A stretch of DNA of 64,000 bases from Allacma fusca (Eukaryota > Arthropoda > Collembola > Symphypleona > Sminthuridae). Below are positions 1 through 64,000 of the stretch, piece after piece. Below the pieces are notes generated by a model that was not told the origin of the DNA, did not search any database, and saw nothing but the letters and a program-made list of their open reading frames with translations. The DNA lies in contig OX359248.1 in the NCBI GenBank assembly GCA_947179485.1, positions 44,712,847 to 44,776,846 on the forward strand, read 5' to 3'. A program made the position numbers and the translations under genes. Position 1 is the stretch's first letter. Each line of letters begins with the position of its first letter.

Positions 1-2135
1 TGCATTACAAACAGTGCATTCCAATCCCAGCAACTTTCCATTGCACCCAAAGTCAATCACATATTTAGGAATGTACTATAAAATATTTCCCCATGTGTCA
101 GTCCGAACGTTTACCTTCCAATTTGTATTCTTACAAGGGGAACTCTTTATAGCCAGCGTTCGTTGTATTCTATTGAAAATCCTCTTAATGGGAAATCCCC
201 TAAATTAGAAAAATATGTAAAAAAAATTCTTTCTTCAAATTTCTCATCATTGAAAATATTTTTAATAAAATAGATAGATATATGAATCCCACTCGTGCAA
301 TGTATTGGGCTTCCTTGATTTTTTCTTTTATTATAACTGGATCTTATGAGATGCTCCTCTGAGATGGGGATCCTTTCCTTTTAATTAAATTCTTCTCACA
401 CGAGGCATATTGACAAGATCCCTTTATTATTCCACATTCATAATTTGTATTGAATCCTATCCTCTTGTCTATCCCCATGATTTCAATGAGAGAGAATATC
501 TCAAAGCTTCATCAGGGATGATATAATCTCCGTATGATTGCATACAGTCGACCCCCTGTATCACCGCACCCCTACGGAGATCCCCCTTAAAAATCTAGGA
601 TGATTTTAGAACAAAAATAAATAAATTAGTGAGTCGTATAATATTATAAAAGTGTATATAATCATGTTAAAAGAAGTGGTCCGAGTGTAATTATGATAGG
701 GGGAAATCTACAGTGGAACCATCTAATTAAATAGGTTCTGGCACTAAAAACAATTTCTCGGAAGAATTGCTCCGGATCCAGCGAAAGGGCACAAAGTTGT
801 AAGAATTTACTGCAGTTATGATTGAGAGAAATTGTGACTGAGACAAAGGCTGGGATTTGATGGATTTAAACGTATGAATTGGGACGCATTGAGCGTACGT
901 AGGAAAAAAATGTAGGGATGTATGTATAGATATGTACATATATGTATCTATGTATATCTATACATCCATGTTGAAAGGCATTGGACGAGGGCTAGGAGTG
1001 GAGCCCCGCATTAGAGCCACTTTATAGTCTAACGAGGACCATTACACTGCATGTAGTGAGGACTGAGGGGAGGCTATGCTACACTTCCTATTTTATACAC
1101 AAATCTCCCCATAACAATCCATGCACGTACATAAGTCCTCATACATTTACACCCATAGGCCTCAGACCTATGCATGTAGCTCCACGGGCTATGACATTAC
1201 TGGGAAATGGCACTTTGTCATCTCCACATAGAACCCTAACAGAACCATTGTCATAGAGCACCCTAACGGTACCATTAGTAACTCTACAGTCCGTCCTGGC
1301 TATGACAGTCCCCTTGCAAAAATCCCCTTTACATCCCAGCCAAGGCCCAACTCCTTGGGAGATTGTCACCCAGCGTTGGATCCACAAAGTACAGTCGAAA
1401 TTCCAAAGGGTGCTGTCACAGTGCAAAGTCCTCCTGTAGATACTCTGCTACTCTACCTTCCAAAACATTTCCCACACTAGGATCCCCCCATGTATGTACA
1501 TATATACTTACTGTCCATTGTAATATCCCTGTTTAGTAAAACATCTCTTCTGCATAATGTCTCCCAATCTCCTTCCCCGACTATCAGTACATTTCCATAT
1601 AAAATCCCATGCACAGTCCACCCTTCGTATCATGGGACCTCTGGGGGTCCAAATATCCCTATTCCCTATCCCACACATTTACCACCCATATACATAATTA
1701 TCTATCTATAGGTATTCCACTATACGCCAGTGGGGGCGGGGGGAACTATAAGCAATTACATTGCTCTCATGGAAAGGAATTGACAAAAGGCTCAGTCATA
1801 GCCAGGCCGGACTGGATAGTACCCAAAGGCTTGGGGCTGTGCAAGGCTCGGAGTCAAATATTTGCTACTGCTATTTCCACCCAACATGCATAACAATCCT
1901 CATCTGCAAATATACTACAAGCCTTTGGATCTGAGAGAGAGAGTCCATGCACAGTGGCCCCTGGCTAGGACAGTAGCTCCTGGATTTTACAAAAATAGGA
2001 TTTTGTTTGAAATTGTTGATGTGAATTGGATTGAATATTTGAGGGGGAATATTTGGGGGATGTAAATTTAACAGGGGGTTATAATCGAAGGGAATTTAAA
2101 GACTGGGATCCGGTTTGAGGAGGATGGACTGTAGA
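1..2135. other. Non-coding, with decayed TACAGT-motif repeats
   Basis: I see no gene. Around 540-575, 700-725, 1280-1320, 1790-1815 and 1945-1985 there are variants of a short motif (TACAGTCGACCCCCTGTAT, CTACAGTCCGTCCTGGCTAT and reverse forms) that recurs through the left half of the window. ORFs here are short and low in complexity. Confidence 0.5.
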
Positions 2136-2140
2136 TGTGT

Positions 2141-2199
<59 letters not shown>

Positions 2200-2212
2200 T
2201 GTGTGTGTGTGT
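2136..2212. repeat. (GT)n microsatellite
   Basis: About 77 bases of nearly pure GT dinucleotide, broken by two GA steps. The ORF reading Thr-His repeats on the minus strand here is this repeat. Confidence 0.95.
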
Positions 2213-2219
2213 TGAGAGG

Positions 2220-2420
2220 AGCGGAGGTAGTGACGTGAGGAGGGTTATAGTGAGAAAGCTGGCGTTCTCGACTCCCACCCGCTACTATCGATCTACATTA
2301 CATTCGTGTTGCTTGTAGAGAGCGGAGAGGGTGACGGAGCTCCGGCGTGTAGTGTTTTCCTATGGAGCCGAGAGTTCCCGAAAAAACCCGGGTCCCCACT
2401 GAAATTACACCCCGAAAATC
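2220..2420. promoter_or_regulatory. GC-richer island with CRE-like site, possible promoter
   Basis: Directly after the long GT microsatellite the base composition rises for about 200 bases and includes TGACGTGA (CRE-like) near 2231 and several CpG sites. It could be a promoter or untranslated first exon for a + strand transcript, conceivably the RUSC-like gene 16 kb downstream. No TATA box or start site is convincing. Confidence 0.2.
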
Positions 2421-2559
2421 TGCACCAGCCCTTCCATTGAACGTCCACTTCTGCACATTCTATTCCCCATATTTCGCCCGTCCATGTTTGAAAAATAGGA
2501 AATGTGAGGAGTTGAAAGTCTGGAGAGAGAAAAAGTGTCATTGATTGTCAAGGGAAAGT

Positions 2560-3900
2560 GTTGTCATTCCAAAAACGGACCTATTTTAAATCCCATTTGT
2601 TCCTAATTTTCTTGTCTATTGCGGATATTTCCCTTTTTCTCTCTGTGTGAGGATCTGTACGGCAGTCACTTCGTCAGGTGGAATTTCCCATGGAACGTCA
2701 TCGTGGGGGGCCTTGGCTGGAATATTGAATTTTTATTCAAGGTAACAATTCCTATCTATAAACATAATCCCTTCATTTTAAACCTATCCTGTAGTAATAC
2801 AGAAATTCAAAGTGTCAAAATATCTCAAGCAAGGTAAATTGGGCTTTATAGAAAATAGCATTGAGACAATTATTTTTGTGGAAAGTGTCCGTGCAAAAAA
2901 ATTACTGTCAGTTGGAAAACTCACTCGTACGTATAATTAGCATTGGTATATACTGTAAATGGCTCCTACGGGCAAAAAAAGTTTCAGAGATGAGACAACT
3001 TGAGTCATGCCAAATTATCCAATGGTTTCAATTTCTTCTTTCGTTTCCCGGCTCAATTTTTGGCAACTCTCCTCCAAAACATTAAACAAACTTGGTTTAT
3101 AAGGCCAAGGGGTAAATAATATTAGTACAGTGGATTCTGGACTGAGAGGCATCCCTTATTTGAGGAGAGCCAACTATGCGACGGAATAATTCTTGTAGGG
3201 TTTATTCATCAAGGAAATTAGCATGGGATTAAATGGGGATTTTGCTAAGTGGTTGTTTGTTGTGAGCTCAAGTAGGACTTGGTTTTTGAGGGGGTATTTT
3301 CTAGTGGGAATTGACTCCATATTATGACTGTTCGGTTGACAATGTGCCCAACCTTAGTCGAATACATTGAGCAAGGACTGGGTAAAGGTTGTTAAGAAGC
3401 AAGGCATTATTTGGAAGGACATTTAATGGTAATGATAGGATGGGCTCATTTTGAATAATGTATGGTAGGCGCGGGAGATTTTCAAATTACTTTATTTATT
3501 TTCGAATTTCCTACAGTAGCAGTGAGCAGAATGGCTTGATTTTTTGGTAGCAGCTGGTGAGTGAAGGAGAGTCTGTTTATAAAGGCACTCTTTAGTAAAT
3601 CAAAACGTAAGGTTATAATTAGTAGAGTACTGACAGTTGGAGAGAAATCCTGTGGGAAATCATTCTTACTTTGAGGGATAAGTTGGCAAATATAAAATTT
3701 TGGTATTAATAATTTTAAAATGGATGTTGAGTTCAGAATCGACGGAACTATTCTGCAAACAGATGAAGATCTTATACTTGACATTATGAAGGTGATCCAT
3801 ATAAGGAGGATACAATGGATTTATTTTGTTTTAAAGGATGCACTCATCCTTTTCAAATGTGTTTTTGTTATAAAGGCCACTAACAAGAGTACACTGTGTC
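2560..3900. other. Unique AT-rich sequence, nothing recognised
   Basis: Only short ORFs without codon character. One decayed TACAGT motif (GTACAGTGGATTCTGGACT) lies near 3125. Confidence 0.4.
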
Positions 3901-3904
3901 GTTA

Positions 3905-4262
3905 GTCAATGCACATTTTTGTTTTGGAAGCAAAATGGTCTAAATGCATTTTTTGTCGGCAGACAAATTTGCTAAACGTTTTTTTTTCTAACGGCAAAAA
4001 GTTCCGAATGCATTTCTTTGCTAACAGCAAAATGTTCTAAATTAATTTCTTGTTAACAGAAATTTTTTCTAAATACATTTTTCATTAACAGCAAAATGTT
4101 CTAGTTTTGCTTCTATGCAAACACAAGTCAAAAGCTACATGAGATTTCGCTAAAGGGACATTGAACTACAAGCAAATTCAGCCGACTTAAAATGGTTACA
4201 AATAATTCCCCTGGAAGCGAAATGCTCTACGTACAATGACGCTAAAAGCAAAATGGGTCAAT
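3905..4262. repeat. GCAAAATGTTCTAAAT motif region, copy 1
   Basis: At least seven degenerate copies of an (A)GCAAAATGxTCTAxxT motif, spaced roughly 30-60 bases apart. The same motif builds the much larger array at 19.7-20.5 kb, so the two loci belong to one repeat family. Confidence 0.65.
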
Positions 4263-4801
4263 TACCTACGAGTGGTCTATTTTCCATAAAATCCAAAAAA
4301 AAATCCCCTGAAGTGATTCACTTCTTTATTGTCGCTATGCTTTTGTAAGGGAAGAATTAACGCTGTAATAATAATAATAATTTGTTTTATTGTCCTTGGC
4401 GCATACGCAACACTGACACTATGCAGGCAATGTTAAACGCACGAAGTAATTAGTAACAAAGATAGCAGACGTAATCTTCAATGCATTCATTCATAATTAA
4501 TTCAAGAAGAGCAGTTGAATTTTTGTCCATTGATTGTGGGGATTTTAAAATTTGGATTATTTCATGAATTTCAGTTGAATCACTTTGCTGTATACCGTTT
4601 ATTGAATAGGTTAGGTATGGTTTGGTTAGGTTATTTTTGCCCGTATTAAGGCCATATATGCTCCAACGAGGAAGTTACGTACATGAATGTAGTACACTGT
4701 AGAATTTTTGTGAACCGAATTTGAGTCCTTAGTAAAAAGAGTATTTGACAGTGGGGTAGATTATTAGGATGACTGGAGTTCCTCTACTTGTTTTACTGTA
4801 A

Positions 4802-4824
4802 GTGTGTGTGTGTGTGTGTGTGTG
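4802..4824. repeat. (GT)n microsatellite
   Basis: Eleven to twelve GT units. Confidence 0.9.
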
Positions 4825-4988
4825 GTTTGAAAAATAAATAAAAATATGTTAGTAGTTAATATCCCCGTACGTTTTACTAGGTTTGAGCATGATACGTGGT
4901 TCCTAATGGAAGTCTAAAGAGTAACTCAGGCTCACACATCTCTGAAAACGAGTATTGACGTCGGCTCGTGAGTAATGTTTCCTAAGTT

Positions 4989-4989
<1 letters not shown>

Positions 4990-5023
<34 letters not shown>
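4990..5023. repeat. (CT)n microsatellite
   Basis: About 17 CT units. Confidence 0.9.
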
Positions 5024-5027
<4 letters not shown>

Positions 5028-6660
5028 TGAGTCAGCTGAAGCCCTAAAACTCTTTGAAGTGCAGATATATGTATCTACAGACCTGAGAATTAAATCAGAT
5101 TACTCAGGAAAAAAACAACTTCTGCGAGTGAGCTCACAGGTTCTCAACGACTCTCACATAAATACATCCATATGTGAAATAGCGCTTCTGCCCAACTCTC
5201 TATATAGGACTCCTTTATTGCCAGGACTTTAGTACATAACACAGCGAATGTCTGCGTAACCTTAACAGCCTTTTTCTTTCACTCCTCTTCCTTTGCGCCA
5301 TATGAAAATTACTCTGGAAGCTAAAAATAAAACTCCTCATCTTTCAATTCTCAATACTGTATTTACTTTGGTACACTTCCCTCCATACAGTCCACCCTCT
5401 CTATAATAGCCACCCTTTCAAAAAAAATCCTCCTAAAACCCAATTCCCCTCAAAATCTTCCCTGTAACATGTGCAAAAAGGAAGCCGCTTTTAAAGAGGT
5501 GCTGTTATACTGAGTCCTCACTGTATTAACATTGCAGCATTCCCTCCCCTCTCGTACAGAGCACTCACTTAATACCAGTCTCCCTCATCTCTAAAATTCC
5601 CACCCCTATAAGTAGATCCCTCTCCCAATGATACATTTACCAGTTGAGACTTCCAAGCAATTGGAGATATTTAAGAGCGCCGTTATGTATATTAAATTAT
5701 TTTTGAGGGCTCCCGCATAAAGAGACTCTGCTCAAGAGTTACCATTCCCTAGCATTTATACAATCGAAGGTTTATATTCTCAAAGGAATTAATAATGTGC
5801 GTTGGAATTTTTGCTATTTATTACTGTATAGTTGTAACTTCTGCCTTGAGTGTATACAGTGCGAGCTTTTTATAACGACACCCCTGGGAAAATTCCAACT
5901 CTGACTTGGAAATTTGAGTAAAAATCCTGGACCATGTGGCAGTGGTTAAAAATTTTTGTAAATCCAGTGTACCTTTATAACGGGGCTGCACTGCATTAGT
6001 ATACAGTTGTTTATGTTATGTACAAATATTACTGGGATGGCGTTTGAGTACTATACAAGTCTGAAAGTATGTAATTACATATAATTGTGCCTGTACTGCT
6101 ATATCTAACTATAGGGTCCCCACGTTATGCAGAGACTACATTGCCAATAGTTAATCATAGGTTACGGCTCCCATTACAGAACATTGGCGTGCATATGTTT
6201 TTGGCTTGATTCCTATCCTTAACTAAAGAGACCAGTTGAGTCTGATGATTTGTCTATAGGAATTAGGCCTCCCCGGGAAGGAATGATGGGCGTACATATG
6301 AAATGTGAGGGATCCACAGAGTACAGTAGTGCTCGCATTTAAATAGACAAGCAGACAGAAGACTCTGTTGGGGAAATAGACTGGGACAGTGATTCCCTGG
6401 GCTTGGAATTAGTTTCAAGATTAAAGCTACACTAGTCGGAACAAGTGAGTTTTTATTTCTCAAGTGAGGTTTTATTTGAAAAATGTGCTCGGAATGGAAT
6501 TCCCTTCCTCCAAATCGATTAGCATTTAAAGTGCATCTCCAGTTGAGAGTGACGGTGGCTTGTGAATTATTCCCTTGTGGGCACTCCGCCTATGGTTACA
6601 ATATTATTATTTCCAGTCACACACATAACTAATTACAACGTCCTACACAAAGACACATCT

Positions 6661-6663
6661 TTT

Positions 6664-6695
<32 letters not shown>

Positions 6696-6702
6696 CCTCT
6701 CA
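6661..6702. repeat. T-run followed by (CT)n
   Basis: Nine T then about 14 CT units, with one CCC interruption. Confidence 0.9.
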
Positions 6703-9700
6703 CTCAAGTTCAAAGTTGTCCAAGAGAGGAAAACTTTGAGGAAGGACAAATATCAGACTTTTGCAAAGGGAAGAAAAAAAGCGATGCTCCTTGCCATTTG
6801 GTTCATTGGGACAAAAGTATCTTCCACGTCGTACCAAATGCTTGAGAAATTAACCACGTCAGGTAAAGTCCTTGAGGAAGAGATTCTCTGTTTTTACAGT
6901 CAATTCCTCCTGTACCAGACACCCCCTCCCTTCTCCTCTATTTTCACATAAACTGTATTAAACTCTGGATTTTAATTCCTTTTATAATCATTTAAGGGGG
7001 CAGTGTCCTCTGTAAAAATACTCATTCAAATCTCCTTACAACGATCCCCTTCAAAACAAAAATCTTAACTGTGCTTTCAGAATTTTCAAAAAAGAGTGTC
7101 TTCAATACTGGGATCTGACGCTGGGACAATACAGTATCTACTCGACAATGGTTTGAAAAAAGAGCCTGCAAAATAATAATAGTCCACTGTGCATCCCTGT
7201 CATTTCCCAATTGTTCCTTCTTTAGGGACTTGACAAAAAGAACGCACTGTATTTTTTGGAAGTTTATGTGGACGGAGATGATAGTAGGTATTGAGGGCAT
7301 GGGGAAGGAAAATACGTCGGAATAAAATTCGTGACTTCAGTCTGGGTCTCTTTCATCTCCCTCTAAAATATGAAGTTTGAGGTGACGGGGGCGGGAAATT
7401 CAAACGTAATAAATGCTAAAATGTAAATAAATGCTCAAAATATGCGTCATTTATTCATGTCTCGTCCCGGAGGGGAAGGTGACAATTGCTTTTATGGGCT
7501 TCCAACTAAATATTTTACGGCGAGAGGGATTTTTGTGAGGAATATTAATTTTATTATTCTAAGTAGGAAAAAAGAGTAGAGCAGACTCTCCCTATTACGG
7601 AGCCCCTTGTTAAAAAAACATGATCTCTCCAAGGGCAAAATTATTTTGACATCCCATATAATTACTAATTGGGTATGTAGATTCAATGAGAGTGACAATT
7701 ATTGTGGATAATAGATTTCATATCTTTGGCTTAATTATTGTATCTATGTATGTGGTCAACTTTATTAAACAAGCTGAATTATATGCAAACTTCCCACATC
7801 TAACAGACTGTCATCATCAGGCACTCAAAGGCATGTGAAGGATGATTTGCACAATCGAAAAAAATACAATTAAAAAAAAAATTGATGAATATCTATTTAT
7901 CTAATTACATTTTTTTAAACTAGATGTATTTTTCTGAATTAAAGGCTTCCATGAATGTATGTTTATGGTGGAGTTCAGAGTCCCTCCATACTGGAGTTGA
8001 AAGGCTTCCATACTAATTACATCTAATAAAAAACCATCGTTGACGTTCATTGAATTCTTGTTGGATTATTTAAACCTTCCTTAATTTTCCACAATAATTG
8101 ATTCGGTTCTTTTATAATTTACTTGGCGTTATCCCAATGGAATGTTTTCTGTTGTTGTTGCAAATATGTAATATGGATGCATAATCGAATTATTATAGAA
8201 AAGGGGATTTTTGAAATGTTTACTCAAGTGCGGGATTTTGTAGGAGACTCGTCTTTTGTGACACTACTGGTGCGTTATAGAGGGATCGGACTGTATAACG
8301 CAGTCAGATTGAATAGCCGGAACAAAAGAGGTGGAAGCTGGGGTTGATTTAGTCCATTGTTATAATTGAGCATTAATGCACTGGGAACGATGTCGAGGTC
8401 TGGAAGCCCCACATGCTTAAATATGCATCGGTTCTGGGGTATAGGATTTCCATCGACTGTGCAGTGCAGACCCGCAGATACGAATAAGTGCTCTCAGTTC
8501 AGAGGCTATGCATGGGCTAAATGCAGGGAAGCATGTAATATGGGAAGCATATGAGAAGGGAGTCCAGTTGCAGAATATTTTGGGCCCGTCACGTTTCCTA
8601 ACGCTATTAGCTTCAATCGGACTGATGAGAGTGCACTAGTAATTGTCAAATCAATTATTTGCATCGCCAAGTCCTGGATCCCATTTCCTATTAATACAGT
8701 CCACCCTCCTCATACTGGCTCCCCCTTTCCCCAAGTAAATCTAAGTTCCTTCTCGAAATAAAATTTCCCGGATGTTATGTCCAGGAAAAAATATGGGGAA
8801 AAATCGGACACGCATCTGCATATGGTTCCGCCTTTGACAGTGACTTTGGTGTAAGAAGGGGGTCTGGCGTAGAAGGAGTTCACTTCCTGAGCAGAGTTAT
8901 GGGTAACAGTTGTTTGGCTTCCAGTGCCAATGTCAAGTCAAAGCGTGACACACTATAATCTCGACAGCCATTAGTTTAATTCTGGGCCAATATCAATAGC
9001 ATTCGGACAATGGGCTGTGATTGTGTGTTCAGGGTTCGGAAGACATTTCCTCCCCAAATCTAGGTCAATCAAATCGGATTAACGATTCCCCATTTTCAAG
9101 CCAATCTCATCTCGGATTTTTTCTCAACTCTTTCATTCAACTACCTCTACATTTGGGGTCACGGGGGTCAAGTACTACTTACAGTCAATTTAATTTTCAG
9201 GTGTTTCAAGCACAGTTTGTTCTCACAATTTTTACATTTTACCCCAGTTTTTTATGACCATGTCCAGAATCTCAATTGTAGTTCCCTGAAAGACAGCTCC
9301 TTAGAAGCCTTATAAAATTTTGTACAAACTGGTATCTATTGTTTGTACCATATATGTAAAATATATTTTAAAAATTAGGTGTAATTATATGTATATTGTA
9401 TACAAATTTGAATTAAAAATTCCAAGGAACATTACAATTTTGCTTTGTGGGATTGACCCCTGTGACTTCAAATTTTGACCTGAGTCAAGGATACAAATTT
9501 TCAAATATCTGGCAAAGAATTACGGAAAATATTCGTGGAGATTCCAATTTGTATGTCAATACGACAATGTTAACTTTTTGTCTCAAATGATCTTGTTTGT
9601 CTCCTTTTGACAGTCTACACAAACGAGAGAGGTCTCTTTAGTCGGTTTTGGTTTTTTACAGAAACGCTCTATGGACTTGATGTGAACTGTTTGCAAACAA

Positions 9701-11352
9701 TAAAATGACAGATCACTTGCTCCACGGAGTCAGTCAACAAGGAAAGGAATTTCTATAATGTAGTCAATCGTCCATGTCAAAGGGGCATTAGTATAAAAAA
9801 TGTCTTTTTACAGTACACTCTCTTCATATCAGGACCCTCAAAGAAACCAAATCTGATGTGTATCCATTAGTAATTGGATTTTTATACGTATACAAAAATC
9901 CCGGTTGTAAGAAACGGGAGTGGGACAAACGAGTAGGAATTTAACCCTTCCAAAGGCACCGTGTAAATAAAACGGTCCCTTGTGGAGAGAGTACACTGTA
10001 AAAAAAATAACTTTCCCCAAATCTCCTTTGTGAAGGCTGAGCTGAGCGAGACAAATCTGAAAAGACAAAGCTCGGTGTTAGCTAGATTTTCGTAGGTAAT
10101 TTGAATAGAATTTATGGTGCATGCTTACCACACAGGTTTCTGATTAGACAGTGAACCTTGGGCATAAAGACACCTCATGAATCCCAAACTCCTAAAAAAA
10201 CATCAACTTTGCTGCAGGATTTAAACAATTATTGTGAACACAATTCTTGGCGTACGTCAATGAAACAAATTTTGAAAAATCTGGAAAAGAATTTCCTTGA
10301 AAATACACAGGATTCCCAAGTTTTTCATCATTGTCCCTTATTTGGGCTAGTTGGGTGAGGGGGAGAGTGGGGGAGAAAAAGTTTAGGAAAAACCCGGTAC
10401 AGTGTAAGACGTAGGTTTGCAAAGTGTAGGCAAAAGTGGGTTAGAATGCTATTCCGGCACTTTTCCTGACTTGTGATCCAAAATATTTTTTTTTGTGGGC
10501 TATTGTGTGGGCTGCTGACGGGAGATGGATAAAATTGGTTGTACAATGAATTCTTTGAAGCAATCAATCAAAGAATGTCAAAGTTGGTTTAGTAAACAAG
10601 TCCTGGATTTTTTGTAAGCCGTCTCCCTCCTGCCACAATTTCTCGTTGGGAACATTTAATGGTGGAAATAGTGAAGGAGAAAATAGTATTTTGTTGAGGT
10701 AATATTTCATGCTCTGGTATGTTTAGGGAAGGCATTTATCACCAAGGAAACTCAATTGAGCGGAGCCTCCAAACTCCGTGTCTGCACTTTCTCTTCCAAT
10801 ATTCCCTTAAAACACATTGTCCGACACTTATAAATAACATGTGTGGACATATGTGCGTGTAGGTGTTCTGCTACATCAAAAACGTTTTAAAACGTGCCTT
10901 TCTCTAACAATATCCCAGTGAGAATGGTGAGAGCCCAATTTTTACTCTGGCTTCATTTTTGTACTGGAGCAGAGAAAGTGTAAGCTTCATTTACAACCAT
11001 GGCACTACAGTGATATGGCTATCTCAAACGGTAAACTTTTTCAAATGGTACTCTTTATTTAATGAGCTACCTTTTGAGCAGTGAACCTTCATCATGGGGA
11101 CTTTTTGAGCTCATCATTTCTATTGTAACAGCTCTGAAGGATTATTTCACACGCTTGTAATTTTTGACTATACCAATTTTGATGGTAACTTGTCGGGGTA
11201 ATTGTAATTGGTTACATCTTCAAATATGGGGTATGTAATTTCGTTGCAGCTCGTTTGAACCGTACGAATTTACTGAAACCAGTTATAACTTGCGTTGTTT
11301 TAACACGGTAGTTTGTTGAACTACAAGGGAGCGATTTCGATAATACTGTTTT

Positions 11353-11650
11353 GAGTGGTAACATTTAATATGGTAATTTTGAGTGGTAACATTTAATATG
11401 GTAATTTTGAGTGGTAACATTTAATATGGTAATTTTGAGTGGTAACATTTAATATGGTAATTTTGAGTGGTAACATTTAATATGGTAATTTTGAGTGGTA
11501 ACATTTAATATGGTAATTTTGAGTGGTAACATTTAATATGGTAATTTTGAGTGGTAACATTTAATATGGTAATTTTGAGTGGTAACATTTAATATGGTAA
11601 TTTTGAGTGGTAACATTTAATATGGTAATTTTGAGTGGTAACCTTTAAGG
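11353..11650. repeat. 28-bp tandem array, ten units
   Basis: Ten essentially identical 28-bp units beginning GAGTGGTAACATTTAATATG (starts every 28 bases from 11353 to 11605), then an eleventh, diverged unit. Near-identity implies recent expansion. The unit carries two GGTAA steps, the same motif that is scattered from about 11020 to 13130, so the array probably grew out of the subterminal region of an older element. Confidence 0.97.
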
Positions 11651-12699
11651 TGTTACATTTTAGAATGACAACCATTAAGGTAATTATATGTAGTACCATT
11701 TTTAATGGACACACTGTGGTGCCACATCCTTCTTCTTATTGCTCTGGACCTGTCTGTTGATTTAAACTTTCGCGGCTCTGGCTTTACAATTCAAACCTTC
11801 GCGGCTCATTTCAATATATAGCCAAGCAAGTCGGTGGTTTAAACAGCAAGCCAAGAAGCACATCGGGCTGAAACGTTGTCGCAGAGGAGAGCTTTTTCAG
11901 CTCGCTTAGCTCGCTGTGGTTCTCAGCATATACCAACTGCTTGCAGCATACTGGAAGCTCGCAATATTACGCAATTTTAGATTGTCACTTAAAAGCGCTA
12001 ATCATAATTATTATAAAAATTAGACATAAATCATCAAATTTGGATTAAATTAAGTCTGGTAGTTAGAAAAACTACGTTCGGTTACAGCACTGACGAATTT
12101 GAGGAGAATTTTAATGACTGAACTTTGTACACATAAGTGTGAGATTCTTATTAGGAAAAAGCAAATGGAATTGAAAGTACTTATTGCAACACTTTTTATA
12201 TATAACGTCAGGTAAATTCTCAGAATTTGTATTGCTGAAGTTATTTGCTCACTATTTTGTAATTACAAGCCTTTACATCCATAAATTTGATCTTTATATT
12301 CCCTAAAAATATCATTACGAATTAAGGATTGATTTGTAGGAACCACGGACTTTAGTAACAATAGCAATTGAAAAGTGTTGCGCTAATATGAATTCCTGTC
12401 ACTTTTCCTATTTTAAATTATCAGTGCGTCCTGTGTCTGAGGCTTCAGTTACATTATTACGATGCAACTGAGATGTATACAAATTATAACAATATAAAAA
12501 ATCATATTAGATCACACTAAGGGGTGAAGCACCATACAGTGATTCAACAGCCAGATTTAATAACAATGTTGGTTGGTATTAAGTTGATCAATCGATTAGT
12601 TAAATTCCCCGTGTATAGCCAAATATTGAGTTTGGGAGAGAACTTCAGTGGGCTGGAGCGTTGTACCATAATTTTTTGATGATGAATTGCCAACTAGCT

Positions 12700-12894
12700 A
12701 TTTGAAACGAATTGTTAGCCTTACAATTAATAATGTCTTATATGAGATTACTTTGCCTAGCGAAGCGGGCTATTAATATTAAGCCTTCTCGACACGCCAT
12801 AATACGGGATCTACATGTAGCAATTTACGATTTTGTGTATACTCTCACAATTCTCAAGCAATTGACCCTGTGCGAAGCACGGGGCTTTTACTAG
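12700..12894 (+). mobile_element. Helitron-like 3' end
   Basis: A perfect 8-bp stem (CCCTGTGC / GCACGGGG, one G-T pair, GAA loop, 12866-12884) is followed six bases later by CTAG (12891-12894) and then T. A hairpin just upstream of a terminal CTRR with T at the host side is the Helitron 3' signature, and GCGAAGCxCGGGGC wording is common in such ends. The 5' TC end was not found, so the left limit given is arbitrary; the element probably occupies much of 11.75-12.89 kb. Confidence 0.45.
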
Positions 12895-13758
12895 TTTATT
12901 TTAACTCGACATACCCACATTTCTGTAAGTCTTTCAAATGGTACCTCTCCACAATGGCAAATTTCTGTTTTCAATGGTTCCCCCATTTAAGTGGTAACTT
13001 TGGTTTAATGGTACCACGGAATGATGTTAAGCATAATTACCTTCTGTTTTTTTCCAAATTGGCACCAGTCAACATTAATTTACCTTTTGAAAAAGGTACC
13101 CTTAATGTATGTACCTTCGCGCCAGTAGCTCTTTAAAATAGTACCCCCGTATCAGAGCTTCTATTGGGGACAAAATTATTGTCCCGTCCCCGTCCCGTCC
13201 CGTCCCGATATTTTTTAAAAACGTTTGTCCCCAGTCCCGTCCCGTCAATCGGGACACGGGGACAAAAACCATGTCCCCGTCCCGTCCCCAAAAATTTTTA
13301 AAAACCTTGCCCCCGGTCCCGTCCCGAAAGTCGGGACATGGGGACAAAAATCTTGTCCCCGTCCCGTCCCCAAAATTTTTAAAAAACGTTGTCCCCGTCT
13401 CGTCCCCAAAATTTAAAAAAAATATTGTCCCCGGTCCTGAAAATCGTGGCATGTGAACAAAATTCCTGTACCGTCCCGATAATTACTGAAAACAGTTGTC
13501 GACATTCTCATACCGAAAATCCGAACATGAGGAAAATTTCGTACAAACAATATTTATACCAAACACATAAAAACACATTTATAGAATCGTGGCTTCAAGA
13601 TTCTTCCTGAATTTTTTGAGCAACAAGCCTCATTTTCTACAACCTAAAATTGAATGTCTTACATTCGGTGAAATAGTGTTCACAGAATAGTTTACTCATG
13701 AGCATTAAAGCTGAAACGCTATCCTTGTTCTGCTATGCTTGCGTCACGTTATATACAC

Positions 13759-14632
13759 TAGTGTTGGCAAGTGCGATACTGCGATACGATATTATCGCAA
13801 ATATCGCCAAAAATATGTGCGATATTAGTGGCGATACTTATCGCCAATCATGCCGAGAATATCGGGTATCGACAACGGAAATTATTTTAAACTGCGAGTA
13901 CTTTCTGTCATATTTCTTTCGCGCGAGTCAAGTAAAAGGGTGCATAAGCAATCATGTCGTCGCTGAAGAGGCAAAATGGAGTATGTGCGCATGCTTTTGT
14001 ACAGCACTTAGACCATTTTGCCTCTTCATCGACGATATCCTCTACCTTTTGTTTTTACAACAATACAATTCGAGACCTTGTACGAGAAAAAACTTTTGAA
14101 CGGTTCAATTAAAATTTTTTGAACAAGCGTAGAATGTCGCATATAAACCCTAGATGTGCAACTTGAGTTTAAATTTTAAAATTTCACAATAATTTTACAA
14201 ATAAACATTCACAATTTTGAAAAATTCTGAATTTTTTAAAAATTAGAAAATTTAAGACTCATATATTAGATGCCCTACAACCACATTTTTGAAAAACTTC
14301 AGAAAAGTAGAAAGTATTTTTAAAATTTCAGTAACATCACATGACAGCCACAATGGTTGTCTTAGATGTAATATAGGTATAAAATTCAATATTTTGCATA
14401 CTAGATTCGCTCTCCATGTAATCGCCCAGTGATTACAACATTCAGATTTTTCATATATAATGACAAAGCCAATAGCTAGATCTGTTGATGTTAACTCTTT
14501 ATACTTCATGTGCTAAATCACTTTAGCAAAAAGTATCGGCGATACCCGATATTATCGCAAATATCGCAAAATTGCATTCTACCGATACCGATATTCCCGA
14601 TACTGACAAACTGGCGATACTTGCCAACCCTA
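13759..14632. mobile_element. Non-autonomous hAT element 2 (GCGATA type), nested in element 1
   Basis: Left end TAGTGTTGGCAAGT, right end (reverse complement) TAGGGTTGGCAAGT; perfect 8-bp target duplication ATATACAC (13751-13758, 14633-14640). Both ends carry arrays of GCGATA/TATCGC (13783-13865 and 14535-14620). It is 874 bp with no transposase. It contains a 24-bp inverted repeat in the middle (see separate entry). It must have inserted after element 1. Confidence 0.93.
13956..14036. repeat. 24-bp inverted repeat with 33-base loop inside hAT 2
   Basis: Arms 13956-13979 and 14013-14036 match at 22 of 24 positions (core TGAAGAGGCAAAATGG). The geometry would fold as a hairpin of pre-miRNA or mini-MITE size. 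A related string, GTCGTCGGTGATGAGGCAA, occurs at 19516-19534. Confidence 0.85.
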
Positions 14633-15472
14633 ATATACACGACCAAAAAGCATGTCGCGAATATAATGGGAACAATTGTTTTTGTCCCCGTCCCGAATAT
14701 AGTGGGGACGATTTGTTTTGTCCCCGTCCCGTCCCTGATATAATGGGGACAATTTTTTTTGTCCCCGTCCCGTCCCGAATATAATTGGGACAATTTTTTT
14801 GTCCCCGTCCCGTCCCGATTACGACATGGGGACAATTATTTTGTCCCCGGGGACGTCCCGTCCCGGTCCGTCCAGTGTCCCGACGTCCCGTCCCCGTCCC
14901 CGGCAGAAGCTCTGCCCCGTATGGCGGTACATGGAATTTATTTAAATTAACCATTTCGAAAAATACCATTCACAATCCTACGCCTCCATAACAGCACCGC
15001 GTTATAATAATGGGAACATTTTAAGAAATCTACAAAACTGTATAGAATCTGGAAATATCCATAAATTGAGCAGTGAACACTATCATTATAAAAATACTAT
15101 ACTATAAATACTATGCCACTATTATCATCATGTATGTATGTATGTACACATATCAGATTTCTGTATAATTATATAAAAAATAAAAATACATGGGTTGACA
15201 TAGTGTAGATATGTGACGTGCTTAGTGTGGCCACAAGGGTCTGGGCAGACTCAAGGTATAAGAAAAGAAAGTAAAGTGAGGATTTGGAGTAAGCATGAGC
15301 CTCAGGTTATTTGATTGTGTTGAGAGAGTCTCATCGCCCTCAGCTTTCTCCTTCCTCCTGGCCTTTGCCCAATGAAACCAAGATAATGGATGTATCTACG
15401 TCTGGTCTTGCGAGAGCTGAGATGAGGTCGGAAACCTGAACGTGAGGTTGGAAATAAGATTTCCCTATTTTC

Positions 15473-15518
15473 ACCACACACTCACACACACACACACACA
15501 CACACATACATACACACG
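15473..15518. repeat. (AC)n microsatellite
   Basis: Imperfect AC repeat with a few CATA steps; the Cys-Val ORF on the minus strand is its translation. Confidence 0.9.
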
Positions 15519-17239
15519 GGATCAACAGTCATGAAGATTACCTTGGTCCGGATCATGTTCCAAGGATTTACAGTTTAAACTCGCCCTAGCAATCACTCCT
15601 AATCCAATATTCTATTATGATCACTTTCTTGTATACCTACAGTATATATACAAAGCACAGTCCACTTACAATATAGAATCAATACTAAACCCAAAATCTG
15701 ACTCTTACACTCTCTTGCCACATTTCTCTTGTAAGCATTAAAATTAGTATTACACTAAATGGGAAACTCTCCAAATATCCTCTCCCTATAGATATGCATA
15801 ATATAATTACATAGATTGCACTATAAATGCTTTTGCCCGTGAAATTTCTGCAAGGAGCTCCATTATAGTAACAGGCCACTGTACATGTAATTATATAAGA
15901 GTAATAAGGAGGAAATTAATGAGAGAATTTTCCTCCCTCAGAATGGCTGTTCCTTTGGATTTTTTCAAATGTTTTATGCGCCACTCTTACGGGCAGAGCC
16001 AAGTGTATGTAATAGATCCTGGAGCAATAACATGGGAAATATTCTGGGAACTCTATACATGGATACATGTATAAATATAGATACATTGGAATAATTATAC
16101 ATACAGGGTTGTCAAAAAAAAAATAGATCGGTGGGATGATCTGCTCAAGGGATGTGTTGATCTTGTAATGGGAGCTGTAGATATATTGGAACTTGTCTTT
16201 TAATTTGGAATTCTCCCTTCCTCATCTGCTCAGGGCTGACACATGATGCGAAAAGTTTCCTACGCCCAATATAATGACGGCTTTGATTAAAAGACACTGT
16301 CATGTTTGCCACACTCCGAGTCCGAGGTCTAGGAAACGGAATTTTAGGTGAAAATGTTTCCTTTAATATCCTCAGGACACCTACATATGTAATTATGTAT
16401 ATGCTACGAAAATCTACGAAACCTACAATCCTATTTGGATAAATTCATTGATCTCTTCCACAGCGCCGACTCCGCCTCCCGCAGCATCCCGAAAAAAAAC
16501 CATCTTCTGGAATCCTCTCCCAGTCTCCATACACTGCCCATTATCATGTCAGTCCATATGAGAGGAATATGTACAGTGTACGCTCCCTGTGGCACACTCT
16601 CCTTCAAAACATTCTCTTCATAAAAAAAAATATTGACCCATCATCCGCATTGATTTCAAAGAAATTCCAAGTCCCTACATCTTTTCCTGCAAGAGTCCCT
16701 AACTAGAGTTGCTTCCATAGTCCCAGTGCACTGGGTGGTGAGCTCATTTGGGAATTTCACATTGGAGTCGGATCTCTGTAAGGAAATAAATGATGGACAC
16801 TATGACATTCGGATTTTTGATTGTTGGGGGGGGGGTGCTGTGATAGGGACCCTGCACTGTGTATTATGCCATACATTGGATGATAGTTGGGATTTCGGAT
16901 GCTGGAGCATCAACTCTTTCTTACCATATCTTGCTTTTAGGGATTGAGGGAAAGTCTATTATCTGGAGATCGATTGTAGAAAAAAATGCAGACACCGTGG
17001 GCTCCTAAGCTCCTCGCACTTATCAAGACATTATGGCTCAGTAGCCTCCGCTCCCCGAGTCTTCCCAAAAAATATTCGACTCACACGTCCATATGTGTAC
17101 ACAAGAATACATTTTCCCCGTCTCAGAGTCGTAATCACTCAACGCCAAAATCCTATAAGTTCCGCTCACTCCATCTCCTCCTCCCAATTCTTTTTTTATT
17201 ATTCCGCTCAAAATGGAAATAGTATACAAACCGTTCTTC

Positions 17240-17264
17240 AAAAAAAAAAAAAAAAAAAAAAAAA
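17240..17264. repeat. Poly(A) run of 25
   Basis: Uninterrupted A-run. No element with a poly(A) tail or target duplication is evident to its left. Confidence 0.9.
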
Positions 17265-18572
17265 CCCCGCAACTTAATATCTACTTCTTATACGAATCCT
17301 ATTCCGCCAACTTTAACACTTTTCAACAAATCCCACAGAGGCGGACGTATAGAGAGATACATTCGAGTCCATTCTGCATTATCTATTTTAATGCATTATG
17401 ACAGTTGTCATTCTCAGGATTCAGTTCCAGTAGTCCCTTTATAACACCATAGTTCAAGGAAATGGTTACCTTCTCTCCGTACAGTGCACTCTTGTTATAA
17501 AGGGCCCTCCTAAGAATTTCCTATAATAGTGTCAGAATAATAATTATTACCTCCTTTAAATTATCAGCAAATATTACAATAATATTAGGATTACATTAGG
17601 ATTTATCAACCCCTCAAAATAAGTATACAGTAGACCCACTGTATTACGGGGAAATATCCATGTGTTTGCAGTCAAACCTAGTTGGGATGGTAGCTGTGAA
17701 TCTTTTAGAGAATCTCTCTTAGCTCGTGACTATAGTTCCTTTCGAGCGGATGTTGTCCAATGGAATTGTCACAGGTGCTTTTTATAGGACAGCTCTGTAC
17801 GGGGTTCTCCACTTGGGGCGGGCTTTTGGATCCAGGCGTAATAATTATACAAAGGGGCCCACTGTATTTCAATAACGAGTCCCTTCGGAGAGGAACTGTA
17901 CTTTCCTCCATTATATTTAAGTGCGTTTTGGAAATTGAGCCCGCCCCGTCTGTGACTGAAAAAGTTTGGAGTCTTGAGGAAACTTTGGGTCTTCAAAATA
18001 CATATGTACATACGTATGTATAGATATAGTACCGAGGAGAATTCCCAGTCTCACCAGCCATTAGGAGTTTACAGGGATTTCTCCATGTATTAGGACCACC
18101 CCGTCAGAGGAGAAAAAGTTCGAGGGGAAAACTCCCAACCAGAGTCCATTCCATTGGAAATAATTGAGATGTGACAGGGATGTGGGACGGTGTCCAAATA
18201 TGGTTTTGGGTTCAGGTAGAAAATGTTGTACAAACGGCTCCGGGGATATTTTACTAGAGCTATACAGTATGTATACTGTACATGTTTGATTATACCTCAG
18301 GACTTTTGCTATTGGAGGGAGAAGAATTTCTATATATTTTCCGTGTACGAATATTATATGCTTGTAGCCATTGAGCTTTGAAATTTAAACAGGTTATGTG
18401 TACAGTTGGTATGAGTTGGGCTCGTGCGAGACTCTTTTTATAGAGATCGTTCTTGCAGCAAGAGATTGTAAAAGCATTGTTTCTCTCGTCCGTTATAGGG
18501 AGAGTATAGTACATATGGGTATGTACACCCTACAGTAGCTTATGAATTTTTTTTTTGAATGACAATAGCATA

Positions 18573-18832
18573 ATGGGGATGATGGATGGTTTTGCAGGAC
18601 TCCTGGGCTCTTCAGCAGGATCAAAAATTCATAATTTTGGACTGACTCGAAGTCCCATGGAGCGGAAGGATGTTTGTGGGGAGGACGGGGATGAGATGGA
18701 ACAAGTCCGAGGAGATGATCAAGGACTGTCGAGACTGGGTTTAAATGATGTGGTGGAGCCCATCATGGACGCCAGTTTCCAGGATGACTTCGACGACATC
18801 CATTCCGAGTACCAGTGGTTCACCGAGAGTGG
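18573..18832 (+). CDS. RUSC-like gene, coding exon 1
   Basis: The frame opens at ATG 18573 (context ATAATGG). An in-frame TGA at 18543 excludes longer N-terminal extension in genomic frame, and two very short upstream ORFs (ATGs near 18543 and 18559) precede it. A T-run followed by AATAG at 18564-18568 could also be a 3' splice site, so an untranslated exon may lie upstream. The exon encodes an acidic segment ending in SEYQWFTESG and stops in phase 2 at the donor GTAAGG (18833). Confidence 0.75.
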
Positions 18833-21800
18833 GTAAGGACACATTTTTAGCCACGCACTTCCTTCACATCACTCATGTGGTGGTCAGGATTCTCCCTGTG
18901 TCAGAGTGCCCCGGTTGTCCCAAAACTCCTTACCCCACCCCGACTCATCACCATCCACTCCGACTCACGTAAGGGAATCTCTGATATTTATTTCCTGGCC
19001 GTTTGTAAAAGGGAACAATTATTAGATACACAAAATAAAATCAATTATAATTTATTAGTACTCCGTACCTCAAATAGTATCTACTTTTCCTACGACAGGG
19101 GATAATGTATTACTTGGGGTTAATACCCCAAATTCCTCCCACCGTATCCTCTCCTTAAGCTTATTTAATCCCATCTGTGATCAAAAATCTCCTCAGCTCA
19201 GGAGCGCTTGGATGTACGGTAAGTATGTACATCCCAGTATTTCCCGAGTGTATTTTTCCTAGGGATCTTTATGGTACAGGACGCTCAAATTTCGGTATTA
19301 AGTTCCTTATTACTTTACAAATTCCTTATAAATCCAAGACGCAAAACACAAAAGTATTCCTTTTTAAATGTCACCTACATATGTACATACATACAATAAG
19401 CTCTTGTTGTTAGAGTCGGTATGCTCTATCGACGTTTTTTAATACAGAATATCTTTCCAATTAATTTCCTTTGAAATATTAAGAATATATTTTTGGAGTT
19501 ATATGAGGCTCATATGTCGTCGGTGATGAGGCAATCTGTTTTTGATTAAATAAGAAATTTTCTAAATCAATTTTTGATTCAATACCAAAATGCTGTAATC
19601 TTGTTATTGATTCAATTTTAAAGGGTATAAATCTATATTGGATTATTTTTCACATTTGGTTTCAGTGGAATCCATTTTTATTACAAATAGTTTTTATAAT
19701 AAAAATCGATTCAGCAAAAGCAAAACGTTTTAAAGTTATTCGAAATTGAATGCAAAATGTTCTAAATCAATTCTGGACTGAAAACAAAATGTTCGAAATT
19801 CATTTGAAATTGAATGCAAAATGTTCTAAAAATATTTGAAATTGAATGGAAAATGTTCTAAAAATATTTGAAATTGAATGCAAAATGTTCTAAATCTATT
19901 TGAATTTGAATGCAAAATGTTCGAAATCAATTCTGGATTGAAAGCAAAATGTTCGAAATCCATTTTAAGTTGAATGCAAAATGTTCGAAATCCATTTTAA
20001 GTTGAATGCAAAATGTTCGAAATCCATTTTAAGTTGAATGCAAAATGTTCTAAAACTATTTAAAATTGAATGCAAAATGTTCTAAATTTATTTGAATTTG
20101 AAAGCAAAATGTTCTAAATTTATTTGAATTTGAAAGCAAAATGTTCTAAATTTATTTGAATTTGAAAGCAAAATGTTCTAAATTTATTTGAATTTGAAAG
20201 CAAAATGTTCTAAATTTATTTGAATTTGAAAGCAAAATGTTCTAAATTTATTTGAATTTGAAAGCAAAATGTTCTAAATTTATTTGAATTTGAAAGCAAA
20301 ATGTTCTAAATTTATTTGAATTTGAAAGCAAAATGTTTTAAATCAATTCTGGTTTGAAAGCAAAACGTTCTAAATCAATTCTGGATTGAAAGCAAAATAT
20401 TCTAAATCAATTCTGGGTTGAAAGCAAAATGTTTGAAATCCATTTTAAATTGAATGCAAAACGTTCTAAATTTATTTCAATTGGAATGCAAATTGTTCTA
20501 AATCAATTCTGGGTTGAAAGCTAAATGTTCGAAATCTATTTTCGATTAATTGCCAAACGGTTTGCTTATAGTTTCAATAAAACCAAAATGGACTTCTCTT
20601 CACAATAAAAAAACGTGTCAGATGTCTATTTGCATTTCGGGAAATACACCTGGAACATTTTGCCTTTAATTGCTAATATATTTAGAACATTTTACTTTTA
20701 ATTTGAAATGCATCCAGAACAGTTGGCTTTCCCACTGCTAAAGGTCTCATGGAAATTGAACAGCGTGATGGAAAGTTTGGAAATGATTTTTGCCTTCTAA
20801 AGACATTGCTATTCCAAGGCTCTGTGAATTACATATGTATGTAGCTCCAGCTCACGGCACACTACAAACCGTAAGGTGACTTTGTGCTGAGGTTGCTGAG
20901 CGTGTTTAGAAAACAGTGTGGAGTTGAGTGTGAGAGAGCTGTAATGTCGGAAAGGTGACTCCTACGACAAGGAAGGTTTAATGCAGTAAGTCCCGGGAAG
21001 GAAGGTTCGCCAACAAATCCACACGAAGAGAGATGTGAGTTGAGATAATAAAAAATCCTACTCCAACTTCCCCTGACGTACTTTGTGACTCCACATAGTT
21101 TCACCTCTAATTATACCATTTATTTTAGTCCTGGATTACTGGGCCTTTCACACACGACAAAACTATATCTACAGTTAGTAATTGCATAGCCCCGCACATG
21201 TGAACGAAACAATTTACAAGTCTCAAGTGTTATGCACCAATTTAGTCAATACTTCCAACAAGTGTTATTCCTTCTCCCAACATTTCATCTCACTCCAGAC
21301 TCACCACTAATAACAACCCACTTCTTCTAATAGTCAATCTACGCATTTCACTCAATTAGGCCCTCCATGCAGTGCACTCTCTCCATGAGGGACGCCCCTT
21401 GATCAACCAGGACTGTCCAAGGAAAAACATTCCCTCACATCCGCCCTTTCATCTAAATTTTTGTCTCCCTCAAAAATCATTTTAGGACAAGCGCCCTAAA
21501 AGTTCGAGGAAATTTAAGGGTCGTTGTAGAATTAGCCGTGACTGTAGTACAGTAGTACGAAAGGTCCGTACATTTTGCAATTCCTGAAATCAGAGGGAAT
21601 TCCTCAAGTGAGACTGGGTGCGACAGTAATTTTTGATGTAATTTCCGAAATTGTGAGAAAATTTATTTCCTCCTAATAATTAAGTCCGGGAGGATTCCTT
21701 CCGCACGTGTTTCCTCGCTAATTATTTTTTTTGCCAAAATTCATTAAAATAAATGGAGTCGGGAACATAGCGTGGAAACATCTTGGTCACACTGTAATAA

Positions 21801-24800
21801 TAAATAATGACATTGCTCCGCTTTACCGTTACGCCTGTCATTTTGAGGTAGCTTATTTTCTTCTACACAATTATTTTTCCACTTGTTTCATTTCATTATT
21901 TTCCCCCTGTTAAGAAGCAAAATTAACTCCGACTGCCCAAGTCCCCAGATTTAAAGACACTTGTGTACAAAAATGTTAGCATTTAAAATTTTAATTAATT
22001 TGTTAGCTACTAGAACTTATTTTAACATTTAACGGGTTAAGAAACAAATTTGGGCTGTTCACAGATGTCTGTTTTGGTTCTTAACTCTTGTTTCTTTAGT
22101 GCAAGGTTGGATGATGAGTGATTCAATTGTGCTCCTTAGCAGACGAGGTATTATTTTGGTTGGGAGTATAATGGTTACCTGAGAGTTAAAAGGTTCCGCT
22201 CGAAAGAGGGGATTGAATTTTTAGTGGGAGAAAAATGTTTTGCTCAGTGGAAAATAGAATTAGGTTTCGGAAAAAGGGGACGGCTTTTGTAGAGACTAAA
22301 GAGCTTTTCTACATTTGAATGGGTTGAAAAGGAAAGGACTTTATGGAGCATTGTTTTGATCCTGGACCTGAAAGAAGCACATTAAAAATCCAGAGCTTTG
22401 GGGTTGACATCCTAAACGAGAACTAGTTTCAAATTTAATGTTGGACGTGGAAGAAGAGGAGGGTCTTTGGCAGTGAAGCGTTTGCGGAACAAAGTTTCCG
22501 CATTTATTAGTCAACAGAGTCACTTTCTCCACTTTCTACGCCGTCAAAGCACAACTTCCAATTCATTTATAAGGCGCACTGGGTCACTTCAAACATTCCT
22601 ACTCCTCCCCCCCTTTCTTTATTTTCGGGCAAAATATTTATTCCGGATATTTTTTCTACAATTTTTCCAAGCGAGGTTCCATTTTTCAAATTTTCCTTGC
22701 AAATTCAAAATTTATCTCAAATTTTAAGAGTTCTTCATTTTTCGATTTACCCTCAAATTTTCCATGAAAATTCTGTATTTCCATCAAATTTTTAAATTCT
22801 ATCTCAAATTTTTAACTTTTACCTCATTTTTTTAAATTCTATCTCAGATTTTAAAATTTACTCTTTAATTTTTAAATTGACCTTCAAATTTTTTAATTCA
22901 CCCAGAAATTTTTTAATTCACCCAGAAATTTTTTAATTCACCCAGAAATTTTTTAATTCACCCAGAAATTTTTTAATTCACCCAGAAATTTTTTAATTCA
23001 CCCAGAAATTTTTTAATTCACCCAGAAATTTTTAAATTCTCATTGAATTTTTCAATTCCCCTACAAATTTTACAAACTTCCCTCAAATTTGAAAAATGAA
23101 AAGAATTCATTTTGAATAACGTTTGGTGAGAATTTTCGAGGTTTTAAAGAAAAGGAGAAGGAAATGATGGGGAGTGGGTTGCGTATTTGAAGGGACCCCC
23201 CCGGAAGATGTGGTGTTATCTGTGAGAGAAAAATTCTGAGGGAGGACAATACTCACATTTATTTGAGGAGTGAGTGACTCTCGTTGGAAAGAGTAAGATC
23301 CGGAGGAGTGGATGAGGAGACAAGTGCATAAGGAATAGACGGGAGGGGAAGGAACGGAGGAAAAACCCGGTGCTCTTTTTTAGCCAGTCGGGCTCCGTCG
23401 CCCGTGAAATGGAAGAATTGTGCTGAGCATGGGAAGAGGACTTGGTAGTTGATATAGGGTCCTTCGTCTTTGGCTCATGCATTTTATTAGCCAAGCGTGA
23501 GGTGAAGCTTTGATGGTTGGGAGTTCCTCCTCACTCACTCCGCATCACAAAAGTTCCACTCATTTGAATACAATTCAGACCTTTTGTCACGTTGTCAGGT
23601 GCGGAGCATCCATCAAAGAGCTCCCTTACCTCAGTACAGTAAGCACCCATTACTACATCTAACCATCCGCTACGGAGCAAAGGTCAAAGTCGGCACACAT
23701 CTTCCCCCAAAGTTCTTCTACCATGAAAGTGCACCATTCCTCTCACCGGCAAATTTCCAAAAGTCAATAACCCTTTCATTCAAACATTAACTACAGATAC
23801 GTATTCCCATGAATTCTCGAACCGGGTGTACCTCTCAGTTCTTCCAGCAAAAGTGAAAACAGTGCTAGCGTATAGCTTTTAACTCCTAAATTCACTGTCC
23901 ATACAAACCAAACCAAACATACGGACAGCTGTTAAGAAGCTAAAACGATCCTTCCCAATCGTCTCTGAAATTACGAATAAAATCTTAAGAAAGCTATTAA
24001 GAACAAAAAGGACACACAGGCAAGCGATTGTCAATAAAAATCTTTTTTTTAAACATTCCTTTGAAGAAGGAAAACCGAATTTTGGGAATGTTACCGAAAT
24101 TCGTGTATTTATTTGGGAAGCTGTTAAGAGACCAAATCGAGGATTTGGTGAAAGAAAAAGGTTGAATTGTCAAAGATCCCAACATGGACGTTCCCTGGAC
24201 TAAAACAGGTGGTTAGTTAAGAGTCAAAGTTTGACAAATGTTTCTAGAAAATCTTCCAAGCTCCCATTTCCCTTTTAACCCACGATCCTATGAGTGAGTT
24301 CATTCGTTGAGATTAATATTTCCCGTTGGTCTGCTCATTGTCAGAGGTGACATTCTCCCTGCTTTACCCTCCTCATTTATTTTTATATTGAAGAGCACCA
24401 GCTCGTTTTGAACTCTCAATAGAATAATTTAAGATGGAATAAAGATGCTTTTAAAAAGTTGGAGGAGCGGCTCTTACAATAAAATAGTAAACTAATGTTA
24501 GAGCAAGGCTCAATGGAGTTCCCAGAGGCTTATAATGCGGTCGGAGAGACTAAGGTTGTTCGGGAGTAAGACATGATGTGAGTGAGGGCCAATGGGAGAT
24601 TGGTATTTAGGAACTGGCTCCCGAGAATCTTTTGTCGAAACCACAACAAGGGGAAGGGAAGACACAAGTGAAATAATTACGAGCCTATATGCACGCCCAC
24701 AAGCCCCACGTAAAGGACAAGTGGGATTAAGGATAAAGGTTAACAGGAGCTATACAATTTCCCATCACGCAATGGTAGAAAGTCTTTCCAGAGACCTCAC

Positions 24801-25787
24801 ATCACACAGGCCCATACTCTCCATTCTCCCCATTACAATCCCTTCAACGAGTACGTATATATGTACATATGCACATTATGTACATACCACGAAAGCCGAG
24901 CACTGCTCCAAAAGCAACAAATTCACAGGAGAGTGACTCATGCTCTCGTGAATAATGGGATTTTACGCACAGTGTTCCCAAAACTGAGTAAACTCCAAGC
25001 GCTAAGAAGCAATTGGGAGCTTTTGTCAATTTTGAATTCATAAAATCAATATTAAACTACCAGAATATGAGACTTGTGTCAGAGTATATAAGTACAACTA
25101 AAGATGCTCAGAGACAAAGTAGCTGCATAGATTTTGCTGCCAGGCCAAAAATTATTTATGAATTTGTTAATTAAGCGGTAGGGAAGGATTTCGGGGATAA
25201 TTAAAAGCTACTAACAAAATTTACGGGAAGATTAAGAGGGAAAAGGATTCCTGGCGAGGACATTCAGAGTAATTACTCTAACCCTCAGATTTTTAAATGT
25301 TTCAAGAGTAAATGTAAGTGTGAAGATAAAATTAGGGCACTTGAAATTGTGAGAAGTACAAAAGTGAAAGGTAAAATTTTTAAAGGGAGGAAAGTATGAA
25401 AGATAGGATGATTAAAAAAATATAATAATAAAGAATAATCGGGCTGGGATCCTTAGCGGACGGTGAGTGAATGAGTGTGTGAGTGAGTAAGTGAGCTGAG
25501 GCCTTGTACAGCATGTATTTGCGTGGGTGATATAGAGTATGTTTTGAGGTATATGTTGGTTTTGTGGACATAGATTCGGAGCGGATGGCGCTAACCTCTC
25601 GATGGGGAATTTCCCCACACCGCTCTGTATCGGTGTGGGAACGGATTTGGAGTTTGATGCTACGATGGCCCACATTGACATGGAAGACTTCCACTCGCAA
25701 GACATTCTATTAAGGTTCCCTCCTCTCTGTGCTTCAGATCTCCAGGTTCGATTCTAATTAAGTCTCATTTACACGCCTTCCGTTCCC

Positions 25788-25874
<87 letters not shown>

Positions 25875-28800
25875 GGAAATCCCCGCTCTTCCGATTCCAC
25901 CATCTCCTCTCAATCCCATCTTTTTCTCTCATCTCCAACCTAGGACTTGACTCCTCTGGAGAGTGGGAGAGTCACACTCCCCCCGTAATTATTATTTCAG
26001 CTCCTATTGATTTTTAATTGTCTGCTCTTTTTCATGTCTCTGTCTTCTTTTTTTGGGGGGATCCTGGAGCAGCCCAACCAAGGCGAAACTATTGCTAGCA
26101 TTACAGGATCCATACTGCAACAATTTGATTTTGAGTCCTCAATCACTAACAATTCACATTCCGTGGTGAGTTTTTTACGGCAGTACGATTTTAAATTACT
26201 TTTTCTCAATTTATTTCAATATTACCAGGGAGTATTCCGTCCTGAGGGGCGGCTAAGGAAGCAATTGAGTTCGTGGTAGGGGTTAGTCATTTATTTCTTT
26301 TGGGAACAAAAAGCCATGAGCGGGAAATGAAAGCCTTATTTCAACACATCAGACAAAATCCTCACACTTTTCTCCATTAAATCAAATAAGGGAGGCTAAG
26401 GAGCAAAAATCAATATTTGCCGGGCTCTCACAGCAAGGATTAATATCTGTGAAATTACTAGTGAGGAGAACAAGATTTGCTAAATTTTTAAGAAGCACGT
26501 TTGTGCATGTACAAGATATTCGTAATTAATCTATTTTGTTCCTTAAGGTTGTCCCAATATATCCCCTGATATTCAAAGAGTTTTGTTTTCAAGACATTGT
26601 GTTTTTTTTTTAAAATCCCTTTACAAGCAACATCTTAAGGGGTCAAAGGTCATTATAAGGGAGTCCCCGTTATAGGAAACGGAATGGACGGGAGGTTTAC
26701 GTAGAACTGCTTATATGTAATTAATTATGTAGCACGTAATATAAGGATAGGGATGTACATATATAGTAAGATAGGGTTAATGACTGACTTTGGATTGCTT
26801 TGCAGGAAGATGACCAGAACCAGTCGATGGACATGTCGATATGTAAATCGGAGAATTTATTCTCACCCGTGACGGAGAACCAGCAGCAGCTCCCTCTGTC
26901 CACATTTAGCACGGACTCTTTGGACGCTCGTGGGGAGACCATTCTGGCGACTTGCATGACGAACCGGAACAATTACACAATAGCATTCCAAGGGTTGGAG
27001 CTGGACGAGTCCGTCGCAGGGAGTACGTACCGGACGGCCACGGAGAACAACATGCTCTCCCCCGCCAGTGACATGACTGAGAATGAGATGACCAACTGGC
27101 GCCAACTCAAGACCACAAGTGACAACGGGAATATTAACAAGTACTCCCAGAACCCCAGTGATAATAATAATGGGTCGAGCGAGACCAGCTCCACAAACTT
27201 CCACCAATGCCCCTTCCTCCCCCACCATCGAGCCCTCCTCACTCAGAGCTGCCCGAACCCCTGGTTTTGGAAGAGGAACTCCACCGTCTTCAATAACAAC
27301 AACCACCCCAAAGTGCAGACAGCTGCCTTCGTCAAGCTCTTCGACATTCACATGTCCCGACCTCTCAGGGACAACTCCATGACCGAGTCGAACATCGTCT
27401 CCGGCTCCGGGTCCCAAGGCTCCCGAATGGGCGACAACAACCTCTCAACCGGGACAGGCTCCACAGGCTCCTCCAACCACCGCTACATAATGGAGGAGTC
27501 TTGGAACAATAACCGCAACCCGAATCCCAACCCCTTCCGAATTCGGACCAAATTTGAGAAAGCCCGCCCTACGACCACTACCCAAATTGCAGAGGCTATC
27601 AAACGCTCCAGAAGTATCCAGATCCAGACATCTACGATTAAGTTGGTCCCGAAGAAAATTGAGGAGTTGACCAACGCTGCTAAGGAGTCAATTCCGAAGA
27701 AGAAACCCCCGGTTTTTATCTGCTTCCCAAATTACACTCTCCCGGACTTAGCCTTCCTCCAAAGCTCCATTCAGGATGAGGTCGGAGGGATATCCAGACC
27801 GGAAGTGTATCTTCTTCCGCAGCAATTTAGAGTTCCCGGGAGGGATAGGAGGACGGGTCAAGTTCAGGGCAGGGGAGGTCAAGAGGGTCAGGATTACGGA
27901 TCAGGAGGTCAAAATTACCAGAGGGGAAGTCACCAGGTCCAAAGGGGTTGTCAAGATCAAAGGTCTTGTCCTAGGTCGAACCAAGGTCAAAGGTCATGTC
28001 AGGATTATTCACCAAGCCACGATTACTCCCGATCAGGTCAGGATTACTCTAGATTGGGTCAAGAAGGTCAAGGTTATAGGCGGCCGGGTCAAGGTTATAG
28101 GAGGGGTCAGAGGCCAATGTCATGCAACGATATGGAAGACTTGAAGCAAAGGGATCTGAGTCATGTGAGGGATTGGCCGAGCTTGAACTTCCTGCTTCCA
28201 CATGAGTACCAATCAATCCTGCAGGAGATGAAGCCTCTGGAGAAACGAGAGCAGAGTGATGAGACTGAGAAAGAGAGAGATGCGTCAGTAGTGCCAGTGG
28301 AGGGGTCAGGAGGAGGAGGAGGAGGAGGAGGTGTGGAGGTAGAACATAATGAGCCGGTGATTTTGAGGAAGAAGCCCGGTCGAGCTCATGAGCGAGGCGG
28401 TGCGAAACGGTTCAGTTTGAATGACGCCTCTAGCTCTCCAGGGAGGAACCGAGGATTTGCGGAGCAATTCAAAAGATTCTCACTTCAAGAGACTCTTCCC
28501 GAGGTGGCTGAAATTACCACAGAGATTGCGAGGAACTTGGAGCAGCTGGAGACGCTAGCCAGTCATTTAGGAAAGGACTTTGCTGACTTCACCTCGGAGA
28601 CGATCCCTGCTGTGCAAACTGACTCAGCTGACAGTTGTGGGAATCATCACCTCCGGCGGGTGCCCAATAACACTCCCAAGCAAACCTCATACGTGGATTT
28701 TGACAATCACTTTAAAACTTTGGAGGAAGGAGCGGCAAAAATCATTGCTCACGTCGCACCCATGTGCAACCTGAGCTCCAGCCATAACAAGCATAGTCGA

Positions 28801-31800
28801 ATGCACATTGACATGACGGAAAAACAAAGTGAGTTTTTATCTTGTCTTGTCGTTATCTCCTCCCATTACCATTTATTGATATATGACCGCAAGCTATAGG
28901 TTTGGACGGCACAGAATCCTCAACATGTATTGCACCGTCCTCCCGCAAACTACATAATATGTTTTATGGAGATGACATTACAGGAATTTATTGACTTTTC
29001 CTGATCCCGGGAAACAAATGTGAAATACATACATTAAAGCATGGTCCCATTTTTTAAAATTCGCTGTAGTATTTTCTACAGTGGTGCAACTGCTGGGATA
29101 AAATTGATGTTAGTATAGCTGACAAATGTTCATACAAGCATGACCCCCATGAGGTGAATAAACTCAAGTCTGGGGATCCAACTGTTTATTAATGGGATCT
29201 AAGGTCAGGAAGTAGGATTTGTGTGTTCAAAATGTTTCAGCACCAATTGCATTTAGCAGCAGGCGAATCCAATTCCAATAAAGAATTAGTTTATCCTTAG
29301 CTGACCTCACTGACCTAGGTCCCGTCTCGGGTCAACTGGTTCACGGCGGTTGTTCCAGGTCAAGGTTAAAATTTTGAATTTTAACTAGCCAAGGGTCAAA
29401 TAAATGTTAAACCAACAAATCCAGCAAGTTTCCAGTAATTGATCAACACGAAAAGTTTGTAATGCAAGGCGTGTGTGACATAGTTTGAAGTCACCTGGAA
29501 CGTTACCTTATTTCTTGTCAAAAAAGGAGATTTCAATGATAACGTGAGTATAGGCTTAAATATAAATGTACAAATGCAATTCACTCTTGCAATAAGAAAT
29601 ACCCTTATAAAAGCTTTTGCTCTATATAAGCAGTATATTACAAGCGAATATATTCCAAGACATTTTCATTTAAAACGTATTTAAATTCTTTTCTTGTCAA
29701 TAGTTTGCAATGTACAATCCAAACTTGCTCCATGTAAAGGTCCTTTTGTCGTTTCGTCGTTTTAAAAGGAAACTGTACCTGTTTTTCCGGACACGTTATT
29801 TATATTTATGTTGATCCAAAAATCGAATCTCTAACTTGATGTCTCTACCATAAACGTTTCAGGCCTGACTGATGCGGTGGCAGCCGCCGTTACCCAGATA
29901 CAGCAATCATGGACGCCCGTAACGGCCACCACGCTAGATAACCGACAAGTGCGAGGATCAGGTGTGCGGACTTTAACAACTTATCCCAATTTGGTGATCA
30001 TGTCAGAGACTCCCGCTGGAAAAATGGTTCTAGAAACACTTTGCCCAGCCCTCTACTCCCTTCTCAGTGACGGACTCTGTCCGTTCCTGGAAACCATTTT
30101 TGGACGAGTTCCAAATACGGTATGGCGCGTCGTCGAGGCCTCAATACAATATGGTGAGAAAAATTTCCCTATCATTTTTTTCCCTCTAAATACTATCTAC
30201 TCAAAACACGTCTGCTTACAATAGTATAAGCAGGACTCTCCATATCTTGAGCCAGGTTGAGCTATACAGCTCCTTCACTACGATCTTCAAGGATGTCTAG
30301 AATTTAGTCCTTGCGAGTCTCTAAATAAGAGCCTTCATAAAAAGGGTAACATCTTCAATGGACAGCATCCATAAAACACAGCAAGTATCAATTGTAGTAG
30401 TGTTTTATACTTTGGTGGATTTTGTGAGATGATAGCATTTGATACAGGGATTGGATTGTGTCTCTATGTATGAAGGAGTACGGAGTCCTGTTTTAAAATG
30501 TAGGAATTTATTTAGCTTGTAAAAAATCTGGGAGAGGAAAGATGATTGGACTGGGGGCTCTGTTGCAAGAGATTGGCCCTGGAACAGTCCATGATAAAGA
30601 GACTGGACAGTAGATACTAATAAAACTAAATACTTTTGTGGACGCTCCTGTTTTATATCCTCCAGTGACAGGACAATGTACAGTGTGGACAGAAGGCATG
30701 GTCTCATAGTTATACATGAGTGCCTTGCAGTAGTTTTAGGGAGTGAGACGTAAGGAAGTAATTTATATTGGACATAATTGCTTCCCACAGGCCCCACTGC
30801 CCAATCTTTGAATGAGCTCGTTCTGAGGATCAATAGTGAGGAGCTTCTGGCGGAAGGACCGATGAAACTTAATGCGTTTGTTTGTGGTTTGCTCAAGTAA
30901 GTCTTCCTCTTCTTCTTTTTTTTATTGCCCCTTGTAACTCCCAGACTTTATCCCCAATGTCCTTCTCATGACACTGGGCTTGGGAGACGCCAAATGGTAC
31001 TGTCTCCGAGTTACCATAATGTATCCATATGGACACAAATACAGTCAGCCCTGTCTATCCTCATCCCTTATATAAATATCATTTTCAAGTTTCACACAAA
31101 TGAGTTTTTCCTACCTGACATGTACAGCTGCTCGGGGCTAATTTCTCATTCCTATTATTATCATTCAATAAAAAAATATTAATCAATTTGCTATTTTCCG
31201 AAGGGCCTATGTTGAGGGAGTTTACTGTAGCTACCAAATGCCTTCACAGAAAATAGTATCTTTGGGAATTCCTCTTGGTTTTTGCTAAATTGTATTGACA
31301 GGCTGGGTAACATTTGTGGTTTAGTTTGTTTTTGAAACGTGGAAATACTCCTGAAAAGTTCCCACAAATTGTCTTGGGAGATGCACAAAATAAGATAGTG
31401 CAATGTGTTTGTAAGATCCCTTCGCTTTAAAAGTATGAACAGTTGGGTCTTACAACGTAGGACCCCTCTTGTGGGGAGGAAAAATATGGTTTCGATAAAT
31501 AGGGATGGGTTCCAGCACTGGAGGTTTATTGGTGGAGGGCTTCTTTTATGTAGGAAGAATGTAAGGGCATTTGGAGTCGTTGAGAGAATTGATATTTTTA
31601 AATTTGGGGAAACACAAGGTTGGGGTTTTAATCTGGACTGTGTAGTTTTGACTAGCAAATATGAAGGGATTTGTTTTTTAGATTTGCAAAAAATACAATT
31701 TCAAGTCGTTATTTTTTCAGAATTTATTTATGCAGATTTTTGGGGTGATGACACTGCAGGGTTTAAAAATGTTATTTTTTAATAGAGCCCATTATTTACT

Positions 31801-32850
31801 CTTACTTTTATTTATAGGAGAGAAAATATTTCTGTTTTTAGGCGTAAGTGAAAAGTAAATTGTACTGTAACGTCTGGCCCCTGTCAATGTAAAATTATGC
31901 AGTTGAATAAGTACAGGAATAAAATTTAAATGAGAAATTCCTCTATTCTGTGAATTTCCAGTCTTGGGAACTTGGGCTCATGGCTGACATTTTTACGGAC
32001 GAAGGAGCGACTGCTTCGGACTCACTATGACCCTGAAGCCTTCATGTTCCTCTGTAACACCTCAACACGATTCCTGTATGACCAGATGTTGGTCAATATG
32101 CACCTCCTCTCAAAGTTCCCATTCCAGCTGGATATTTTCCACGAGGCGAAGCTCCTCCATCAGAGTATGAATCCCTCATTTATTTCCACGAAATCTAATC
32201 CCACACTTCCAGCGATGCGGAAAAATCCGAGCAAAGTTTCCAGTCGGACCACAGCTGCATCCCATGTTCGCAAGTCCACAAGTGCAGATGCCCGGATCCC
32301 CAAGTCCCAGTCGAAGAATTCCAAATACTATGCAAATCAATTAAAGAAATCTCAAATGAAGAGGTCCTTCTCGGACGAGCGTCCCAAAATCCCCCGAGCC
32401 CCACAAGCCCTCCCGAAGTCCAAGACAGCTCAGAACATTCAAAATGAGAGGAACTTCTCCAACTCCGGGGTGCCCCGCCCTCTGTCGTACGGTCTGGCGC
32501 GGTTCCCCTCCAAACCCAAAATCTCCGCTTTCTCCTCCCCCTCCGATGGACCCGCCGACAGAGAGAAAGGGATGGAGCCAACGAAGGCCCAGAGGCCCAA
32601 GTCCATCGAAGGGGACCGGGAGGACCCAGCTGAGACGAATAACAAAGACCCGGACCGGTTCCGTCGCCTCCAAATGCAATGGGAACTTTTGTCCAATGAT
32701 GAGGCTCGGAAAAGTCCGGGAGGGGGAGCCTCTCCCAATCCTGCATTAGCGGGTTCCAAAATCCCTAGACCTATTACGTCACCCATTCGCACTCACCAGC
32801 CCGCTATCCCTGGCTCCGGACCTAATGTCAGGCCGACGAGCAAGAGATAA
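18573..32850 (+). CDS. RUSC-family RUN-domain protein, seven coding exons
   Basis: Exons: 18573-18832, 25574-25745, 26073-26165, 26806-28828, 29863-30153, 30791-30896, 31962-32850 (3834 nt, about 1277 residues plus TAA). All six introns are GT-AG and every junction keeps phase. The N-terminal half is acidic then Asn/Ser-rich; residues about 520-613 are Gly/Gln/Tyr/Arg-rich; a nine-Gly run lies near 680. Residues about 850-1050 form a RUN domain with the family-typical strings LCPAL, VVEAS, LNAFVCGLLN, THYDPEAF and FPFQLDIF, which I recognise from vertebrate RUSC1/RUSC2 (iporin). RUSC proteins are adaptors in Rab/trafficking and signalling complexes; that role is carried over from the family. 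Vertebrate members end in an SH3 domain; here the protein ends in a basic Ser/Pro tail. Exons upstream of 18573 may be missing. The family call is firm; exact exon ends are inferred from splice consensus and phase. Confidence 0.85.
19736..20560. repeat. GCAAAATGTTCTAAAT array, copy 2, with 32-bp tandem core
   Basis: Some 24 copies of a 31-33-bp unit containing GCAAAATGTTCTAAAT. The core 20094-20349 is eight near-identical 32-bp units (each beginning GAATTTGAAAGC); the flanks are diverged variants (TTCGAAATC, GAATGCAAAATG). Inverted copies of the motif (AGAACATTTT, GGAACATTTTGCC) lie at 20650-20700, outside the array. The array lies in intron 1 of the RUSC-like gene. Confidence 0.95.
22660..23095. 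repeat. 20-bp tandem array in an AAATTTT-rich block
   Basis: Six identical 20-bp units CCCAGAAATTTTTTAATTCA (22901-23020) and a seventh variant. Either side has diverged versions with a period near 20 (CTCAAATTTTTAA-like), so the whole block grew from one unit and the core was amplified last. Confidence 0.95.
25574..25745 (+). CDS. RUSC-like gene, coding exon 2
   Basis: The acceptor is ACATAG at 25568-25573. The first base completes a Gly codon begun in exon 1; the frame then reads 57 codons without a stop (GADGANLSMGNFPTP through LCASDLQ) and ends in phase 0 at the donor GTTCGA, a weaker site. An alternative donor, AG/GTTCCC at 25715, would leave phase 2 and not match exon 3. Phase agreement on both sides is the main support. 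Confidence 0.7.
25790..25873. repeat. (CT)n microsatellite in intron 2
   Basis: About 40 CT units with a single A interruption, starting 45 bases after the exon 2 donor in a 327-base intron. Confidence 0.95.
26073..26165 (+). CDS. RUSC-like gene, coding exon 3
   Basis: A short 31-codon exon (PNQGETIASITGSILQQFDF onward) between an acceptor GGAGCAG, which follows a T-tract and a G-run, and a strong donor GTGAGT at 26166. GAG at 26067-26069 is an alternative acceptor that would add one Gln. Phase 0 at both ends fits exon 2 and exon 4. The stop codon that follows in the intron agrees with splicing here. Confidence 0.75.
26806..28828 (+). CDS. RUSC-like gene, large central exon 4
   Basis: A 2-kb open frame starting after the acceptor TTTGCAG and ending at the donor GTGAGT (28829). 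GC content is visibly higher than in the flanking introns. It encodes the disordered middle of the protein: Asn/Thr/Ser-rich, then a Gln/Gly/Tyr/Arg repeat region (27838-28117), a Gly run encoded by GGA repeats (28309-28332), and a helical segment (PEVAEITTEIARNLEQLE, then NHFKTLEEGAAKIIAHVAP) leading into the RUN domain. It ends in phase 1. Confidence 0.88.
29863..30153 (+). CDS. RUSC-like gene, exon 5 (RUN domain, first part)
   Basis: The acceptor GTTTCAG and two leading bases complete a Ser codon from exon 4. The exon reads LTDAVAAAVTQIQQSW, then MVLETLCPALYSLLSDGLCP, FLETIFGRVPN and WRVVEASIQY, which line up with the RUN domain of RUSC proteins (CP-A...L-DGL and WxVVEAS). The donor GTGAGA follows at 30154. 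It ends in phase 1. Confidence 0.9.
30791..30896 (+). CDS. RUSC-like gene, exon 6 (RUN domain, middle)
   Basis: Acceptor CCCACAG; two bases complete Gly, giving GPTAQSLNELVLRINSEELL followed by MKLNAFVCGLL. The family counterpart has G-P-S/T-x-x-x-L...FNAFxxGLLN at this place. Donor GTAAGT at 30897; phase 2. Confidence 0.9.
31962..32850 (+). CDS. RUSC-like gene, last coding exon 7 (RUN end and basic tail)
   Basis: The acceptor TTTCCAG and one base complete Asn, giving NLGNLGSWLTFLRTKERLL, then THYDPEAF and LLSKFPFQLDIFHEAKLLHQ, the end of the RUN domain. About 230 residues of Ser/Pro/Lys/Arg-rich tail follow, with KIPR repeated three times in variants (ARIPKS, PKIPRA, SKIPRP), ending at TAA 32848-32850. 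There is no SH3 domain. ATTAAA at 33286 and AATAAA at 33564 are possible polyadenylation signals. Confidence 0.9.
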
Positions 32851-35800
32851 AGGGCATAACCCAAAAATAATTAATTACATGTATTTATCATTTACATAGA
32901 GATATCTCTCTCTTGTGTACATTATCTCATGAATATCTTCAAATTGTAACTCGCAGATCTTATTATGTATTTATTTATGTATCATATTGTAGCTTCGTTC
33001 CAAACCAAAATCCTAATTGAGGTTTGACCAGTTCTAAAATTAGCAACTAAATATTATTATTGGCACAAGAGCAGGGACAATGGAGTGAATTTAATACTAC
33101 GGTAGAGCCAGTCTTTACAGGGCTTCGGAGATGACTGTAATTTTCATGGGGTGAAAAGGAACAAGCCTAATACATGGAAAATTATTGTAGGAAAGTAATA
33201 CTGAGGTATCAGGTCCGGAATCAAAAAATTCTACATTATCCAAGCTCTGCTTTCCGTATAATCAGCAACAGAGTGGTTCTACTGTATTAAAATCCACCCT
33301 GATTTTACGAAAAAACTCGTCCTCTGAAATACTATAGTTGTAAATTCTGACTAAAAAATATCTATCAAGGGATAAAATAAGGCAAAAAGTTCCGCACAAA
33401 ATTAACCCCCCAAGAGAAATCTTCTAGTCGTAATATTGATTTAAACTTTAGTTCTCCGTATATGTACATGTTTGCGGACGACGCTATAACGGATTTATAA
33501 CTCGATCATGCCGCTCTAAAAAAAAAGTTTGAGCCTAAGAGCATTGCAGATTACATACAGCCGAATAAAATTCTCATCTCATGCCAAAGATTTTTCCAGA
33601 CCAATTTGAATGGATTTTTAAATACAATCTTCCTTTCACAATGAATAATGGTTATACTCACATTTTTGTCATCTAGACTCTTGCGAATAAAAAAAGTTTA
33701 GTGCTTTCCCAAGTTCCTCTCACTTTTCCAAATCTTAGACATTTTTAAGGGGAAAGTAATTTCTCACGTTCATTTTATTACCTGCACATGGGATAGGATT
33801 AGGGTTTTACGGATTTCCCCAGTCGGGAAATTAAGGCCCCTTGTCCTTCAATCATGTGCAAAGGAGTATTAAGCTAGTCCCAAAAGTATATATGTACAGT
33901 GCACTCTCGCTATCTATAAAGGCACCCCTTGACGGTTGCAGAATATTTGACATAATAAAATGCTATTGTACGATAAAAGATAACATTGAACAAGGGAGTC
34001 TGGTATAACGAGAGTACATCAATTCTTGAATCTCTGTCTTTAGAAAATGCTTGGTTCACATTTCAAGTCTTTCCTTGGTACTAGGTGTGAGAATCTTACC
34101 AGCCTATACTATATAGTTATGCATAGCGTAGCTTTTATGAAGACTAAACGTATAGGAATGGCAATGATACACAGTGTACTATCCCTATAGAGATGCTCCA
34201 CCAGGGATGGAAATTTGACTCTTAAAATTTCGGATACTCTGACAAGGGAGTAAAATATTAATGGGGTCAATGGGAACGAGCCCTAAATATTTCCTCCCAA
34301 GGGAGATAAAGCTGACACTCCTGCAAGGGTTATCTTACATAGGGACAGCACACTGTGTATGAAGTAACATAAACACACTTACTGTAATAAAAATAAGACC
34401 CTGGAAATCAAAAGCTTTTAATGCTCATCCCCCAGCCAGTAAAACCTAAGCTTACTGCTAGCCATACAATACTAATTATTCTAATGACATAAATATTATC
34501 CCGTAGATTTTCTTGACAAGATAGTCTCCAGGAGGAAACTAAAATATCGCCCGTGTGAAGTGGTGCCATTAAGTAAACGTACAGTTAGCATGGTAATTAT
34601 CTGCAAGGGGAAACTAAGGAGATTTCTCAGATAAATATAGGCTGCCCTATCAGAAGGGTCCGTTATAAAGTGGCTTGACTGTATTAACCTTAGGCATAAA
34701 TATTCTAGGGAGTAGTATTTGTTGATATGACTGATTGCGCAAACTCTATACTTAAAATATAGCAACATAGAAAGTATTTAAAATCGCTTCTTATCATAAA
34801 GATAACATTTTTGAAGGTACCTTATTATAAGTGAAATTCTTACTTATTACATTTTTGTTCCAGTCTTAATATTACGTTCATTACCAAAATACATATATAT
34901 CCTATATACACGAAAACATATACATACTAGCCCTTAATAAGAAGGAAGTGTGAGACGAGGCTCGTCTCGGGGAGTCCTATAATAATTTTAGGGAAAATCC
35001 AAAACAATGAAAAATCTTATAATTACATATGCATACGTTAACTATCTATGTAAACATACATAAAAGCTAAATGTGTGTGCTATTTTTTGCCAAGTGTCTT
35101 AAAGAAAAAACATTCGTAACGCATAATGGAAATCGACATATACTCAAGGAGAGTCATATGTTTGTAAAGGACTAAAGGAGCTATTTAAGGGATAAGGACA
35201 AGGGGATTTGGAATTAAAGGGCTGTATTTATTGAGTCATTATATGTATATACCAAGAAAAAAAAAGAATTTGTGTACCAATGCCAATCATTGATTGACCT
35301 GATGTTTTCTATAACTTAATTATGTATTATACGGCGGCCCGTGTGTATACATTAAACTCTGCCTGAATCCAGAAGCACCCCTCAAAGAAGCGCAGTTTGA
35401 ATCCTACAAGACAGAAAAGTGACTCTGGGACAAACGTCAGAATTCCCAATATTTTTGCCCCTATAAAGGAGTCACTTAAGACGAGAGTGTATTTACTATA
35501 TATAATTAATTTGTTTGTTGTATCAAAACGATGTAGAAAATAATAGCTGCCATATATACAGATGGGTATGATTTTCCCGAGCTTTAATTTGCATTGTCTG
35601 GTCATAAAATACTAGTTAATTATTTGTTGGTCACATATGGAACAATAACCGATACTTGACAGGAAATAGTGCGGTGTATAATTATTACTGTACTTACCTT
35701 ACCATGCATACATACATACATCATAGTTAATTACATACAATAATAATAAAATTATAGGAGTCAAATATAATTACTAGCAAAGAAGAAGCAAGTAGTCATG

Positions 35801-38090
35801 TAGTCCCATAGCTTTGGTATGTGTAGATATTGTACTGTACACGCGCAGTATATTAATGCTAATCCAATGTATGTAGCTAATCTGTAGTGCATTTAGGGGT
35901 AGGAGTCTGTGTAAAAAAACGATTAATTTTTTGGAAGATGAGAGAGAAAAAATAAAAGTGATGAGTAATAATAAAAATAAATGTATGATTAATAATAATT
36001 GGGTGTAATTAACATTGTAATTAAATCTACTTTGAGCTAAAATGCTAGGTCTAGGGAAAATGTCATTTGTATGGAAGGCCTTTATTTCCTCTGTGTATTG
36101 TCTCGTATTTGTAGATATATATATATATATATAGTAACTATAGATAGATACATGTACAGTAGGGTTATGAAAGGTCTGGAACACACTGGACTTGAGAATT
36201 TATTACTTACTATTGTATATTCCTGTATTGCACATAACCTCCATATGTAGGTGAGGGACGGGGAGTTTTAGGGGTCCGTTTCTATAAAATGTTTCAATTG
36301 GCAGGGATTGAATTCGGACAGAATTAAAATGTCCATTGAGGGCTTGAACGACCCTCAGTAATTTTCTTATGGATTGGTTTAATCAGGGGGGAAGGATAAA
36401 AAATGGAGCTTTGAATAATTATTCAAAGATTGTGTGAATGATAATGAGCGGAGCCTGAAACCCTCTTCCTGGACCTAACCTATTATACTAGCGCTGAAGA
36501 AAATCCTCATTATTTTTGTGTTCACGTACAATAACCAAATGGAAATAAATTTAGGAATTTTGCTTTGAAAGCAGCGACAATTATAGCGGCCCTTGTCACA
36601 GAATATTTTAACAAGTCTTGGCTGTACAAGTGTACTAGATAATTATATATGTTTACTCATGTGTAAGTTTTGACTACTTAGTTACTTTCAGTAATTATTA
36701 TTGTACTATAATAATTATTATGTATTTTGTCTTGGTTTTGTATACTGACAATGGTTTTGTGTGGGACATGTAAGTGACGCTGCAAAATACCGCTTTATTC
36801 TATTAGCAGGCTGATACAAAGCGTTTATTAATTACCTCAGCGCAGGGCTCTATATTAAAAATTATCACGTTCGTTTTTCATCTCATTATTATATGACAAA
36901 AGTAATAAAATCAAATCAAAGACTTTCAGCGTCGTTCCACTTTGGAGTTTCATTTCCTTTAATTTACCATTTTTAAAAGCCTCATACGTCGTTGAAGCCG
37001 TTGAATCATTGACAAGTACTCTCTTGTCATTCTTCACTCATCAGCTCAGCACGTCCTGAACTGGAAAAATATGGTGAACATGGGTAAACAATTTAAATGA
37101 GAAACAGTATTAGTATGTTCCAAAAAATAACCGAGTAGGCGATACTAAAAAAATCAACTGAAGAGGATATAAAATGAGCTGACGAATTCATTGATTTAAT
37201 AAGAACAACGTTCTGAAAATCAACTATCGGCCCATGAATATGAGGAATCAATACAACGAGAGCTATCAACGAAGAGTATAATCTTCAACAGATGAAGCCC
37301 AGAATAAAAAAAGTATTAATGGGCAGATTAACCAGCCAATGCTTAGCATGAGCGGGCGAGAATAAGAAAAAGTTCTCCAAATGGTTGAAACATTTTCAAA
37401 GAAAAAGTGTCAAAAGCTTTTTAAAAAGTTATGCAGGCATCTTAAAAAGGCCGCGCGAAAAGAATTATGATTTTAAATTGTTTACAAAAATCCTGGGAAG
37501 AATTTGCTCCGGGGTATCACATGTTTTGTACTATTCTCCCGTATATAAGTTATAGAGGAGAATATAATTGCTTTGTTACCCGTGTAGGATCCAACACGTA
37601 GGATATTGTTTTTATAATACCATATTTTAGCCCATATACAGAACGTTTCTTCCATGCTGGCGATCAACCACGGATCTTGTACTGGGGGTACAAATTGACC
37701 GCTAGAGCATGCAGACGAGAGTATATACATACATATGTATATGATAGCAAAATAACATTTGAGTTGTATGGTTTGAAAAAAACTGCTACAACAAAACAAG
37801 AGGCAACTAATTACATATCATGAAATTAACATTCATATGTTACTAAAAAATAAAATCGTTAAATTGTAAGTCAGAAGCACTTGACACATACCTTTGCCTA
37901 GTATTTTGTATCTGCCTTGCAGCATTCAACGTTATCCCAGCCTTAAATCGGTCACGGTTGATTAGTCTTAAATTTGCATCATTAAAGTACAGATAAGCTG
38001 CGTTCTGCTCATGGGTTTGTTAAATGAAAACGGTATGGCATATTGGAATTATTATAATTTAATAGCATTTTTGATATTGTGGGTATTTTC
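32851..38090. other. 3' flank of the RUSC-like gene, no further gene seen
   Basis: AT-rich. Probable 3' UTR at the start; TACAGT-type motif copies at 33895 and 34656; AT microsatellite at 36116-36131; a short palindrome GAGACGAG/CTCGTCTC near 34952. Several 60-130 codon ORFs on the minus strand (34.5-37.0 kb) have no recognisable content. Confidence 0.4.
33895..34017. mobile_element. Small MITE-like copy of the TACAGT family
   Basis: The left end is TACAGTGCACTCTCGCTAT; the right end in reverse complement is GTACTCTCGTTATAC, giving matching arms over about 14 bases around a 120-bp unit. This wording resembles pogo/Tigger-type ends (CAGT...CTCGTTATAACG) with TA targets. The right end lacks the outermost CAG, so it is decayed. 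Confidence 0.4.
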
Positions 38091-38367
38091 AGCATATTCG
38101 TCTTAGGGCTCCTCAAAATTTCAAGTAGTAATTGCAACTATCAATTTCAAATACAATTTCAATTCAATTTCAATTGATGATAATCTGCAAGTTGTAAATT
38201 GAAATCAATTTCAAATAAAAATAGATTTTTAGTTGTTGATTCAATTTCAATTACAATTCAACTATCAATTTAGTCATTATAATTGGGAACTTCCACAATT
38301 TCAATTTCAAATAGCTGCGTTGCCAAAAATTGATAGTTGAAGTTGATAATTGACAACTAGTAAATGT
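38090..38367. repeat. CAATTTCAATT-rich block, left of the LTR element
   Basis: Degenerate repeats of CAATTTCAATT and its complement. A similar block lies at 42275-42480, to the right of the LTR element, so the two may be halves of one older repeat or element. Confidence 0.5.
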
Positions 38368-39176
38368 TGTCGGATTGATATATGTACATACATGTGAAAT
38401 ACAAAAATAAATCTCAATTACTGGTACATTGTGAGACCATACTCACAATTAGTAAAGGACCTATAAAGTCCAAAACTAGCCAACTCTGGCTACAAAATAA
38501 AGTATAAATAAAAATAAATAATTACTTCAAAATTCGAGTGAACTACACCCGACTAACTTAATACTACTCAAAAGAGCCGTAGTACACCAATGCGTAATAA
38601 TGCAGAGTGACAACAATCTGAAATTTATAATAAAACAAAGTAATAATTTTATTTTAAGAAATAAATATGTACAACCCTGGACAAAAGTTATTAGTCAAGG
38701 AATGAGACACCCTGACTGATACAAGTAGCAGAGTGAAAACAAAAAAAGGGTCTTGAGGTAATGACTCCCAGAAAGTGAGTGAGTTTTCCAGGCCTTGTCC
38801 AGAGATTTATATACTCTGGACTTGACCCAGATTTCTAGGTAGCTAATATTGCAAATATTAGCTCCCGTACCTTAAACTGCATATAAACATACATAAATAC
38901 ATAGGGACGGAAAACTTAAAATTAAGGCATCATATTTATATTAGAGTGACAAGGCTCTCATAACTCGTAAGATGCATGGTAATACATAATAGCATCAATC
39001 CTACAAACAGATATCACCATTATTTAAAATAAGGTAAATAACAAATAAACGCGTAAACGGGATACACCAAATGAATTAGCATGGTCCTGCTGCTTTACGG
39101 GAGCACAGGCCATGCTAATCTAAGATACTCAAAGTAGCGAAATGCTACAGTACACTATGCACGATCTCTCCTGACA
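38368..39176. repeat. Left LTR
   Basis: 809 bp, TG...CA ends. It contains a small hairpin with arms TTAGCATGG / CCATGCTAA (39077-39118). Confidence 0.93.
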
Positions 39177-41037
39177 CTATCCCCATCTGTAACGACTATG
39201 ACCTCATAGTCGTCGCAATCCAAACTAATACATTTTACAAACATACCTTAAAATATACAATTAATGGGCATAAATCATTAGTACTTGAAGAAATATAGTA
39301 AGACATTTTCTTTCAAGCTCAATCACCCAATTAACAATAATTGGGAAACATCTACAGGTTATAATCCTGTCTATAATAATGTAACTTACAGTTACGATCT
39401 GAACCATTGCTCAAACCAAACTATGGCAAACTTGTAGCGTTACCAGCTCTTTATATCAGTGTTCCCGAAAGTAAACACAATCGGAACATCTGCTCAAAAA
39501 ATTACATTGACCAAATAGCATTATTATGCTCTGAACAGAATAACTTACAAAAAAATGAACTTCTCAAAAATAAAATATTTCGTCTCAGTAACAAATACGT
39601 CATTGCGAAGTGTGCTTATACCAGCTTATCACTTCTAACAGTAAATTTGAACGTAACACAACAATAAATTTCAAGAAAAGTACACCATCTAAAGAATTAT
39701 ACATATTGAATTCTAACTCAAAATGTCTATATTATTTTGGTAAATCCTAAGATTTCAACCTGAACATCAACCATAAAACTGAACCATTGTTCAGCAAACA
39801 ACCAAAATAATGGAAATATTATAAGCTAATTAATCCTGTCTGTAACCACATTAACATATTCACTCAACAAATAAGTATATTACTTATTCACGTAAATACT
39901 AACTCATAAATAAAAATTCTGAAACATAATTACTCTTTATGACGTAACTCCAATACTTGAACTGCAACGGTTGTAGATCACCAAGACTTCTTGGACCAGC
40001 GGTTAGGAGTGGATAAGTAAGTACACGGTGCCTGGTGGATTACATGATTCTTAAACTTCGCTCTATCCCCCGGATTCGTCTAGGGATGCAGCTTCCGACT
40101 TTGAATTACATGGCGTTTCACCATGTCCGTACACGCACAAAAGAGACATTCTCTCGTCCAGTGACTTCACCGGCGTCCATCAGCATAATACGGGAATTAT
40201 ACTTACAACACTTGAGACAGAATACTATCCCATAAAGCAAAACTACATAGGACCAAACAATTCAACAACTTACGCAACATTGCTAAAAAACCTGCAAAAT
40301 GATTGACATTCAATCGACTCACTTTAATACACTATTGAAAAACTTCTATACATAAGGGTATTCAATAATGTGCATTAGTTAGGCTTTAATTGAGTTATTG
40401 TTAGATAGAGGGTAACACTCGCTAGGTGCTGTGAAAGGGTTTTGATCTTCCGCAACTACCACCTGTTGTGATTATTTAATTCAGTAAGATAACTTGACAC
40501 TTAATGTAAAACTTGGATGCTGCTCTTGAGACACCCTCAAAAGAACCAAGGAAAATGCAGCATTAAATTAATAACAAAACTAAATCAAAGAATATCTTTG
40601 AATAACAATTAATTTATGAACTAAACAAATCAAGCAAATACTACAAAAGTTAGACAACTAACTGCATTATATTGGGTAAATCCAACAACTGGTACTTCAC
40701 CAGATACACTAAGATACAGGTAATGGGGAGGATGGGATACCATAGTAACTTGACTAACGCAAGCATATCGCCAATAATGGAATCTGAACCATTCCCGCGG
40801 CTACAATACTAGGTCTACTGGCAGGTGCCCCAGTTTTGTTTAGGGAACACGTCCCGCACGCTTTCAAATGGCAACCCGCGGTTCCCTAGTAAGTCTCCAC
40901 CGTCAGAAGGTACCATGACCATAAAGGCTAACTAAATAGGTATTCCAAGGATATGTAGGACAAGACACGCAAAAATAAGCCTTGACAACCAAAGCTTACC
41001 TTGCGAATAAGGACAGGCGAATTTACCCCGCACCTAT

Positions 41038-41846
41038 TGTCGGATTGATATATGTACATACATGTGAAATACAAAAATAAATCTCAATTACTGGTACATT
41101 GTGAGACCATACTCACAATTAGTAAAGGACCTATAAAGTCCAAAACTAGCCAACTCTGGCTACAAAATAAAGTATAAATAAAAATAAATAATTACTTCAA
41201 AATTCGAGTGAACTACACCCGACTAACTTAATACTACTCAAAAGAGCCGTAGTACACCAATGCGTAATAATGCAGAGTGACAACAATCTGAAATTTATAA
41301 TAAAACAAAGTAATAATTTTATTTTAAGAAATAAATATGTACAACCCTGGACAAAAGTTATTAGTCAAGGAATGGGACACCCTGACTGATACAAGTAGCA
41401 GAGTGAAAACAAAAAAAGGGTCTTGAGGTAATGACTCCCAGAAAGTGAGTGAGTTTTCCAGGCCTTGTCCAGAGATTTATATACTCTGGACTTGACCCAG
41501 ATTTCTAGGTAGCTAATATTGCAAATATTAGCTCCCGTACCTTAAACTGCATATAAACATACATAAATACATAGGGACGGAAAACTTAAAATTAAGGCAT
41601 CATATTTATATTAGAGTGACAAGGCTCTCATAACTCGTAAGATGCATGGTAATACATAATAGCATCAATCCTACAAACAGATATCACCATTATTTAAAAT
41701 AAGGTAAATAACAAATAAACGCGTAAACGGGATACACCAAATGAATTAGCATGGTCCTGCTGCTTTACGGGAGCACAGGCCATGCTAATCTAAGATACTC
41801 AAAGTAGCGAAATGCTACAGTACACTATGCACGATCTCTCCTGACA
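41038..41846. repeat. Right LTR
   Basis: 809 bp, offset from the left copy by exactly 2670 bases throughout, so no indels separate them. Confidence 0.93.
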
Positions 41847-42496
41847 ATGTTAAGCAAGAATGCGCGCAAAGGCAGGAGTGTGTAATCAAAGCGCGGAGAT
41901 TACCCAACTTCCCAAAGCAAATGACACCTTAATGTTCTGCTTATTTCTCTAATACAAAAGCAACAAAACACTGAAAAAGTAACTCCAATCCAAACCTAAT
42001 GGGGAACCAACAACTACCGATTCTGAAAATCTGTTTGATATTCAAATGATTAGTTGTAAATACGATTCCAGGAACAAATTCGAGCGATATTTTTCAGAGC
42101 ACCATACAAAATCGACAGACCTGAAAATGGTGTTCTTAGTTTGCAGTTGGAAGGTGAATGAGTTTAGTTTAATTTCATAGCAAACAAATTGACCAGATGT
42201 AGCCAACACTATTTTAGTCGAATTTATTTTCATTTATAACCAGTTTTTCTTTTGGTACACACGGGTAAGAATTTAAAAAAACCAATTTCAATTCAATTTC
42301 AATTCAATTTCATCCCAATTACAAGTCAATTTCAACTTGCTCAAGTTTTGAAAGTTGTAATTGACAATTCAATTATTGACGCTGCTACTTGATTAATACA
42401 AATTGATTATTTTTCAAGTATTTGATTGACAAATAATCAACTACAAATTACCACTATAAATTGATTTGACTTCCAATAAAATGTAACTCCAAGTAA

Positions 42497-43419
42497 AGCT
42501 TAGTTTACATGAGATGCGTTTGCGATGCAATTCACCATGCGATGAGAACTTGCGATGCGAACAAAGATCTATTGGCGCGATTCTTGTTTCCAATCGCAAC
42601 TAGCTGCAGTTTAGATAAACGCGCGAAAATATGTTGCGTTGCGTAAGACATTTTTAGATGTGAGAGAGTGGAAAATGTCCTATGTAACGCAATGTTATTT
42701 TTCGAACAACTACTATTCGGCGTAATGTTTTTTTTGACAACTGTCATTCTGCTGCCCGCGATTTTACACGAAGGCACAAAAGAACCTTGCTCAGTTAAAA
42801 TTACTTTGAGAACACTGAGAAAGGAAGGAAAATGTCTTTGAGCATAATAATTTCGAAAATAGAAAAATTAAAGAAAATCATAATTTTTTGCCGCAGCAAG
42901 ATTGATTTTAAATTTACCGAAACTTCTCGTAAAAGCCTAGCGTGGGTTCGACCTATTTATTATTTATAAGCTTCATAAAACATGAGATTTCTACTTTGCA
43001 GTAATATATTATATTTGTTTCTTCCTATTGTGATTGGGGTCCAGTCATAAATGAAGCTTCGGGACTGAACTAATGTAATTAACTTATCATTAAAATTTCG
43101 AAGTTCCCTCTGAAGCTCTTTAACTTCCTTTTGATGTTGGAGAGTTGCTTATGCTCTTTTACTGGGCGTTTTTGCTTTTTTATTCGAATTTTTAGTCACT
43201 TTCTTACCTTCCAATTTCATTAGAAAGGAAACCGAACGCATGAACGCATGCACAAAAGTTGAATTAATTCAACTCCGAAAACGCGCCTTCGAACGCGTCT
43301 TCAGCAACGCATGTTCAAAACGCGACTATACAAACGCATTTCAGTTTACATGTAACGCAAGTTCAGATCGCGCGAAGCAGTGGAAACGCATGTAGAATCG
43401 CATCCATGTAAACTAAGCT
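42497..43419. mobile_element. Harbinger-like element with TAA target duplication
   Basis: Inverted ends AGCTTAGTTTACATG are identical over 15 bases, followed by GAGATGCG (left) and GATGCG (right). The flanks are TAA (42494-42496 and 43420-43422), the 3-bp target typical of PIF/Harbinger. Subterminal regions are rich in ATGCG/CGCAT. Inside, on the minus strand (about 43205-43030), a frame with one stop encodes KEVKELQRELRNFNDK and LITLVQSRSFIYDW, reminiscent of a coiled coil plus the start of a MADF domain, the usual second protein of Harbinger elements. No transposase is left. Confidence 0.8.
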
Positions 43420-43439
43420 TAAAGGAATCATTATTCGAT

Positions 43440-45420
43440 TTACATGGATTAAATTACAATAGTTTATTTTCCGCAAGCTTTCAGTTACAATCAGGACCCG
43501 TCAAGAGATTAATAGTGATATCAATACTCTGCATAAAACTGTTATAACAGTGTTGAGACTATAAAAATTTGTTTTCTCAAAATCTTGAAAATAAGCATAA
43601 TAATAATTTATGCATTTCATAATTTTGTGTACATTGACAAAATATCAAGAATTATTGGTTGCCAAGAACTGCTTAATTTAAAACCAAGGTTGGCGTTCAT
43701 CACTGGTTACTTTTATAAAGTTGTGTGCATAAACCTTTGATATTGCTGAGTAAACGAAATTGTTCGTTTGTGATAATATCAGGGTTCTCCAGGTTGATTT
43801 AACGACGTGGTTTTCTATTCAAATGTTTTGCTACTGCGGAATGTTTTGGCTCGTGTTCATCAATCCTAACATTAATCTGTAGGTTTCGTCAATGTACGGC
43901 ATGAGTTCCAATTTGTTTTGTGTATTAGGTGGGAAATAAATTTTTTCTTTATTACAGGTTTAGTAGAAAACTTTTGATTTTTCTTCCAGGAGTGAAAGTC
44001 GCTTCCCTTTTTAAAACTTTCTTCTTAGATATTTAGCAATAGAATTTGATATTTTCCCCATAAATGTAATTGCGATCCAATTCTCTTTATCATCTTTCGC
44101 ATATTCTTCATTCAATTTGTTTGAGCACAATTGCAAGAGCTTCTTCAACTATTTGATCCGGAATATGAAAACTTGTCAAAATCGCTTCATTTGCTATATA
44201 ACTGACTACTATTTAAGTATATACTGGTAATAGGTCACTATATAAGCACACAAATACAGGCATACCAGCAAGAATCCAACAAAGTTTTAATTACAAACTT
44301 TATTGAAAATCAGCCATTTTACACTTTTACAAAATAATCATTAATTGTTTTTTGCTTCAGACTTCGAATTTCCATCTTTGCAAGGACATCTTGTAAATGA
44401 TTTACACTGCCTTGACCTTCAAAGCACTCCGTGTCTTCAGATATTATCCACAGGGAAATTGAAGCAGATTGTCATTGGTTGGGTTTGCGCCAGTTGTATC
44501 CCTTCGTTCTGAATTGTTGATCACTATTTACAGGTACTTCAAACCGTATTTTTAACTGAAGGAGCATGCTCATTAGACCACTATGAGCAGGCTACCACTA
44601 TATAGGAAACCATTATTTGGATGGAGTTTTCTATGTTAAAGGATAGGAGGTGACCGGGAAGCCAAATGTGACCACTATTAACAGGAAACCATTATATGAA
44701 CGGCCTTTATGTGCCGGTTTTACTGTATTTTGAAATTGCTTTTTTATTCTTATTTTCCGTCTTCTTATTAGTGAGAGTGCATTCTTATTTCTCTGAAGTA
44801 TGTCTTCTAGATGTTGATTTTCTTCAGATAGATGCACTTCGTCGCAAATTGAGAATGCTCTGTATTGGAGATTATCAGTGATTGATATTTTTTGAGTTTG
44901 GTAGTGAAAAGAATTGTAATTATCAGTATGAGTTGGTTTTCTATAAATTTTAGTTTTAAGAGATATTTAATTTTGTTTCATTACAAGTACGTCTGTCTAA
45001 AAATGGTAATTGATTATTGTTTTCTTTTTCGATGATGCACTGAATATTAGGATGATAGCTATTCAATGCATTGAGAATTAATTCAAATGAGATTTTGTCA
45101 ATAAATTGCAAATACGTCATCCATATATCTCGTCCAGAAATTTATGTTTGATTTATTTGAAAATAAATATTTCCCCAGCATTTGTGGGGATATATCAGCA
45201 TTGGTACCTGAAATCTTCAGTAATTCAATGATTTCGTCTACCGAAAGTTCTGATTTTGACTTGTCTTGCAATTTGGTATTTGATTGATAAGCCTCTGACT
45301 TACTGCTTCAATGACTTCTTTCATGGGTAGGTTACTCAACATCGAAAAAAACGAGCACCATAAAAACTTTAGTAAAATGAATTACTTAATGAATAAAATT
45401 TGTAAAAGAAAAAAAAATTA
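43440..45420 (-). mobile_element. Broken Penelope-like retroelement
   Basis: On the minus strand, fragments of a reverse transcriptase are visible (RYMDDVFAIY near 45155-45110, then a LPFLD motif near 45010), followed downstream by a region like the Penelope GIY-YIG endonuclease and its C-terminal neighbourhood (about 43900-43740). Order and spacing suit a Penelope-like element. It is an old copy with several breaks, and about 0.5 kb of unrelated repeat sequence (44.2-44.7 kb) lies between the parts. Confidence 0.7.
44195..44715. repeat. Repeat insertion within the Penelope-like copy
   Basis: The right edge reads, in reverse complement, TACAGTAAAACCGGCACATA, i.e. a TACAGT-family end. The stretch holds repeated ACCACTATxxxxAGGAAACC phrases (44583, 44670). 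The left edge is unclear. Confidence 0.4.
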
Positions 45421-45429
45421 TGCACACAA

Positions 45430-46027
45430 AACATTGATATGTTAAATGTTCGGAATCCCGCCGTTTTGAATTTATTATCTTAGAATATCCAGGGAACTGA
45501 TTTAGTTATTACACTTTTGATACTGCCTTCTGAATTGAAAATTTAAAACGACATCTACCAAAAAATATTTATTTCCTGCCCATTTTTGTAAGTTTTTGCA
45601 ACCCAACACTCCCTTTGTCCGCAGTGATTTCCAAATTGTAAGTCCATGCAGATGATCCCGCAAGTTTTGAAAAATAACTCGGAAATTAGCAGGTTACATT
45701 AGACACAAAATCATGTAGTTCCTAAATCAATGCTGCATTGATTCTCTGAAAAAATATAACTGGATGAAATCATCTGTTAAGTGGGAAAATTTACTACCAG
45801 ATGCACTGCTAAATTTCAATAGACACACTTTTTGCGACTGAAATCAATAAAACCTGATTTGTGTTCTAAGCTAACATCCACCTTCACTTTTGCATAAGTT
45901 AGTGTGAGTTCAGTTTCTGTAATCTGTGATGTTATCAACTTTTTCTGGTGGATACAGGTCTAGACTTGTACCCCACTGGGGTCTGAGTATGGGGTATAGT
46001 GTACCCCCCGTGGTTGAACCACTGCTT
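45430..46027. mobile_element. Possible hAT remnant with one terminus
   Basis: Ends at the right in ...GGTTGAACCACTG (46012-46024), whose reverse complement CAGTGGTTCAACC is a common hAT end. The partner end and target duplication were not found. No coding frame survives. Confidence 0.3.
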
Positions 46028-46982
46028 CCAAGCCTTCGTTTAAATTAGTTCATCAAATATAATGGGTCTATATGTCTCTCTTTGCTACAAGATTTGTATG
46101 GAATTCTGTATATGACATGCGTTTCGTCTTCGTCTTTGTCTTTTATTCGGGTTAGCATGTTTACAATTATTTGCTTTCCAGGCAGGAAAGTGACTTTCCA
46201 TTACTTTTGTTTCATTTCCTGTATTGGAATAGGAACCCAAGGTTCTTTTCATCCCTATTATTCTGCTCTCTTAAGTTCAAGAAGGATGAGTGGGTGCTGG
46301 CTGACGAACTAGTAGCTCTCAAAGTCGAAACCTATCAAATGGCTTAAGAAATCCAGTACTTATACATATACAGGTATGTATGTATGTAGAAATTTGCACA
46401 TCTCCTGTGCTTAAACTATTTTACAACATTATTTCGCATAAATGCGTCGACAACTTGAAATCATAATATTAAAGAGTCTTGTGATACTAATTAGAAATAA
46501 TTACAATGTACGAAGCTTGTGAATCCATACATGTAATTATATTATTAGTCAATGTTTTTACGAGGTAATTAATTATTATTATTATTATTTACATATTGGT
46601 TTAAAATGTACGGGAGCAGTAGGATCAAAAGTACAAAATATGTAATCAAGGTGTTAGTGTTTCATATTTGTTTATTGTTAATTTTCCACATCTCATTTAC
46701 ATTGTGTAGATGCATAACTAATTACTTAAAAGTAAATTCAATGAATCTCTCGCTATTTTAAACCATCCAGATTATAGACACCGATTATTCAAACCAGCCA
46801 TTTTTTTTATTTCTTCATAATCCAATAATGAGTCGGTCACGTAAAATGGTTCAAAGGTATGGAAAAAGTTCAGCCCAAGGGTTGTAGAAATGAAAGTGTG
46901 AGGGCATCTTGTCACCTTACAAAAGACCAATTTTCGAAAATTGTAACCTCAAATTGTTTCCACGTGTGCTTAGTAGCAAACT
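46028..46982. other. Non-coding, nothing recognised
   Basis: AT-rich; a short TATGTATGTATG microsatellite near 46376 and ATT repeats near 46573. No gene seen. Confidence 0.4.
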
Positions 46983-46990
46983 GTCTTGGG

Positions 46991-47992
46991 TAGGGAATGT
47001 CGATTGAAAATGCCCTCGTATATATGCCCGCCAAGCTGAATATGCCCAACATGCCCGCCAACGTGCCATATTTTTGGGCACATTGGCACATTGGGAAAAT
47101 GCCCTAAATTGGGCATTTTCGACAGGGCATATTCGGCATTTTGGGCATTTTCAGTAGGGAATATTAATTATTTAGACAAAACTCAGCAATATGGTCAAGT
47201 CAAAAATACCACTATTCACTATTAAAATAAAATATTCTAAAAAGGCCTACATGTCAATTTCCTCAAATATATTTTATTTCAAAATATACTTCATGTGTAT
47301 CATACAATCGCCTAATATTGAATTGACGAATCAAATACTGTTGCATTTTGTATAACGTTAATCAGAATGCTCTAGTTCTTCTCACGTGTACGGTTCTTCA
47401 ATGATAAATGCGTCCTCAAAAAAAATCCTCCCCATCAGAACTTTTATTTGTGTAACTTTCAACCTCTGCAGCCGTTGCTTAGCCTTCGGCTGAAATAATA
47501 TCGGCATAAATAAAACTTCTCATATCAACTTTTTCTAACAAGTGCTTCGAGCTTGGCAGAGTTTATTGCATTCCAAAATGTGAGTTATGTTTGACTACTA
47601 AATTAAAAATAATTCGGGAACAATTTCAATGTTGAACTGTTTAACCACCCGTCAATTAGCAACAATGGAATGGTTAGAAGTTTCAAAACTTTTACAATTG
47701 TCTACTGACCAGATTTATTTACCTGTCTGTTAAAACGGCGAGTAATCGTTTTTAGTTATAACAATGTGTGCTGGGCAGTTTAACGTCTGGAAAAGGTAAT
47801 CGGCCGGAAAATTTGAGTTGAATATGCCCAAAATGCCAAATATGCCCAGGAATGAATATGCCCAAAATGCCCGTGCCGAATATGCCCAAAATCTACGTAT
47901 TTGCCCAAAGTTGAAAATGCCCAAAATGCCAGGGCATTTTGGGCAGGCATGATGCCCAATATGCCATGGCATTTTCAAATCGACAATCCCTA
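46991..47992. mobile_element. Non-autonomous hAT element 3 (ATGCCC type)
   Basis: Ends TAGGGAATGTCGATTGAAAA and, in reverse complement, TAGGGATTGTCGATTTGAAA; both continue into ATGCC. Perfect 8-bp target duplication GTCTTGGG (46983-46990, 47993-48000). Subterminal arrays of ATGCCC/GGGCAT occupy 47014-47158 and 47822-47972. It is 1002 bp with no transposase; the ORF of Pro/Gly/Ile type on the minus strand is only the array translated. Confidence 0.95.
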
Positions 47993-48000
47993 GTCTTGGG

Positions 48001-49221
48001 TCAATTGATACTATTAATTTCAAGGGGACTAGAAACCATTTTATCCATGGTTGCCCCGATTGTGCTTTAAATGGATTGCATAGTGATTATTGGGTGTCAC
48101 AAAACATTTGTCCATTTTTGCAGCCGATTTAAGCAGGTGTGTTGCAATATTTTATATTTAGATATATGTGCGTGTACGTATTACAAAACCGTCGAGCCCA
48201 TCTTTCAAATTAACAATATTGACCTATGTCAACAAATAAGCTCACGATGATCAAATGAACACAACAAAGACTTTTTCCCAGAAATTGTATTCCAATTTTT
48301 TACTTTAAAAAACGAAGCTAATCTATAGCAAATTTTATAGGTTTCTTTCGATATCAATCATATCATTACGCAATCTAGATAAGAAATTATAACGGAGTCC
48401 TCTATTTCAGACTAGGCTTGGCCCGCCTCACCCCGTTAAACGTAGAATTGGACTGATTTCAAATTTTGAGTACACAATATAATATGCTAAACCTGCTTTT
48501 TTATGAAAATTTTATTTCAAAACTGAAAAATTGAAACCCATTTTCTCAAGAAAAATCCCGAGTTTGCTTCATTTATATTTTATGACAATTTTGTCTCTTT
48601 TGAAATATCCGCAAGAAGTGTCTCTTGAAAGTTGAATTCGAAAATTGTCAACCTTGTTTATGAAATATAAATATAAACTGACAATTTTGCCAGGTCCTAT
48701 GTTTTTATGAAAATGCTGGTCGAAAATGCGGAAAACATCGGTCATTTTCAAAACAAGGCATCTATATAATGAGCGTTTTTGCGATTTCCAATTTCTACCT
48801 GGGCAGGCGTATAAAGTGGGACCTTTTCGTTCTTAGAACGCCGGCTGAGCCAAGAAATATTTTGACGCTTTTATTAGCTGTAATGTTTATATGAACACAC
48901 AAAATACAATCAACACTTGGATGCATGACATTAGTGATCCTTTATTTTTTGCCATTATCCATAAATTGCTAATCAAATGGAATTTATCAACGCTGACTGA
49001 ATTATTGTCGACGATCTTTTCCAAATGTCAATCATGCAATAAAATGCAAAAAAGCATACCTTTTCGGACAAATGAAGAACTGTTTGAATTTTTTCATAGT
49101 TATTCTTACATCTAATACAGTAAAAGAGTTAGCATTTTATAATCACAAGCACGTTAATAGCATCACTCAAACGCATTCCCTCATATACATATGCACATAG
49201 ATACGGTTAAAAAGCAAGAAT
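48001..49221. other. Non-coding or unassigned
   Basis: A 74-codon + strand ORF at 48891-49115 has ordinary-looking composition but no recognised family and no splice support. Otherwise AT-rich, nothing seen. Confidence 0.35.
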
Positions 49222-49407
49222 TTATTTCCTGGAAAGCTCCCCGCAAACATCCATTACACCTTTGAACACCTTTTGTAAATATAATGTATCCGTAATATTC
49301 CGAACTTTAATTGTGACATCGTCCGTCTGCTTGGGCTCTTCAGTAAGTATATTAGATATCCTTTGACCCTCCTTATCTGTGAGATTTTCCCCAAAGTCCT
49401 TCCTTAT
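49222..49407 (-). CDS. Unassigned terminal-exon-like open segment, 61 residues
   Basis: On the minus strand, just after a TAG at 49410-49408, a frame stays open for 61 codons to TAA (49224-49222). Its translation begins IRKDFGENLTDKEGQ and contains DDVTIKVRNITDTLYLQKVF and GVMDVCGELSRK; the charged, balanced composition looks like real protein. It has no early Met, so it would be a last exon in phase 0. It could be an alternative end for the calcyphosin-like gene (exon 3 also ends in phase 0) or the end of another gene whose upstream exons I could not find. I do not recognise the family. Confidence 0.4.
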   Translation of the reverse strand: MRKDFGENLTDKEGQRISNILTEEPKQTDDVTIKVRNITDTLYLQKVFKGVMDVCGELSRK

Positions 49408-49626
49408 CTAAATATTACGGTTGGCTCAAATATAGGAATATGATGTAAGCTTTGGTAGCTGGATCGATTTTATGACGATACAGAGCAGATGTACCGTCAA
49501 ACATGAACGTACATAGATTGGTTGGAAAGAGAAACATGAACATATATGTAAATATTTTCTGTATATGTGCATAGATTATAGACGAAGATTTGCATGGAAC
49601 TAAACACGATGTCTGTCCACTTGCTC

Positions 49627-53318
<3,692 letters not shown>

Positions 53319-55531
53319 CTAACGGGAGCAAAAACGAACTGTGTCAAAATTATGAAGAACCTCTGCCTTGTATCCTCCGTGTCTCTTGTCTATTAATTTC
53401 CAATAGTGGTGCTCCCATAAAGCAAATGGTAAATACATAGTTCACATGATAACAGAATCCAATATCATTTCGTTCTATAACTATGTATATACTCTCTGTC
53501 ACTACATTGGCAATGCCATTTGTGTGTGTGGTGTGGATATACTGGGACTTCACTTGTTCAATGTATGCTCTGACCGATCAGGACCCCGGACTGTAATTAT
53601 CCAAATATGTACACTTTCCGGCACATTATAATGTTGGCAGATATCTACAATTCAGTCTCCATGTCCCACGTCCTTCTTTTAACAGTAACAGGGAAAAGCA
53701 CAACTTTCTCCCGACGTCGGGCACATATTACGTCTGTCTTGAGTGTACACATTTAAACAATTATTGTGCATATATGGAGAGGTTGCCAACTTCATATCAT
53801 GTCCGACCTCCAGCAGTCCCATACATAGGTACGGACACTATCTACTATATCTACGAACCTACGGAAATCCCTTTCATGACAATAAACCCTTTGTTCCATT
53901 TTTATTGCATTGACTTTTCTTTCATGAATTTTAGCTCAAATTTGCTCATTCCTGTAGGATGCTACCTCTCCCCTGTTTTAATAATATTAAGTTGTACTCC
54001 CATCAATTTTTCCCGTTATTCAAATCCTTTTGATACAATCCCTTTAGGACCGTGTGTAATGACTTGTAATGTAAGCATTGTAAATGGGAATGCCAAGACG
54101 CTCCCAAAACATAAATTCTGGGAGCAACGCCACACTCACAGAAATGCAGTCATATTTTTTGTGGATAAATAGAGCCTTGCACAAGTGTCACAATGCAATG
54201 GGAGTTTCAAGGCTCTACACGGGAAAAAAATGCACAAAGAAGCAACTGCGGAATTGGTGGAGAATATACAGTAAGGAGAATAATAAATTTCATAAAAATC
54301 AATGTAAACATAAAAATACATATTGGAATGAATATTAAAGTCTTTCCTATACATATGTTGTGAGTTTCCAGGTATTCATTCAAAGGTAAGTAAATCTGTA
54401 GAATTTAAGAGGTTCGGTCTTCTCATGCACGTTTATTTTATTTTTAATTGCCTCCATTATGCTCAACCTTATAGACATCCTGCTCACCCGTAAACATTAG
54501 ATAAAGTCAAGTTGATGAGGTAATTAGGGACCTCATTTATAGTTGTTAATGGGGGATGCTTGCACGGCCGAATAATTAAGTAATTGAGTTATAATGAATA
54601 ATGAAAATTACTCAAGCGAAGTGACATTTAAATGTCAGGGAGACCTTCCAACGAAGGATTTTTGCTCTGAGCATGAAAGACACTATTTTGTATTAATTTC
54701 AGTAATTTCCCGGCGTAAATGATAATTACTCAAAGTGTAGAGTGGACCATGAAATTATTGAAAGTTGTACCCTTACATTGTATCATACTACAAAATGAAT
54801 TGAAATGCTCATATTTTATTACGTGCCTTTTCGAGAAGTCCTCTTTGGACGACGATGTAGCAATTCCTTCGGGAGTTCCTGATCCTCACGACAACTTACA
54901 CGGATGAGAGGCAGTAGTGTAGAGTGGAGTTAAATGGACACATTTACTTCAAGGGACATTACCTAAATTGAGACAAACATTATGAACAATAAATGAGTTT
55001 AAAGTTCCTCGTCACGACCAGTCTTGTCTTGTCGGACCAGTAGGACCTTGGGCCAAGAGAAACTCTCAGCCCATGCAAGACAAGTGTCTACATAAATGTC
55101 TACCACAAGCATCTATTTACCCACTGTCTGAGACATTTTTAAAAACCCTTCCTGTCAATTGGACTTATCCATTGATTTTTTTACTAAGAACAAGGAAGAA
55201 TCAATATTTACGATAAATTTTAAGTGCGAAGGCTTTTTGTATTTCACCCACTCTAACCCCCAGCAAACCCCCCATAATATTCTGTTTGCAGACTGACACA
55301 TTACAAAAATTAATTACTATACTCCTGAAAGTGTTAAATTAGATCAACGAGGAAAAAGTAATGGTGAGTGGTATTGTATCACTTGGAGAGCCAAGGTATA
55401 ATTAAGTCTGACTCCTGACATGTACACGAACTTACATATAATTATCTATACATAATTAAAGTAATTACAGTGTTATTAAAAATGTCATTTCAAATTCAAC
55501 AACTAATCCTAAAGGGGGTTGCTAATCCCAG
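53319..55531. other. Upstream of the calcyphosin-like gene; no certain gene
   Basis: The promoter of the minus-strand gene should lie just right of 53318, but no core element stands out. + strand open patches at about 54835-54908 (LDDDVAIPSGVPDPHDNLHG) and 55010-55100 (KVPRHDQSCLVGPVGPWAKR) have protein-like wording and might be exons of the same unknown + strand gene as 55532-55770. This is weak. Confidence 0.25.
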
Positions 55532-55770
55532 AGAAAGTTCAAATGATACAAATAAAAGATGACAGGCGGAGAGTGATGAAGTCAAAAGAAGCAATAAACT
55601 CTTATGAAAGGGGACCGGAGATTTTTGTCACTCACAAAAATTATTCCTTACAAGCAGTCTGGGATGCATTGTGCAATGAATGTGAACGACTGGCGAGACA
55701 GGGGAAATGCGTTCGTTATAAGGAGAAGCCTATATACGGATCCCGTATAAGGAGATTTGACTCTACATGT
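55532..55770 (+). CDS. Candidate internal exon of an unrecognised gene
   Basis: A frame follows an acceptor-like GCTAATCCCAG (55521-55531) and reads KVQMIQIKDDRRRVM, ERGPEIFVTHKNYSLQAVWD, ALCNECERLARQGKC. It is charged and cysteine-containing, unlike the low-complexity ORFs around it. Possible donors are GTATAA near 55745 and GTAAAT near 55771. With the first, a downstream acceptor at 56026 would keep the frame open for about a dozen residues to a stop. Family unknown; could be chance. Confidence 0.28.
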
Positions 55771-58700
55771 AAATTATTATATGTCTTTTGAAGACATTGC
55801 TAATCAAGTGCAATGAGCCCCGAACTTGTTACTACGATCTGACAAGTTCAATGACTACATGAGCCCTTGTGACATTTGATTTTTGACTAATAACTTGCTA
55901 ACACGAAAATAAATAATAGTGTATAGGTTAAAAGCAAGAAAGAGACAATACTGTAATGCTTTATTGATACCTTGTCCTTGTCATGCTGGAAAGGAGTCTA
56001 TGTACGTCCACTTCTTCCCACACCAGGAGCACAACTGAAAGAGAGGAACCTACCCATTCAAAGTTGATGCAATTGTGCTTTTTCTTTGAGTAAGTTGGGT
56101 TGCTTAGTGAAACCGGACATTGACATGTACTGGACTTATACAGAGAGTAGGGAAACTCGCTCGAGCGTCATCGACCTACTCCTGGCAAGAGAAAACGTTT
56201 GTAGCACACCGCAAGTAACTTTCCCAGGTCTTACAATGGGGATTGTGCAGCTAATCGTGCGCTATCGTGACAGATCGTTACTAATGCATAATCCTTGACA
56301 TGTAAAGGGAAAGTACGGAGCTGGACAAAATGTTGCATTAGTTTCTCTCCTCAGAATGCTTGTAGATTTTATTGCTTGTGTAGTATGTACTAGGGTGGCC
56401 ATATACTTGGCGGCTCACAATCAGACTAGCCTAATCTATTGCTCAGCTCAAAGTTCCCCATATTAGGTATACATTTATTCCTTTTATTACCAAAGATGTA
56501 GAACTTGTTGTTATGCCATCCAAACATATATATTTGAATATACTTAATTACTCAAATTTTAAATTATGCATAATTTACAATAACCTTAAGCAATATTCTC
56601 AAGCTGGAATTTAAGGTCTTCAGGTACAGTAGTAGGAGTCAGTTTTTTTTTCAGAAAATTTCTCTGAAAGAAAGCTCATGCGTGATTGTATTCTATACAT
56701 ACCTGGTTGTGGACCAGTGTTAACTCAGACTCCTTCTAGTGATTATTTTTAAAAGTATTAAGATGTTTTAAATTGTTCAAACTTATTTTATTTTCTCTTT
56801 TTCTTTAACCTTTCTAAACTTCTGCTAGCTAGATCTGTTTGTTGTTTCTTTGCCTTGTACGTAAATATTTTTACTTTGGGGCCAGGATTAGTACAGTGTT
56901 ATTTACAGAAATGAGAAATAAGCTGTAAATTAACAAGCATGGGGTTATTTAGTTCAAGGGGAAACTTTGAGTCGTGGCTCGTGTATCTACATATGTACAT
57001 ACATACATGTATGTACATATGTATAGATATAATACTGCTGAGCAATGACCAATTTACTACGGTTCTAAAAAAAAAACCATCAGAAATCCTTCGGGGTTGC
57101 AAATTGCATATCTGGTCCAGGAGCTGGTAGTTTAGATGAACTACGATAAAATATAGCATAACAACCAAAATTTTCACCTGTAGTTTTGGGGAAAATTCTG
57201 AAATTCCACTATCAAAAGAAGTGATAGATTTTAGGTTACTTAGATTTAAATATTGACAAACACGTCATACAAGAATTCCACCAATGTGTCGTATATTCAG
57301 GGTGCCAAGAGAGGAATGGTTCCCCCCTTGACCAAGTAAGGAGGGACGGTAGAATATATTTTCTTTTATATTTTCTTCAAGCAAATCTTTTTCCAGATAT
57401 AAAAATTCATTGTCATTCTAGTAGTCCAAAAATTGGGTCATAAGGGTGGTGAAAAGTCAGGATTGTTTTCTGGATAAGATTTTTAATAATTTATTATAGT
57501 TGACTCAAAATTTCAAAACAAACCCAAATATTTTTTCACCCACTATTGTAGTAAAATTTACTTTTTGGGGAGTAGTCAAACAGGTTCAGTAGAATTATAG
57601 AGCATCAGAGAATGCTAAAGTTAAAAGCAATACATATTTACGACTAAGGTACAGAACGTCTTAAGTCGAAAAATTTACATGTTTGAAAAATCGTTACAAC
57701 AGATTTAATGACCTTATTCTTAGGGGCGCCCCAAATATATTGAATCACGGTTAATCAAGTTTCTTGAATTTTCGAGTAAAAATTGAAATTCGTTTATCCT
57801 GACAGATCTGACATTTTTGCATTACAAGAGGAATCCTGAACAAATAATCGTTGAATTATAAACAAGAATTTTAAAAAAAATAAAGTAACCCGTCAAAACA
57901 TGTGCAGCAAAAATATACCTCTTTAAATATTTCTCCTAACCATGTAATAAGTAATAACTAAAGTTAAAACGTTTTTCGTACTTTTTGTTCATACATTTTT
58001 TTTCTGTAACGGTTATTATCCTTAATACATTGATGAGGGAAAGCGCTGACCAGATTGAATAGAATCTATATAACAAGCGCTAATTTAAAAAGCTACAACC
58101 ATACAGGATTTCTTCAAACAGAACGTCCAACCGAATGTAATCCTGCTCTCTACGGGGTACTAAACCTTTTCCTTTTTTTTCCTGACTTTGCTGTACAGTA
58201 TTACCAGTGGTTTTATTTTACCTGCAACATTGACATTGTCTTCCAAAATTATAGTCATCTATAATTCCGGAAATAGATTTTGCGATCAGAATCTTCCATT
58301 TATGAGCTGGTGAAGCCATTGGGCACAAAATGCAATGCATAAGTATATATAATTAATTATATGTTCCACATACTAAAATTTATTGCAAACCTTTAAAGTG
58401 CCCCATGTAGAGGAGCTCTCTCAAGTCTCCATAATTGTTTAATAGCATAACTTGTACTTGAAATTTTAATTGGTCTATTAAATACTGTATATATTTGTAT
58501 TATTGTATATCATTTCGTCGAAAATTTTCATAGCAGTTAATATTTCATCTATATTAATTAGCATAAAGCATAAAGGTACATCGATCCAAAATAATAAATG
58601 AGATTATTAGTTTATTACAATGTACAAGAATTACAAGTTGCTGGAAGTCTGCTTGTGTTCGCAAGGATCGGAGTCAAATATTTAGCATACACCGATGCCC

Positions 58701-59774
58701 TGTACAGTATATGCTGCGCGACTCACATTCAGAAGCTACCATTTGTTAGACCAAAACGAGAGGCCTGCAGATGACCGTCAATAGAAAACAGTCTTCGATA
58801 GGAGAGTTGTAAATGTCAGTGAGAATATACAATACATAATGTAAAGCTTTGTAATAAGATACATTACTTTCAGTGTGAACTCTCAACGGCATATGTATCT
58901 ATCGTAATAACGTACACCAATCATGTTAGCCTTCCTTAAAACATAAAGAGCAAATTCAACACGTTCCCAAAAATACATTCTAGCATCGTGACAAACATCA
59001 GTTTGTCGTAGAACTTCGAAGCACTCTTCTTGCGTACAGTGATGGGTTCTGTCAGAATTTTTGCAATGCATGCAAACATCATTATCATATGCGTTTTACA
59101 CCTAGTCAGTGCTCCCTGGGTTGCTACAGGACTGTCGAGAGGTGAGGTTGTGCTCATCTGAGCTCCCTTATCTTTTGGCAGATCTGCATAAAAACTTTGA
59201 GACACATAATTCTTTTTTTTTTGTCTCCACCACCCGAGTCTCTCTGCTTGGAGAGTTGTGATCCCTGCTGTCAAGTGTCTACCGGGCGAGCGTCTTGCAC
59301 CATAACGCTACCTTGTGCTGTTAGTGATTTGTCACCACCGAATCAGCACTTGATTCCCGGGTAGTTTGCACCCATAGGCTTTTGTGACATTTTGATTTAG
59401 CAGTGATTACCACGAATCCACGTCATTGCCTTGAGGTATTGACTTGGGGGTGAGTGTCCCAATATCTGGCACATTCCTCAGGTTCTGCATAAAGTGCAGA
59501 GGCTCACCTGCATTTTACTCTTGGTAGAATAGCAGCCGGAGCCCCTGAAATAACTTGAGTAGATTGCATATCTTAGTGAAGCAGTTGCCCAAATAGCAAC
59601 TTAGGGATACGAAATCGGATAAGCAAATTCAGGAAAGTGGACATCCCATGCTCACTCTTCCAATGCTATTCGTAAATTAACATGTTCGACAGGGTAATCT
59701 GCAATGGGCCCACTGATGGCCTGAGCAGTGTCCCATAACTTTGGTTGTGGGACCCCCTAAAATACATACATAGT
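55771..59774. other. Mostly featureless AT-rich sequence
   Basis: Contains a palindromic TACATATG/TGTACATA microsatellite at 56988-57028 and the Cys-containing frame at 58.9-59.1 kb. About 59200-59560 is GC-richer and could be an old repeat, unrecognised. Confidence 0.35.
58883..59110 (-). CDS. Possible coding fragment, Cys-containing, unrecognised
   Basis: A minus-strand frame of about 70 codons reads VCMHCKNSDRTHHCTQEEC then FEVLRQTDVC and YFWERVEFALYVLRKANM, ending at TGA. The overlapping second frame is also open (112 codons), so openness alone is weak evidence. The CxxC...C...C spacing could be a small metal-binding or disulfide module. I cannot name it or find partner exons. Confidence 0.2.
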
Positions 59775-61877
59775 CAGTGCTCGGACTGGGTACGGTTAAT
59801 ACTCGGGTAAACCAGTACGAGTACGGGTACAGAAGTGGTATCCTCGCAAATACACGGGTACTAACCGGGTGCTCTGGATTTTAGACAATAAAGTGTGGGT
59901 ACAGGTACGGGTGCGATCGGGTAGTACCCAATAGATCACTTTGTAAAATATCTGTATCCGTGCGTGCTGTACTCGAGTATTTTTGAAGACTTCAAGGATT
60001 TCTATTCTGAGATTTCCGAAGTTACAAACCCGTGTAAAAAATGATTTCCGGACACAGAATACATATTAGCATTCATCTTGAAAAAGAAACTCATGGAAAC
60101 CCAAGGTCCGGAAAGACCACGACCGAAAATGCAATTCCTTTCGCTTTTTCTTAAAAAATCTGGGTAATTTCGGAAACAGTCAGAATTAGGCTACCGTTCA
60201 CAAGTATATGAACAAATTACCGATGGCAAAGATAGTGCATGTTTTGGTGAGGATTCAGGAGGAGGAGGAAAGTCAAATCCTCCACAAATGTCATTAGAGA
60301 TGGAAATACAGATATTGCATATTAGATATATTGTATTCTGAAATTAAGGGGTCACCCTAAGAGGAATCGGAATACAAATTTCCGGACGCGCTACCAGCGA
60401 TACTTTACGGATATTTAGTTCCATTTTGTGGTAATCTTTTAAGTGGGATCTTTCATTAATAGGACAACAATATTTTAATGCCCGTTGGTCAAGGTGAGAG
60501 ACCAGTTTGTTGCAACAAAAGGGTGTTCAGCCGTTCAGCGCTAATGTGAGCCCTGGTGCTTGTTTCCATAATAATAGTTACTCTAAAAGTAAAAATGACT
60601 GCACACTTTCTTGTTAGGGACGTTTAAAAACCTTGTTGAGACTAACGTCCCTTACATGTATTTTGAGGAGACCTTAGAGGTGTTTGGCCATGGCGATCTG
60701 AAATTTCGTGTACTACCCGGTTCCCAGTAGATTATCCCCGGGTATTGTAAAAGGTCATCGGAGTAACTTATATTCTGAAATCACATAACCTTCATACCTC
60801 ACATAATACTGGATTCCTTCAATTCGATCATTGCAGCACCAAATTTTTGTGTCGAATGGGTTCAATTGCAAAGGCTTCGGAAATTTTGAACGAGGAGTGG
60901 AAAAGGACGGTCTCAAAAAACTATCCTCCGGCCCTTTTTCCTACAAGGGAAACTCCGTTTTCACTTAAAAAACCATGGTTGGCACGATAAAAATGTGAAA
61001 AAATAATAATTTCTTAGCTTACCTCTTCGATATAATAGTTCAAACACGGCCAAAATTATACTAAATACCCCCAGTATTTGACCTAGAAAAATGATGTTCG
61101 ACAAATTAATCGTATGATATTTTCTAAACACAGTGTTCATATATTGTTTTGTAAATAGTTCAGAAGGTTGATACGAAATCAGAAAATCCTACTTTCCTCG
61201 TGCTTTACTGACCTTGCGTCCTGTTTTTACGGTAATCTCCACAATTCTTAACGTTGGGACCTGTAAAGAAGCTGCTTGATAAGTCTGTTAGGTGGTAAAA
61301 GATTTTTGAGAAAATTTTTTAGCTAGGAACAAAACGTTTTAATGTTCTAGAAGTTAAAAAGCAAGTTTTTGGTTATGAAGAGTTTGGTATAAAATACTTT
61401 GTTCTAATTGGTTATCCTTACACCATACAATAATTTATTGTTCAATAACCAATTTGCGAGAACATATTCATCTCTCTAACTTTATCTGGTTAATATTTTG
61501 GCGTAGTAGCATTTGAATTTCTACAGTGTTTATCAAACATGAACAGAAAAATCCTGGGCATTTTTAATGGTGGACAAAAACTGGACGAATTGGGCATTTT
61601 ACACTGAAGGCAAATATCGTGAGGTATTTCAATCGGTCAACCCTGCAGTAATTACCCGAATAATACCCGGGTACAAACAATAGGTACGGGTGCAGGTTTT
61701 GGGTACATTACGGGTACGTGTAAATTTTGAGTACATGTAATACGTTTTAGCTTCAAGTATGGGTCCAGGTATTGATAAAATATACCCAAGTACTCAAGTA
61801 CGAGTGCAGGAACAACATTTATTCGTACCCGATATTTGGGTACGGGTACAAGGTTTCTGAACCCAGTCCGAGCACTG
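59775..61877. mobile_element. Non-autonomous hAT element 4 (GGGTAC type)
   Basis: Ends CAGTGCTCGGACTGGGT, identical over 17 bases in inverted orientation. Flanking octamers TACATAGT (59767-59774) and TACGTAGT (61878-61885) agree at 7 of 8, as expected for an older 8-bp duplication. Arrays of GGGTAC/GTACCC fill about 59790-59930 and 61665-61855. It is 2103 bp, with no ORF over 60 codons inside, so no transposase. Confidence 0.93.
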
Positions 61878-61885
61878 TACGTAGT

Positions 61886-64000
61886 CTGGCCAGTCTCATT
61901 TGAGTTTTGTTTCTTTTCTTTTTTTAAATGGGATTCAATGGACTTCTTTGATGGATTCTTTACAATAATTATCTACCAGAAATATTTATACCCCTTCTTT
62001 GGTAACAAATAAAATTTTGAGAGTTCAAAACTAGTTTCATTATTTTCATGCCAACCCATTAAGTTTATGTCAAATTATAAGGAGATTTTTCGCTAATCAT
62101 GTTTAAACTTTCCATTCTTATTTGGCTGTCAAAAACAAGCATAAATAAATACGGACATGTTTCGGTTTAATCACGACTAACGAAAGCAAATTAATTTCTG
62201 CAAAAATTTACTTCTTCGGACAAAAATTTTGTCTAAAAAAGCATACAAATATTATCAATATACATATGAGTTGAATGTTTAGGACGCTTCAAAATTTACT
62301 CTCTTGGAGCCAAATGATTCTCGTGGGTGGATCAAGATAAAAATTGTGTATGTAAGAGATGTAGATATCCGGATGATGAACACAGTTGTTGTTCGAAACC
62401 TTGTTATTTATAAAAAAGAATGGATTCCACTGAAACCAATTTAAATATGAAAAACATTGTGTAATTCTTTACAACGGCTCGTTACTCGATGCATACATGC
62501 TGCTACATTTACATGTACTTATAATTCTGTAAGAAAGCATCGATTCTCAGAAACAAAATCTGGTTTCCTATGTCTGGGCAAAGGTGAAAATCACAAGTTC
62601 CGAAGTTGACAAAAAAAATATTAAGTTGTGTGTACCTGGGTTGCTACTGTATAATATGTAATAATTATTATTTACACGTGTAAATATGCTTAAACTCGAC
62701 CTTCAAACTGAATTATGCGTGAAGCAAGTAAATTTGTGAACTGAACAAAAACTTGCTACCAAAAGGTTAAAAACTTCCAAAATGTGGCGCTGGAAGAAAT
62801 CATCACGTATAAGTTTAAAAATAGTAAAGGCTAAAAATGAGTAAAGTATACCTGCTGTAGTACTGTATACCTACCCATTTAATTTAATGCAGATTGGTAA
62901 TCTATATCATATCCCCAGTCTTTATATCTTTTTTTAAGTCTTTCCATAATCGGATCAAAATTCTAAGCTAAAAATTGTGGGCACAGCGTCAGAAATTAAT
63001 AAGATATTTGTTAAAATTATGCCATTTATTTTGCTTAATGTTACTTATTCCCGATAAAAACATGTCCATAACCTATTTTGACACTAGTGGGTAACACATT
63101 GTTTGAGCTTTTCAGGGTGCGACATGACATTGAGAATTGAGAAAATGTCCAGGAAAATAGGAATAAGAGTTCCTCCATGCAATGATCAAATTTTGCTTAT
63201 TTAAAGGTAGATGTGATGTTGTTATAGCAATATTTAGTGCTGGCAGGATTAACATGAAGTTCCATTAAAAAGTTTTCGCTACACAAATACAGGTTTTGAA
63301 TCACAGCATGTATAATCTTGGGTGCAATCGACATTTAAGCTTTGCCTTAAAAAAATGATAAAATGCTGATTGTACAGTACTGTCAGTATAACTATACTGC
63401 AGTAAAGCTGAAAATCTTGGAATAAAAGTGCAGTGAAGATCCAGTACCTCAACCTGAAGCACAGGTTGAGAAAAAAGGCAAAACGTCACGGTAGATTGCG
63501 AATCCTTGAAATGCGCAGGTTGGCTCACAATAATTGTCTCCCCCTCGAGCCCAATAAGGGAAGAACTCATAAAATATTTCATTTCCCACTTCCTAAATCA
63601 ATTTGACGACTTTTCATCAAAAAAGCATTTACCCGAGTAAATAATTGAATTCGCACAGCACAAACATGTGAGACAAACTCAAAGTTTTTAGAATTTCTTA
63701 TTCCCGAACATGAAATTTGTTTATCCTGCTCAAAAGTTTTTTGGATTAGTTAATTTTGGTGCTTGTTTCCATGAAATGTTATGGGTTTCCCAAATAGCTA
63801 ACTGATAGGCTAATAAGTTAAGAATTGTGCTCATAATCAGTAGTAATAAGTGACAAGGTTAACGAAAAATCTATGACAACAACAACTGTTAAAAAAATGT
63901 GGCACTCCATGCATACTCACATTTTACTGTGCGCATAAAAAAAACCTTTAAGTGTTGAGCTAATAGCAAATTTAATGATAGTTGATTGAGTGATTATTTC
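61886..64000. other. AT-rich, nothing recognised
   Basis: One 93-codon minus-strand ORF (63301-63582) has no recognisable motifs. No repeats of note. Confidence 0.35.

Follow-up and report, generated by a model that had tools for sequence, protein, structure and literature searches.

Family-specific motif arrays near the ends of hAT-like transposons in Allacma fusca

Four hAT-like elements and their arrays

The window, a 64,000-nucleotide stretch of the Allacma fusca genome, contains four hAT-like elements that lack a transposase, E1 to E4 (Table 1). The terminal inverted repeat (TIR) of E1 is CAGAGCTTCT, with 10 bp perfect and 11 of the first 14 bases matching, and that of E4 is CAGTGCTCGGACTGGGT, with 17 bp perfect. 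The TIR pairs of E2 and E3 are TAGTGTTGGCAAGT/TAGGGTTGGCAAGT and TAGGGAATGTCGATT/TAGGGATTGTCGATT, respectively. A scan of the window for exact 8-bp target duplications (TSDs) and at least 11 of 14 matching TIR bases yields E1, E2, E3 and one simple-repeat match, and a scan for perfect 10-bp TIRs with at most one TSD mismatch yields E1, E4 and two AT-rich matches. YARNG is the consensus start of hAT TIRs, and all eight ends of E1 to E4 fit it. The elements also have the 8-bp TSDs and subterminal short repeats of hAT transposons, and they are non-autonomous or MITE-like in that the transposase is absent and copies with the same ends are many. Searched with seven hAT transposase fragments from this genome (tblastn, E<=0.01), they give no match, although a very diverged remnant could escape such a search.

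Table 1. Positions in the window of E1 to E4, their target duplications and motif arrays, and a nested repeat
Feature	Position	Strand	Remarks
E1	13153..14914	.	transposase-less, hAT-like; CGGGAC/GTCCCC arrays; interrupted by E2
E1 TSD, left copy	13145..13152	.	CCCCGTAT
E1 TSD, right copy	14915..14922	.	CCCCGTAT, exact
E1 left GTCCC array	13163..13477	.	partly tandem, 82-bp unit
E1 right GTCCC array	14681..14902	.	partly tandem, 41-bp unit
E2	13759..14632	.	transposase-less, hAT-like; GCGATA arrays; nested within E1
E2 TSD, left copy	13751..13758	.	ATATACAC
E2 TSD, right copy	14633..14640	.	ATATACAC, exact
E2 left GCGATA/CGATAC array	13772..13871	.	
E2 right CGATA array	14533..14620	.	
E3	46991..47992	.	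transposase-less, hAT-like; ATGCCC arrays
E3 TSD, left copy	46983..46990	.	GTCTTGGG
E3 TSD, right copy	47993..48000	.	GTCTTGGG, exact
E3 left ATGCCC array	47011..47150	.	
E3 right ATGCCC array	47772..47975	.	
E4	59775..61877	.	transposase-less, hAT-like; GGGTAC arrays
E4 TSD, left copy	59767..59774	.	TACATAGT
E4 TSD, right copy	61878..61885	.	TACGTAGT, one mismatch against TACATAGT
E4 left GGGTAC array	59788..59929	.	
E4 right GGGTAC array	61701..61849	.	
Dispersed repeat nested in E4	about 60044..61078	.	69-80% identity to ~40 other places in the genome

Each element carries an array of a short motif near both ends and hardly any copy of it inside. The best hexamer of E1, with E2 removed, is CGTCCC (24 in the two 250-bp ends versus 1 in the interior); in E2 it is GCGATA (11 versus 0), in E3 ATGCCC (16 versus 0) and in E4 GGGTAC (11 versus 0). 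None of 500 dinucleotide shuffles reaches the array score of any of the four, which rules out chance as their source, with the reservation for E1 that in a raw hexamer count with low-complexity sequence kept, the largest maximum of 300 shuffles is 26 versus 25 observed. The corresponding maxima for E2, E3 and E4 are 7, 12 and 7 versus 11, 16 and 11 observed. An earlier sequence-only reading had described the four as transposase-less elements with 8-bp TSDs and arrays confined to the ends, and this description holds, with TSDs that are exact in E1 to E3 and differ by one base in E4.

That reading had also ascribed a single design to all four. In detail, the arrays of E2, E3 and E4 are irregularly spaced, that of E1 is largely tandem, and E4 additionally contains a nested repeat. 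TRF finds no tandem array in E2 or E4 and three short, marginal runs in E3. A satellite or simple tandem repeat, in the sense of head-to-tail units of constant period, was rejected as a description of E1 to E4, with E1 resembling one in part.

A sample of 29 sequences (300 kb) was scanned for such ends. Filtered for YARNG, the scan gives 11 matches at a TSD length of 8 and none at 9 when one mismatch is allowed, and 1 at length 6 and none at 7 when no mismatch is allowed; with reversed TSDs, it gives 1 at length 8 and none at 9, 6 and 7. Without the filter, inverted ends flanked by exact direct repeats number 42, 61, 17, 31, 3 and 9 at lengths 5 to 10, so a TSD length of 8 stands out only with the YARNG filter, and the elements in L010, L026 (1306-8012) and L031 lie outside that consensus. 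Of 31 rows whose 8-bp repeats are exact, 22 were set aside without separate array testing as palindromes, AT-rich pairs or simple-repeat pairs, and nine were kept (two in L009, one in L010, one in L025, two in L026 and three in the window). Random segment pairs from the same sample match the scores of nine of eleven elements in 0-1.4% of cases. The weak arrays in L015, whose score is reached by one of 500 shuffles, and in L026 (5371-5626) are equalled by ~7% of such pairs. Tandem repeats make up most of the twelve top-scoring control pairs, which also include a diverged E1-like element (L025, 5090-5630).

Families and transposase-bearing relatives across the genome

The end patterns of E1, E3 and E4 have 1,217, 607 and 1,241 matches in the genome, compared with 1 (reversed pattern), 3 and 1 in the controls; one end form of E2 has 73 (55 exact) compared with 37. 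Further copies picked by their TIRs alone contain the motif of their own family in 15 of 16 cases (three of four for E1, and four of four each for E2, E3 and E4), and motifs of the other families total 0-2 each, so that the table of motifs against families is nearly diagonal. In all, this one genome yielded fourteen families, each with a different strong motif.

The array design is general in the genome of Allacma fusca and includes elements that encode a transposase. The hAT domain PF05699 has 860 candidates, and 150 of these were scored, all above the cut-off. Nine transposase-bearing loci were read, and all six with findable ends (L026, L030, L031, L033, L034 and L035) have arrays at both ends, with scores that none of 500 shuffles reaches in any of them. 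Their 8-bp TSDs are exact, except for one mismatch in L033. A BED finger is detected by Pfam in L030 and was recognised by eye in pieces of the other five. Against PDB, L030 matches Hermes and other transposase chains (E 4e-11 to 8e-11).

The L031 and L033 transposases are 51% identical and have AACGTTAT words in common, and those of L034 and L035 are 92% identical and have CGGATA in common. In pairs with 19-23% identity, the motifs differ. Comparison of these sequences supports the view that the motif follows transposase relatedness in the two available pairs and differs among most of the distant transposases. The proposal that each array records the specificity of a different transposase is therefore partly supported by the hAT-like ends of the four elements, by the family-specific arrays, by the transposase-bearing hATs that carry them and by these two pairs, but several loci do not conform. 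L038, 57% identical to L030, has neither ends nor an array within the 4.6 kb fetched, and L032 has neither at the locus read. In L039, the single side fetched contains a CGTTAC cluster, and this word overlaps that of L031 despite only 25-27% identity between the proteins over their matched parts.

The CGGATA family is built like E1 to E4, and in L034 and L035 a transposase with a hAT domain is encoded between the family's own ends. Among the first 100 places listed, 36 convergent CGGATA end pairs are less than 6 kb apart; 29 span 0.68-0.98 kb, four span 1.39-2.84 kb, and three, including L034, span 3.27-3.51 kb. In the 891-bp copy L076, the two ends of the transposase-bearing element flank an unrelated middle: L034 matches its outer 272 and 260 bp (82%) but not its middle. 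The sequence-only reading had called for autonomous copies with the ends of E1 to E4, and none was found among the matches listed. Comparison by eye of the first 100 listed places for E1, E3 and E4, and of all 73 for E2, with 150 of the 860 hAT domains showed no such domain inside an E1 to E4 end pair. Two long E4 copies, L036 (4.6 kb) and L037 (3.9 kb), have no open reading frame above 110 amino acids and no hAT match.

What the arrays may record

We consider it likely, judging from sequence comparison, that E1 to E4 belong to four hAT families as non-autonomous members and that the arrays of each family are putative BED sites of its own transposase. The words probably mark sites that each element's own transposase recognises. 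E1 to E4 would each descend from a larger element that encoded a transposase, retaining its array-bearing ends, whereas the middle was lost or replaced. The arrays would act as clustered low-affinity binding sites of the BED zinc finger, with the transposase working as a multimer that uses many sites over the outer 100-250 bp, and the motif would be required for mobility. Each family would have its own hexamer because the BED finger differs between families.

Non-autonomous copies might instead have amplified the motif by competing for limiting transposase, as had originally been proposed. Short pairs indeed predominate among the CGGATA places listed (29 of 36), and the array of E1, expanded in tandem, is denser than those of the other three window elements. 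However, competition-driven amplification is not supported because the short CGGATA copy, the one such copy read, is only as dense as its transposase-bearing relatives: L076 has 13+15 motifs at its ends and none in its middle, a total of 28, versus 28 (14+14) and 27 (15+12). Similarly, E4 has 11 GGGTAC motifs in its 250-bp ends, fewer than the two longer copies, which have 23 and 30 in their 300-bp ends. This explanation is improbable.

We regard it as equally improbable that the motifs are bound by a host protein, such as a DNA-bending or silencing factor, rather than by the transposase. In the Hermes study, a cellular factor is proposed to act on the part of the ends that lies past the first 50 bp (PMC10368747). 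With a host factor, one would expect the families to have a single motif or very few motifs in common, whereas the fourteen families have different ones and both related transposase pairs have a common motif. Least probable is that the arrays are by-products of slippage or tandem duplication near transposon ends with no binding role, for although the E1 arrays are tandem, array units come and go between copies of the sister families described below, and satellites of the same genome reach similar hexamer scores, the E2 to E4 arrays are irregularly spaced in both orientations and lie at both ends with hardly any motif between them, and transposases that are 51% identical have a motif in common.

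If the arrays are transposase-binding sites, two sister families might capture a change in specificity. The GGTTTAAACC (GG) and GATTTAAATC (GA) families have a common end tip, and their arrays can be aligned site by site. Among ten copies of each, the ratio of GG to GA half-sites is 79:8 in the GG family and 0:99 in the GA family, and array units have been gained or lost between copies (L044, L046, L056 and L058). Perhaps whole arrays switch motif together, ~20 sites per element, as if tracking one change in the BED finger, although we hold this reading only tentatively. A candidate transposase-bearing GATTTAAATC element (BED at C5:37050425, hAT domain at 37052141, GA-type end at 37056665) was dropped because CAGGGT is absent from the 1.7 kb upstream of its BED, which contains a different, ACCCGA-rich stretch.

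Relation to known hAT systems

To our knowledge, little is known about how hAT transposases distinguish their own ends from the ends of related elements sharing the nucleus. In maize Ac/Ds, Arabidopsis Tag1 and fish Tol2, the transposase needs or recognises a short repeated subterminal sequence. The motifs there are others, and the present genome harbours many families that differ in motif. These three systems are named in PMC10368747 and PMC4763223.

Hermes of the house fly resembles the present elements in its 8-bp TSD, short TIR, BED and hAT dimerisation domains and repeated short motif near the ends, as outlined in PMC10368747. According to the same study, its BED domain recognises short repeats in the subterminal regions, and activity in cells requires ~220 bp of both ends, but its motif is the tetranucleotide AAG(T/C), with 17 and 14 copies in the two ends, few of them bound, in contrast to the hexamers found here at ~10-30 per element. 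With the inner putative left-end sites mutated, Hermes keeps ~70% of its activity, and the inner repeats may therefore not be bound by transposase (PMC10368747).

In work on CGGBP proteins and hAT-19 elements (PMC8097297), the 8-mers preferred by BED plus Hermes DNA-binding domains vary from one hAT to another, and for four CGGBP proteins encoded by hATs the motifs determined on microarrays agree with the subterminal regions of their own elements. Proteins were measured in that work, whereas the present motifs come from element ends. The substrate of the domesticated Kat1 of Kluyveromyces lactis has a repeated subterminal hexamer, TGAATT, six times between its TIRs, but this is a single domesticated locus and not a multicopy family (PMC4763223). 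Among the titles and abstract openings listed in searches of an open-access library, none described a genome in which several hAT families differ in their subterminal motifs.

Subterminal repeats in hATs are thus known, and the interesting part is the many private motifs together with the possible array-wide switch. With many families each displaying a presumed recognition word ~10-30 times, BED specificities could be predicted from sequence and tested cheaply. The genome also lends itself to the question of how a new specificity can arise if it requires dozens of sites in each element to change as well, and the GG and GA families offer a convenient pair for such a test. If such switching is general, the genome preserves numerous natural stages in the coevolution of a DNA-binding domain with the sites it binds, and a BED recognition code could be derived from them.

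Arrays in the window elements and their families

The putative placement of E1-E4, four gene-less elements, in hAT rests on their ends, target-site duplications (TSDs) and common design. Their anatomy is clean, with the 8-bp TSDs described in the sequence-only reading and terminal inverted repeats (TIRs) of 10-17 bp. None of the four matched seven hAT protein fragments of the same genome by tblastn, in agreement with their description as transposase-less. The dense private arrays proposed for them are indeed confined to the ends: the top hexamer occurs 24, 11, 16 and 11 times in the two 250-bp ends of E1 to E4, respectively, and 1, 0, 0 and 0 times in the interior, and 0 of 500 dinucleotide shuffles reached the array score of each element. 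When low-complexity hexamers were retained in a rougher count, the maximum of one shuffle among 300 was above the observed value for E1 (26 vs 25), and none was above that for E2, E3 or E4. The E1 arrays are chiefly tandem repeats of 82- and 41-bp units, and spacing in E2-E4 is irregular. Such arrays are quite probably subterminal repeats, that is, clusters of sites for the BED finger of each family's own transposase. This reading of the sequences is slightly weakened by the word at locus L039 and by the unfiltered TSD-length scan, both described below.

Coordinates, words and remarks for features (word counts for the two ends)
Feature	Positions	Word	Remark
E1, window	13153-14914	GTCCC/CGTCCC	TSD exact; hosts E2
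E2, window	13759-14632	GCGATA	TSD exact; nested in E1
E3, window	46991-47992	ATGCCC	TSD exact
E4, window	59775-61877	GGGTAC	TSD with one mismatch
Dispersed repeat, window	60044-61078		nested in E4; ~40 genome places listed, 69-80% identity
L026	1306-8012	GAATAG 8+8	transposase-bearing; accepted outside filter, no YARNG ends
L030		TTGTTG 8+7	transposase-bearing
L031		ATAACG 8+5	transposase-bearing
L033		ACGTTA 5+7; ATAACG 2+7	transposase-bearing
L034		CGGATA 14+14	transposase-bearing
L035		CGGATA 15+12	transposase-bearing
L032	1498-3742		566-aa hAT-domain frame, BED match upstream; TIRs and arrays not found
G000 C8	28181777, 28191590, 28201403		hAT domains
L010	3846-4533		accepted outside filter, no YARNG ends
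L013, L015, L025, L026 (two)			accepted from filtered scan
L015		GAACCC 3+2	weak array
L026	5371-5626	CAGGGA 3+3	weak array
L009	1972-3011		GG-family element
L025	5090-5630	GGGAC	E1-like, diverged; GCTTCT tip; tips and TSD look degraded
L025	3755-4130, 8997-9398		GCCGACA-rich arrays within outer arms of several-kb inverted repeat; listed arms identical, ~4588-8539 within
L017	29-9992		CTCAAA-rich tandem satellite, nearly the entire 10-kb stretch
L024	~4484-9806		two overlapping inverted-repeat sets, listed arms identical, centres near 6549 and 8588
L024	5777-8281, minus strand		835-aa open frame inside or overlapping the inverted repeats

End patterns matched the genome 1,217 times for E1 (reversed control, 1), 607 for E3 (3), 1,241 for E4 (1) and 73 for E2 (55 exact; control, 37), the E2 and E3 patterns fitting mostly one of two end forms. 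The GGTTTAAACC (GG), GATTTAAATC (GA) and CGGATA families gave 442, 251 and 462 matches, each against 0 in the control; among the first 100 GG matches listed, 98 have the GG..CC end form and 2 have GG..TC. Specificity was measured at four ends per E family, picked by TIR and place only, with motifs counted outside the search pattern. Own motifs totaled 34 GTCCC (E1), 32 CGATA (E2), 27 TGCCC (E3) and 35 GGTAC (E4), and those of other families came to 0-2 per off-diagonal cell. L061, one of the four copies sampled for E1, no longer carries the array.

The same design elsewhere in the genome

The 392.74-Mb assembly was sampled with twenty 10-kb stretches at round coordinates (L010-L029), the window, and L002-L009. 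End pairs filtered for YARNG, the hAT end consensus, numbered 11 at TSD length 8, 1 at length 6, and 0 at lengths 7 and 9; reversed-TSD controls gave a single pair in all, at length 8. Without the filter, length 8 was not prominent (31 pairs vs 61 at length 6). Seven elements were accepted in the twenty random stretches, and five carry strong arrays whose top hexamers are all different (GATTTA, TCAAGT, CGCCTA, GAACTC, GAATAG). The weak L015 array has a score reached by 1 of 500 shuffles. Stretch L009, chosen for its E4 match and not at random, holds two more families, GGTTTAAACC and CGGTTC. Other repeats in the sampled stretches are listed in the table.

Transposase-bearing elements and their motifs

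A genome search with PF05699 returned 860 candidates, of which 150 were scored, all above the cut-off; none of 14 control genomes gave a signal. Of the nine transposase-bearing loci examined, eight come from this list and L026 from the random sample, and the set is biased to long open frames. Both ends, flanked by an 8-bp TSD, were identified in six of them (L026, L030, L031, L033, L034 and L035), and their array scores were each matched by 0 of 500 shuffles. At L039, six CGTTAC lie inside 200 bp on the one side fetched. Neither ends nor arrays were found within the fetched stretches of L038 and L032. Given that L038 is 57% identical to L030, its lack of an array argues against arrays in every hAT here, unless the L038 ends have decayed. 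The L032 frame is possibly a host gene derived from hAT. Elsewhere, the constant 9,813-bp spacing of hAT domains on C8 suggests tandem repetition of a unit with its own transposase. Among up to 100 listed places per end pattern and the 150 of 860 domains scored, no transposase-bearing partner of E1-E4 or of the GG or GA families was found.

The expectation that motifs track transposase clades holds in part. Between L031 and L033, identity is 51% across 503 aa and the BED helices are near-identical (GSHAGNLKSHLRISH, GNHAGNLKTHLRNWH); the two have AACGTTAT/AACGG words in common and similar left-end layouts, and L034 and L035 are 92% identical with CGGATA in both. The remaining pairs among L030, L031, L033, L034 and L035 are 19-23% identical and differ in motif; L026 and L039 (39% over 96 aa) also have different words (GAATAG, CGTTAC). 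The two related pairs agree with motifs following descent, an apparent concordance that is not a statistical test. Against this, L039 and L031 have overlapping words at 25-27% protein identity; similar words may be reached by unrelated transposases.

Motif change and short copies

The L009 and L013 elements have CAGGGT-type tips in common and align through their arrays, with GGTTTAAACC as the array word in one and GATTTAAATC in the other. Of the 26 motif sites aligned between the ends of these two elements, 19 carry the same substitution, G-to-A or C-to-T, 3 are conserved, and the other 4 differ in some other way. Among the 178 columns outside the sites, 148 match and 6 carry that substitution, a comparison that is descriptive only because the sites were defined by the motifs. 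Ten further copies per family were picked by their first 22 bp, and half-sites past that stretch occur at GGTTT:GATTT ratios of 79:8 in GG copies and 0:99 in GA copies, although copies of one family are non-independent events. All eight GG exceptions are one hybrid site, TGATTTAAACC, found in 8 of 10 copies. Spacers between sites also differ between the families. Selection by a changed transposase and array conversion with re-expansion could both account for the switch.

CGGATA end pairs less than 6 kb apart number 36 among the first 100 places listed, with 29 spanning 0.68-0.98 kb, 4 spanning 1.39-2.84 kb, and 3 spanning 3.27-3.51 kb. In the 891-bp copy L076, the terminal 272 and 260 bp align to L034 at 82% and the middle has no match, so by alignment this short copy is two array-bearing ends. 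It was proposed earlier that competition for transposase amplified the motifs, and the short form gives no sign of this: L076 has 28 CGGATA (13+15, and 0 in the middle), compared with 28 in L034 and 27 in L035. For the Hermes transposon, a requirement of ~220 bp at each end is reported (PMC10368747), and the end lengths retained in L076 fit that figure.
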